In this document: one piece after another, positions 1-64,000 of the stretch
Layout: the number at the start of each line of letters is the position of its first letter
Numbering within the stretch: the stretch's first letter is position 1
Assembly: GCA_022376925.1 (NCBI GenBank)
Contig: JAIOJX010000031.1
Location: forward strand, 143,176,854 to 143,240,853
DNA length: 64,000 bases
DNA from: Tragulus kanchil
Taxonomy: Eukaryota > Chordata > Mammalia > Artiodactyla > Tragulidae
Direction: 5' to 3'
Translations under genes and position numbers: made by a program
Notes under the pieces: generated by a model
What the model saw: the letters and a program-made list of their open reading frames with translations, nothing else
Database searches by the model: none
What the model was told of the DNA's origin: nothing

Positions 1-1450
1 GCCACCAGACTTGGAACAACATGTACAACACATCTATGCCTGGTGACAATGATTTGGGGTAACGGAGGTTAACGGGGTGATGTCCCTGATTTGGGAGGCA
101 GGGTAAGATTAAGAGTTGCCAGATGTGAGAAGTGAATATGGCTGAGGGTTCACTGAGGGCAGAGCAGGATGCCAGAGAACTTTCACATCCTCCCTTTCCC
201 TCCCTCCCTTACTTCCTGCTCCCACCTCCACACACACCCACACCCACACACCGCCACACCCCCAGGGAAGAAACACTGCTCTTTCCCTCGCACGAGACGG
301 AAAAGTGTGCCAAATTTACTTAAATCCAAATGACAGAGGGTCCCAGCTAATTTGTAAGTTAAATTAATTACCACAGAAAAAGCAAAACTTGGTCCCTGAG
401 AACTTCCTAAAAGATTGTATTAGATAGGACTCTTGGTTGCACGTCGTCTTATCTGTTGGCCTAGAAAACACAAACTACAGGAAAAGTAGGAATGAAAACA
501 GTTTCAGGACTAACTGGATCCAGAAACTCAAATATCAGGGGGGCTCTCATCTTCCATCTGCGCCTCTCTTAGTGGCTGTGTTTCATTATTTCCCACCACA
601 GAGAGAACTCATTCCTACAGTTTTTGATGTCAGCTTCCCGAGGAAGACGATTTGCCTAAACCAAGAAAATACATCCAAAAGGTGTGGGGAGACCACTAGA
701 TAGTGGGTGTCATCACCAACCATCTCTCTGAATGCTGAGGCCAAGCATTCTGACCTTACTGTGGAGACTGGTGGTGCCACTTAAGAACCCAGGGGAAATC
801 ACCATGGGAGACCTTGGTTCTAAGCAAACCATCCACGTGGAAGTGGTCATGGATGTCACTTTCCAGAATAAATCTGGTCACATCCTTGTCCCCTCCTATC
901 CCACTCTGGATCCCATTTAAAAAATCTATGACTTCTTCATCTTGTTCTTGTAATACAGTCCTTCATAGAGCTCAAAGGTATGCCCCAAACTAATTCTCCA
1001 TCTCGTTTCACCCTTTTCGGGGGCCATTCTCCTCTGAACTCCCTTACTAACCACCTCATCAACCATATCTGTTCTGGAATAAGCCACTCTCATCACCCTA
1101 AAGGGTCACTGAGAGTGCTGTCCTCGCTACCCTTTCCTCACCAGCTGGCCAAGTCAAGATCTCACCCAGTATTCAGGTTTGGCTCAAGCTGGTATTCACC
1201 ACCTTCTTCCTTCCCCTCCCCCACTGATGTGAGATCCCTCTGTTATATGTTCAGAAAATACTGTGTGCTTTTTCTTCAGTGTAACCATCATTTTGCCCAC
1301 CAATATTTCCCTGGCTGAACAAAGTAGGTATTTAAAACATTTTAAATTAACTAGTTAATCAAGAAATGAACTGATGGATGAAAGTATGAAGTAGCAATAA
1401 GACGATAATCAAGAACAATGAAGGACAGTGTGCATTTTCTTTTAACATTG
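1..1450. other. Single-copy non-coding DNA, unassigned
   Basis: No gene or confidently recognisable repeat was seen. Open frames here are short (at most 112 codons) and show no domain or splice context. A pyrimidine-rich tract with CA/CCA runs lies at about 185-265. This stretch is outside the tandem-duplication zone. Confidence 0.5.
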
Positions 1451-1464
1451 AGAGGGCAAGAATA

Positions 1465-1729
1465 GGGCTTCCCTGATGGTCCAGTGGGTAAAGAGTCCAC
1501 CTTGCAGTGCAAGGGGTGCCGGTTTGACTCCTGGCCCAGGGAGATGCCGCGGAGAGGCTGGACCAGTGTGTTCAAGTACAAGTCAGTGCTCTGGAGCACA
1601 TGCGCCCAGAGCCAGTGTTCTGCAACAAGAGAGGCCACTGCAATGGGAGGCCCACATAGGCCAAAGAATAAATATGGATGAAAATAAATAAATAAAAAAA
1701 CAACAGAAGAGGCCAAAATTTAAAAAAAA
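1465..1729 (+). mobile_element. Bov-tA-type SINE, full length
   Basis: The head begins GGGCTTCCCTGATGGTCCAG, typical of the tRNA-derived Bov-tA head, and the element ends in an A-rich tail. It is flanked by an imperfect 14-bp target-site duplication, AGAGGGCAAGAATA at 1451-1464 and AGAGGGAAGGAATA at 1730-1743. The 3' body (AGGCCCACATAGGCCAAAG, then GGATGAAAATAAATAAAT) is shared with the copies near 9.05, 27.6, 51.0 and 56.5 kb. It differs from the Bov-tA tail I know from cattle. Confidence 0.85.
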
Positions 1730-1743
1730 AGAGGGAAGGAATA

Positions 1744-2710
1744 TTTATACTGTTCCTCATGTGTGACTGATATTGGGCTAGATATTTAATACTAGGTTTA
1801 AACTCAGATCATGCTAATCCTAATGCCTACGGTGCTTTTCCTCTACTGTATAGCCTCCTCCAAAAAACTGACAAGTTAAACACCAAGGGAACTGTGAAAT
1901 GCAGAAGGGAAACTCATTTCTATGAGGTCAACAGATATTAGTTTACATAATAAACACTTAAGATATCACATATATGTGTCAGGCAAGTTCTAATGCTCTA
2001 AATATAAACTCATATTACCCTTACAAAGTAGTTTGCTTTTATCAAAGATGTCTCTTTGAATCACAGCAATCAAATACCTTGCTGACTGACCAGAATGTGA
2101 CAGAATCGAGGCTGAGTCCAAGCACGTGGCTCTGGGGTCCACGTGCTTTACTCTCCTTCTATGCCATTGTCATGATTTTGTAAAGACACAGAGCTTAGTT
2201 ATTGCCTTAAAAGATCACTTTCCCTTTTTCAAAAATTAAGGCGCATTCAGGTTCAAAATGAAGTCGGCAATTGAACTAAAAATTCGGGACAAAATACATG
2301 GAGCAGCTAGCTGAGGACTCAGAAGTGAATGGCAACAGGCAGATTCCGGATGGAAACCAGAATTCTAAGTACGACTGTACTGAGCCCCTCTCTTTTCCCT
2401 CTCCAGAATCTCCCGGCCTAATTCAAAGGGATCTTGGAACCCAGAACTGCATAGGGAGAGCAGACAGGGAGACCTCCAAAATGGCTCTGTTTCTGGTCCA
2501 GAGAATGGAAAGGAGGCCCCCTGGGCAACAGAGTTGGAAAAATCTCACTTCTCCGGTTGCAGGTAATCACACTGTAGTGCTGGTGGCTGTAATGACATCA
2601 GAAGATGAGCAGCAGGTGCCCAAAACTCAGAGGATTTTTTTTTTTCTTTTTTCTGACCACAGAGACTGGTCCCAAGAGCATGAGGAAAATGTTCATTTGT
2701 TCTTTTTCTC
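1744..2710. other. Single-copy non-coding DNA, unassigned
   Basis: No coding or RNA gene is supported. A 144-codon open frame at 2298-2732 has no recognisable motif, and its C-terminal half reads through T-rich sequence, so it is treated as chance. Confidence 0.5.
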
Positions 2711-2879
2711 TTTATATTCTCCCACCATTTAGCCCCGGAAGTAGATAAATAGTGAGAAGGGCATGAAAGAGAAAAGAAATTAAATCACAGCTTTCTAGTC
2801 AAAGATCTGGAAAGGAAATTCTTGTGAACCGGTTAGTGTCTGGCAACTCAAAGAGAGAAGAGGGGTGGAAAAAATGAGG

Positions 2880-3420
2880 CCAAAGTGTTCTATATGAATT
2901 CTTCTACTCACCCTGAGCAATGTACACATGGATCTGATCCCAAATAACACCAAACGCTTTAGAACTAGTTACAGAGTAAACCACTGCCTCACTCCCAAGC
3001 AAGCACCTGGATGGCACTCACCTGGGGTAGATCAAAATATCACTGCAAAGGCTTTGACACGGACCTGACACTGGGGCAGCAGCTCAGAGAAGGCAGGTGG
3101 AAATCTGCAGCATGAACAGAATCTGCCTGGTAAAACACACACACAAATAAATAACCTTCACCATAAACTTAATAAAAGCAAGAGTGTCCTAACGTAACAT
3201 TTAAAAAGTTCAGGACACAATTTAAAATTGATTTACACACAAATAAAGAGAAAAATCTCAGCAACTGGGAAAGGAAAAGACAGTCAACACACACCTACCT
3301 GAAGACAACATGGATACTGGGATTATCAGACATATAAAGAATCTATTTTAACCTACTCCAGAAAAGGACAATGAGTAATCTTTAAAAGAAATAAGAAACA
3401 AGAAAGCTGTAAAACACTAA
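2880..3420 (+). mobile_element. L1M 5'-UTR-like LINE fragment
   Basis: The arrangement (TGACACTGGGGCAGCAG, then AATAAAAGCAAGAGTGTCC, then GGGATTATCAGACATATAAAG) resembles the 5' untranslated region of old mammalian L1 elements. It is repeated by duplication A at about 3980-4520. The subfamily cannot be assigned by eye. Confidence 0.4.
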
Positions 3421-3484
3421 AAGGGTGAATTTTATGGTACATGGATTACTTCTTGATTTAAAAACAACTGGGCAAATGTGAACA

Positions 3485-3694
3485 GCGCATGCTCAGTTGC
3501 TTCAGCCATGTCCACGTCTTTGCCACCCCGTGGACTGCAGCCTGCCAGGCTCCTCAGTCCATGGGATCCTCTGAACAAGCATACTGGAGTGCGTTGCCAT
3601 TTCCTTCTCCAGGGGATCTTCCCGCCCCAGGCAGCGAACCTGGGTCCCCTGAACTGCAGGTGCATTCTTTCACCACTGAGCCACCAGGGAAGCC
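3485..3694 (-). mobile_element. Bov-A2 SINE, antisense
   Basis: It reads in reverse complement, ending GAGCCACCAGGGAAGCC. Internal landmarks are CCATGGGATCCTCTGAACAAG and TGGAGTGCGTTGCCATTTCC. A second, identical copy at 4584-4793 belongs to duplication A and is not an independent insertion. Confidence 0.85.
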
Positions 3695-4886
3695 ACACTA
3701 ATACTGATAGCAAAACAAATCTCAAAACATTACATTTGTATGCTTCCACTGATGTGACATTCTGAAAAGGCAAAAGTATTGTGATGAACCAATTTCTGAT
3801 GGTTCTTTTCTTTATATTCTCCCACCATTTAGCCCCGGAAGTAGATAAATAGTGAGAAGGGCATGAAAGAGAAAAGAAATTAAATCACAGCTTTCTAGTC
3901 AAAGATCTGGAAAGGAAATTCTTGTGAACCGGTTAGTGTCTGGCAACTCAAAGAGAGAAGAGGGGTGGAAAAAATGAGGCCAAAGTGTTCTATATGAATT
4001 CTTCTACTCACCCTGAGCAATGTACACATGGATCTGATCCCAAATAACACCAAACGCTTTAGAACTAGTTACAGAGTAAACCACTGCCTCACTCCCAAGC
4101 AAGCACCTGGATGGCACTCACCTGGGGTAGATCAAAATATCACTGCAAAGGCTTTGACACGGACCTGACACTGGGGCAGCAGCTCAGAGAAGGCAGGTGG
4201 AAATCTGCAGCATGAACAGAATCTGCCTGGTAAAACACACACACAATAAATAACCTTCACCATAAACTTAATAAAAGCAAGAGTGTCCTAACGTAACATT
4301 TAAAAAGTTCAGGACACAATTTAAAATTGATTTACACACAAATAAAGAGAAAAATCTCAGCAACTGGGAAAGGAAAAGACAGTCAACACACACCTACCTG
4401 AAGACAACATGGATACTGGGATTATCAGACATATAAAGAATCTATTTTAACCTACTCCAGAAAAGGACAATGAGTAATCTTTAAAAGAAATAAGAAACAA
4501 GAAAGCTGTAAAACACTAAAAGGGTGAATTTTATGGTACATGGATTACTTCTTGATTTAAAAACAACTGGGCAAATGTGAACAGCGCATGCTCAGTTGCT
4601 TCAGCCATGTCCACGTCTTTGCCACCCCGTGGACTGCAGCCTGCCAGGCTCCTCAGTCCATGGGATCCTCTGAACAAGCATACTGGAGTGCGTTGCCATT
4701 TCCTTCTCCAGGGGATCTTCCCGCCCCAGGCAGCGAACCTGGGTCCCCTGAACTGCAGGTGCATTCTTTCACCACTGAGCCACCAGGGAAGCCACACTAA
4801 TACTGATAGCAAAACAAATCTCAAAACATTACATTTGTATGCTTCCACTGATGTGACATTCTGAAAAAGGCAAAAGTATTGTGATG

Positions 4887-5060
4887 GCAAACAGCTGCTG
4901 AGGGTGGAGGGAGGCTCTGGCTGCCAAAGGGCATGGCAGGGGGCAGTGGGGAGGGTGATGGAATCCTGACTGTGGTGGCAGTTATGTGAATCCATGAGTG
5001 GATTAAAATTCATCAAACACCACACCCGCATACACACAAACACACACACACACAACATTT
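4887..5060 (+). mobile_element. L1M 3'-UTR-like fragment with CA tail
   Basis: A G-rich tract (GGGCAGTGGGGAGGGTGATGG), then CTGACTGTGGTGGCAG, then AAAATTCATCAAACAC, matches the end of old mammalian L1 3' UTRs. It ends in an (AC)n-rich tail at about 5020-5054. It begins exactly where duplication A ends. Confidence 0.5.
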
Positions 5061-5209
5061 AAAAAGCACACAAAAGAGAAGAAATTAAGTAAATGGTTCA
5101 GGATCAATAATCCAACACTCAGAGGATGCCAACACGGTACACTTCCTTTTTAATGAGATTTGTGATCTAACTAAAAACACAAAGTGAGCAAATTCTAGGG
5201 AGCTAACAT

Positions 5210-5330
5210 TAGGCATAACAGTCATTCCTGTCATTTGTCAAGTGTTTACCCTGTGCCAGGCCCGTTCATGAAGCTATCTACCATCTAATCCTCCCAACAA
5301 TACTATGAGGCAGAGGAATGGTGTCAAAGC
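5210..5330 (+). mobile_element. MIR-like SINE fragment
   Basis: GTTTACCCTGTGCCAGGCCC followed by TAATCCTCCCAACAATACTA and TGAGGCAGAGG matches the conserved core of MIR/L2-type ancient repeats. It is strongly diverged. Confidence 0.5.
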
Positions 5331-5465
5331 CAGGAATGACTCCAATGGCCAGGCTACCCCGCACATAAAAGCTGGAAGAACAGAAGAACTGATCCCATCT
5401 CTATAGGGTCTCTATCAGAAATCACATTTCCAGAAACACACTGGCATGCCATGTTACACAACTGG

Positions 5466-7627
5466 CTTGTGGCTTATGAAGATACAAGGGTATTTTTTAA
5501 TGTGTGTTCCTCATCAGGACAACAAAACCATCTCAGCACGATCTTAAGTGATGGCTCCTATAAGCTCATCATTTCTTGCTGCCATGTGGCACCCAAATGG
5601 CTCCTGATCTAAATAAAAACTGTTGGCACGTGCTCTCCATAAGGAAATGAGAGGGAATTGTCTCATCTGAAAAATGAGATTGGGTCCATCGGAAAGGTGG
5701 TTAAGGCACAGCCAGGACTGCAGAGACTTCCCTATAAAGAAAAAACACTGTCAACGCGCTAGAAGCTGGAGACTATGCGTGTTACTCAACCCTGAATTCA
5801 AACTTTGTGCAGTGGCCTGTAGTGATCAATACCTTTCCGCATCATTAAAAAGCAGCTAGTTTCTAGGAAACAGGTTCCCCAGGTCTGAAGGAGAGGCTGA
5901 GGCTTCCCTAAAATGCTCACTTTGGGGTTTCATACCCCTGTTCAGAAACTCCTCCCAAGACCTGCTTGTTCACCAAAGAGCAAGCCACCTTGGCTGGTCT
6001 ATTCCTATCTTCCCTTCTCTGGTCCACATAACAGGAAACCCAGCCATTGTATCACCAAATTTGACTTCTCACAGTCTCAGCCAGCAGGGGGATGTGGCTT
6101 TCCTAGTTCTACGGTTTCTGAGGAAGAACTCTTATTGGCTCTTCCTCAGTCAGATGACCATGCTTACACCAACCAGTTGTGACCCATGAGGCAAACAGGG
6201 CTATGAGATGGGGCGAAAGTAGAGCAAGAAGACAAAGCAGTATCTCCAACCCAAAGAAAGTTCTTTCTGAACCAGCCCCAGGGTTCAATCCCTCCTGAAC
6301 TCTTTATCACAAAAGCTGACATTTACTGAATACTTAACATGTGCTGAGCCCGTTACACCAGCTTCACGTAATGCTCAATGATGTAAACATTACTATGCCT
6401 GTATTATAACTGAAAACGTTGAAGCATGTGGCAGTTATGTAACTTGCCCAAGATGACAAAATTAGCAAGTGACAGAACTTGTCATTGTGGCTGTGACCAC
6501 AATGCCTTTTTTTTAATTTTTGAATATGCACTACCTGATCAACTCTTGTGGCTTATGAAGATACAAGGGTATTTTTTAATGTGTGTTCCTCATCAGGACA
6601 ACAAAACCATCTCAGCACGATCTTAAGTGATGGCTCCTATAAGCTCATCATTTCTTGCTGCCATGTGGCACCCAAATGGCTCCTGATCTAAATAAAAACT
6701 GTTGGCACGTGCTCTCCATAAGGAAATGAGAGGGAATTGTCTCATCTGAAAAATGAGATTGGGTCCATCGGAAAGGTGGTTAAGGCACAGCCAGGACTGC
6801 AGAGACTTCCCTATAAAGAAAAAACACTGTCAACGCGCTAGAAGCTGGAGACTATGCGTGTTACTCAACCCTGAATTCAAACTTTGTGCAGTGGCCTGTA
6901 GTGATCAATACCTTTCCGCATCATTAAAAAGCAGCTAGTTTCTAGGAAACAGGTTCCCCAGGTCTGAAGGAGAGGCTGAGGCTTCCCTAAAATGCTCACT
7001 TTGGGGTTTCATACCCCTGTTCAGAAACTCCTCCCAAGACCTGCTTGTTCACCAAAGAGCAAGCCACCTTGGCTGGTCTATTCCTATCTTCCCCTACTCT
7101 GGTCCACATAACAGGAAACCCAGCCATTGTATCACCAAATTTGACTTCTCACAGTCTCAGCCAGCAGGGGGATGTGGCTTTCCTAGTTCTACGGTTTCTG
7201 AGGAAGAACTCTTATTGGCTCTTCCTCAGTCAGATGACCATGCTTACACCAACCAGTTGTGACCCATGAGGCAAACAGGGCTATGAGATGGGGCGAAAGT
7301 AGAGCAAGAAGACAAAGCAGTATCTCCAACCCAAAGAAAGTTCTTTCTGAACCAGCCCCAGGGTTCAATCCCTCCTGAACTCTTTATCACAAAAGCTGAC
7401 ATTTACTGAATACTTAACATGTGCTGAGCCCGTTACACCAGCTTCACGTAATGCTCAATGATGTAAACATTACTATGCCTGTATTATAACTGAAAACGTT
7501 GAAGCATGTGGCAGTTATGTAACTTGCCCAAGATGACAAAATTAGCAAGTGACAGAACTTGTCATTGTGGCTGTGACCACAATGCCTTTTTTTTAATTTT
7601 TGAATATGCACTACCTGATCAACTCTT
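5466..7627. repeat. Tandem duplication B, ~1.08 kb unit
   Basis: Copy 1 is 5466-6547 and copy 2 is 6545-7627 (offset 1079-1080). The copies abut with a 3-bp shared CTT and no spacer. The internal difference I found is CCCTTCTCT (about 6012) versus CCCCTACTCT (about 7091). Confidence 0.95.
6308..6485 (+). mobile_element. MIR-like fragment
   Basis: GACATTTACTGAATACTTAA, GTGCTGAGCCC, then TAACTTGCCCAAGATGAC and AGTGACAGAACTTG follow the order of the MIR consensus. Duplication B repeats it at about 7388-7565. Confidence 0.5.
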
Positions 7628-8101
7628 CTGGTACTAATACGCCTCTATGAATATTTATCACTTCACTCTTATTCCCACTTCCCCAGCTAGACTAGGGGTG
7701 GAAGTCAGGCCTCCTCATTCTCTCTCTATATCCACATCTTTGCCTTGGACCGACCCTACAATCAAAGCCCAAGAGTGCCAGGGCCCCAGGTGACATGCGA
7801 TCAGAGTGCCTGCCAAGGAAGGAACAGATGGGTCTGCTAAATGGTGAAATCAAGTCCCTGCCACTGTAATGGCAATAAGCATTCCACATAAAATAATTAC
7901 TTCCAGTTTGCTTGGCAGGTTGGATGAAGTCCGAGGGAAGGTTAATTTATCTTTCACAGCTTTGAGCCTTCAAGCTGTGGTTTCCCAAGTGAAAAGAGCC
8001 TCTCTTCAATGATTCTTTGCAAGATCCATTTAATCATGACAGAATTACCTCCTCATCACTGAGTGGCAAAGTCTATTTGGAGTCCACTTGCCAGTTAGGG
8101 A
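7628..8101. other. Single-copy non-coding DNA, unassigned
   Basis: A gap between duplications B and C. It holds no recognisable gene or repeat; the 65-codon frame on the - strand is not convincing. Confidence 0.45.
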
Positions 8102-10361
8102 TCAGAATGGAGGGGATTATTTAAGTCACATGGAAATTTAAGTCTATAGCAAAAGTCTACAGTACAGTAGGTAGAATTGTAATAGCATCAATCTGTAGAT
8201 ACCAGGCAAAACCTGTGCAGTGATTTTCTCATGTAAGGAATGGGTACCATCATAGATGGCCAATGTATCTACAGCATATGAAGGACATTACATAAGATAA
8301 AGGTCACCCAATAAAACCTGGAATGGTTAACGGTGCTTAAATACTTCCAGAAACATAGCCCATTCATTGATGGAGCCTCTCAGACCAAGCTCAAATGGCA
8401 GCACTTCTTGTTTTTCCTTGTAATGAATGCTTCTACCCTTCTTCACCTCTGTTTTCTGAAGCTCTGCCTTCCTCCATTTAAAACCATCTGTTAAGATTCT
8501 TGTGTTGAGGGGGTCAGAAAAGTCAACACTTTTTGTATGGGTCTTCAATAAACAAATGCCTTCTCACATTGACTGGCAAAGGTCTAATATGGGTAACAAT
8601 TTGATCTCATTATTATGAACATCTGATCCAATTCAATCCCATTTCTTTTTCGGAAACACTTGGTTTAACATAATTCTTGGTGGTCAACGACAAGACAAGA
8701 GATGGATTTCATCCACAAATGCCTTATATGGTGCCTCAGAGAGACACTAATTTTAAATCAGTCTTGCCTACTCAGCCCTGTCGGAAACTACTCCCTAGCA
8801 GTAGCAAAGAAAATAATTCCACACACTGGCAAGACGAACACATAGTGGTGAATGTTTAGAGATTTGTCAGTGGTAGGAGACATCCAATATACTTTCTAAA
8901 ACAATAAACAGGCGTAATCATAAAGGCAAAAATAATTTCAGTTGACTTGAAAAACGGCTTTAATTATCTATTATATTTTGAGGCAAAATGTATTCTTTTA
9001 GTCTCCCCAACAGCTAGATTCCCTTCTACTGTTAAAAGTCTTTTGCAGGCCCACACAGGCCAAAGAATTAAGATAAATGAAAACGAATCAACGAAGGACC
9101 AATAAGAGAGGCCAAAATTAAAAAATAATAAAAAAAGGCTTTTGCATGTAACTTCCTGTCTCGCTCTCTCAGTTCATGCAGTTCTAAATTTGATCATGGT
9201 TGATATTTTTTAATACTGGTGCAAATCATTGGGATGAAGGTCAGAATGGAGGGGATTATTTAAGTCACATGGAAATTTAAGTCTATAGCAAAAGTCTACA
9301 GTACAGTAGGTAGAATTGTAATAGCATCAATCTGTAGATACCAGGCAAAACCTGTGCAGTGATTTTCTCATGTAAGGAATGGGTACCATCATAGATGGCC
9401 AATGTATCTACAGCATATGAAGGACATTACATAAGATAAAGGTCACCCAATAAAACCTGGAATGGTTAACGGTGCTTAAATACTTCCAGAAACATAGCCC
9501 ATTCATTGATGGAGCCTCTCAGACCAAGCTCAAATGGCAGCACTTCTTGTTTTTCCTTGTAATGAATGCTTCTACCCTTCTTCACCTCTGTTTTCTGAAG
9601 CTCTGCCTTCCTCCATTTAAAACCATCTGTTAAGATTCTTGTGTTGAGGGGGTCAGAAAAGTCAACACTTTTTGTATGGGTCTTCAATAAACAAATGCCT
9701 TCTCACATTGACTGGCAAAGGTCTAATATGGGTAACAATTTGATCTCATTATTATGAACATCTGATCCAATTCAATCCCATTTCTTTTTCGGAAACACTT
9801 GGTTTAACATAATTCTTGGTGGTCAACGACAAGACAAGAGATGGATTTCATCCACAAATGCCTTATATGGTGCCTCAGAGAGACACTAATTTTAAATCAG
9901 TCTTGCCTACTCAGCCCTGTCGGAAACTACTCCCTAGCAGTAGCAAAGAAAATAATTCCACACACTGGCAAGACGAACACATAGTGGTGAATGTTTAGAG
10001 ATTTGTCAGTGGTAGGAGACATCCAATATACTTTCTAAAACAATAAACAGGCGTAATCATAAAGGCAAAAATAATTTCAGTTGACTTGAAAAACGGCTTT
10101 AATTATCTATTATATTTTGAGGCAAAATGTATTCTTTTAGTCTCCCCAACAGCTAGATTCCCTTCTACTGTTAAAAGTCTTTTGCAGGCCCACACAGGCC
10201 AAAGAATTAAGATAAATGAAAACGAATCAACGAAGGACCAATAAGAGAGGCCAAAATTAAAAAATAATAAAAAAAGGCTTTTGCATGTAACTTCCTGTCT
10301 CGCTCTCTCAGTTCATGCAGTTTGCTAAATTTAGAATTCATGGTTGATATTTTTTTAATAC
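8102..10361. repeat. Tandem duplication C, ~1.14 kb unit
   Basis: Copy 1 is 8102 to about 9217 and copy 2 is 9241-10361 (offset 1139). The bodies match closely, but the last 35 bases of copy 1 (about 9181-9217) are a damaged version of the same sequence in copy 2 (about 10320-10361), with missing bases and scrambled TTAGAATTC. This looks like a low-quality fragment end. Confidence 0.93.
9048..9138 (+). mobile_element. 5'-truncated Bov-tA-type SINE tail
   Basis: Only the 3' end is present (GGCCCACACAGGCCAAAGAA through the A-rich tail). An 8-bp target-site duplication CTTTTGCA flanks it at 9040-9047 and 9139-9146. Further copies at 10187-10277 and about 11300-11390 come from duplications C and D. 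It shares the unusual tail of the full-length copies in this window. Confidence 0.75.
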
Positions 10362-12223
10362 TTGAAAAATGTCACTTTTCTTACCTCCATGGCTTCAAAT
10401 GACAAATCCACTGCCTTGTCTCTCTGTGACCGCCTTTATGATGTTTACTGTCTTTGGTTTTTAGAACTTCAATTATGGTAGGTTTTGGCATTATCCCATT
10501 TGGGATTAACTCAGCTTTCTAAATATGCAGGATCAGTTTTTTACCAAATTCACAAAATTTTCAGTCATTTAGTTTCTTCAAATATTTCAATATGATTCTA
10601 TCTTTCCTCTCCTCTGGGACTCCAATGATGCAAACCTCAGCTCTTTTATTGTCCCACAGGTTCCTGAGACTCTGTTCCTTTTTCTTTCAGTTTGTTTTTC
10701 CTCTTGTTTAAACTAAGTAAAGTCTATTATTCTCTCCTCAAGTTTACAGACTCTACCCTCTGTCATCTCCACTCTACTATTCTGCCCATCCAATGAATGC
10801 TTTATTTCAGTTATTTTATTTTTCAGTTTTCTAATTTCCATTTTGTTCTTCTTTTATAACATCAGGTTTTTGCTGAGATTTTGTATTTTTTCATTTGTGT
10901 CAAGAGAATTCATAGCTGCTATGAAGACAGCTGCTTTAAGATCCCTGTCAGATAATTCTGGTTTATTGTAGCCTTGGTATCTATTGATTGTCTTTTCTCA
11001 CTCAAGATGTAATTTTCCTCATTTTTGGTATGAACAGTGATTTTTTTTTTTAACTGTATCCTTAGAAGTTTGGATATTATATTATGAGGCTCTAGGTTCT
11101 ATTTAATCTAAATTTTGAACAGTGGTAGGAGACATCCAATATACTTTCTAAAACAATAAACAGGCATAATCATAAAGGCAAAAATAATTTCAGTTGACTT
11201 GAAAAACGGCTTTAATTATCTATTATATTTTGAGGCAAAATGTATTCTTTTAGTCTCCCCAACAGCTAGATTCCCTTCTACTGTTAAAAGTCTTTTGCAG
11301 GCCCACACAGGCCAAAGAATTAAGATAAATGAAAACGAATCAACGAAGGACCAATAAGAGAGGCCAAAATTAAAAAATAATAAAAAAAGGCTTTTGCATG
11401 TAACTTCCTGTCTCGCTCTCTCAGTTCATGCAGTTTGCTAAATTTAGAATTCATGGTTGATATTTTTTTAATACTTGAAAAATGTCACTTTTCTTACCTC
11501 CATGGCTTCAAATGACAAATCCACTGCCTTGTCTCTCTGTGACCGCCTTTATGATGTTTACTGTCTTTGGTTTTTAGAACTTCAATTATGGTAGGTTTTG
11601 GCATTATCCCATTTGGGATTAACTCAGCTTTCTAAATATGCAGGATCAGTTTTTTACCAAATTCACAAAATTTTCAGTCATTTAGTTTCTTCAAATATTT
11701 CAATATGATTCTATCTTTCCTCTCCTCTGGGACTCCAATGATGCAAACCTCAGCTCTTTTATTGTCCCACAGGTTCCTGAGACTCTGTTCCTTTTTCTTT
11801 CAGTTTGTTTTTCCTCTTGTTTAAACTAAGTAAAGTCTATTATTCTCTCCTCAAGTTTACAGACTCTACCCTCTGTCATCTCCACTCTACTATTCTGCCC
11901 ATCCAATGAATGCTTTATTTCAGTTATTTTATTTTTCAGTTTTCTAATTTCCATTTTGTTCTTCTTTTATAACATCAGGTTTTTGCTGAGATTTTGTATT
12001 TTTTCATTTGTGTCAAGAGAATTCATAGCTGCTATGAAGACAGCTGCTTTAAGATCCCTGTCAGATAATTCTGGTTTATTGTAGCCTTGGTATCTATTGA
12101 TTGTCTTTTCTCACTCAAGATGTAATTTTCCTCATTTTTGGTATGAACAGTGATTTTTTTTTTTAACTGTATCCTTAGAAGTTTGGATATTATATTATGA
12201 GGCTCTAGGTTCTATTTAATCTA
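10007..12223. repeat. Tandem duplication D, 1,113-bp offset
   Basis: Copy 1 is 10007-11110 and copy 2 is 11120-12223, with a 9-bp spacer. It overlaps the second copy of C, so 8867-9217 occurs three times. The visible mismatch (GGCGTAATC versus GGCATAATC) is about 40 bp inside copy 2. Confidence 0.95.
10362..11110. mobile_element. Old L1 (L1M) 3'-end fragment
   Basis: A characteristic series (CTCTGGGACTCCAATGATGC, TTGTCCCACAGGTTCCTGAG, CTCTGTCATCTCCACTCTAC, GCTGCTTTAAGATCCCTGTC, TATCTATTGATTGTCTTTTC) matches a common mammalian L1M region. A full second copy lies at 11475-12223, and its last ~145 bp recur at 13216-13362. I do not assign orientation. Confidence 0.65.
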
Positions 12224-14322
12224 TTTTTTTTAAGCAGGAAAGTCTTCCTTGTTGCAATGTAGTATGAGGGCTAGGTAAAATGGAAATAATGAACGTATAT
12301 CCCTTAAAGGGTTATTTCAAGCACTTAATGAAGTTAAGCTATGTAAAGCAGTTCAACCAATGCTTAGCATGCTGTGAGTTCTCACTAAATGAAGGGAAGA
12401 ACTGACATGATGAACATCACTGAATAAGTGATAATGGTTGCTAATGGCAGGCCAATGTCTTTTACTTGTCTCTTACCTTTCAAAGAGCTGAGTTCATGGT
12501 AAGTGCCTAGTAAATTACACCAACACTAACCAAGGTATAAGGAAGGAGAAGATTAAACCTGATAACTCAATTTCTTATCCCACAAGGACACCTGTTTTAA
12601 TATAAAGGTTAAAGCTGGCTGACCAATTGCATTCTCACCACTGGCTGTCACACTACGTAACATTACTGTCTCTTTCATGTCAATTTTCTAGGGATTTCTA
12701 CATCAAAAGCAATTTCCAGTGGGACTGACATCTTTAGCTGCACAGAATAAAAACTCTTTATCCACAATGATGTCCCTCCTCTAGCCCACTAGTTTCCTAT
12801 TGCCATGTTTAAAAAATATCCCAATAGAACCTGGATTCAAGTAATGAAAATATGAGGAATGGAGGGCAGAAAATTGTCAGATGACACAGATAGCAATATT
12901 GTACTTATGGGCTCATATTAGGTTTTTTTGAGACACTTAAATGGAGAGAACTGCAGACAGACTGGTGGTACTCTGCACTCACACATACAGCAAGAACCAT
13001 TCCTGCCAAGCTGACACAACCTCAGGTAAAGAGGGGCTCTGAAGTGAGTTTATCTGAGGGCAACTGTGTTGGAAGAACTTCTCTCATTCTAAAACCTAAC
13101 GGTTGACATCATTGGGATAAAAACGGTCTAGCAGTCAGTTCTATCTCATCAACCACGATCTAGCCGGAGCTTTCATTCCATTGTTTTTTAACTGTATCAG
13201 CTTTAGAGAGTTTGGATTGTAGCCTTGGTATCTATTGATTGTCTTTTCTCACTCAAGATGTAATTTTCCTCATTTTTGGTATGAACAGTGATTTTTTTTT
13301 TTAACTGTATCCTTAGAAGTTTGGATATTATATTATGAGGCTCTAGGTTCTATTTAATCTATTTTTTTTAAGCAGGAAAGTCTTCCTTGTTGCAATGTAG
13401 TATGAGGGCTAGGTAAAATGGAAATAATGAACGTATATCCCTTAAAGGGTTATTTCAAGCACTTAATGAAGTTAAGCTATGTAAAGCAGTTCAACCAATG
13501 CTTAGCATGCTGTGAGTTCTCACTAAATGAAGGGAAGAACTGACATGATGAACATCACTGAATAAGTGATAATGGTTGCTAATGGCAGGCCAATGTCTTT
13601 TACTTGTCTCTTACCTTTCAAAGAGCTGAGTTCATGGTAAGTGCCTAGTAAATTACACCAACACTAACCAAGGTATAAGGAAGGAGAAGATTAAACCTGA
13701 TAACTCAATTTCTTATCCCACAAGGACACCTGTTTTAATATAAAGGTTAAAGCTGGCTGACCAATTGCATTCTCACCACTGGCTGTCACACTACGTAACA
13801 TTACTGTCTCTTTCATGTCAATCTCTCTAGGGATTTCTACATCAAAAGCAATTTCCAGTGGGACTGACATCTTTAGCTGCACAGAATAAAAACTCTTTAT
13901 CCACAATGATGTCCCTCCTCTAGCCCACTAGTTTCCTATTGCCATGTTTAAAAAATATCCCAATAGAACCTGGATTCAAGTAATGAAAATATGAGGAATG
14001 GAGGGCAGAAAATTGTCAGATGACACAGATAGCAATATTGTACTTATGGGCTCATATTAGGTTTTTTTGAGACACTTAAATGGAGAGAACTGCAGACAGA
14101 CTGGTGGTACTCTGCACTCACACATACAGCAAGAACCATTCCTGCCAAGCTGACACAACCTCAGGTAAAGAGGGGCTCTGAAGTGAGTTTATCTGAGGGC
14201 AACTGTGTTGGAAGAACTTCTCTCATTCTAAAACCTAACGGTTGACATCATTGGGATAAAAACGGTCTAGCAGTCAGTTCTATCTCATCAACCACTATCT
14301 AGCCGGAGCTTTCATTCCATTG
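12078..14322. repeat. Tandem duplication E, ~1.14 kb unit
   Basis: Copy 1 is 12078-13183 and copy 2 is 13216-14322 (offset 1138-1139), with a 32-bp spacer. The spacer resembles a corrupted version of TTTAACTGTATCCTTAGAAG from inside the unit. Differences: CAATTTTCTA (about 12681) versus CAATCTCTCTA, and ACCACGATC versus ACCACTATC 26 bp from the end of copy 1. Confidence 0.95.
12224..13215. other. Unassigned non-coding DNA
   Basis: Follows the L1M fragment and is repeated by duplication E. No gene, domain or recognisable transposon was seen. Confidence 0.4.
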
Positions 14323-14429
14323 CTGCTACTATATCTAAACAGGTACTAATATATTTAAAATGGCATTTTTGTGTCACTGATCCTTGAGATAGCAAGGACT
14401 TTCTTTTTCTTCTACACTAACCTCCCATT

Positions 14430-14649
14430 GGGCTTCCCTGGTGGCTCAGTGCTAAAGAATTTACTTGCCAGTGCAGAACACTCAGGTTCAGTCTCTAGGT
14501 CAGGAAGATTTGCTGGAGAAGGAAACAGCAATCCACTCCAGTATTCATGCCTGGGAAACCCCATGGACAGAGGAGCCTGGCAGGCTATACTCTATGGCAC
14601 TGCAAAGAGTTAGACACGACTTAGTGATTAAACAACAACAAATAACAAC
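14430..14649 (+). mobile_element. Bov-A2 SINE
   Basis: It starts GGGCTTCCCTGGTGGCTCAG and runs through CCATGGACAGAGGAGCCTGG and GTTAGACACGACTTAG into an (AAC)n tail. The target-site duplication AACCTCCCAT is at 14419-14428 and 14650-14659. The second copy at 15596-15815 is from duplication F. Confidence 0.92.
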
Positions 14650-14734
14650 AACCTCCCATGAACCTATTTTGTGGAGTATTTTATTTGGTCCCATTCCCTC
14701 TCCATTCTACCAAGCTTTATTACCCTAGAGGAGC

Positions 14735-14957
14735 ACCCACAACAGGAGGCAATTTTTCCTGCAGCGGATATGTGGCAATGAAGCATTTTTGGTTGTCACA
14801 AGCTGGAGAGGAGAGAAGAGGAGAGATTCAGGCCAGTGCTATCAGCATCCAGTGAATAGAGGCCAGGGATGTTGCTAAATCTCTTAATGTGCAAGATGCT
14901 CCCCACCCCCAACAAAGTATCTAGTCTAAAATGCCAATAGAATCAAAGCTGTGAAAT
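14735..14957 (+). mobile_element. MER20 hAT-type DNA transposon
   Basis: The order GGCAATTTTTCC, ATTTTTGGTTGTCACAAGCT, GAGGCCAGGGATGTTGCTAA and AATGCCAATAGAAT follows the MER20 consensus in the + sense. The duplication F copy is at about 15901-16123. This is a non-autonomous element without coding capacity. Confidence 0.7.
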
Positions 14958-16295
14958 CTGCCTAGAGACTGGAAAACAAAATTATTTTCCAAGATAGAAA
15001 TATCTTGAAGCTCGAGTTCCACACAGACTCAGTTGGAAAGCAGAGGTGAGGTCCCTGTGGGCACAGCTGTAAAGTCCTCCTGCAAGCTTACTGGAAGAGG
15101 TATTTAGTTTTTCTGCCAAAATTGTGGTTTTTCTTAAAATATTGAACCTGACTTAAAATGGGAATGGAGGGCAGAAAATTGTCAGATGACACAGATAGCA
15201 ATATTGTACTTATGGGCTCATATTAGGTTTTTTTGAGACACTTAAATGGAGAGAACTGCAGACAGACTGGTGGTACTCTGCACTCACACATACAGCAAGA
15301 ACCATTCCTGCCAAGCTGACACAACCTCAGGTAAAGAGGGGCTCTGAAGTGAGTTTATCTGAGGGCAACTGTGTTGGAAGAACTTCTCTCATTCTAAAAC
15401 CTAACGGTTGACATCATTGGGATAAAAACGGTCTAGCAGTCAGTTCTATCTCATCAACCACTATCTAGCCGGAGCTTTCATTCCATTGCTGCTACTATAT
15501 CTAAACAGGTACTAATATATTTAAAATGGCATTTTTGTGTCACTGATCCTTGAGATAGCAAGGACTTTCTTTTTCTTCTACACTAACCTCCCATTGGGCT
15601 TCCCTGGTGGCTCAGTGCTAAAGAATTTACTTGCCAGTGCAGAACACTCAGGTTCAGTCTCTAGGTCAGGAAGATTTGCTGGAGAAGGAAACAGCAATCC
15701 ACTCCAGTATTCATGCCTGGGAAACCCCATGGACAGAGGAGCCTGGCAGGCTATACTCTATGGCACTGCAAAGAGTTAGACACGACTTAGTGATTAAACA
15801 ACAACAAATAACAACAACCTCCCATGAACCTATTTTGTGGAGTATTTTATTTGGTCCCATTCCCTCTCCATTCTACCAAGCTTTATTACCCTAGAGGAGC
15901 ACCCACAACAGGAGGCAATTTTTCCTGCAGCGGATATGTGGCAATGAAGCATTTTTGGTTGTCACAAGCTGGAGAGGAGAGAAGAGGAGAGATTCAGGCC
16001 AGTGCTATCAGCATCCAGTGAATAGAGGCCAGGGATGTTGCTAAATCTCTTAATGTGCAAGATGCTCCCCACCCCCAACAAAGTATCTAGTCTAAAATGC
16101 CAATAGAATCAAAGCTGTGAAATCTGCCTAGAGACTGGAAAACAAAATTATTTTCCAAGATAGAAATATCTTGAAGCTCGAGTTCCACACAGACTCAGTT
16201 GGAAAGCAGAGGTGAGGTCCCTGTGGGCACAGCTGTAAAGTCCTCCTGCAAGCTTACTGGAAGAGGTATTTAGTTTTTCTGCCAAAATTGTGGTT

Positions 16296-16750
16296 CTAGT
16301 TCTACTCTCTGAGTGTCAAGTGTTAAGACAGAAGCATCAAGGCTTTCACTGGAAGCATGTTACATGTGATTGGATTTTCTCTTGGCTTCTCCGCTCCTGG
16401 CTGTGTAGCATTTAATTTTCTTTCTCTGGCTCTCCTACGAAATTCTTGTAAGTGACTTAATGACCTATCATAAATCCTCTCCTGCTTAAACTAGTTAAGA
16501 GTGCATTATTTTGTCTGCAATTAAAGAACCTAAGTAATACAGCAGATGATTATAGGCAATCAATCTTCAAGAAAATGGGAAATATGAGATTGATTAGGAC
16601 CTGGCTGAGTTTGAAATCAATGCAGATTCAGTTAGCATCAGAAGATGGAACTCTTGTAAGGTTTTGGAGGACTAAGTGGCTGATGCTAGAGGCCATTACA
16701 AGACACAAGGAATGAAAAAATAATAACTGGATTGATAACAGTAGATTAAA
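16296..16750. other. Unassigned non-coding DNA
   Basis: Lies between MER20 and the MaLR-like LTR and is repeated by duplication G. No gene or clear repeat was identified. Confidence 0.4.
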
Positions 16751-17280
16751 GATGGTCACAAATTCTGTGACTCATCCATCAGTTCCCTCTTTCCACAAAC
16801 CTCAACTGTCTCTTGAGTCAATGAACAGAGATATAACAAAAATTAGTCCTGCATAACTGCAGAGGCTGGGCCTTAGGTGTGCAGTGTCTACCTTTGCCTC
16901 TTAGCAATTCTCTTTTGGAATTCAGCCACCATGTTATGGGGGAAACACAAGCAACCGTGAAGAGAGGCTCCAGGGAGCAGAACCAAGGCACCTTTAGCTG
17001 ACAACCCCACCTGAATCTTCAACCAACACCCAGCATCACCGCCAGCCAGTTTCATCACTTGTCTTGAATATTCCAGCTCCTGGTGACTCTTGGATTGCTG
17101 TCCCAGAGCGCATGCTAGTCGCTTCAGTCGTGTCCAACTCTGGAGGACCCCATGAACTGCAGCTCACTAGGATCCTACTACATCTAGTCAATCCACAAAG
17201 TTGTGATAGATGATAACTGGTTACTTCCATAAGTCACTAAGCTTTGGAGCGGTCTGTTATGTAGCAACAGACTACCAAAA
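16750..17280 (+). mobile_element. Probable MaLR (MLT1-like) LTR remnant
   Basis: Landmarks AAGATGGTCACAAATTCTGT, TCAGCCACCATGTTATGGGG, GAATATTCCAGCTCC and AGTCACTAAGCTTTGGAGCG, then TGTTATGTAGCAACAGACTA, recall a common mammalian LTR of the MaLR type. Copies at about 17848-18376 and 19240-19512 come from duplications G and H. A small Bov-A piece sits inside at 17108-17171. Confidence 0.5.
17108..17171 (-). mobile_element. Bov-A SINE fragment
   Basis: GCGCATGCTAGTCGCTTCAG followed by TCGTGTCCAACTCTG and CCCCATGAACTGCAGC is the 3' part of a Bov-A element in antisense. It is only ~64 bp long. Duplicate copies lie near 18203-18266 and 19338-19401. Confidence 0.65.
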
Positions 17281-18091
17281 TGTTTGGCTAATTCTAACTG
17301 CACTGGCAAGTTTAAAAAACAAAATGACTGTTTTTTTAAAATCCCTCCTGCTGTAAACTAAGCTTATAGAGTTTAGCTGCCAAAATTGTGGTTCTAGTTC
17401 TACTCTGAGTGTCAAGTGTTAAGACAGAAGCATCAAGGCTTTCACTTGAAGCTTGGTACATGTGATTGGATTTTCTTTTGGCTTCTCCGCTCCTGGCTGT
17501 GTAGCATTTAATTTTCTTTCTCTGGCTCTCCTACGAAATTCTTGTAAGTGACTTAATGACCTATCATAAATCCTCTCCTGCTTAAACTAGTTAAGAGTGC
17601 ATTATTTTGTCTGCAATTAAAGAACCTAAGTAATACAGCAGATGATTATAGGCAATCAATCTTCAAGAAAATGGGAAATATGAGATTGATTAGGACCTGG
17701 CTGAGTTTGAAATCAATGCAGATTCAGTTAGCATCAGAAGATGGAACTCTTGTAAGGTTTTGGAGGACTAAGTGGCTGATGCTAGAGGCCATTACAAGAC
17801 ACAAGGAATGAAAAAATAATAACTGGATTGATAACAGTAGATTAAAGATGGTCACAAATTCTGTGACTCATCCATCAGTTCCCTCTTTCCACAAACCTCA
17901 ACTGTCTCTTGAGTCAATGAACAGAGATATAACAAAAATTAGTCCTGCATAACTGCAGAGGCTGGGCCTTAGGTGTGCAGTGTCTACCTTTGCCTCTTAG
18001 CAATTCTCTTTTGGAATTCAGCCACCATGTTATGGGGAAGCACAAGCAACCGTGAAGAGAGGCTCCAGGGAGCAGAACCAAGGCACCTTTA

Positions 18092-20367
18092 GCTGACAAC
18101 CCCACCTGAATCTTCAACCAACACCCAGCATCACCGCCAGCCAGTTTCATCACTTGTCTTGAATATTCCAGCTCCTGGTGACTCTTGGATTGCTGTCCCA
18201 GAGCGCATGCTAGTCGCTTCAGTCGTGTCCAACTCTGGAGGACCCCATGAACTGCAGCTCACTAGGATCCTACTACATCTAGTCAATCCACAAAGTTGTG
18301 ATAGATGATAACTGGTTACTTCCATAAGTCACTAAGCTTTGGAGCGGTCTGTTATGTAGCAACAGACTACCAAAATGTTTGGCTAATTCTAACTGCACTG
18401 GCAAGTTTAAAAAACAAAATGACAAATTCAAGATTTAATTCCCCATTTAAGGCATAATTAGAAAATCACAGTTTCCATGACTAACCTCAAAAAAGGTGGC
18501 TACAAAAATTAGATGCCAAGCCTAATCCTGTGGGTTGTTCAACATTCAACATGGATTGATTAAACAGCCTCACTGGAATTCTTGAGTACAAATTAGGAAA
18601 ATAATTTGGAAAGTAAAGGATTTTAGAAAATTCTTGTAAGTAAGAATGATGAGAGCTGAGAGGATTTGAATGCTTCTGAAGACCTCTAACTTTTCAAACA
18701 TGACCTTCAATTGCCAACAGAAGCAGCCCTTCAATTGCCAACAGAAGCAGCTCATCTTTCGCTGAGTGATGAAGCTGGCCCTGCTTGCTAAAACAACTAA
18801 TAAAAGCATCATCGGAGAGAGTTCCTATCACAGAAATCCAACGATTCCCTTGACTCAATATACTACCTCTTGGAGGCTCCAGGCTTAAAACTAGAGTCAG
18901 ATTTCAACCTGCCCTGGGACATCAGTTACGGAGTAAAACTAGAAAAGAAGAGATATTCTAAGAGAACTACCAAATTTTCTAAATTATGTCAACACAGTCC
19001 AGGAAACATGTGAGATTAAAGGAGGAGTAACATAACTGAATACGGGCTGACTGTAGTGATGTGGGTTTATCAGCCAGACATTCTCATATCCATGGGCTCA
19101 ATCAAGCAGCTGGGAGTGGTTCCAGACGAATGATAGAGACGCTGACTCTGTGGTGTCCTATTGTAAATAAAGTCAATATCCATGTCATAACGTAGAATGA
19201 AGATGACCAAGATGCAGGAGAGAGGATGCTGACAACCCACCTGAATCTTCAACCAACACCCAGCATCACCGCCAGCCAGTTTCATCACTTGTCTTGAATA
19301 TTCCAGCTCCTGGTGACTCTTGGATTGCTGTCCCAGAGCGCATGCTAGTCGCTTCAGTCGTGTCCAACTCTGGAGGACCCCATGAACTGCAGCTCACTAG
19401 GATCCTACTACATCTAGTCAATCCACAAAGTTGTGATAGATGATAACTGGTTACTTCCATAAGTCACTAAGCTTTGGAGCGGTCTGTTATGTAGCAACAG
19501 ACTACCAAAATGTTTGGCTAATTCTAACTGCACTGGCAAGTTTAAAAAACAAAATGACAAATTCAAGATTTAATTCCCCATTTAAGGCATAATTAGAAAA
19601 TCACAGTTTCCATGACTAACCTCAAAAAAGGTGGCTACAAAAATTAGATGCCAAGCCTAATCCTGTGGGTTGTTCAACATTCAACATGGATTGATTAAAC
19701 AGCCTCACTGGAATTCTTGAGTACAAATTAGGAAAATAATTTGGAAAGTAAAGGATTTTAGAAAATTCTTGTAAGTAAGAATGATGAGAGCTGAGAGGAT
19801 TTGAATGCTTCTGAAGACCTCTAACTTTTCAAACATGACCTTCAATTGCCAACAGAAGCAGCCCTTCAATTGCCAACAGAAGCAGCTCATCTTTCGCTGA
19901 GTGATGAAGCTGGCCCTGCTTGCTAAAACAACTAATAAAAGCATCATCGGAGAGAGTTCCTATCACAGAAATCCAACGATTCCCTTGACTCAATATACTA
20001 CCTCTTGGAGGCTCCAGGCTTAAAACTAGAGTCAGATTTCAACCTGCCCTGGGACATCAGTTACGGAGTAAAACTAGAAAAGAAGAGATATTCTAAGAGA
20101 ACTACCAAATTTTCTAAATTATGTCAACACAGTCCAGGAAACATGTGAGATTAAAGGAGGAGTAACATAACTGAATACGGGCTGACTGTAGTGATGTGGG
20201 TTTATCAGCCAGACATTCTCATATCCATGGGCTCAATCAAGCAGCTGGGAGTGGTTCCAGACGAATGATAGAGACGCTGACTCTGTGGTGTCCTATTGTA
20301 AATAAAGTCAATATCCATGTCATAACGTAGAATGAAGATGACCAAGATGCAGGGAGAGAGGATGCTG
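18092..20367. repeat. Tandem duplication H, 1,136-bp offset
   Basis: Copy 1 is 18092-19231 and copy 2 is 19228-20367; they abut with a 4-bp shared GCTG. The two indels seen are at the edges: CCCCACC versus CCCACC at the start of copy 2, and CAGGAGAG versus CAGGGAGAG at the end of copy 1. Confidence 0.95.
18424..20109. other. Unassigned non-coding DNA upstream of the ERV-L remnant
   Basis: No repeat family or gene could be named. It contains a true short tandem, two adjacent 24-bp units starting CCTTCAATTGCCAACAGAAG at 18704-18727 and 18728-18751; duplication H repeats the pair at 19839-19886. It may be a 5' part of the ERV-L element, but I cannot show that. Confidence 0.35.
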
Positions 20368-22268
20368 GAGTAAACTCATTATATTCCATTCACTCACCCA
20401 TCTTTGAGAGGGTTCAAAAACATACCCTTACCAAAACATTAAGAGAGAACACTGACAGTTGAAGCCATAGAATATCTTGGAAAAGAACTGTAGGGGCATC
20501 TACACCAGGCTAGATGTGCAGATGCAAGATGCTGCCATTGAAAAGTGCCTTCTGATTTCAGTGGGGTTGACAGAGTGGGAAGCAAAGTCAGTCTATGTGT
20601 GACCATAACAGGCAGCCCAGTTGGAAAGAAGTTCAGAATGATCTGACCCACAAGGATCTCTGTCATAGGGTCCTTTTTTTTTAATTGAAATATAGCTAAT
20701 TCACAATGTTTTATTGATACCTGTACAGCAGGAAAGGGAAGATCCACAGAATTTGGTAGCAACACTGAACTGAATTCTTCTGAACCATCACTCATATGGG
20801 ACCTCACAGCACAATTATAGACGCAGGGTTCTAATGGGGCTGATACGAGTTTGGACCTAAGCCACAGAACAGTGGGTTCAATGGATACACAAACCCATGT
20901 TGGTTGTTTCATTAGCTCCTGAGTTCATAGTAGGAACAGATGTTCTCAGAACACCAGCGCACTGAGAGGTTTATGGGAAAAGGGCTGAAGCTCCTAGAGT
21001 GCTCCTCCATATGAAAACAGTAAGCCCCAAACAATACTACCCCCTACAGGAATACAAAATTAGTGCCACCAGCCAAGACCTGGAAGATCAACTTGTCACA
21101 GTCTCACTTAGCTTGCCTATCTAATCTGTGCAGAAGATGGATCGGGATCTTTTTTTTTGGAGAATTAGAGTAGCCTTTATTCCTTAAGTTTAATGTTTTC
21201 TAAATTATGTCAACACAGTCCAGGAAACATGTGAGATTAAAGGAGGAGTAACATAACTGAATACGGGCTGACTGTAGTGATGTGGGTTTATCAGCCAGAC
21301 ATTCTCATATCCATGGGCTCAATCAAGCAGCTGGGAGTGGTTCCAGACGAATGATAGAGACGCTGACTCTGTGGTGTCCTATTGTAAATAAAGTCAATAT
21401 CCATGTCATAACGTAGAATGAAGATGACCAAGATGCAGGGAGAGAGGATGCTGGAGTAAACTCATTATATTCCATTCACTCACCCATCTTTGAGAGGGTT
21501 CAAAAACATACCCTTACCAAAACATTAAGAGAGAACACTGACAGTTGAAGCCATAGAATATCTTGGAAAAGAACTGTAGGGGCATCTACACCAGGCTAGA
21601 TGTGCAGATGCAAGATGCTGCCATTGAAAAGTGCCTTCTGATTTCAGTGGGGTTGACAGAGTGGGAAGCAAAGTCAGTCTATGTGTGACCATAACAGGCA
21701 GCCCAGTTGGAAAGAAGTTCAGAATGATCTGACCCACAAGGATCTCTGTCATAGGGTCCTTTTTTTTTAATTGAAATATAGCTAATTCACAATGTTTTAT
21801 TGATACCTGTACAGCAGGAAAGGGAAGATCCACAGAATTTGGTAGCAACACTGAACTGAATTCTTCTGAACCATCACTCATATGGGACCTCACAGCACAA
21901 TTATAGACGCAGGGTTCTAATGGGGCTGATACGAGTTTGGACCTAAGCCACAGAACAGTGGGTTCAATGGATACACAAACCCATGTTGGTTGTTTCATTA
22001 GCTCCTGAGTTCATAGTAGGAACAGATGTTCTCAGAACACCAGCGCACTGAGAGGTTTATGGGAAAAGGGCTGAAGCTCCTAGAGTGCTCCTCCATATGA
22101 AAACAGTAAGCCCCAAACAATACTACCCCCTACAGGAATACAAAAATTAGTGCCACCAGCCAAGACCTGGAAGATCAACTTGTCACAGTCTCACTTAGCT
22201 TGCCTATCTAATCTGTGCAGAAGATGGATCGATCTTGGAGAATTAGAGTAGCTTATTCTAAGTTTAAT
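20110..22268. repeat. Tandem duplication I, ~1.09 kb unit
   Basis: Copy 1 is 20110 to about 21194 and copy 2 is 21196 to about 22268. The last 60 bp of copy 1 carry several insertions relative to copy 2: GGGATCTTTTTTTTTGG versus GATCTTGG, and GCCTTTATTCCTTAAG versus GCTTATTCTAAG. This is the error pattern of a poor read end. Confidence 0.93.
20673..20735. mobile_element. Small L1 3'-end-like fragment
   Basis: TTAATTGAAATATAGCTAAT followed by CACAATGTTTTATTG and CTGTACAGCAGG resembles the L1-type sequence also seen at 46763-46868. A copy at about 21759-21820 is from duplication I. Short and diverged. Confidence 0.35.
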
Positions 22269-24102
22269 TAGGTGTTGTCTTCAATTGCAGCTACTATTCC
22301 AGATGTAGTCTTCTCGGTAGAGTAAATCAATACAGCCTCTGGCACCTAGTGTGCAGATATTGATCTGTCTAATGCATTTTACTCTATCCCCATTAGCAGA
22401 AAAATATCAAAAGTAACTATTAAGTAACCCATAAGGCTCCCAATTTGGAGGGAAAGTCAGAGCAAGAGAAGATTCTCCAGCTGGCCTGGCTCAGTCAGTT
22501 GGCTTTTATGATTCCTCAGATCCAATGACATTTGATTTGTGATTGAATCAGGTACTGTAAGAAGCTTGAGCCAACAGGGAGAATTAGAGTTGCAGCCCTT
22601 AGGAATGGTAGCAAAACCAGATTCTTTTTTCCCTCTGAAGAAATCTGCTTTCTGAAAGCACCTAGATGCCAAGAAGTCATGAAACCTGAACTTGCTATCA
22701 TGAAGTGAATTTGTCTGATTTACCAAACCCTAAAGTCAGGCAAGCCCTGCAGCAGTCCTCCATCAAGGAGATGCGATATACATATATAGAAATCGGGCTT
22801 GAGCAGATCTTTATGGTGTAAGGCATTTGTACTCTCAGCATAACTGCTCCTGCCACACTGTAGTCGCAGGACCCATCACGAATCCTTATGATTAGATGGT
22901 TGAGAAGGAAAGCAAGGCCTGATCTATGGTGATGGTAAGGAATGGACAGCTGTGCCATTTCAGACTCAGTCAAAAATGGTTTTAAAGGACAATGGGCAAT
23001 AGGAGAGCTTTCTAGTGACTAGGATTTTAAGGAGTTAGTCCCATGATGCATTTGGAAAGAGTAGAGGATTGTTAACAAGAAGCCTTTAGTGAAGACTGGG
23101 TAATTCTAAATGGTCTCAGAATATGAGAGTACTTTTGTTTCATGGGACTTCTCTGAAAAGAACCCCATTGTGTAGGGAGTTTTCAAAACTTACGCTGCAA
23201 ATCAAATCCTAGTGGAAGTCTGTCAACCTCTTCCCAAACACTAATGAATGGGATCCTGGACAAAGTGGTCACAGACACAAAGACAGATGTAATGCACAGG
23301 TTCAATAACAAAAGTTATTCTAGCTATCACGATCAACCAGTGCACCAGAGTTTTGAATACTGCATCACTTTCTGAGGACCAGATGGCTACCTGGTGGCAA
23401 CTGCTTTCATTGGAACTCTTTTCTTCAAGAAGGGACAGAAATGCATTCTCCCTGAAATAGATACTTACTCTCTGTACAGTTTTGTGTTCCTTGTTCACCA
23501 TGTCTTCCACAGCCCCAACAGGCAGAGAATCACTAAATGTTTTGTTTACAATCAAGGTCTCACATAAAACATTGGCTCTTAATCCTACAATGAAAGCAGT
23601 AAGGCCGTATCTAATGTTCACGAGGCTTTACGTGTCTTTCCATATACCCCATTATCCATAGGAGCTACAGAATGATGCAGTGACCAACAGAATTAACATG
23701 TGCTTTGAACAAACAAGAGATAAGAATTATGGTGCCGTTTCTCTGAGGCCAAAGAGACAGGAGACAGAAACATGGATGGGAAGGTGAGTGGCTCCTCTTA
23801 CCACCACAACTAGTAATGCCTTAAAAAAGTATTTCTTTTTTATGTCTGCAATGCTGGCATAGAAGTCTTGATATTTCAGGCAAAAATACCTTCTTCCACA
23901 AAGGACAAGTGTGTTCCATTGAATGTGAAGTTAAGATTTCCTACTGACAACTCTATGTTCCTCAAAAGAAAGTGTTGGCTAAGATGATCAAGCCTTACTA
24001 TGAATAAGAAAGTGAATCTAAGAGAGGAAACCAAAGGTTCCTAGTACTACCACTTCCAGTGAGTTCCTAATTCCACCATTTTCAGGGTTAAAGCTGAGGT
24101 CA
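22205..24102 (+). pseudogene. Decayed ERV-L pol (RT, RNase H, integrase, dUTPase remnants)
   Basis: Nucleotide landmarks follow the order of a mammalian ERV-L pol gene. The reverse-transcriptase segment is at about 22205-22440 (CAATTGCAGCTACTATTCCA; GATCTGTCTAATGCATTTTA, the frame holding the first RT aspartate). A connection/RNase H segment is at about 22670-22970 (CCTGAACTTGCTATCATGAA). Integrase-side sequence is at about 23245-23720 (GCTACCTGGTGGCAACTG; ATAGATACTTACTCTCTGTA). The dUTPase end is at about 23880-24065 (TTCCATTGAATGTGAAGTTA). Stops and frameshifts break all frames, and parts of RT are missing. No env or flanking LTR pair was identified, and ERV-L elements normally lack env. 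A noisy partial RT start also lies at about 21130-21194. The element is inert. Family-level identity rests on recalled consensus order, not a search. Confidence 0.7.
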
Positions 24103-25254
24103 TGATGGAAGAGCTTTCTAGTCAAAAATGGTTTTAAAGGACAATGGGCAATAGGAGAGCTTTCTAGTGACTAGGATTTTAAGGAGTTAGTCCCATGATG
24201 CATTTGGAAAGAGTAGAGGATTGTTAACAAGAAGCCTTTAGTGAAGACTGGGTAATTCTAAATGGTCTCAGAATATGAGAGTACTTTTGTTTCATGGGAC
24301 TTCTCTGAAAAGAACCCCATTGTGTAGGGAGTTTTCAAAACTTACGCTGCAAATCAAATCCTAGTGGAAGTCTGTCAACCTCTTCCCAAACACTAATGAA
24401 TGGGATCCTGGACAAAGTGGTCACAGACACAAAGACAGATGTAATGCACAGGTTCAATAACAAAAGTTATTCTAGCTATCACGATCAACCAGTGCACCAG
24501 AGTTTTGAATACTGCATCACTTTCTGAGGACCAGATGGCTACCTGGTGGCAACTGCTTTCATTGGAACTCTTTTCTTCAAGAAGGGACAGAAATGCATTC
24601 TCCCTGAAATAGATACTTACTCTCTGTACAGTTTTGTGTTCCTTGTTCACCATGTCTTCCACAGCCCCAACAGGCAGAGAATCACTAAATGTTTTGTTTA
24701 CAATCAAGGTCTCACATAAAACATTGGCTCTTAATCCTACAATGAAAGCAGTAAGGCCGTATCTAATGTTCACGAGGCTTTACGTGTCTTTCCATATACC
24801 CCATTATCCATAGGAGCTACAGAATGATGCAGTGACCAACAGAATTAACATGTGCTTTGAACAAACAAGAGATAAGAATTATGGTGCCGTTTCTCTGAGG
24901 CCAAAGAGACAGGAGACAGAAACATGGATGGGAAGGTGAGTGGCTCCTCTTACCACCACAACTAGTAATGCCTTAAAAAAGTATTTCTTTTTTATGTCTG
25001 CAATGCTGGCATAGAAGTCTTGATATTTCAGGCAAAAATACCTTCTTCCACAAAGGACAAGTGTGTTCCATTGAATGTGAAGTTAAGATTTCCTACTGAC
25101 AACTCTATGTTCCTCAAAAGAAAGTGTTGGCTAAGATGATCAAGCCTTACTATGAATAAGAAAGTGAATCTAAGAGAGGAAACCAAAGGTTCCTAGTACT
25201 ACCACTTCCAGTGAGTTCCTAATTCCACCATTTTCAGGGTTAAAGCTGAGGTCA
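22968..25254. repeat. Tandem duplication J, 1,152-bp offset
   Basis: Copy 1 is 22968-24102 and copy 2 is 24120-25254, with a 17-bp spacer. The offset is constant end to end, implying no net indel. It repeats the RNase H-to-dUTPase part of the ERV-L remnant. Confidence 0.95.
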
Positions 25255-26339
25255 AGTGACTCTTTGGGCACACACAGTGCAAGTGCTTCTTTCTTCTGTG
25301 GTAGTCATGTCCTAGTTTCTCATTTTCACTCCCTAGCTTCAGAAGTATGGACCTAAGCCAGTGGCAGAAGCATGGCTCCAGCTTTGGAAAGGTAGAACGT
25401 TTCTGCCAATGTGCAGCATCCAACTGATGACTCCCCAATCCTCCTAGACCTTAAATAAACTACTTTGTATCATATATCAGCATGGATCTATTGGGTACAA
25501 CTAAATCTCTGATCTCTATATGGAAAAAGATAAATATTCAAGTAGAAGAGTTTAGCCTACTTGTCTCTTTCTCAGAAAAAGCTTACCTCATCTCCTCTGC
25601 ACTTAGGCAAATTTTAGGTGGTCCTGCTGTAATGTCTAACAGTTATGTTCCTCACCTTAGGATCTGATACTGTTATTCAACTCCCCAACCCACTCCTGCT
25701 TTAGAATGGACATATTCTGATAACTGCCTGTAACATACCCATATTCTGGTAAGAGTACACTGTCTGTTCAGGGTATTTTGGCATCCAACCCAAAACTGGC
25801 CAATCAAACAGTTCAGGATTGGTTCTGGAGTGGATTGTGAGGCAAAGTAGGACCAAAGATAGTATGAATTTTTTGTGGGAACCATTACAAACAAGATGTT
25901 CTTGAACGAGGCTCCCTGAAGCAACAATATATTCTGTACTTTCCTGCTATATCAATATCACTCAAAAACAAAAATAAAAACAGAATAAAACCAACAAAAC
26001 ACACAAATCAGATACTGAGAATGAGAGACCAACTGTTATGACATTATTTGACCACATCACACACCAAAAATATCAAAAAAAAACAAAGAAAATGTAAACA
26101 TCATCTGAAACCTCATCATTCAGAGATACATTTTTATGACCATCCTTTTAGATGGCAAAATACCTTCTTCCACAAAGGACAAGTGTGTTCCATTGAATGT
26201 GAAGTTAAGATTTCCTACTGACAACTCTATGTTCCTCAAAAGAAAGTGTTGGCTAAGATGATCAAGCCTTACTATGAATAAGAAAGTGAATCTAAGAGAG
26301 GAAACCAAAGGTTCCTAGTACTACCACTTCCAGTGAGTT
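24120..26339 (+). pseudogene. Extra copies of the ERV-L pol remnant
   Basis: Duplications J and K repeat the same broken pol sequence. Integrase-side sequence recurs at about 24397-24870, and the dUTPase end at about 25035-25217 and again at about 26157-26339. These copies carry the same decay as the first, so they do not represent additional integrations. Confidence 0.65.
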
Positions 26340-27274
26340 CCTAATTCCACCATTTTCAGGGTTAAAGCTGAGGTCAAGTGACTCTTTGGGCACACACAGT
26401 GCAAGTGCTTCTTTCTTCTGTGGTAGTCATGTCCTAGTTTCTCATTTTCACTCCCTAGCTTCAGAAGTATGGACCTAAGCCAGTGGCAGAAGCATGGCTC
26501 CAGCTTTGGAAAGGTAGAACGTTTCTGCCAATGTGCAGCATCCAACTGATGACTCCCCAATCCTCCTAGACCTTAAATAAACTACTTTGTATCATATATC
26601 AGCATGGATCTATTGGGTACAACTAAATCTCTGATCTCTATATGGAAAAAGATAAATATTCAAGTAGAAGAGTTTAGCCTACTTGTCTCTTTCTCAGAAA
26701 AAGCTTACCTCATCTCCTCTGCACTTAGGCAAATTTTAGGTGGTCCTGCTGTAATGTCTAACAGTTATGTTCCTCACCTTAGGATCTGATACTGTTATTC
26801 AACTCCCCAACCCACTCCTGCTTTAGAATGGACATATTCTGATAACTGCCTGTAACATACCCATATTCTGGTAAGAGTACACTGTCTGTTCAGGGTATTT
26901 TGGCATCCAACCCAAAACTGGCCAATCAAACAGTTCAGGATTGGTTCTGGAGTGGATTGTGAGGCAAAGTAGGACCAAAGATAGTATGAATTTTTTGTGG
27001 GAACCATTACAAACAAGATGTTCTTGAACGAGGCTCCCTGAAGCAACAATATATTCTGTACTTTCCTGCTATATCAATATCACTCAAAAACAAAAATAAA
27101 AACAGAATAAAACCAACAAAACACACAAATCAGATACTGAGAATGAGAGACCAACTGTTATGACATTATTTGACCACATCACACACCAAAAATATCAAAA
27201 AAAACAAAGAAAATGTAAACATCATCTGAAACCTCATCATTCAGAGATACATTTTTATGACCATCCTTTTAGAT
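25031..27274. repeat. Tandem duplication K, ~1.12 kb unit
   Basis: Copy 1 is 25031-26153 and copy 2 is 26154-27274; they abut without spacer. Differences are one A in GGCAAAAATA at the first bases of copy 2 and one A in a poly-A run (about 26080 versus 27202). Confidence 0.95.
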
Positions 27275-27304
27275 AAGTAGACAAGCAAAAACAGACAAAT
27301 ACAG

Positions 27305-27362
27305 TTTTTCATAAGTGAGATCATCTTATGGAAAAATCTGAATGAACTTTTTGGCCAACCCA
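27305..27362. mobile_element. Mariner-type element end
   Basis: ATGAACTTTTTGGCCAACCC is the terminal sequence of the ruminant mariner-derived repeat family. Only one terminal inverted repeat is clear here, so this is a fragment. Confidence 0.5.
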
Positions 27363-27537
27363 GCATACACTGTTTTACTACAAGCATCTTTCTTTTTATT
27401 CTAATTTAATTTTGTTCCCCTTTCCCTGTTTCTTATCTCCTCACTTTTTATTCCTCTGCCTCACCTCCCAGAAGCTAATGTTACAGGTCTAGCGTTTTTG
27501 TTTCCATACCTTTCTTCTTGATCAAATACATATGTTT

Positions 27538-27950
27538 TGTTGTTCAGTTGCAAAGTTGTGTCTGCCTCTTTGTGATCCCATGGACTATAGTCCACCTGGC
27601 TCCTCTGTCCATGGGATTTCCCAGACGAGAATACTGGAGTGGGGGCTTCCCTGGTGGTCCAGTGGGTAAAGAGTCCACCTTACAGTGCAAGGGGCACTGG
27701 TCCAATCCCTGGCCTGGGAAGATCCCACATGCCGCGGAGCAGCTGGACCAGTGTGTCCAATTAGGAGCAGGGCTCTGGAGTGCATGCGCCCAGAGCTGGT
27801 GCTCTGTGGAGAGGCCACTGCGATGGGAGGCCCACACAGGCCAAAAGAATAAAGATGGATGAAAATAAATAAATAAATAAACCAATAAAAGAAGCCAAAA
27901 AATTAAAAAAAAAAAAAAGAATACTGGAGTGGGTTGCCATTTCCTTTTCC
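27538..27950 (-). mobile_element. Bov-A2 SINE (antisense), split by a Bov-tA insertion
   Basis: The left part (27538-27642) reads TTGTTGTTCAGTTGC, then CCATGGACTATAG and CCATGGGATTTCCCAGACG. The right part resumes at about 27918 with ATACTGGAGTGGGTTGCC and ends at about 27950. The interruption is the SINE listed next. Confidence 0.85.
27643..27917 (+). mobile_element. Bov-tA-type SINE nested in Bov-A2
   Basis: Starts GGGCTTCCCTGGTGGTCCAG and ends in a poly-A tail. A perfect 15-bp target-site duplication AGAATACTGGAGTGG lies at 27628-27642 and 27918-27932. The 3' body has CCAATTAGGAGCAGGGCTC and AGGCCCACACAGGCC, then an (AAAT)n-like tract and AAGCCAAAAAATT, as in the other copies of this type. 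Confidence 0.92.
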
Positions 27951-28299
27951 AAACACATATGTGCATTTATATGTATATATCTAGAATTATATTGTTATTC
28001 TTGTTTCTTGTTATTATAAAACTGGTTATCATACTGATTATCTCTGCATCTAGTTTTCCTCACTTAACAACACATCATGGATATTCATCCAAGTTAAATA
28101 TTACAGATTCAAGTCATTATTTTTATTGATTACAATTCATATGCTGTGGATGAAGAAGCCACATTTCATTCATTCATTCCTTGGTTATAAGATAAGTTCG
28201 TTTCATTTTCTTTTTCTCTTCTTCCTCATCCCCACTAAAAACTATACTAAAATAAAGACAATATAATATACTGTTTTTTCTCTCTTTTATTTTTTTCAC

Positions 28300-28575
28300 A
28301 CCCAGATTCCCAGGAATTGCTGGGCCAAAATAGCTATGTGTTTCACTTTTAAGGGCTATTGCCAGACTGCCTTCCAACAGGCTGCAACAGTTTCCATCTC
28401 CAGAAGCCATGTGTGAGTGCTCCTTTTCCTTGGCACGTCACCAGCACAAGGTGATAATTCACTTGAAATGTTTGCATTATATCTTTAATTAGAAATACTG
28501 CTGACTAGCAGTAAGGTTAAGCACATTTTCACATCTCTTGTTTCTTGTCATGTCTTTTGCCCATTAGATTCTCTC
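28300..28575. mobile_element. Old L1 fragment
   Basis: AGGAATTGCTGGGCCAAAAT, CTATTGCCAGACTGCCTTCC, and CTTGTCATGTCTTTTGCCCA follow the order of a widespread mammalian L1M segment. The duplicate is at about 29409-29684. Confidence 0.5.
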
Positions 28576-28701
28576 TTTCCTAAAGAACTCGGAGCTGTCT
28601 TTTTACCATCTATTTGATGATGCACAAGATGCAATCAACAAAATCACAAAATAAATACTCTTCTAAGAAAATCTTCAAAACATAAATTTGACATGTATAT
28701 G

Positions 28702-28729
28702 ATATATATATATATATATATATATATAT
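28702..28729. repeat. (TA)n microsatellite
   Basis: 28 bp of alternating A/T (14 units). The duplicated copy at 29811-29840 has 15 units, a difference expected from either slippage or sequencing error. Confidence 0.9.
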
Positions 28730-29808
28730 GACAAATATACAACCACAAACAAGTGGTTAATATATCTAACTTACTGAGAAAGTCTTTATGATTCCAAACT
28801 TTCACCCTCAGACAATGAAACATGGCAAAGAGAACAAGAAAAAGATGACTGATTTGCTCAGAGAACTCCACCCATAACATACCGGAGAAAAATTCAGAAC
28901 CCCCCATAAGTTTGGTGGTGAAGAGCAAGTTTTGTTCATTCCAAATAGGAGAACATGATGGAAACCATGAACTGAAAATGAAGAGGAAAGAAGAGGCCGG
29001 AGCTTTAAATAATAATGAGTCAAGGCAGGCCTGTGCTGCCTAGGCTTAGAGTCAAAAATGGGCGTGAATCAGAGCCTGATAAAGGTCACCTCCACCCGCC
29101 TTTTCCCATGCTCTTCACCACTTTCAACTACAGCAGGGGCTCCTGATTATCTCTGCATCTAGTTTTCCTCACTTAACAACACATCATGGATATTCATCCA
29201 AGTTAAATATTACAGATTCAAGTCATTATTTTTATTGATTACAATTCATATGCTGTGGATGAAGAAGCCACATTTCATTCATTCATTCCTTGGTTATAAG
29301 ATAAGTTCGTTTCATTTTCTTTTTCTCTTCTTCCTCATCCCCACTAAAAACTATACTAAAATAAAGACAATATAATATACTGTTTTTTCTCTCTTTTATT
29401 TTTTTCACACCCAGATTCCCAGGAATTGCTGGGCCAAAATAGCTATGTGTTTCACTTTTAAGGGCTATTGCCAGACTGCCTTCCAACAGGCTGCAACAGT
29501 TTCCATCTCCAGAAGCCATGTGTGAGTGCTCCTTTTCCTTGGCACGTCACCAGCACAAGGTGATAATTCACTTGAAATGTTTGCATTATATCTTTAATTA
29601 GAAATACTGCTGACTAGCAGTAAGGTTAAGCACATTTTCACATCTCTTGTTTCTTGTCATGTCTTTTGCCCATTAGATTCTCTCTTTCCTAAAGAACTCG
29701 GAGCTGTCTTTTTACCATCTATTTGATGATGCACAAGATGCAATCAACAAAATCACAAAATAAATACTCTTCTAAGAAAATCTTCAAAACATAAATTTGA
29801 CATGTATA

Positions 29809-29842
<34 letters not shown>

Positions 29843-30331
29843 CAAATATACAACCACAAACAAGTGGTTAATATATCTAACTTACTGAGAAAGTCTTTAT
29901 GATTCCAAACTTTCACCCTCAGACAATGAAACATGGCAAAGAGAACAAGAAAAAGATGACTGATTTGCTCAGAGAACTCCACCCATAACATACCGGAGAA
30001 AAATTCAGAACCCCCCATAAGTTTGGTGGTGAAGAGCAAGTTTTGTTCATTCCAAATAGGAGAACATGATGGAAACCATGAACTGAAAATGAAGAGGAAA
30101 GAAGAGGCCGGAGCTTTAAATAATAATGAGTCAAGGCAGGCCTGTGCTGCCTAGGCTTAGAGTCAAAAATGGGCGTGAATCAGAGCCTGATAAAGGTCAC
30201 CCTCCACCCGCCTTTTCTGTGCTTCCCATGCTCTTCACCACTTTCAACTACAGCAGGGGCGTCCTAACACCCACACCAGGCAGAGGCCCAGATCGTCACT
30301 CATTTGTTCTTCCACAGCAGACCTAAAAAAT

Positions 30332-32675
30332 GGAGTGCCTCTGTGGTCCACACAGCTGGCAAGACAACCAAGAGTCACAGGAGAAAATGGTCTGCGGTCA
30401 GAGCCTGGCCCACTCCTCTTCAAAGCTGCCAAAAAAGCTTACCTTTATATTTAACATTTTTCTGGAATTGTTCAAGTTGCCATAACAACATGCTACTGTT
30501 AAATATAAAGGTAACCCTACTGAGCCACCCCAAAAGAGCAGTTTAGATTGGTTTCCTGCACATATGATGAGTTGCTGAGACATAATTGGAGAACATTAAA
30601 TAATTTAGGGCAGAAACACAAAAACCTACCAGGTGAGTAAATAACCAGTAAGCACAGTACCAAGCGTCAGGTACAAATATTTTCCTCCTACATCCTTGAC
30701 AGACATCACTAATCAATCCAAAACCTGAACACAACTCCACAAGTCCTCATTCAGTGCTCCTTAAAAATGGACACAGGTTGGAACATGAGACTCACACAAT
30801 CTGCCATCCCTGGTCAATCTTTAGGTAATAAAGGAGAAGCTCAGAGAGGGGCATGAGCTGTCCAGTAGCACAAAAGGAGTAAGCATCAGAGCAAGGCAGA
30901 AGGAGGCAGGGAGAAAATTGGGAAAGGAGAAGAAATGCAGTTTACAGAGTGTTTCTGCCATGTAACTGAGGCACTATGGTTGCTGATTTGCACATATCTC
31001 CTAAGAGAGAACTCAGATCCTGTGAGGGTGCTGTATCGGTTATTCTCTTGGCCAGTGTCTTACACAGACAACCGTACAGGTATGTACGACACCATGCTTA
31101 GACGACAGCTCCTACTGTGGCAGCGGGCTAGGGGACATTAACTGGGTCATGGACGCACTGGGACGACAGCCACGACCTTGCTATCATTACCCCTAGGCTC
31201 TAATCAGACATTTTCACTTTAGCATGATGACTTTGGACCTGTTCCCAGAAAGCATGGCACTCTTAAAGGCAGCTGCTGTGCCTTATCAGGTGACAATCTC
31301 TGCCATGTACTTAATATGTACAAGAACCAGTTTGCTTGGCACAGAAAAATCTCTGCTCCAGGACCACATGCTGTATCAGTGGGAATACTGTGCTTTTCCG
31401 TCCCAGCCAAGTGCTACCCTTTATCACAAAGCCAAGTAATAAGATGAAAAACTCAGCCTCCCTAACACACACACCACCACACTCACCACTGCTGATACTA
31501 AAGCGGAGTGCCTCTGTGGTCCACACAGCTGGCAAGACAACCAAGAGTCACAGGAGAAAATGGTCTGCGGTCAGAGCCTGGCCCACTCCTCTTCAAAGCT
31601 GCCAAAAAAGCTTACCTTTATATTTAACATTTTTCTGGAATTGTTCAAGTTGCCATAACAACATGCTACTGTTAAATATAAAGGTAACCCTACTGAGCCA
31701 CCCCAAAAGAGCAGTTTAGATTGGTTTCCTGCACATATGATGAGTTGCTGAGACATAATTGGAGAACATTAAATAATTTAGGGCAGAAACACAAAAACCT
31801 ACCAGGTGAGTAAATAACCAGTAAGCACAGTACCAAGCGTCAGGTACAAATATTTTCCTCCTACATCCTTGACAGACATCACTAATCAATCCAAAACCTG
31901 AACACAACTCCACAAGTCCTCATTCAGTGCTCCTTAAAAATGGACACAGGTTGGAACATGAGACTCACACAATCTGCCATCCCTGGTCAATCTTTAGGTA
32001 ATAAAGGAGAAGCTCAGAGAGGGGCATGAGCTGTCCAGTAGCACAAAAGGAGTAAGCATCAGAGCAAGGCAGAAGGAGGCAGGGAGAAAATTGGGAAAGG
32101 AGAAGAAATGCAGTTTACAGAGTGTTTCTGCCATGTAACTGAGGCACTATGGTTGCTGATTTGCACATATCTCCTAAGAGAGAACTCAGATCCTGTGAGG
32201 GTGCTGTATCGGTTATTCTCTTGGCCAGTGTCTTACACAGACAACCGTACAGGTATGTACGACACCATGCTTAGACGACAGCTCCTACTGTGGCAGCGGG
32301 CTAGGGGACATTAACTGGGTCATGGACGCACTGGGACGACAGCCACGACCTTGCTATCATTACCCCTAGGCTCTAATCAGACATTTTCACTTTAGCATGA
32401 TGACTTTGGACCTGTTCCCAGAAAGCATGGCACTCTTAAAGGCAGCTGCTGTGCCTTATCAGGTGACAATCTCTGCCATGTACTTAATATGTACAAGAAC
32501 CAGTTTGCTTGGCACAGAAAAATCTCTGCTCCAGGACCACATGCTGTATCAGTGGGAATACTGTGCTTTTCCGTCCCAGCCAAGTGCTACCCTTTATCAC
32601 AAAGCCAAGTAATAAGATGAAAAACTCAGCCCCTCCCTAACACACACACCACCACACTCACCACTGCTGATACTA
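30332..32675. repeat. Tandem duplication M, 1,173-bp offset
   Basis: Copy 1 is 30332-31500 and copy 2 is 31505-32675, with a 4-bp spacer. The difference seen is near the end of copy 1: CAGCCTCCC versus CAGCCCCTCCC. The unit contains the inverted repeat listed next and otherwise unassigned DNA. Confidence 0.95.
30439..30514. repeat. Perfect 18-bp inverted repeat, 40-nt loop
   Basis: Arm TTACCTTTATATTTAACA at 30439-30456 is exactly complementary to TGTTAAATATAAAGGTAA at 30497-30514. A weaker inner pair TTGTT/AACAA lies in the loop. It could be a MITE-like remnant or form a hairpin in RNA. The copy in duplication M is at about 31612-31687. Confidence 0.8.
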
Positions 32676-32879
32676 GGCAAGACTGTGACAAAGACATAGG
32701 ATGACACTGTTGCCTCTGAGGACGATGTTAAAGTTATCCATTAGACACTACGATTTCACTGTTTCACAGAATTTAGTCAGCATTTGCCAAAATCCTCTGG
32801 GATCTCAGGGAAAAAAGATTTGGGGAAACAAATCGAACAGCACATGCTCAAAAACTATTTTCATATAACGCAGCGTGAA

Positions 32880-33010
32880 CTCTGCAGTCTGAGAGACACG
32901 GGTTGGTGCCCTGGCTCTACCACTCCGGAATGCGACCCTTGTCAAGCTACTTCTCTGAGCTACTTCTCCAAGCTACTTCTCCTTCAACTGTAAAACTGAA
33001 GGTGAATAAC
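32880..33010 (-). mobile_element. MIR SINE, antisense, with an internal short tandem
   Basis: GACACGGGTTGGTGCCCTGG, TCTACCACTCC and CAACTGTAAAACTGAAGG match the reverse MIR core. Inside it, AGCTACTTCTC occurs three times at 32944-32983, a local expansion not in the MIR consensus. Confidence 0.65.
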
Positions 33011-33039
33011 AATGAGCTAATAGAAGGCAAAATACTTAT

Positions 33040-35233
33040 CCCAATCCTTCACACAAAGTGAACTTTTAATATTTAATGTTATTAAATATTTTAATATCAA
33101 GCCCAATAAGTGTTGAGTAATAATCATCATCATCATGATACCAGCCAGGCCTTCCTCAATCAATAGATACTATTAGAGGCCAGACAAGAAATTCAGGCAA
33201 AACTTTATTGGGGCACCTGCTACATCAGGGAGTAATGAAAACAGGTAAGAGGTTCCCTTGTTTGCTCACTTCTAGAGGAGGTGAACAGGCTCCTTGTATG
33301 GGGTGAGGGTAGGGGTGTTTCCCGGGGTGAGGCCCGGGGTGACTCAGGTGTTCTGCCCACCCCTTTGCGAGGGTGTGTGCAGGGAGCGTGCATACCGCCC
33401 CTGCTTTTGCTCTCAGCTCTTCAGAAGTGGCAGTTGGGCTGTTTGGTCTTTTTTGTATCGTTTGTCCCAAATCTGCCCCACTGGCACATGCACACAGTTA
33501 TTTTCAGTCCCTCGTGGTTTCTATGTATTTTGTTGTTCAAGGAGGCGTGTCCAGGTGAAAGCACTGCAGCTCCACAGCAAAGGGTCGCGGGTCCCCGCGC
33601 GCCTCCTTAATAGGTGACTACTACCTCTGCAGTCCCCACAGCCACCCTCAGCACTCTTACCTGCGTGTCACAGTCTACCAAATGAGACCCACCACTCAGC
33701 GCTCTGACTCATTCCCCCTCCCAGGAAAAGGCCAACCCTGGTATCTGGATAGAGAGAGCTCTATCCAGAAGGTTTCATCTTCAGAGTCACATTAAATGTC
33801 TCCTTCTGGGAAGCTCACTCTCATCACCTAAAGACCTTCCTTCGTCTCTGACCTTCTGAACCCATTTGGGCACTTCTTTTAGTCAACACTGAAAGAACAC
33901 CTATGTTGTACTAAAATTTTTCTCGTTACACAGTCTCATAGCATGAAGGAGTCCACTTGGGTCTTTGCATTGACTGGTCCCTCCGCCTGCCATGTTTTCC
34001 TCTCTCTCCGCAACATCACATAACTTGATCCTCCCCATTTCACAAGTGTCAGATCAAATACTGCCCCTGCAGAACAGGTTCCCCAGTCATTCCCCCTTTT
34101 AATCTGTTTTCTTCATTTGTTTACCCAATCCTTCACACAAAGTGAACTTTTAATATTTAATGTTATTAAATATTTTAATATCAAGCCCAATAAGTGTTGA
34201 GTAATAATCATCATCATCATGATACCAGCCAGGCCTTCCTCAATCAATAGATACTATTAGAGGCCAGACAAGAAATTCAGGCAAAACTTTATTGGGGCAC
34301 CTGCTACATCAGGGAGTAATGAAAACAGGTAAGAGGTTCCCTTGTTTGCTCACTTCTAGAGGAGGTGAACAGGCTCCTTGTATGGGGTGAGGGTAGGGGT
34401 GTTTCCCGGGGTGAGGCCCGGGGTGACTCAGGTGTTCTGCCCACCCCTTTGCGAGGGTGTGTGCAGGGAGCGTGCATACCGCCCCTGCTTTTGCTCTCAG
34501 CTCTTCAGAAGTGGCAGTTGGGCTGTTTGGTCTTTTTTGTATCGTTTGTCCCAAATCTGCCCCACTGGCACATGCACACAGTTATTTTCAGTCCCTCGTG
34601 GTTTCTATGTATTTTGTTGCTCAAGGAGGCGTGTCCAGGTGAAAGCACTGCAGCTCCACAGCAAAGGGTCGCGGGTCCCCGCGCCTCCTTAATAGGTGAC
34701 TACTACCTCTGCAGTCCCCACAGCCACCCTCAGCACTCTTACCTGCGTGTCACAGTCTACCAAATGAGACCCACCACTCAGCGCTCTGACTCATTCCCCC
34801 TCCCAGGAAAAGGCCAACCCTGGTATCTGGATAGAGAGAGCTCTATCCAGAAGGTTTCATCTTCAGAGTCACATTAAATGTCTCCTTCTGGGAAGCTCAC
34901 TCTCATCACCTAAAGACCTTCCTTCGTCTCTGACCTTCTGAACCCATTTGGGCACTTCTTTTAGTCAACACTGAAAGAACACCTATGTTGTACTAAAATT
35001 TTTCTCGTTACACAGTCTCATAGCATGAAGGAGTCCACTTGGGTCTTTGCATTGACTGGTCCCTCCGCCTGCCATGTTTTCCTCTCTCTCCCGCAACATC
35101 ACATAACTTGATCCTCCCCATTTCACAAGTGTCAGATCAAATACTGCCCCTGCAGAACAGGTTTCACTCTTTTTCAGTCGCATCCTACCCACACCAGTTG
35201 TGCTTCAATCTGTTTTCTTCATTTGTTTACACA
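33040..35233. repeat. Tandem duplication N, ~1.08-1.11 kb unit
   Basis: Copy 1 is 33040-34124 and copy 2 is 34124-35233. The end of copy 1 (34078-34102) is a shortened, scrambled form of about 50 bp that is intact at 35161-35210. Smaller differences are GCGCGCC/GCGCC and TTGTTCAAG/TTGCTCAAG. Confidence 0.93.
33155..33605 (-). mobile_element. Possible solo LTR of an endogenous retrovirus
   Basis: Read on the - strand, a GC-rich ~400-bp region is followed by AATAAA (complement of 33204-33209) and a TTTTGCCTGAATTTCTTGTC R/U5-like stretch. That arrangement is typical of a retroviral LTR. I could not fix TG/CA ends or a target-site duplication. The copy is at about 34240-34687. Confidence 0.35.
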
Positions 35234-35360
35234 CTTTTCCATATTCATCCCCTACTGCAAGACAAAATCCATTAGAACAGGAATTTTATCCATTGTGTTC
35301 ATCGCTGAACACCCAACATATAGTATATACTCAATGCATATTTACTAGATGAATCAATAC
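33955..35360 (+). mobile_element. L2 LINE 3' end (interrupted by duplication N)
   Basis: The intact form is at about 35035-35360: TTGACTGGTCCCTCCGCCTG, CATGTTTTCCTC, then CTGAACACCCAACATATAGT and CTAGATGAATCAAT, the L2 3' order. The first part also occurs at 33955-34124, and the last part at 36218-36470 through duplication O. Confidence 0.65.
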
Positions 35361-37304
35361 TTCTTTTCTCTTCCAATAATATCAGAGGCATCAGGGCAAT
35401 ACCTTCTAGAGCAGACATTCCCTTCACAATCACTTTGCTGTGTCTGAGACAGTATTACTCAAGAGTTGAATAAAATAACTGGCAATATACAAATTCAGAG
35501 GGAATAATATTAGAGTATGTGTCCTTGTCACATCCTCACTAGATTATAAGCTCCTTGGGGTAGAAGTCATCTCTTTTCATCCTGTGCTTCCTGTAGAGCC
35601 CAGCAAGCACCATGAAATGCACATACATAATAAGAGCTTAGCTATGTCAAATGGAATTGAATAGAATAGCACAAGCGTCTGCAGAAATGTTCAAACACAT
35701 GCACACGGCAACAATAAAACTGCAAACTCATACCCAGCTCCTCTGCAGCACTGGCTCAGATCTTAGAAAAGCACTATCTATAATTAGGCATTTTGTTCTT
35801 TTTATATCAGAGGGATGAGAAAGGAGCTCTCACTTTCTGGGTGGCTGGGGAAGCAGAAAATAAACCAGTGCCTGCAGCAGAAATGAAGATGCTTCCTTTT
35901 TTTGTGTTTTATCACCAGAACCCAGATAAAATGTGCCAGTCTGCGTTTCCTCATTCTTAAATGGACCCTTTTTCCAGTCTAAACTTTGTCATACCTGACC
36001 AAATATATCTCTTCCCAATGGAAGTCTGGGCTGATAACAAAAGACTAGACACATTTCCTAAGAAACATCATATAGCTGCTAAGGCTTATGACCTTCTCAT
36101 TAACTCATGTATTAACAAGGAGGAAGGTGGTTGTTGTTTAGTCACTAAGTCATGTCTGACTCTCTGCAACGCCATGTGCTACAGCATGTCCCGACCTTTC
36201 TCTGCCAACATTTCACTCTTGATCCTCCCCATTTCACAAGTGTCAGATCAAATACTGCCCCTGCAGAACAGGTTTCACTCTTTTTCAGTCGCATCCTACC
36301 CACACCAGTTGTGCTTCAATCTGTTTTCTTCATTTGTTTACACACTTTTCCATATTCATCCCCTACTGCAAGACAAAATCCATTAGAACAGGAATTTTAT
36401 CCATTGTGTTCATCGCTGAACACCCAACATATAGTATATACTCAATGCATATTTACTAGATGAATCAATACTTCTTTTCTCTTCCAATAATATCAGAGGC
36501 ATCAGGGCAATACCTTCTAGAGCAGACATTCCCTTCACAATCACTTTGCTGTGTCTGAGACAGTATTACTCAAGAGTTGAATAAAATAACTGGCAATATA
36601 CAAATTCAGAGGGAAATAATATTAGAGTATGTGTCCTTGTCACATCCTCACTAGATTATAAGCTCCTTGGGGGTAGAAGTCATCTCTTTTTCATCCTGTG
36701 CTTCCTGTAGAGCCCAGCAAGCACCATGAAATGCACATACATAATAAGAGCTTAGCTATGTCAAATGGAATTGAATAGAATAGCACAAGCGTCTGCAGAA
36801 ATGTTCAAACACATGCACACGGCAACAATAAAACTGCAAACTCATACCCAGCTCCTCTGCAGCACTGGCTCAGATCTTAGAAAAGCACTATCTATAATTA
36901 GGCATTTTGTTCTTTTTATATCAGAGGGATGAGAAAGGAGCTCTCACTTTCTGGGTGGCTGGGGAAGCAGAAAATAAACCAGTGCCTGCAGCAGAAATGA
37001 AGATGCTTCCTTTTTTTGTGTTTTATCACCAGAACCCAGATAAAATGTGCCAGTCTGCGTTTCCTCATTCTTAAATGGACCCTTTTTCCAGTCTAAACTT
37101 TGTCATACCTGACCAAATATATCTCTTCCCAATGGAAGTCTGGGCTGATAACAAAAGACTAGACACATTTCCTAAGAAACATCATATAGCTGCTAAGGCT
37201 TATGACCTTCTCATTAACTCATGTATTAACAAGGAGGAAGGTGGTTGTTGTTTAGTCACTAAGTCATGTCTGACTCTCTGCAACGCCATGTGCTACAGCA
37301 TGTC
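35107..37304. repeat. Tandem duplication O, ~1.11 kb unit
   Basis: Copy 1 is 35107-36190 and copy 2 is 36218-37304, with a 27-bp spacer. Three single-base homopolymer differences were seen (GAATAAT/GAAATAAT, TTGGGGT/TTGGGGGT, CTTTTCA/CTTTTTCA). Copy 1 stops just inside the 3' end of the BovB element. Confidence 0.95.
35535..35660 (+). mobile_element. L2/MIR-type 3'-end fragment
   Basis: CTAGATTATAAGCTCCTTGG, TAGAAGTCATCTC and AGAGCCCAGCAAGCACCATG follow the standard L2 3' segment. The copy is at about 36648-36775. Confidence 0.5.
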
Positions 37305-39116
37305 AGGCATCCCTGTCCTTCACTGTTTCCCATAGTTTGTTCAAACTCATGTCCACTGAGTTAATGATGCCGTCCAACTATCTCATCCTCTATCATTCCC
37401 TTCTCTTGCTCTCTGTTGTTCCCTGTATCAAGGTCTTCTTCAATGAGTTGACTCTTTTCATCAAGTGTCAAAAGTACTGGAGCTACAGCATCAGATCTTT
37501 GAGTGAATGTTCACGGTTGATTTCCTTTAGAACTGACTGGTTTGATCTCCTTGTAGTCCAAGGGGACTCTTAAGAGTCTTCTCCAGTATCACAGGTCAAA
37601 GGCATCAATTCTTTGGTGCTCAGCTTTAGTTATGGTCCAACTCTCACATCCATACATGATTACTGGAAAAATTATAGCTTTGACAATACAGACCTTTGTC
37701 TGCTTTTTAACACACTGTCTAGGTTTGTCATAGCTTTTCTTTCAAGGAACAAGTGTCTTTTAATTTCATGGCTGCAGTTACCATCCACAATGATTTTGGA
37801 GCCCAAGAAAATAAAGTCTGTCACTGTTTCCATTGTTTGCCCATCTATAGACCACAGAGTGATGGGATTAGATGCCATGATCTCTGGTTTTTTAATGTTG
37901 AGTTTTAGGCAAGTTGTTTCATTCTCCTCTTCCACCCTCATCAAGAGGCTCTTTAGTTTCCCTTCAATTTCTGCTATTAAAGTGGTATCAGATGAATATC
38001 TGAAGTTGTTGATATTTTCCCCGATGAGAAAGGAGCTCTCACTTTCTGGGTGGCTGGGAAGCAGAAAATAAACCAGTGCCTGCAGCAGAAATGAAGATGC
38101 TTCCTTTTTTTGTGTTTTATCACCAGAACCCAGATAAAATGTGCCAGTCTGCGTTTCCTCATTCTTAAATGGACCCTTTTTCCAGTCTAAACTTTGTCAT
38201 ACCTGACCAAATATATCTCTTCCCAATGGAAGTCTGGGCTGATAACAAAAGACTAGACACATTTCCTAAGAAACATCATATAGCTGCTAAGGCTTATGAC
38301 CTTCTCATTAACTCATGTATTAACAAGGAGGAAGGTGGTTGTTGTTTAGTCACTAAGTCATGTCTGACTCTCTGCAACGCCATGTGCTACAGCATGTCAG
38401 GCATCCCTGTCCTTCACTGTTTCCCATAGTTTGTTCAAACTCATGTCCACTGAGTTAATGATGCCGTCCAACTATCTCATCCTCTATCATTCCCTTCTCT
38501 TGCTCTCTGTTGTTCCCTGTATCAAGGTCTTCTTCAATGAGTTGACTCTTTTCATCAAGTGTCAAAAGTACTGGAGCTACAGCATCAGATCTTTGAGTGA
38601 ATGTTCACGGTTGATTTCCTTTAGAACTGACTGGTTTGATCTCCTTGTAGTCCAAGGGGACTCTTAAGAGTCTTCTCCAGTATCACAGGTCAAAGGCATC
38701 AATTCTTTGGTGCTCAGCTTTAGTTATGGTCCAACTCTCACATCCATACATGATTACTGGAAAAATTATAGCTTTGACAATACAGACCTTTGTCTGCTTT
38801 TTAACACACTGTCTAGGTTTGTCATAGCTTTTCTTTCAAGGAACAAGTGTCTTTTAATTTCATGGCTGCAGTTACCATCCACAATGATTTTGGAGCCCAA
38901 GAAAATAAAGTCTGTCACTGTTTCCATTGTTTGCCCATCTATAGACCACAGAGTGATGGGATTAGATGCCATGATCTCTGGTTTTTTAATGTTGAGTTTT
39001 AGGCAAGTTGTTTCATTCTCCTCTTCCACCCTCATCAAGAGGCTCTTTAGTTTCCCTTCAATTTCTGCTATTAAAGTGGTATCAGATGAATATCTGAAGT
39101 TGTTGATATTTTTCCC
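36928..39116. repeat. Tandem duplication P, ~1.09 kb unit
   Basis: Copy 1 is 36928-38021 and copy 2 is 38023-39116. Differences: one G lost in CTGGGGAAG about 30 bp into copy 2, and one T lost in GATATTTTTCCC at the end of copy 1. It repeats the 3' half of the BovB insertion. Confidence 0.95.
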
Positions 39117-39931
39117 AGCAATCTTGATTCCAGCTTGTGAGTCATCCAGCCCAGCATTTCGCATAATGAGCTCTGCATATTAAGTTAAATAAGCAAGGTG
39201 CCAACATATGACAATAAAAAGTCTTGATTCTCCTTCCCCAATTTTGAACTAATCTGTTCCATGTTTGGTTCTAACTTGTTGTTTCTTGTCCTGCATATAG
39301 GTTTATCAGGAGACTGGTAAGGAGGTCTGGTATTCCCATCTCTTTAGGAATTTTTCACAGTCTATTGTGATCCACACAGTCAAAGGCTTCAGTAAAGAAG
39401 CAGTAGATGTTTTCTTGGAATTCTCTTGCTTTTTCTATGATCTAACAGATGCCAGCAATTTGATCTCTGGTTCCTCTTCCTTCTCTAAATCCAGCTTTTA
39501 CAAATGGACATTCTCAGTTCACATTCTGTTACAGCCTAACTTGAAGGATTTTGAGCATTACTTTGATAGCATGTGAAATGAAAGCAATTGTACCTTAGTC
39601 TGAACATTTTTTGGCATTGCTTTTCTTTGTGACTGGAATGAAAACTGATCTTTTCCTGCCCTGTGGCCACTGCTGATTTTCCAAATTTGCTGGCATACTG
39701 AGTGCAGCATTTTAACGGCATCATCTTTTAATATTTGAAACAGATCAGCTGGAACTCCATCACCTCCACTAGCTTTATTCATAATGCTTCCGAAGGCCCA
39801 CTTGACTTCACACGCCAGGATGTCTGGCTGTAGGTAAGTGACCACACTATTTGTGGTTATCTGGATCACTAAGATTTCTTTTGTATAGTTCCTATGTACA
39901 TTCTTGCCACTTCTTTTTAATCTCTTCTGAA
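38337..39931 (-). mobile_element. BovB (RTE) LINE, 5'-truncated, reverse transcriptase remnant
   Basis: The antisense frame at 38766-39164 encodes the BovB reverse-transcriptase palm region: AGIKIAGKNINNFRY, then SSDTT where intact elements have an ADD-type catalytic motif, then KLNIKKPEIMASNPIT and FIFLGSKI. So the catalytic aspartate pair is degraded. Upstream (right), KASGGDGVPADLFQILKDDA at about 39690-39780 is the RT N-terminal region in another frame. A perfect 9-bp target-site duplication GAGGAAGGT brackets it (38328-38336 and 39932-39940). The 3' portion is repeated at 37244-38021 and, as a stub, at 36130-36190, because of duplications O and P. Not functional. Confidence 0.92.
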
Positions 39932-39940
39932 GAGGAAGGT

Positions 39941-41233
39941 AGTGGCTACCATTTACTCAGTGCATATTATGTGGTTAATTAAATGTTAAGCGAGTTTCAG
40001 GTGGCATGGTATATAGTCGTTATAAAAACCCTATGACTAAGTAGTAGTATTGTTGTTGTTGTTTCCTTTTTTAAAAAAACTAAACCTGGGAATGGAGAGA
40101 TCTGAGCACAGCGTGTAGTTTGGTCAACAGTACCGTATCAATGTCAATTTCCTGGTATTGATCACGTCCTTTTGAATCTAAGATACTATCACTGGGAGAA
40201 GCTGAGTGAAGGGTGAAAGAGAACTCTAAACTATTCTTACAACCTCTTACATGTCTAAAATTATTTCAGAAAGATCTCCTTTTAGACAAAGAAGAATCCT
40301 GGGACACAGGGAGATTAAACAGCATGCCCAGGTCATATACTCTGTATTTGAAGAGATCAATTTCAACCCATGTTCTTCTGGTCATAAAGTTCATGTCTTA
40401 ACTATGAATGGCTTATAGCTCATGCTCTTAGCTTTTCACCAGGCTTCCTTTCAGATAACATGAGCCCCTAAGTACCATGTTACCCTCCTCACTGGGAAGC
40501 TCAGAGTTAAGTGATGCCAAATCACAGCAAAATTGGAGTATGTCTTTCACTCCTCTTAGGTCTGTTTCCTTCCAGCATTTATCCACCTTGGTTTTTCACA
40601 GAGTCATTTTTTTGTCTTTTTTTTTTTTTTGTATATCTTTTAGTAAACTACTTAAATCTTTTTGGAAAAGAATCCAGGTTATAAATAAAGTTAAGGATCT
40701 TTCTCCTCAAGTTTCAAGAAAATCCCTACCCTCAATTTTCTGAACTTAGTGACCACTTGGTACCACTCGGCCAGCATCCCAGAGTCCAGACTTTAAAACA
40801 GAGAAGCACTCAAAGCAAGAAATTAGATAAAAAAACAATGGCTTCAGGTGGCAAAAGGTGAGAGGCCTTTCTTATCTTAATTTTATTTTCTGAAAATTAA
40901 ATACTTGGCAGGGTTTTCCTTGAGCTAATTAGCATCTCTTCTTAACATTTTAAGTAACTGCTCATTTAGAGTCATGAATGATTGCTCTGAGATTAGAGTA
41001 TAGGGAAAATCTTTCTGTTGGGAATAATCCACTTATGCGGCTGTTTGTTTGAAGCAGAGATAAACAGAGATTTTTTTTTTCCTTCTTGACATGCCAGGCA
41101 TAAGAAAACAGGGTGATTAATGAAACTCTGCTTTTTTGCCAATAAACTTCTGACTTGAGATACAAGCTCATAGTTGTTGAGTTTTCTGGGGACTTTTTTT
41201 TTTCTTTCTTTCTTTTTAACCCAGAGGAAAAAG
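39941..41233. other. Single-copy DNA with MIR-like pieces
   Basis: CCATTTACTCAGTGCATATT at about 39949 and GATTAAACAGCATGCCCAGG at about 40311 resemble MIR/L2 segments. A T-run lies at 40608-40631 and a T/C-rich run at about 41190-41217. No gene was identified. Confidence 0.45.
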
Positions 41234-43600
41234 AAAATGGCACCACTCAGATTCTAGAGCCCATTTAAATCTGTTACGTTGTGGACTATTTTTGGTTCTT
41301 AAGATGGTTTAGGTAATTTTTCATTGGCTCTACTGGGAATGCCACTTTGTGCTCTGTTATTTATAATCTGCAGAAATTAATTATGCTGCTAATTAACAGC
41401 TTGCAAACAAATTATTGCTCAAGGAGTTATTTATTCAGTTTATGAAAGCACAACTTTAGGGTTCTGTGGAGATTTTTTCTGACAGTTCTTTTCTATCTTG
41501 CTTCTGTTTCTGAATGTTTCTGCTTCTAAGGTTCAGTGAAGGTCCGCTTGCAAGGGATGACAATTAAGTCAGGATCTGGGTAGCCAGAAACTGGGTCAGC
41601 TGCTCTACCTGGGGGAGGGGAGAGGCAGGAGGGTCACAAAGCCTGCTGTGCAGGCACCCTGGAACTGATAAAGACATTCTTTATGTGAGTAGGGGCTCTT
41701 GCATCAACCACAACAAAGTTTCACATGCCCATTTTTGCACCTCCAAGACGCTTAGCAGAGGCCTGGTGACAATGCTGACATCATACACTGAGGAAGGCAG
41801 GAATGTAAACACAGGTCACAGATGCCACCATTCTCTGTCCTCAAGCTCGTGGCAGACAGCACAAATGGATCACAGATCTACTTCAACCTGGACAAGCCGA
41901 CCAGTCATCCTGGTAGGCAATGGCTACTATTGGTATCCTGGTAAAGGGGAAAGGGCTGGCCAGACTGAGTCGTTTGATATTCCCAACTCATGTAAAAAAC
42001 TCTCCATGGCTAACCAAGCTGTGGGACTGGACAATGGGATGGAAGAAACTGTAGATAAAAACACCACGTGCAGGCAAAGTCACCAAGAGCCAGCTCTGTA
42101 TGAAAGACTGTATTGGATAGTTATTACAGGAGCAAGCAGTTCATCACAAAAAGAAAAAGAACGGTGGCAAGGTTTGGTGGACCTGGTTCTCAGTCTTTGT
42201 ACTCCATTCAGTGGCTGTGAGATCTTTAGTGAGTCTCTTTCTCTCTCTAGTCCTTAGGCTGTCATCTGCCAAATGAAGGTAGTACATTCAGGGTCTCTGA
42301 GATCCTTCTAGCTCTGGATGTCTAATGTTTCAATGTTGCTGTGAGTGTCAGATATACTTGGAGACTCCCAAGGTCAGGTCTATTTCTATTAGAAAAATAA
42401 GGATGCTAAGGGACTAAAATGGCACCACTCAGATTCTAGAGCCCATTTAAATCTGTTACGTTGTGGACTATTTTTGGTTCTTAAGATGGTTTAGGTAATT
42501 TTTCATTGGCTCTACTGGGAATGCCACTTTGTGCTCTGTTATTTATAATCTGCAGAAATTAATTATGCTGCTAATTAACAGCTTGCAAACAAATTATTGC
42601 TCAAGGAGTTATTTATTCAGTTTATGAAAGCACAACTTTAGGGTTCTGTGGAGATTTTTTCTGACAGTTCTTTTCTATCTTGCTTCTGTTTCTGAATGTT
42701 TCTGCTTCTAAGGTTCAGTGAAGGTCCGCTTGCAAGGGATGACAATTAAGTCAGGATCTGGGTAGCCAGAAACTGGGTCAGCTGCTCTACCTGGGGGAGG
42801 GGAGAGGCAGGAGGGTCACAAAGCCTGCTGTGCAGGCACCCTGGAACTGATAAAGACATTCTTTATGTGAGTAGGGGCTCTTGCATCAACCACAACAAAG
42901 TTTCACATGCCCATTTTTGCACCTCCAAGACGCTTAGCAGAGGCCTGGTGACAATGCTGACATCATACACTGAGGAAGGCAGGAATGTAAACACAGGTCA
43001 CAGATGCCACCATTCTCTGTCCTCAAGCTCGTGGCAGACAGCACAAATGGATCACAGATCTACTTCAACCTGGACAAGCCGACCAGTCATCCTGGTAGGC
43101 AATGGCTACTATTGGTATCCTGGTAAAGGGGAAAGGGCTGGCCAGACTGAGTCGTTTGATATTCCCAACTCATGTAAAAAACTCTCCATGGCTAACCAAG
43201 CTGTGGGACTGGACAATGGGATGGAAGAAACTGTAGATAAAAACACCACGTGCAGGCAAAGTCACCAAGAGCCAGCTCTGTATGAAAGACTGTATTGGAT
43301 AGTTATTACAGGAGCAAGCAGTTCATCACAAAAAGAAAAAGAACGGTGGCAAGGTTTGGTGGACCTGGTTCTCAGTCTTTGTACTCCATTCAGTGGCTGT
43401 GAGATCTTTAGTGAGTCTCTTTCTCTCTCTAGTCCTTAGGCTGTCATCTGCCAAATGAAGGTAGTACATTCAGGGTCTCTGAGATCCTTCTAGCTCTGGA
43501 TGTCTAATGTTTCAATGTTGCTGTGAGTGTCAGATATACTTGGAGACTCCCAAGGTCAGGTCTATTTCTATTAGAAAAATAAGGATGCTAAGGGACTAAA
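41234..43600. repeat. Tandem duplication Q, 1,182-bp offset
   Basis: Copy 1 is 41234-42418 and copy 2 is 42416-43600, with a 3-bp overlap of A. I saw no difference over ~1.18 kb. The first 230 bp (AATTAATTATGCTGCTAATT and nearby) are AT-rich with several TAATTA sites and resemble conserved non-coding DNA. A 190-codon open frame (41685-42257) lacks domain features. Confidence 0.96.
42180..42330 (-). mobile_element. MIR-type SINE fragment, antisense
   Basis: GTCATCTGCCAAATGAAGGT followed by GAGATCCTTCTAGCTCTGGA and TGTCTAATG matches the end region of MIR elements. The copy at about 43362-43512 is from duplication Q. Confidence 0.5.
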
Positions 43601-44239
43601 CCATTCCTGTACCCAGATAACAGGGGCATAGCTGAGTTTCAGAATCAAACTGAAGAATGTTGAAGAAAATAATATGAGCAAAAACAAGTGTGAAAGTCAC
43701 CATACTGGCATTTGATGGCCGGCATACTCCAAGCAACATTTACCCCTAAGTTCAAGGGAATCAAAACCACCCTCATGGCTCTGAAGACATTCAGGTCCCC
43801 TAGTTCCCTTCAGCACTTCAACACGCCCAAAGCCCATCTTTCTCTATCTTAACTCACCACCTCACCTCTCACACATTCCAGAGCCCAAGGCCCATTTTTG
43901 GCAAATGCAATCACTTTCTTTAAGCCCCTGTTCGTAAGGCTAAGAAACAAGGACCCACATTTATCTCATCAGAAAAGCCAAGTCACAGGCTCAAATTCTA
44001 TAGCCCAGAATTGGCAAAGCTGAGACTTGAGCCTATGACTTACAATTTATAATCACTGATCCTGTAAGTCTCTAAACCACTGGGTCCTCTGTCTTGTCTT
44101 TGCTTAGTGATCAGCTTCAGGAAATTGAAAAGCAGATCTCAAGCCAATCCAGTGAGGCTCTCATCAAGCTCCCTTCCTCGGATCCCCATCCAAGCAATAA
44201 AAACTTTGTCTGAGGATCTTTTGGCCTTTGTGGGGAGGC
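43601..44239. other. Unassigned non-coding DNA
   Basis: A possible diverged MIR around 43960-44060 (CAAAGCTGAGACTTGAGCC) is the only hint of a repeat. No gene was seen. Confidence 0.4.
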
Positions 44240-44370
44240 TAAATGCAGCAAAGGACAGAATATGGGCTGAAAATTTGAATTCTGCTGGTTCAAATCTGAT
44301 TAACTGTCTGACATAAGTTTCCAAGAGTGCTTTGAGCTTCAATCTTCTCATGTGTAAAAGGGCAACAATA
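44240..44370 (-). mobile_element. MIR SINE, antisense
   Basis: GAATTCTGCTGGTTCAAATC, CTGTCTGACATAAG, then CTTCTCATGTGTAAAAGGGC follow the reverse MIR core order. Confidence 0.55.
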
Positions 44371-44427
44371 AACTCTTACCATGCTCAGAGAAATGTACAG
44401 AGATATTCATCAGAGCCTGGCTTACCA

Positions 44428-44670
44428 TTATAAATATATTTATACACATATAAATATAAAAATTTATTTATAAAATAAATATAAATTTTAAATATTAATA
44501 TAAATATTAAAATATAAATAAATATTAGTATTTAAATATAAATAAATATTGGTAAACAAATTTACCAATAAATATATTGGTAAATATACCAGTAAAATAT
44601 AAATTTAAATAGCATTTAAATAAATAAATGATAAATATTTATTTGCCATTAAATAAATAAATAAATACAT
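44428..44670. repeat. A/T-only low-complexity tract
   Basis: About 240 bp of degenerate TAAATA/ATAAATATT units, including many self-complementary stretches. It is single copy and not part of the ~1.1 kb duplications. Confidence 0.85.
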
Positions 44671-45311
44671 AGGAAAGGATTATAATTATCTACCAGTAAG
44701 CAAACAAAGAGATCGATATTTAGTCATAAAATGGAATACCTTAACACAGTCAAAATGAACAAATTAGACATGCATGTATTAAGGTGAACAAATTTCGAAA
44801 ACCAATGGTGAATAAAGCCTGGGATTATACGTATCTGTAAACAATAAAACTCTGTAAAAGCAAAAAAGCAAAATTTTAAAAAAAATTGCAAAAAAAAAAA
44901 AAATGAGTGAAGCAAAATACAAATGGATGGGAGGTATGCAATAGAAAATATAGTGTATCTATACTTTTGTATTTGTGTGCATATGTACTAATAAAAAAAA
45001 TATACTTGGGAGTGACACTTAACAATCTCAGAATATTGTTTCCACTGCAGAGGGAAGAAGAGAAGGCCTTTGAGTAGAAACTTCCATGTTTCTGATATGA
45101 ATACATGATTGCCTTTAGGTCCAGTCCCTGCTTTTAGAAAAATTTCAGTTATTTGGAGTTTTCCACACTGAATCTTATGTTAGGTATATATATACTATTT
45201 ATAGGAACCTTTGATAATCCCTGCTTTAACAAAGAATCCATCTAGTAATTAGTCAATGCCTAATTCTGTCTATAAACTAGACTAGGGTTTTGAAGCTGCT
45301 TTCTAGAAGAT

Positions 45312-45440
45312 GTTCATTCATTCAACAAAGATTAGTTAAGGCCTTCTCTGTGCCAGTCACTGTCCTAGATGGGTTTATACAGAAGCAAGCAAAATAAATA
45401 CAGATCCTGCACTCTGAGAGCTGGCAGCATAGAAAAAAAC
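45312..45440 (-). mobile_element. L2 LINE fragment, antisense
   Basis: TTCATTCATTCAACAAAGAT, CTCTGTGCCAGTCACTGTCC and ACAGATCCTGCACTCTGAGA follow the reverse of the L2 3' end. Confidence 0.6.
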
Positions 45441-45589
45441 TACAGATGTAAACAAACTAAATTCTGTGTAAGAATCTAACAGTGCTATATTCTGTGTAAG
45501 AAACGAACAATGTGTTATGATAAGAAATACTGAAGAAGTGGCAGAGTGTTTCAGATACCTGTGAGGTGTAAAAAAAAAAAAATTCAAAT

Positions 45590-45965
45590 TTCAGTGTCTT
45601 AAAATAACAACTTACCGTGTCTCACAATTCTGTGGACTGACTAGAAGTTTCTTCTGCTTCCCTGGTGTTGGCCAGAGTGCAGAGCTGCCTGGAAGGTGCA
45701 AAGCAGCCTCACTCCCAGGGCTGTAGGGGTGCCGACTGGGAGCCCAACTGGTCCCTGGGGCCCAAGTTCTTGCCCACCTAAGGGCTTTCCACGAACCTTC
45801 TTGAGCTTCATCTACAGGGTGGCTGCCTTTCAACAGTATTCTGGGTAGAAAAGACAAAAATTTCTGATACCGTTACAGCCCAGCGTCCAAGTTACACAGG
45901 GTCACTTCTGCCTCATTCTGCTGGTCAGAATAAGTCAGGAGACTATTTCAGATTCAATAGTGGGG
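45590..45965. mobile_element. Unclassified interspersed repeat
   Basis: TCACAATTCTGTGGACTGAC at the left and CAAGTTACACAGGGTCACTT plus CATTCTGCTGGTCAGAATAA at the right resemble a common mammalian LTR or DNA-transposon repeat I cannot name. It adjoins the CpG-rich segment. Confidence 0.35.
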
Positions 45966-46019
45966 AAATCTGACTCTATTTTCTTTCTCTTTAATTGATT
46001 TTTCTTAGAAAATTTTTAA

Positions 46020-46680
46020 AACGTGCGTGTTGCCGGTCAGAGCCAAAGGCAAAACCTGTGCTGCTTTCGGGCGCCCGGTCTGAAAAGCAAGAGGGGCCCC
46101 TCACATCACCCAGCGCTCCACCATTGCTCTCAGGGGCCCCATGTGCCACCCGGGAGAAGGGGGAACCCTAGGTGCACACCATCACCCACATGCAGGCAGT
46201 AAGGATAAGCAGGTCGAAGACGCACCTGTTTCCACAAGGGCCCTGGCCTGCCGCCCTTACAGTCTGCACCGGCAGAGAGCTGCTCACCGGAAGCACCATC
46301 CAATGGAGACCCAAGGGGCTCGCTGAGCACAGGAGAGGATGCCACCGCTGGGCCTCGGACACCGAGGGACTTTCCGGAGCTCTCCTGGAGAACTGCCCAG
46401 GGCCTCTGCGGCGCACTGCGCTGCAACAGAACGCCCAGCAGCAATCCCGGCCGTCCGCAGAGAGAACCTCTCGCGAGACGTGAACCGAGGAAACCACGCT
46501 CCAAGGAAATCACGCGAGAGCGTGAGCTGCCCAGAGAACCCGCCCCCGAGCACGCTGTTGGGGCGAGACAGCGGGGTTCTGATCTGATCTGATCCCCTAC
46601 CTTCCACACGCCACTCACGGTTAGGGAGGGGAAGCAAGCGCCTCCCGGACAGAACCAGAAGAGCGACCGTATTTGCCGTG
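46020..46680. promoter_or_regulatory. CpG-rich segment with TCTCGCGAGA motif, candidate promoter
   Basis: This is the densest CpG stretch in an otherwise CpG-poor window. It contains the palindrome TCTCGCGAGA at 46469-46478, known from broadly expressed mammalian promoters, and further CGCG sites (46504-46515, 46551-46575). No TATA box or convincing first exon was found. Open frames of up to 162 codons on both strands (for example - strand 46130-46618) probably reflect base composition. A GC-rich repeat or a long non-coding RNA promoter are alternatives. Confidence 0.35.
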
Positions 46681-46762
46681 ATTATCTATCTCTTGTCTGA
46701 TGGCCTAGGCTCAGCCTGGCAGAGAATGACATCAGTACATGCCTCTGACCCTAGTTACGGTT

Positions 46763-47170
46763 TGATTTTTTAATTAAAATATAGTTTATATACAGCGTTG
46801 TGTTACTTTCAGGTGTGCCGCCAAGTGATTCAGACATATATATACTTTTTCCCCCAGGTTCCTTCCCCTTATGAAATTGACAGTGGAAGTGTTAGTCGCG
46901 GAGTTCTGTGCGACCCCGTGAACTATAACCTGCCAGGCTCTTCTGTCCATGGAATTCTCCAGACAAGAATATTGGAGTGGGCTGCCACTCCTGTCTGAGC
47001 CACCTGGAAAACCCTATATATAGGTTTGGGTTTTTGGTTTTTGTTTTTTGTTTTTCAGGTTCTCTCCCTTTATAGGTTATTAAAGAATACTGAATAGAGT
47101 TTCCTGTGCTATACAGCAGGTCCTTGTTGGTTGTCTCTTTGATATACAGGAGCATGTATGTTGATCCTAA
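46763..47170. mobile_element. L1-type 3'-end fragment split by a SINE
   Basis: The left part (46763-46868) has AATTAAAATATAGTTTATAT and TTACTTTCAGGTGTGCCGCC. The right part (47058-47170) has TTTATAGGTTATTAAAGAAT and GTGCTATACAGCAGGTCCTT. Together they follow a common cetartiodactyl L1-type sequence. Similar CAGGTTC(C/T) stretches at the two sides may be a degraded target-site duplication. Confidence 0.5.
46878..47016 (-). mobile_element. Bov-A SINE, antisense, inside the L1 fragment
   Basis: GTTAGTCGCGGAGTTCTGTG, CCAGGCTCTTCTGTCCATGG, AAGAATATTGGAGTGGGCTG, then GAGCCACCTGGAAAACCC. It is shorter than a full Bov-A2, with an internal deletion. Confidence 0.8.
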
Positions 47171-47190
47171 ACTAATTTATCTCTGACCCT

Positions 47191-47521
47191 CTGGCTCTCC
47201 CCTTGTAGTTCATCTGGTAAAGAATCTGCCTACAATGCAGGAGACCCCAGTTCAATTCCTAGATTGGGAAAATTCCCTGGAGAAGAGATACAATACCCAT
47301 TCCAGTATCCTTGGGCTTCCCTAGGGTCTCAGCTGGTGAAGAATCCACATGCAATGTGGGAGACCTGAGTTTGATCCCTGGGTTGAGAAGCCCCTGCAGG
47401 AGGGCATGGCAATCCACTGGAGTATTCTTGGCTGGAGAATCCCAGGAACAGAGGAGCCTGGTAGGCTACAACCCACAGGGTCGCAGTGAGTTGGACATGA
47501 CTGAACGACTAAGCATAGCAT
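47191..47521 (+). mobile_element. Bov-A2 SINE, dimeric
   Basis: Two Bov-A units follow each other: the first at about 47191-47310 (CATCTGGTAAAGAATCTGCC), the second from 47313 (GGGCTTCCCTAGGGTCTCAG) through CAGAGGAGCCTGGTAGGCTA and GTTGGACATGACTGAACGAC. The tail is short. Confidence 0.85.
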
Positions 47522-47770
47522 TCCCTGGCTCTACTTCTTATTCAGATGACAGGTGAAGAATTGAGTACCTTGTTCAGTTTATCATATGAAAGCAGGGACT
47601 CACTGCAGCTGAGGAACTGCTGCATACCATGTGTTTTTCATAAACATTCACCAAGTTCATCATCAAAGCAAAGTCTCTAAGAAGCCTCAGAGTAAAGAAC
47701 ATGATTTCATTTACCCATTTTAAAAAGTGTGTCTTTTATTTATTTATGTTTTTACATATTTTCATTTACA

Positions 47771-50096
47771 TTCACCCCAGTATCTTCGCAAGGTAAATTG
47801 ACCACAGGTACTCTTTTTCTTTTTTTTCAGAGAACTCCTGGAATGAGCATCTTTGCTTTTAGTTTGGGAAGCAAGTGCTTTAAAAATAAAGTTGATTTTT
47901 ATAGATTAGAGTTCCTTAATGTAGAGTAAAAATGACAGGTATCTTGTGTTCTTTGGAGAAAAAGTTCTTCCATATAAATTAGAAAAATTACTAAACACTG
48001 TGACACAGCCTGCATGACACAGCCCAGGCCTGAGTCAGGGAGGGGGGTCCAGGAGAGAGGGGAAGAGAGGGATCTGGGTTCCATCACCTGCTCTGGCCTC
48101 CCCAGACCTTCATCCGTTCCCTGTTAATTCCTCCATTCTAGGAACAACACATTCTAGCATTTCAATTTGCGTCTAGAATAAAAATGTACAAGTAAAATGC
48201 CATCAACCTATAATACTCTAAACACCTGGACAATTATTAGAGATGAACTGCTGTGAATTACACGAAAGACCAAAGAACCCCTCTTGAACGCAATCCAGCA
48301 TCCAGCAGACAAACAGTGGTGTTCAGCAAGCTTGACGGTCGTGTTATTGTGTTACAATTGAATTACAAGGGGAAAACAGCTCTGTGCTGATTTCATAATT
48401 ATCATGATCTACTCTTACGATCCATCACCAACACAGCGGTTGGTGAAGTCACAATAAATCATCATTATTTATGTTGCAACAAATCACATGGAAGTATCTT
48501 TGAGATTCATAATTCACAGTCACTTCAGATTGTAATTACCTGTGTATGACTGTCTAGGTCTGTCATGAAGGAGGCACAGAAAAAAAATCATGAACTCCAT
48601 TGCCTTGAAGGCTTGGCTTCTCTTTTAAGATTTGCAAGGAAGAATAAAGCAGATCTTGATATTTGTTCCCCCACAATTATCTATGCTGGCCCTTCTCAGA
48701 TCACAACAAAAGTGGGCTGATTTCTAGGATCCACCTTTAGGGTGAACACTAGCCAACTTTATAACCTTTTGGCTTGGCACATGTCCTGTGACATGCTGTA
48801 AACAAGATTAAGGGTCCAGACAAAAATCGGATTGAGATAAGCCATGCCATCCATCAGAATTTTAGGATCAGTAAGAGTCCTAGGCTCTTCCTATTGGAAC
48901 CTGAGATGAAGAACAGTGCTACTGATTTTGCCTTTTTTAAATTTTCTTCACCCCAGTATCTTCGCAAGGTAAATTGACCACAGGTCCTGGAATTGAGCAT
49001 CTTTGCTTTTAGTTTGGGAAGCAAGTGCTTTAAAAATAAAGTTGATTTTTATAGATTAGAGTTCCTTAATGTAGAGTAAAAATGACAGGTATCTTGTGTT
49101 CTTTGGAGAAAAAGTTCTTCCATATAAATTAGAAAAATTACTAAACACTGTGACACAGCCTGCATGACACAGCCCAGGCCTGAGTCAGGGAGGGGGGTCC
49201 AGGAGAGAGGGGAAGAGAGGATCTGGGTTCCATCACCTGCTCTGGCCTCCCCAGACCTTCATCCGTTCCCTGTTAATTCCTCCATTCTAGGAACAACACA
49301 TTCTAGCATTTCAATTTGCGTCTAGAATAAAAATGTACAAGTAAAATGCCATCAACCTATAATACTCTAAACACCTGGACAATTATTAGAGATGAACTGC
49401 TGTGAATTACACGAAAGACCAAAGAACCCCTCTTGAACGCAATCCAGCATCCAGCAGACAAACAGTGGTGTTCAGCAAGCTTGACGGTCGTGTTATTGTG
49501 TTACAATTGAATTACAAGGGGAAAACAGCTCTGTGCTGATTTCATAATTATCATGATCTACTCTTACGATCCATCACCAACACAGCGGTTGGTGAAGTCA
49601 CAATAAATCATCATTATTTATGTTGCAACAAATCACATGGAAGTATCTTTGAGATTCATAATTCACAGTCACTTCAGATTGTAATTACCTGTGTATGACT
49701 GTCTAGGTCTGTCATGAAGGAGGCACAGAAAAAAAATCATGAACTCCATTGCCTTGAAGGCTTGGCTTCTCTTTTAAGATTTGCAAGGAAGAATAAAGCA
49801 GATCTTGATATTTGTTCCCCCACAATTATCTATGCTGGCCCTTCTCAGATCACAACAAAAGTGGGCTGATTTCTAGGATCCACCTTTAGGGTGAACACTA
49901 GCCAACTTTATAACCTTTTGGCTTGGCACATGTCCTGTGACATGCTGTAAACAAGATTAAGGGTCCAGACAAAAATCGGATTGAGATAAGCCATGCCATC
50001 CATCAGAATTTTAGGATCAGTAAGAGTCCTAGGCTCTTCCTATTGGAACCTGAGATGAAGAACAGTGCTACTGATTTTGCCTTTTTTTTTTAAATT
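47771..50096. repeat. Tandem duplication R, ~1.15-1.18 kb unit
   Basis: Copy 1 is 47771 to about 48944 and copy 2 is 48947 to about 50096. About 38 bp into copy 2 a ~27-bp segment (CTCTTTTTCTTTTTTTTCAG and flanks, 47808-47836) is missing. Elsewhere only a G and T-run lengths differ. Confidence 0.95.
48290..48620. other. AT-rich segment, candidate conserved non-coding element
   Basis: Single-copy style sequence without repeat hallmarks, rich in TAAT/ATTA cores (AATTACAAGG, CATAATTATCATGATC, AATAAATCATCATTATTTAT). Conservation is only suspected from composition. The duplicate is at about 49440-49770. Confidence 0.25.
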
Positions 50097-50999
50097 ATGG
50101 TATTTTTGCTTATCATGGATTATTTGCATTCAGTTAAACTATTCCGCGAAGATACTATTTATTTCAATGACTGGGTTTTCTTGTGCTCTCTCAAATTCTG
50201 CACCCTAGAAGAATACCTCAGCTCCTCATTCTAATCTCACTCTGTGTCATTTTATCAATTACCCTATGGGATAGATATAATTATTTCCATTTTAGGGATT
50301 AAAAACTAAGGCTTATTAACTTGGTCAAGCTGGTGTTCTGGACAGGCTTGAGAGCTCACTGAGAGGGAGAATAAGTTAGGTACTTCTTTCATCTTCTTCT
50401 CACATCCTACATCATATGATCAAATAAGGAAACTGAATTAGGTTAAGTGATAGTCCAAAAACAGGGACCTGCAGTCACAACTTACCGTAACAGAAAGGAG
50501 AGTGGCCTTACTGTGAGCGAACCATTGATCAAAACTGCCTACTTTGACCAGTCAGGAAAATGACCACTTGAATGAATTACCTCATGGTAGAAGTTCCCAA
50601 TAAGGCACACTGGTATTGCTGCCAAAAACTACCCAGGAGAATTTGGGAGGGGCCAAAAGCACAGAGGAGATGCCAGCCCATGGTATGTCCTGCCAAGCTC
50701 CCAGAAACCCTCACACGAGAATCTGTCTTGACTGAGAGATGCATGGGCCACCAGGAAGGACCTTGAGTCCCAGCTATGGGCACAAGCAAGCTGCTTGGTC
50801 AGAGACTCCTAGAAAACTAACCCCATTACCATAAAATTCTCTTTGGGGGAAAATATGGGGGAAAAGGTCCACTGCTATAGGAACCTCATTTAGAAATAAA
50901 GAAACAGTAAGGTGACTGCCCTCTCTTCCTTATTTCTTTTTTTGTTTTGTTTTTTTAAAATATTTGGGGGGAGGGCAGGGAGTGGGGAGGGCAAGGGGT
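50097..50999. other. Single-copy non-coding DNA
   Basis: A diverged MIR-like piece may lie at about 50225-50345 (ATTTCCATTTTAGGGATTAA). A G-rich run at 50964-51003 adjoins the next SINE. No gene was identified. Confidence 0.4.
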
Positions 51000-51261
51000 G
51001 GGTGGGCCACTTCTATTAGTCTTTCATTTATCTATTTTCATCCATCTTTGTTCTTTGGACCGTGTGGGCCTCCCATCGTGGTGGCCTCTGTTGTCACAGA
51101 GCACCGGCTCTGGGTGCATGCGCCCCAGAGCTCTGGCTCGGTAATTGGACACATCGGTCCAGCCGCTCCAGGGCACGTGGGATCTTCCCAGGCCAGGGAT
51201 CGAACCAGCGCCCCTTGCAGTGCAAGGCAGTGTCCTTACCCACTGGACCACCAGGGAAGAC
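51000..51261 (-). mobile_element. Bov-tA-type SINE, antisense
   Basis: Reads in reverse: TTTTCATCCATCTTTGTTCT, GGGCCTCCCATCGTGG, CCAGCGCCCCTTGCAG, then CACTGGACCACCAGGGAAGA. A perfect 16-bp target-site duplication CTCTTCCTTATTTCTT is at 50923-50938 and 51262-51277. The body matches the 56.46 kb copy most closely. Confidence 0.9.
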
Positions 51262-51404
51262 CTCTTCCTTATTTCTTCTTTATCATCACCCCTAAGCATC
51301 CCCATCAGTAAAGAAGAACTATAAAAATCATGACCCAGACATAAGGAGACAGGTATCAAGTTAGATGCAGAGTTCAACCGCTCTGCTCCACCCTGGGCCT
51401 AAGG

Positions 51405-51462
51405 ATTGGGTTTGCCAAAGCATTTTACAGAAAATCCAAACGAACATTTTGGCCAACCCAAT
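51405..51462. mobile_element. Miniature mariner-type element
   Basis: ATTGGGTTTGCCAAAG at the left and TTTTGGCCAACCCAAT at the right form near-perfect terminal inverted repeats around a ~58-bp element. It has no coding capacity. It resembles a deletion product of the ruminant mariner family. Confidence 0.6.
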
Positions 51463-51595
51463 ATTTTCCTAGGTTATGAAGCAAAGGAACCAACAAATAC
51501 ACTTGATCAGGACAAAAATAACTTGTAAAAGTAAAAAGGAGCAGGACCCATGGTGCCTTCCAAGACACATCCCTCCCTGATATCTTCTGCTTTAG

Positions 51596-53802
51596 CTCCT
51601 GTCTGAAGCACCTAGATAGCACCTAGCTCTGATGCTCATTTCCTGAGTGTTTCAGAAGCTAAAAACCACCACCAAATGGAAGAAATTTACTACTTGATGA
51701 TCAAGAGCAGTAGGCCCCAGATCTTCTTGCACCTAAGATCCATTATGTTAACCCCTGTGACATCCCCTTGTTATCTCATCATAAACCAATCAGACTTGGG
51801 CATGAGCAGACCTCATATCCTCAAACACCCTTCCCTCACTGTGCCTTTTAAATTTCTCTGCCACCTGGACAGGAAAAGAGCTTGGGGGAGAATAGATACA
51901 TGTACATGCAGGACTGAGTCCCTTTGCTGTTCACCTGAAACTATCACAACGTTGTTAATTAGCTATATCACAATATAAAATAAAAGGTGTTTTAAAGAAA
52001 TGCTTTGTTGAAACCCTTCCCAGAGTCCCAAGCCCCCCATTCTCCTTGTGTTGGTGTCTTACCATAAAGTTGCACTTTCCTTCATCACAAATTGGTATCA
52101 GTAGATTGGCTTTACTGCTCATGGGAAAGTGAACCCAAGTGTGGTTGAATAATAAGTTTTGTTGACAAAAACTCAAGTGTGCTTTCCCCGTGCATATGTA
52201 TAAGCCATGCTTGTGCGTGTATGCGCACACTTGAATGCACACACATGCACATGCCTCCCTTGTTGGCTAGGAGCATCCTCCAGTCCCTGGAAATTCACTC
52301 TCACTATAGCTCATCTTTTCTAGTGTCTGAAACCTCCCAGAGTGATCCTTCTCATTACCTTGCAGATCATGCCAAGACCTAACCAGGCCATTCAAAAGTA
52401 GTCTCCCTGTCCCCCGTCTCTCTTATACATCCCAAGGCTCCCAGCTAACACTGAGCACTGCACAGCCACAAGTAAATCCAGTTCATGTTCCTGACCATTG
52501 ATCCACCATCAATTTTTTCCAAAGCCCCAGGCATGCGATTATCTGCAAAGCTGACTTACAAGATAAAATCCCCAGGCCTCTCCCCTCCCCCTCCTCCTCC
52601 AACAAGCTGACATTGATTTTACACAGAATGTGCGTGGCTTTGATGGTGTTATTGCAATCAACATGAAAAATACCACCGCAGTGCTTATCCGGATGTCTCA
52701 GTTGTTTTGCCTCCTGTCTGAAGCACCTAGATAGCACCTAGCTCTGATGCTCATTTCCTGATGGAAGAAAAAGGGTTACTACTTGATGATCAAGAGCAGT
52801 AGGCCCCAGATCTTCTTGCACCTAAGATCCATTATGTTAACCCCTGTGACATCCCCTTGTTATCTCATCATAAACCAATCAGAATTGGGCATGAGCTGAC
52901 CTCATATCCTCAAACACCCTTCCCTCACTGTGCCTTTTAAATTTCTCTGCCACCTGGACAGGAAAAGAGCTTGGGGGAGAATAGATACATGTACATGCAG
53001 GACTGAGTCCCTTTGCTGTTCACCTGAAACTATCACAACGTTGTTAATTAGCTATATCACAATATAAAATAAAAGGTGTTTTAAAGAAATGCTTTGTTGA
53101 AACCCTTCCCAGAGTCCCAAGCCCCCCATTCTCCTTGTGTTGGTGTCTTACCATAAAGTTGCACTTTCCTTCATCACAAATTGGTATCAGTAGATTGGCT
53201 TTACTGCTCATGGGAAAGTGAACCCAAGTGTGGTTGAATAATAAGTTTTGTTGACAAAAACTCAAGTGTGCTTTCCCCGTGCATATGTATAAGCCATGCT
53301 TGTGCGTGTATGCGCACACTTGAATGCACACACATGCACATGCCTCCCTTGTTGGCTAGGAGCATCCTCCAGTCCCTGGAAATTCACTCTCACTATAGCT
53401 CATCTTTTCTAGTGTCTGAAACCTCCCAGAGTGATCCTTCTCATTACCTTGCAGATCATGCCAAGACCTAACCAGGCCATTCAAAAGTAGTCTCCCTGTC
53501 CCCCGTCTCTCTTATACATCCCAAGGCTCCCAGCTAACACTGAGCACTGCACAGCCACAAGTAAATCCAGTTCATGTTCCTGACCATTGATCCACCATCA
53601 ATTTTTTCCAAAGCCCCAGGCATGCGATTATCTGCAAAGCTGACTTACAAGATAAAATCCCCAGGCCTCTCCCCTCCCCCTCCTCCTCCAACAAGCTGAC
53701 ATTGATTTTACACAGAATGTGCGTGGCTTTGATGGTGTTATTGCAATCAACATGAAAAATACCACCGCAGTGCTTATCCGGATGTCTCAGTTGTTTTGCC
53801 TC
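51596..53802. repeat. Tandem duplication S, ~1.09-1.12 kb unit
   Basis: Copy 1 is 51596-52713 and copy 2 is 52711-53802, with a 3-bp overlap CTC. The beginning of copy 2 (52757-52780) lacks ~30 bp present at 51647-51676 and has extra AAAGGG. Two substitutions follow within ~140 bp (GACTTGGGC/GAATTGGGC, GAGCAGACC/GAGCTGACC). The rest matches. Confidence 0.94.
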
Positions 53803-54223
53803 ATAGCACAAGTGATTGTTTAAAGAGGCTTGACACTGTTGGAGTCTTTTGTTTTATGGATTTTGCAAATCATTGCTCTTTGTCTCCTGGGCTGGCAGAA
53901 GAGAAAGCTCTTTTTTTTTTTCAAGGCAATGGGCAGTGCTTTAGAAACTAGGATCCAAGATGGGAGCTGATTCTGTAAGCCTTCATTTAGGTGGCCACGG
54001 TTCCATGGGAGAGACTGTACCTAACTGGTCCATGCTTGTAACTTGCTTCCTCTGGCCAAGTTGAGGCAGGAGATAGATGGGCTCCCAGGACAAAGAGCTG
54101 AAATTTCATTCTCTGTGGACAGATACTCCAAGATGAGAATGGCAGGACATAAAGAGAGGAGGAAGGGTCCTGCCCTGATAAGAAATAAACCACCACATAT
54201 TCCTCATTCTCAAGTCAGAAAAC
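53803..54223. other. Single-copy non-coding DNA
   Basis: Gap between duplications S and T; no repeat or gene was recognised. Confidence 0.4.
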
Positions 54224-56464
54224 CTCCGCAACTACCTATGGGCAGAAAAGCTCCTTGGAGGTTGAAATAGGAAGGTGTGCCACCCCATAGTAAGTGATGC
54301 TAACTATCCATAGGCCTCTTTGGTAGAATCCATCTCGGCTAAAAGATGCATGTGCACCTATGGGACTATCCCGAGATAAACCAAATATGGACTCAGAACC
54401 AGGCAAAGCAAGATGGTTGGCCAGAGGACACTGTGAAGAAACACCCATGTAAGTGTTTCAAATTGCCACGAGGGTGCAACTGTTTCTCTAAGTCCACCCA
54501 TGTGTCTATCCACATGTACAGTATTGTTTTTTCTCCTAATGAACACTTTACATGCTTCACTACTTTGCATATCTATGTGGAAATTCATTTCTACACAGCT
54601 GACAGGCCTTGTCACTGGCCACTGGTTCCTGGTGGTCTAGTGACTAGGATTCAGCTCTTTCACTCCTCAACCTAATCTCAATCTCTGACCGGGAACCAAA
54701 AACCTTGCTTCAAGTTGCTGCAGGCCAGGGCCACCCAAAATCATATTCACCCTTGATCCTTATCATCATCTGTTTTCCACAGTGTTCTGCCTTCTTTTTC
54801 CATGCCAATTCTAAGTAACTAAATGGGTTTGCTCCCTCTGTTTTCCTTCCTGCATCTCTCTTCTCCCCATATCATCGCTGAGCAATTATCCAACTCATCT
54901 GATCCCCAGAAAAAGTCAACAAAGAAACTTGGAACACACACCATACCCCTCCCACTCAAACCAAAGATCCAGACACTCACTCCTCCTGTCTTGTCTTCTC
55001 TTGCCTCTAGCAACAGAGTCATTTGTACGCAGTCATCCACCTCTCCCATCAGAATGAGAACCCCTCCAAAAGGCCAGAATTCTTCAACATGTTTGCTATG
55101 CCTACGTATGGCATACTGTCCAATTTAGAAATGATTTTTAATTATGTTGCAGGCTAAACTGTAGATAAGGATTTATCTGGATAATTATGAGACAGTGTAT
55201 GTGAGAGTGATTGCTAAATTCTCATGCAGACTGTCTCAACATGGACACTACTGACATTTGGGGCCAGACAATTCTTTGTCTGGAGGGAATGCTCTATGCT
55301 TTGTAGGATGTTGAGCAGCGTCAAAAGTCTGCTGATATGGGGCTCCGCAACTACCTATGGGCAGAAAAGCTCCTTGGAGGTTGAAATAGGAAGGTGTGCC
55401 ACCCCATAGTAAGTGATGCTAACTATCCATAGGCCTCTTTGGTAGAATCCATCTCGGCTAAAAGATGCATGTGCACCTATGGGACTATCCCGAGATAAAC
55501 CAAATATGGACTCAGAACCAGGCAAAGCAAGATGGTTGGCCAGAGGACACTGTGAAGAAACACCCATGTAAGTGTTTCAAATTGCCACGAGGGTGCAACT
55601 GTTTCTCTAAGTCCACCCATGTGTCTATCCACATGTACAGTATTGTTTTTTCTCCTAATGAACACTTTACATGCTTCACTACTTTGCATATCTATGTGGA
55701 AATTCATTTCTACACAGCTGACAGGCCTTGTCACTGGCCACTGGTTCCTGGTGGTCTAGTGACTAGGATTCAGCTCTTTCACTCCTCAACCTAATCTCAA
55801 TCTCTGACCGGGAACCAAAAACCTTGCTTCAAGTTGCTGCAGGCCAGGGCCACCCAAAATCATATTCACCCTTGATCCTTATCATCATCTGTTTTCCACA
55901 GTGTTCTGCCTTCTTTTTCCATGCCAATTCTAAGTAACTAAATGGGTTTGCTCCCTCTGTTTTCCTTCCCTGCATCTCTCTTCTCCCCATATCATCGCTG
56001 AGCAATTATCCAACTCATCTGATCCCCAGAAAAAGTCAACAAAGAAACTTGGAACACACACCATACCCCTCCCACTCAAACCAAAGATCCAGACACTCAC
56101 TCCTCCTGTCTTGTCTTCTCTTGCCTCTAGCAACAGAGTCATTTGTACGCAGTCATCCACCTCTCCCATCAGAATGAGAACCCCTCCAAAAGGCCAGAAT
56201 TCTTCAACATGTTTGCTATGCCTACGTATGGCATACTGTCCAATTTAGAAATGATTTTTAATTATGTTGCAGGCTAAACTGTAGATAAGGATTTATCTGG
56301 ATAATTATGAGACAGTGTATGTGAGAGTGATTGCTAAATTCTCATGCAGACTGTCTCAACATGGACACTACTGACATTTGGGGCCAGACAATTCTTTGTC
56401 TGGAGGGAATGCTCTATGCTTTGTAGGATGTTGAGCAGCGTCAAAAGTCTGCTGATATGGGGCT
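54224..56464. repeat. Tandem duplication T, ~1.12 kb unit
   Basis: Copy 1 is 54224-55345 and copy 2 is 55343-56464. Copy 1 stops within the first bases of a Bov-tA insertion (GATATGGGGCT) that is complete after copy 2. Only one C-run difference was seen (CCTTCCTGC/CCTTCCCTGC). Confidence 0.95.
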
Positions 56465-56705
56465 TCCCTGGTGGTCCAGTGGGTAAGGACACCGCCTTGC
56501 AGTGCAAGGGGCACCAGTTCGATCCCTGGCCCGGGGTTGACTGATGTGTCCAATTACCGAGCCGGAGCTCTGGAGCGCATGTGCCCAGAGCTGGTGCTCT
56601 GCGAAAACAGAGGCCACCACAATGGGAGGCCCACAAGAGCCAAAGAACAAAGATGGATGAAAATAGAGAAATGAAAGACCAATAGAAGTGGCCTGCCCAT
56701 TCCCC

Positions 56706-56738
<33 letters not shown>

Positions 56739-56828
56739 AAAAAAAAAAAAAAAGTTCTATAAAAAAAAATCTGCTGATATTGCCAAACAGCTTCGTGAAT
56801 GGAAACATCACTCAGTTGAGAACCGTCA
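56345..56828 (-). mobile_element. MER20 DNA transposon, antisense, split by a SINE
   Basis: ACACTACTGACATTTGGGGC, CAGACAATTCTTTGTCTGGA and TTTGTAGGATGTTGAGCAGC, then after the SINE TTGCCAAACAGCTTCG and CTCAGTTGAGAACCGTC, follow the reversed MER20 consensus. The left part also occurs at 55226-55342, and the whole at about 57430-57915 (duplications T and U). Confidence 0.75.
56460..56769 (+). mobile_element. Bov-tA-type SINE inserted in MER20
   Basis: Starts GGGCTTCCCTGGTGGTCCAG, has a B-box-like AGTTCGATCCC, and ends with a C-run then A-rich tail. A perfect 11-bp target-site duplication TCTGCTGATAT lies at 56448-56458 and 56770-56780. The duplicated copy (57545-57856) has the same duplication at 57533-57543 and 57857-57867, so it is the same insertion. 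Confidence 0.92.
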
Positions 56829-58420
56829 TCCTAGTGCACCACAGGATTACCAGACTAATCTTAACACAAGTTCGTGAAGAGATGATAACCTGGGACAAAG
56901 TGAACGGTTGAATTTAAATTTAGGCTCACTGACTCATCAGGCCTTTTCTGACCTCTAATATCCTTGGCACTGCCTATCAAACCTACACAATGATATTTTC
57001 TACCCAAATCACTGACCTGTCTCCTGAGGGTCCACATGAAACTAGACATTTCTATTGGCCCATCAGATCTCTTTACTCTAAATTTAATTGCTGAAATTAT
57101 TAGATAACACTTATGCCCAATTTGGGGCTTTTCTGCTTATTACATAGTAGAACAAAACTGGGCAGTGCTTGATGACACCCTTAAAGAAAGGGATCTAAGC
57201 TTCTCTTGCCTCTAGCAACAGAGTCATTTGTACGCAGTCATCCACCTCTCCCATCAGAATGAGAACCCCTCCAAAAGGCCAGAATTCTTCAACATGTTTG
57301 CTATGCCTACGTATGGCATACTGTCCAATTTAGAAATGATTTTTAATTATGTTGCAGGCTAAACTGTAGATAAGGATTTATCTGGATAATTATGAGACAG
57401 TGTATGTGAGAGTGATTGCTAAATTCTCATGCAGACTGTCTCAACATGGACACTACTGACATTTGGGGCCAGACAATTCTTTGTCTGGAGGGAATGCTCT
57501 ATGCTTTGTAGGATGTTGAGCAGCGTCAAAAGTCTGCTGATATGGGGCTTCCCTGGTGGTCCAGTGGGTAAGGACACCGCCTTGCAGTGCAAGGGGCACC
57601 AGTTCGATCCCTGGCCCGGGGTTGACTGATGTGTCCAATTACCGAGCCGGAGCTCTGGAGCGCATGTGCCCAGAGCTGGTGCTCTGCGAAAACAGAGGCC
57701 ACCACAATGGGAGGCCCACAAGAGCCAAAGAACAAAGATGGATGAAAATAGAGAAATGAAAGACCAATAGAAGTGGCCTGCCCATTCCCCTCCCTCCCCA
57801 CCCCATCCCCCCAAAAAATAAATTAAAAAAAAAAAAAAAAGTTCTATAAAAAAAAATCTGCTGATATTGCCAAACAGCTTCGTGAATGGAAACATCACTC
57901 AGTTGAGAACCGTCATCCTAGTGCACCACAGGATTACCAGACTAATCTTAACACAAGTTCGTGAAGAGATGATAACCTGGGACAAAGTGAACGGTTGAAT
58001 TTAAATTTAGGCTCACTGACTCATCAGGCCTTTTCTGACCTCTAATATCCTTGGCACTGCCTATCAAACCTACACAATGATATTTTCTACCCAAATCACT
58101 GACCTGTCTCCTGAGGGTCCACATGAAACTAGACATTTCTATTGGCCCATCAGATCTCTTTACTCTAAATTTAATTGCTGAAATTATTAGATAACACTTA
58201 TGCCCAATTTGGGGCTTTTCTGCTTATTACAGTATGTAGAACAAAACTGGGCAGTGCTTGATGACACCCTTAAAGAAAGGGATCTAAGCTTGGAGTTGGG
58301 GCAACTGCCTTTGGGCTCCAGGGCAGTTGGAACCACTGGGCGACTCCCCTGCCCTCATTGGCTTCCTTGTTTGACTTTCTTTCAGTAGAAGTGCAGAAAA
58401 AGAAGAGCTTGAACCCAATT

Positions 58421-58611
58421 GTGTGCCTGCTGAGTCCCTCCAGTCACATCCAACTCTGGGGACTGTCGCCCGCCAGACTCCTCTGTCCATGGGATTCTCC
58501 AGGCTGCTGTGCCCTCCTCCAGAGGATCTTCCTACTCTGACTGAACCTTTGTCTCTTGTGTCTCCTGCACTGGCAGGTGGATTCTTCACCACTAATGCCA
58601 CCTGGAAAGCC
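58421..58611 (-). mobile_element. Bov-A2 SINE, antisense
   Basis: TCCAGTCACATCCAACTCTG, CTCTGTCCATGGGATTCTCC and TGCACTGGCAGGTGGATTC, then CACCTGGAAAGCCC. It is flanked by CTTGAACCCAATT (58408-58420) and CTTGGACCCAATT (58612-58624), one mismatch. The duplicate is at 59540-59730. Confidence 0.88.
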
Positions 58612-58809
58612 CTTGGACCCAATTAAAGATCTTCAAACTGTTGGGTGCATTTCTACTATCTAATAAAGGTATTGTAGGAACCTCTTTGGGATAAGGGTTG
58701 CCAGCTTGCCACTCAAATGCTGAGTCACTAAGATCCGTTTTCTTCTTATCTATTCGTCCTACAGGGCTTCTGGGTTAAATTTCCTTCCTGAAAGAATGCT
58801 TCAGCATCC

Positions 58810-58834
58810 TGTGTGTGTGTGTGTGTGTGTGTGT
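58810..58834. repeat. (TG)12 microsatellite
   Basis: Uninterrupted TG dinucleotides. The duplicate at 59929-59953 has exactly the same length, which is unusual for an old duplication of a fast-mutating repeat. Confidence 0.9.
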
Positions 58835-60064
58835 TTATAGAAAATAATTCAATGGCACTTATTAAATCACAGTAAGGAAAACTTCAGTGAAAGGAGGGGA
58901 AGCTACAGGTATAGAATTTTACAGAAGGGAGAGAGATTGCACTCAACTCTGATTACAGCATGGGCAAGAGGGGATTTATGGGAAAGTGCATGGGGTTAGT
59001 GGATGGCAAATTACTAAGAGAAAATATCAGGGGTAAAGGGGCTCTGTCTCAACCTAGCTACTACAGTTCTTGCTGAAAACTGACCAGGGTAGTCACTAGG
59101 GGTGGGGGTTAGAGAATGGGGAATCTGATCAGATATCAATGGTGATCAAGTATTGAGGATGGGGGATTCTTGGCACTGCCTATCAAACCTACACAATGAT
59201 ATTTTCTACCCAAATCACTGACCTGTCTCCTGAGGGTCCACATGAAACTAGACATTTCTATTGGCCCATCAGATCTCTTTACTCTAAATTTAATTGCTGA
59301 AATTATTAGATAACACTTATGCCCAATTTGGGGCTTTTCTGCTTATTACAGTATGTAGAACAAAACTGGGCAGTGCTTGATGACACCCTTAAAGAAAGGG
59401 ATCTAAGCTTGGAGTTGGGGCAACTGCCTTTGGGCTCCAGGGCAGTTGGAACCACTGGGCGACTCCCCTGCCCTCATTGGCTTCCTTGTTTGACTTTCTT
59501 TCAGTAGAAGTGCAGAAAAAGAAGAGCTTGAACCCAATTGTGTGCCTGCTGAGTCCCTCCAGTCACATCCAACTCTGGGGACTGTCGCCCGCCAGACTCC
59601 TCTGTCCATGGGATTCTCCAGGCTGCTGTGCCCTCCTCCAGAGGATCTTCCTACTCTGACTGAACCTTTGTCTCTTGTGTCTCCTGCACTGGCAGGTGGA
59701 TTCTTCACCACTAATGCCACCTGGAAAGCCCTTGGACCCAATTAAAGATCTTCAAACTGTTGGGTGCATTTCTACTATCTAATAAAGGTATTGTAGGAAC
59801 CTCTTTGGGATAAGGGTTGCCAGCTTGCCACTCAAATGCTGAGTCACTAAGATCCGTTTTCTTCTTATCTATTCGTCCTACAGGGCTTCTGGGTTAAATT
59901 TCCTTCCTGAAAGAATGCTTCAGCATCCTGTGTGTGTGTGTGTGTGTGTGTGTTTATAGAAAATAATTCAATGGCACTTATTAAATCACAGTAAGGAAAA
60001 CTTCAGTGAAAGGAGGGGAAGCTACAGGTATAGAATTTTACAGAAGGGAGAGAGATTGCACTCA

Positions 60065-62236
60065 ACTCTGATTACAGCATGGGCAAGAGGGGATTTATGG
60101 GAAAGTGCATGGGGTTAGTGGATGGCAAATTACTAAGAGAAAATATCAGGGGTAAAGGGGCTCTGTCTCAACCTAGCTACTACAGTTCTTGCTGAAAACT
60201 GACCAGGGTAGTCACTAGGGGCGGGGGTTAGAGAATGGGGAATCTGATCAGATATCAATGGTGATCAAGTATTGAGGATGGGGGATTCTGGTTAAACGGC
60301 TTAGCAGTATTCTTTCTGCAAATGGATTTTACCAGAAGCATGCACAGATAGACCTAAGAGAAAGCTCAGGAGTCTGACTAAAGCTTGGTCAAGCTGAGAA
60401 TCTTTATCAATGTGTATAACTGTCATTAAAGTTTAAAAGTCTCTAGGTTAGGTAACAGCCACCAAACCTTCTGGCTCTCACATTCTAGAAAAATCCTTAA
60501 CATAGACATACTTCTGTGTTCAAAACTACTTGAATGACCAGAAGCAGCCAGACTTAATGAACACAAGAATTGGACCCTACAGGGGAAGTTTCCTCTACCT
60601 TTTTAAGTTCTTAACTGGGGCCCCTATAACAAAAGACAGATAAACAAGAGAAAAATGTACAGATTTACTTAAAGTAAGTTTTATGTGACTCAGGCATTTT
60701 CCTAAGGAAATCCCAAAGGAGTGGTTTTATTCTAGGTTTGATAAAGAATGGAAAAGTTGTGGGAGGAAGTGATAGGCCAAAATGGGATATGAGATCTTCC
60801 TGGCAAAAGGGGGAAACTTAGCGAGGCCTCTTTGTTCACATTCCTGATGGAGTCCTTCCATCCTCAGAGATAAGGATACGCCTGTGGAAGTGCACCTCTC
60901 ACCTGAGGTCTCAGGATCTGCTTCCAGGGAAGGCCAGGAAGTCCTTCCTGCATCTCCCATTTCTTGAATTCCTTCAGCTTAAAATACTAGCTTTGCCCCA
61001 GTGCCGTATCTTGGATTAGTCTGTTCTGAACCCTTCTTCACTTCACTGATACCACATAACCGCAATGAAAAAGGACCAAAAATAGAGAGCCTGAATTTAA
61101 AGGATCTATGAGACGATAGGAAAGGAAAGAGGGGAAGTTGGGGCTACTTTTACAAAAGACTCTGATTACAGCATGGGCAAGAGGGGATTTATGGGAAAGT
61201 GCATGGGGTTAGTGGATGGCAAATTACTAAGAGAAAATATCAGGGTAAAGGGCTCTGTCTCAACCTAGCTACTACAGTTCTTGCTGAAAACTGACCAGGG
61301 TAGTCACTAGGGGTGGGGGTTAGAGAATGGGGAATCTGATCAGATATCAATGGTGATCAAGTATTGAGGATGGGGGATTCTGGTTAAACGGCTTAGCAGT
61401 ATTCTTTCTGCAAATGGATTTTACCAGAAGCATGCACAGATAGACCTAAGAGAAAGCTCAGGAGTCTGACTAAAGCTTGGTCAAGCTGAGAATCTTTATC
61501 AATGTGTATAACTGTCATTAAAGTTTAAAAGTCTCTAGGTTAGGTAACAGCCACCAAACCTTCTGGCTCTCACATTCTAGAAAAATCCTTAACATAGACA
61601 TACTTCTGTGTTCAAAACTACTTGAATGACCAGAAGCAGCCAGACTTAATGAACACAAGAATTGGACCCTACAGGGGAAGTTTCCTCTACCTTTTTAAGT
61701 TCTTAACTGGGGCCCCTATAACAAAAGACAGATAAACAAGAGAAAAATGTACAGATTTACTTAAAGTAAGTTTTATGTGACTCAGGCATTTTCCTAAGGA
61801 AATCCCAAAGGAGTGGTTTTATTCTAGGTTTGATAAAGAATGGAAAAGTTGTGGGAGGAAGTGATAGGCCAAAATGGGATATGAGATCTTCCTGGCAAAA
61901 GGGGGAAACTTAGCGAGGCCTCTTTGTTCACATTCCTGATGGAGTCCTTCCATCCTCAGAGATAAGGATACGCCTGTGGAAGTGCACCTCTCACCTGAGG
62001 TCTCAGGATCTGCTTCCAGGGAAGGCCAGGAAGTCCTTCCTGCATCTCCCATTTCTTGAATTCCTTCAGCTTAAAATACTAGCTTTGCCCCAGTGCCGTA
62101 TCTTGGATTAGTCTGTTCTGAACCCTTCTTCACTTCACTGATACCACATAACCGCAATGAAAAAGGACCAAAAATAGAGAGCCTGAATTTAAAGGATCTA
62201 TGAGACGATAGGAAAGGAAAGAGGGGGAAGTTGGGG
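60065..62236. repeat. Tandem duplication W, ~1.09 kb unit
   Basis: Copy 1 is 60065-61143 and copy 2 is 61159-62236, with a ~15-bp spacer. Differences cluster at the ends: CAGGGGTAAAGGGGCTC versus CAGGGTAAAGGGCTC near the start of copy 2, and GAGGGGAAG versus GAGGGGGAAG at the end of copy 1. Sequence inside (TAACTGGGGCCCCTATAACA and following) may be an LTR, not identified. Confidence 0.95.
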
Positions 62237-64000
62237 TTAATCATCTCTTCTCTCTTCAGCCATCACCTTCTTTGGCCCAACCCCTTGCCTCTGTGCTCAG
62301 GGCTTGCTTGCAGCCCAAATCTGCCAGTGCTGGTGACCACTTCAGCCTCTCCCCACCCCTCAGAGCCTCTGCAGAGGACGGACTGGAGCCCTCTGACTTA
62401 TTTCTGAAGCCTGAGCCTTTGACAGCAGGCCAGCCTGGCAGCCCAGCTCTGCAAAGTTTGCCCTGCGCCCCATGGTCCTCCTGTTTTATTAATACTGCAC
62501 AGGACGAGAAGAGCCAACCCGAGTGGCAGCTACAAAGACACTCATCTCCTAAAATGTGATATTTGATCACAGGAGGATTTTGCAGTGGGATAGTTTATAA
62601 TCCTAAGTTTAAATCCTTCCTGAATTTCAGACGTTCCAGTATCAAAATCCTTTTAGGATTTTTCAAAGTGTGTAATCTGTTTAGAAATTAAAAAAAAAAA
62701 AAAAAAGCTCTCTGGCCCATTCTTTCTCCAAAAATAGGCTTGCTGCATTTTTAACATCCTTTAAAAGAAAGAAAGACATGCCTTTAACAAAATTAAATTT
62801 CTTGTTTATTTGACTTCAGGGGCAACTGTTTCTAAGACATCCAGTGAACTATCCTTACTAAAATAAAGTGGGATTTTTTTTTTCAGGGACTGCAAATGAA
62901 CCCAGAAGAAACATTTATTTTAAAAGGAATTAAGAAAGGAGAGAAACAAGAAGCTGTGCGAAATAGGAAAAAAAAAATAGAAATACACAAAAAAGAAAAA
63001 AAAAAACCCAACTCTTTTCTTTCTGCCACACCTCAAGCAACCTTAGGAGAAAACAGGGGAGTTGTCTATTATAATTTAAATGAGAGGATGGGGAACAAGA
63101 ATTGCCTGGAGAGGGAAGATGAGTCATGAGGAGGGAGGAGGAAGTGGGGAGGGCCTAGAAGAAAGCCAGAAGGATCAGGGAATCAAAGGACGCTGAAAGT
63201 GTGCACCTTGGTTCACTTCTGAGCAAAGCTTACTCTCAGGCTAGACTTGGGAGCTTTCTGAGGGTTGAATAAAGGTTGAGGGTAGGAAAGGGTCCCTCAA
63301 GACAGTCCACAGGTAGAGATTGCCTCAGGATGGCTGAACCTCCTGGACAGATTTTTCCACGTGATTTTCATTCCATTTTCATCATCTGTTATAACATAAA
63401 ATTTCATCAACTGTAAATGTCAGTTCTTCCCTTTATTATTTGCTAATGTCATAAAAAATCTGAATTGTTTGCTTTGTTAAAGGGCTTGCTGGGCATTGAC
63501 TTTTCCTTATTTGTATTCTACTACCCCAAATGTGTGGGGTTTATTTATTTAAAAAAAAAATAACATCCCTTTTGAAATGGGATTTAAATAACAGAGCAAG
63601 GTTTGCCATTATCATAAATGTATAAAGTGCTTTGTGAGTAATAAAATGGATCATGGATTCAGGATAATTCAAACTGAAATGTTATGTTCAGTATCAAGAT
63701 TAGATTACGTTAATGCAGTTCATTTTAAATGGTTTAAAGGCCATCAGATGCATGTGAAAGGAATCTGTATCATAACTTAGAATAAATAGACTGAGACATT
63801 TGTTTATAATGTCAGTGCTAAACAAATCTATTACTACATTTCTGCATGTAGCGTTATATTACCACTGCTATTAAACAAACAGAGCATGAAGATAAATTAT
63901 AGCTTTAATTATAAACATTACCTTTGCGCATTTATTAATTTAAAATGGAACAATGTTCAATAACCTTAGGTTATTTATATCAGCTAACATTTTAATTAAC
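62237..64000. other. Single-copy DNA; AT-rich, possibly conserved at the end
   Basis: 62237-62570 is moderately GC-rich with no coding support beyond 95-104 codon frames. A poly-A run is at 62690-62706. From about 63360 to the end the sequence is AT-rich and free of recognised transposons, with repeated TAATTA/ATTTAA cores (for example 63890-63950). This composition suits a conserved regulatory element, but that is not shown. Confidence 0.35.

Follow-up and report, generated by a model that had tools for sequence, protein, structure and literature searches.

The 64,000-base window analysed here carries 23 direct repeats of about 1.1 kb, each made of two adjacent, nearly identical copies, and these most likely represent unmerged overlaps between assembled pieces, that is, an assembly error and not a biological feature (a probability of about 0.94, judged from the sequence). 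Overlapping consensus pieces of a long-read ruminant assembly would have been written end to end without merging, in such a way that the ~1.1-kb block closing each piece also opens the next and two adjacent copies mark every join. Long reads would have been the input, joining of the pieces would have preceded their scaffolding to chromosomes, and a trivial match a few bases long would have sufficed for stitching the abutting joins.

The original prediction had reported 23 serial direct duplications of this size, and self-BLAST of the window re-found all 23 junctions at the predicted places, with both copies in direct orientation and 97.5-100% identical. The putatively false tandem pairs, to which no strand is assigned, are as follows (identity and offset in brackets): pair 1, 2705-3786 and 3806-4886 (99.7%, 1101); pair 2, 5459-6551 and 6540-7631 (99.5%, 1081); pair 3, 8102-9217 and 9241-10362 (99.5%, 1139); pair 4, 10007-11110 and 11120-12223 (99.9%, 1113); pair 5, 12078-13183 and 13216-14322 (99.7%, 1138); pair 6, 13987-15129 and 15155-16295 (99.8%, 1168); pair 7, 16272-17328 and 17370-18423 (99.1%, 1098); pair 8, 18092-19231 and 19228-20367 (99.8%, 1136); pair 9, 20110-21194 and 21196-22268 (98.7%, 1086, with 0 mismatches and 7 gap openings); pair 10, 22968-24102 and 24120-25254 (100%, 1152); pair 11, 25031-26153 and 26154-27274 (99.8%, 1123); pair 12, 28034-29144 and 29143-30265 (98.9%, 1109); pair 13, 30332-31500 and 31505-32675 (99.8%, 1173); pair 14, 33036-34080 and 34121-35163 (99.5%, 1085); pair 15, 35107-36190 and 36218-37304 (99.7%, 1111); pair 16, 36928-38022 and 38023-39116 (99.8%, 1095); pair 17, 41234-42418 and 42416-43600 (100%, 1182); pair 18, 47836-48938 and 48985-50087 (99.8%, 1149), for which local alignment gives 47771-48943 and 48947-50096 and a low-complexity indel of 27 bp; pair 19, 51596-52713 and 52711-53802 (97.5%, 1115); pair 20, 54224-55344 and 55343-56464 (99.9%, 1119); pair 21, 56115-57202 and 57200-58291 (99.2%, 1085); pair 22, 58047-59170 and 59166-60289 (99.8%, 1119); and pair 23, 60065-61143 and 61159-62236 (99.6%, 1094).

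The offsets of these pairs average 1120.5 (s.d. 29) and span 1081-1182 by BLAST; the predicted lower end of 1079 is the value returned by local alignment. Aligned separately in the latter manner, the 23 pairs comprise 25,460 matches against 21 mismatches and 56 gap runs, and three of them are free of any difference. Second copies account for 25,484 of the 64,000 bases, and the 38,516 that remain upon their removal agree with the ~38 kb predicted. Chance origin of the repeats is excluded, because same-strand self-matches that span 150 or more aligned columns at 90% identity or higher, counted in the window together with 20 random regions of the assembly, cluster by offset: 86 fall at 900-1400, 20 at 2000-2500 and only 2 elsewhere. 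The 2000-2500 class exists because neighbouring blocks may overlap, which puts their common 159-458 columns in triplicate; pair 4, for instance, has 356 bp in common with the second copy of pair 3, and that stretch is present three times. The blocks had been described as mutually unrelated, which is correct in that, the three-fold overlaps aside, the matches listed for the window include just one further long one on the same strand (1465-1730 versus 27643-27913 at 82%), which is not a block pair, but not in that several blocks carry BovA2-like SINEs, a ruminant element doubled there together with the surrounding DNA. As for the other contents of the window, a Pfam scan of seven of its ORFs gave no family at E<=0.01, the ORFs at 37672-39956 are presumably BovB-like, judging from their look, and a single tRNA match lies at 51185-51257 (Rfam, gathering threshold).

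The duplications extend beyond this locus, which could not be seen from the window to which the original prediction was limited: the genome-wide check that it called for revealed the same pattern in all 20 random 10-kb regions sampled, which come from 13 contigs of this 3.17-Gb assembly. These regions contain 63 junctions in 200 kb, 1-4 each, or one per 3.2 kb. A first genome search had found six SINE match pairs on six other contigs spaced 1055-1146 bp apart, and four of six loci outside the window taken from that search carry the repeat as well. Among 19 two-kb pieces (positions 20001-22000 of contigs other than those that supplied the 20 regions, two of them containing ~500 N), four carry the repeat at an offset of 1101-1153, with about eight expected by a rough reckoning, and two more have repeats of 94-95% identity at offsets of 914 and 967. 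No repeat was found in the 2 kb directly before the window; this and the low count among the two-kb pieces speak against the artefact reading. Extrapolated from the 200 kb, the false share of the assembly would be 32.7% (bootstrap 28.9-36.1%), or 36.7% with edge correction, leaving a total of ~2.0-2.1 Gb after collapse. Ruminant genomes measure 2.6-2.9 Gb, and the fact that the collapsed total falls below this range counts against the artefact reading.

The uniform size of the blocks offers a hint as to how the overlaps may have originated. In wtdbg and wtdbg2, consecutive consensus units share a fixed-length node of ~1 kb, which is merged at the consensus step. The shared block may represent such a "node" of a graph assembler, with consecutive "edge" consensus units having one node in common, and if a node spans 1024 read bases and the reads are prone to deletions, a length of ~1.1 kb would result. 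The 74 of 86 pairs that are uncut by a region edge have a mean offset of 1114 (s.d. 29, range 1056-1211), as expected of unmerged, near-constant nodes of about 1 kb. Distances between junctions, i.e. the lengths of the pieces, vary from 1.26 to 6.6 kb (1264 to 6569 bp; median 2.4 kb), and neighbouring blocks either stand apart or overlap by up to 458 bp, both of which arrangements may fit nodes along a path. Naming a wtdbg/wtdbg2-like program as the source is tentative, and we would put its chances slightly below even. Alternatively, the artefact may have arisen at a step other than assembler layout, if polishing or consensus calling was carried out in overlapping chunks that were then stitched untrimmed. 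This would likewise yield near-constant overlaps, errors at piece ends and a genome-wide spread, but the cuts in chunked polishing are normally spaced at a fixed interval, with which neither the varying piece lengths nor the overlaps between neighbouring blocks agree, and we regard it as unlikely.

The differences between the copies speak to the nature of the duplicates. Across 81,739 aligned columns there are 154 substitutions (78 of them transitions) and 200 indels, and 198 of these 354 differences (56%) fall within the first or last tenth of a block, which together make up its outer fifth. Of the one-base indels, 79 of 136 occur in homopolymers of three or more, versus 22% of the window bases located in such runs. 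The evenly spread, substitution-led differences expected of real tandem duplication are thus not what is seen; instead, the bias towards block ends and homopolymer indels suggests differences in consensus quality and not between haplotypes, with the exception of two random regions (L014 and L016), whose substitution-rich pairs have 4, 14 and 6, and 21, 9 and 10 mismatches, respectively, and fit pure consensus error less well. The latter pairs would be accommodated by haplotypic (heterotype) false duplication, in which maternal and paternal versions of contig ends are placed in succession, a known source of false duplications (PMC8081667). This explanation leaves the near-constant 1.1-kb length unaccounted for and sits poorly with the three difference-free window pairs and the overall excess of indels over substitutions, so that we consider it very improbable. 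Because the differences are piled up at the ends and rich in indels, and because the spacers between copies look to be of low quality, the pattern points to ends of fragments and not to duplication in the animal.

In the 74 pairs, the arrangement at the junctions ranges from an overlap of the copies by up to 12 bases to a separation by up to 124. The copies had been predicted to abut or nearly so, which holds in general, but the proposed maximum of 32 bp is exceeded in the window itself by spacers of 41 (at 17329), 40 (at 34081) and 46 bp (at 48939) by BLAST. Spacers of eight or more bases are present at 32 of the 74 joins. Taken individually in an anchored test, six of 32 spacers resemble the outer flanks at p<=0.05 in either direction, a weak result given the ~3 expected. 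A pooled permutation test run afterwards gave a clearer signal: likeness of the spacers to the DNA before copy 1 reached 314 versus 210.7 (s.d. 10.8) for permuted partners (0/2000 as high), and with the strongest case dropped still 280 versus 201.4 (0/5000 as high). Likeness to the DNA after copy 2 was weaker, at 284 versus 205.2 (0/2000 as high) and, with the strongest case dropped, 214 versus 186.5 (12/5000). The spacer of pair 14 (at 34081) is similar to what follows copy 2 and that of pair 15 to what precedes copy 1, with 0/30 mismatched partners scoring as high in either case. As a group, the spacers thus look like poor-quality ends of pieces, the evidence from single spacers being weak. 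The prediction that no common sequence marks the junctions was borne out, since a boundary motif was sought in the 74 pairs and found at neither boundary (none of the 15 positions around it exceeding 0.19 bit). The central proposal of the note, that overlapping fragments were concatenated unmerged, gains support from the genome-wide spread, the end-loaded and indel-rich differences and the pooled spacers.

A real, recent, genome-wide tandem copying of ~1.1-kb blocks in the animal, for example via microhomology, would find support in the near-identity of the copies and in the joins lacking a spacer. At 29 of the 74 joins the copies share 1-12 bases and no spacer is present. Of 31 spacer-free joins, 23 have a 3-12-base overlap, 15 of these exact at both ends; this is above chance, as terminal overlap was reckoned to occur by chance at ~5% of joins. 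Microhomology at joins is a known and frequent sign of real tandem duplication, and its excess speaks partly against the artefact reading, yet stitching at a trivial match predicts the same; adding this test left the odds of the readings unchanged. Real duplication would, however, need one event for every ~3.2 kb throughout the 20 random regions, all of a single block size, should have produced evenly distributed differences dominated by substitutions and transitions (indels lead, and transitions make up only about half of the substitutions), and leaves degraded spacers resembling the outer flanks unaccounted for. Most of the internal tests favour ends of pieces over a biological copying process. 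Recent tandem copying in the animal thus appears exceedingly improbable, and a genome-wide process that duplicates ~1.1-kb blocks at intervals of about 3 kb and leaves short microhomology at many of the joins would be, if anything, a shade less credible still. Origin from a transposon or satellite was rejected, as the boundaries share no motif and the BovA2-like SINEs are duplicated along with their surroundings.

The significance of the repeats lies in data quality, not in biology. By extrapolation, about one third of the 3.17-Gb assembly would be false, at roughly a million joins, and this would distort exon counts, calls of tandem repeats and segmental duplications, copy number estimates and read mapping based on this assembly. 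The combination of a near-constant block size, end-loaded indels and flank-like spacers amounts to a read-free test that is applicable to other public assemblies.

It remains to compare the pattern with known systems. A literature search for artificial tandem duplications in assemblies gave no match. The layout of wtdbg and wtdbg2 has the same ~1-kb shared node, but correct output shows the node once; a failure of merging would have to be assumed here. The copy-difference, spacer and boundary tests together suggest that both copies in a pair stand for one locus. In this respect the repeats resemble homotype false duplication of the type "overlapping sequences at contig boundaries", as defined by the Vertebrate Genomes Project (PMC8081667): one locus appears to be present twice in tandem where assembled pieces overlap, and the copies seem to differ in consensus quality, not haplotype. 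The direct tandem double presence that defines this type was found at all 23 window junctions and at the 63 junctions of the random regions. There, the duplicate is often about as long as a read and located across a gap at contig ends, whereas here it measures ~1.1 kb and recurs about every 3 kb in the sampled chromosomes, and the window contains no N, an assembly gap between the copies being typical of the homotype cases but not named as a requirement. That paper puts the excess from duplications of every kind, prior to purging, at 0.3-30% (PMC8081667). Kelley and Salzberg (2010; PMC2864568) likewise describe apparent recent segmental duplications made by assembly software, but the two copies in their case come from polymorphic diploid regions, whereas the present pattern looks non-haplotypic.

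Self-alignment of the window recovers all 23 of the tandem pairs of ~1.1-kb blocks that the original prediction had claimed, each at its predicted junction; the offsets of 1081–1182 bp (mean 1120.5) closely match the 1079–1182 bp (mean ~1121) read by inspection, and the two copies are 97.5–100% identical. Separate local alignment of the 23 pairs gives 25,460 matched bases with 21 mismatches and 56 gap runs. Second copies make up 25,484 bases and leave 38,516, as expected from the estimate of ~38 kb after collapsing. One figure needs revision: the spacer between copies, put at 32 bp or less, reaches 46 bp in the window when BLAST ends are used. The window (contig C30 of the assembly, 143176854–143240853) is free of any N. 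The 2 kb immediately before it contain no repeat, a piece so short that little follows from this.

In the regions sampled the pattern is genome-wide, a point that had been proposed as a check. Six pairs of SINE matches on other contigs (C3, C4, C7, C8, C17 and C26), found in a first genome search, are spaced 1055–1146 bp apart, and the tandem structure occurs in every one of 20 random 10-kb regions (200 kb in total, on 13 contigs, of 100 regions drawn over 16 contigs), with 1–4 junctions per region and 63 altogether. The window and these regions together contain 86 junctions, 74 of them uncut by a region edge, for which the offset averages 1114 bp (s.d. 29, range 1056–1211). Second copies occupy 32.7% of the random 200 kb (bootstrap 28.9–36.1%), or 36.7% after allowing for the blind strip at region edges. 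Extrapolated to the whole assembly, which comprises 3,167,203,957 bases in 32 contigs (3.151 Gb in sixteen contigs of 73–297 Mb, the others totalling 16 Mb), this would amount to ~1 million junctions, with 2.0–2.1 Gb of non-redundant sequence, low for a ruminant. The low total may reflect small scaffolds absent from the sequence set, or lost repeats, and the assembly may have sequence missing as well as duplicated. Three of its contigs (C14, C16 and C25) are exactly 200000, 242000 and 225000 bases long, which suggests cuts at round positions, perhaps made during Hi-C scaffolding.

In an extra sample of 19 two-kb pieces (positions 20001–22000 of contigs not represented among the 20 regions), a repeat at an offset of 1101–1153 bp was found in four, two more had offsets of 914 and 967 bp with 94–95% identity, and two of the 19 contained ~500 N. 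Pieces with a repeat are fewer than the rough expectation of eight; the only explanation offered is that contig starts may be unusual.

We consider the pattern, with a probability of about 0.94, an artefact of unmerged overlaps, in which consecutive consensus units with a common ~1.1-kb block would have been concatenated. In wtdbg/wtdbg2 a consensus is built per graph edge, adjoining edges have a common node of 1024 read bases, and the consensus program must merge that node; 1024 read bases would correspond to ~1.1 kb in reads with ~8% net deletions. That this program lies behind the assembly is a tentative attribution, to which we give slightly less than an even chance. Most of the probability not given to unmerged overlaps goes to polishing in chunks as the source of the artefact, although chunks of fixed length are at odds with the variable size of the pieces between successive junctions (1264–6569 bp, median 2368, n=65; 64 of the 65 are at least 1773 bp).

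In short pieces the leading block runs into the trailing one, by as much as 458 bp, and the overlapped stretch is then present three times, which accounts for 20 self-matches at offsets of 2.0–2.5 kb. Such three-fold stretches are predicted both by chained overlapping pieces and by serial real duplications, and geometry alone is therefore not decisive.

At the boundaries, no shared target site or motif was seen at the start of copy 2 or the end of copy 1 in the 74 pairs (at most 0.19 bit at each of 15 positions, both boundaries), which bears out the earlier statement that no common sequence marks the junctions. The ends of the copies overlap by 1–12 bases in 29 of the 74 joins, with a spacer of 0–7 bases in 13 and of at least 8 in 32. 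The overlap is at least 3 bases in 23 of the 31 spacer-free joins, and in 15 of those 23 exact matches cover it at both ends, where ~5% is reckoned by chance; its letters vary from join to join. Microhomology is frequent at real tandem duplications, and the terminal overlap, which resembles it, counts in favour of that rival; an equal result would be given by a program that missed the 1.1-kb overlap and then joined the pieces on the strength of a few matching bases. The commonest overlap in the window and the random regions is exactly 3 bases (10 of the 31 spacer-free joins), a preference that may betray a rule for stitching pieces.

Over 81,739 aligned columns the 74 pairs differ by 154 substitutions (78 of them transitions) and 200 indels. 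Single-base indels number 136; 92 are in homopolymers of at least two bases and 79 in homopolymers of at least three, which make up 49% and 22% of the window, respectively. When the block is divided into tenths, the 354 differences are distributed as 107, 32, 16, 12, 13, 26, 13, 19, 25 and 91, and the true pile-up at the ends is probably larger, because local alignment trims bad ends. Germ-line duplication does not explain differences loaded onto the ends, which independent long-read consensus of one template, worst at piece ends, does. The outer tenths hold 127 of 190 differing columns in joins with overlapping copy ends and 110 of 187 in joins with a spacer of at least 8 bp, a likeness that favours one cause, piece ends, for joins with and without spacers. 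Differences are led by indels except in two random regions, L014 (4, 14 and 6 mismatches per pair) and L016 (21, 9 and 10), where identity falls as low as 96.7%, perhaps owing to heterozygosity among the reads from which the pieces were built, or to thin coverage.

Where the low-quality end of a piece survived, the spacer would be expected to look like the DNA that follows copy 2, as the tail of the first piece, or like the DNA that precedes copy 1, as the head of the second. Taken singly in an anchored test, 6 of the 32 spacers of at least 8 bp reach p≤0.05, close to the 3 that chance would give. When 31 of them are pooled (one was left out, its flank being too short), heads score 314 versus 210.7 (s.d. 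10.8) permuted and tails 284 versus 205.2 (s.d. 14.0), each with 0 of 2000 permutations as high; without the strongest case the values are 280 versus 201.4 for heads (0 of 5000 permutations) and 214 versus 186.5 for tails (12 of 5000). On inspection, two spacers, at 15130 and 36191, look like error-laden versions of the bases preceding copy 1. The random regions, the end-loaded differences and the pooled spacers thus support the reading preferred from the outset, that overlapping fragments were left unmerged. The tandem pairs are most likely an assembly error and not a biological feature, and the assembly deserves a warning flag as data.

A probe for BovA2-like SINEs has matches in the window and in 16 of the 20 random regions; BovA2 is a ruminant element, and the genome is accordingly taken to be that of a ruminant. 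A candidate CpG island at 46201–46700 (GC 61–65%, CpG observed/expected 0.72–0.96), in an unduplicated part, holds the only 300-bp windows with GC>0.55 and observed/expected>0.6, and is possibly a promoter. ORF pieces on the minus strand at 37672–39956, cut by the junction at 38023, have no Pfam match at E≤0.01; we take them to resemble a decayed BovB retrotransposon reverse transcriptase. A tRNA-family match at 51185–51257 (minus strand, 32.3 bits, gathering threshold 29) is probably a tRNA-derived SINE, not a gene.

The T. kanchil pairs are of the kind that the Vertebrate Genomes Project terms homotype false duplications, which include overlaps at contig boundaries that become tandem duplicates after scaffolding (PMC8081667). 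As described there, such duplicates are often about as long as a read, with a gap between the copies, and one example came from an assembler bug; prior to purging, the additional duplication, all kinds taken together, amounted to 0.3–30%. In contrast, the T. kanchil pairs are gapless in the window and near-constant in size. Compared with the homotype shares of 0.4, 2.5 and 2.7% that Ko and colleagues give for three older assemblies (PMC9516828), they are, by extrapolation, ~10 times as widespread or more.
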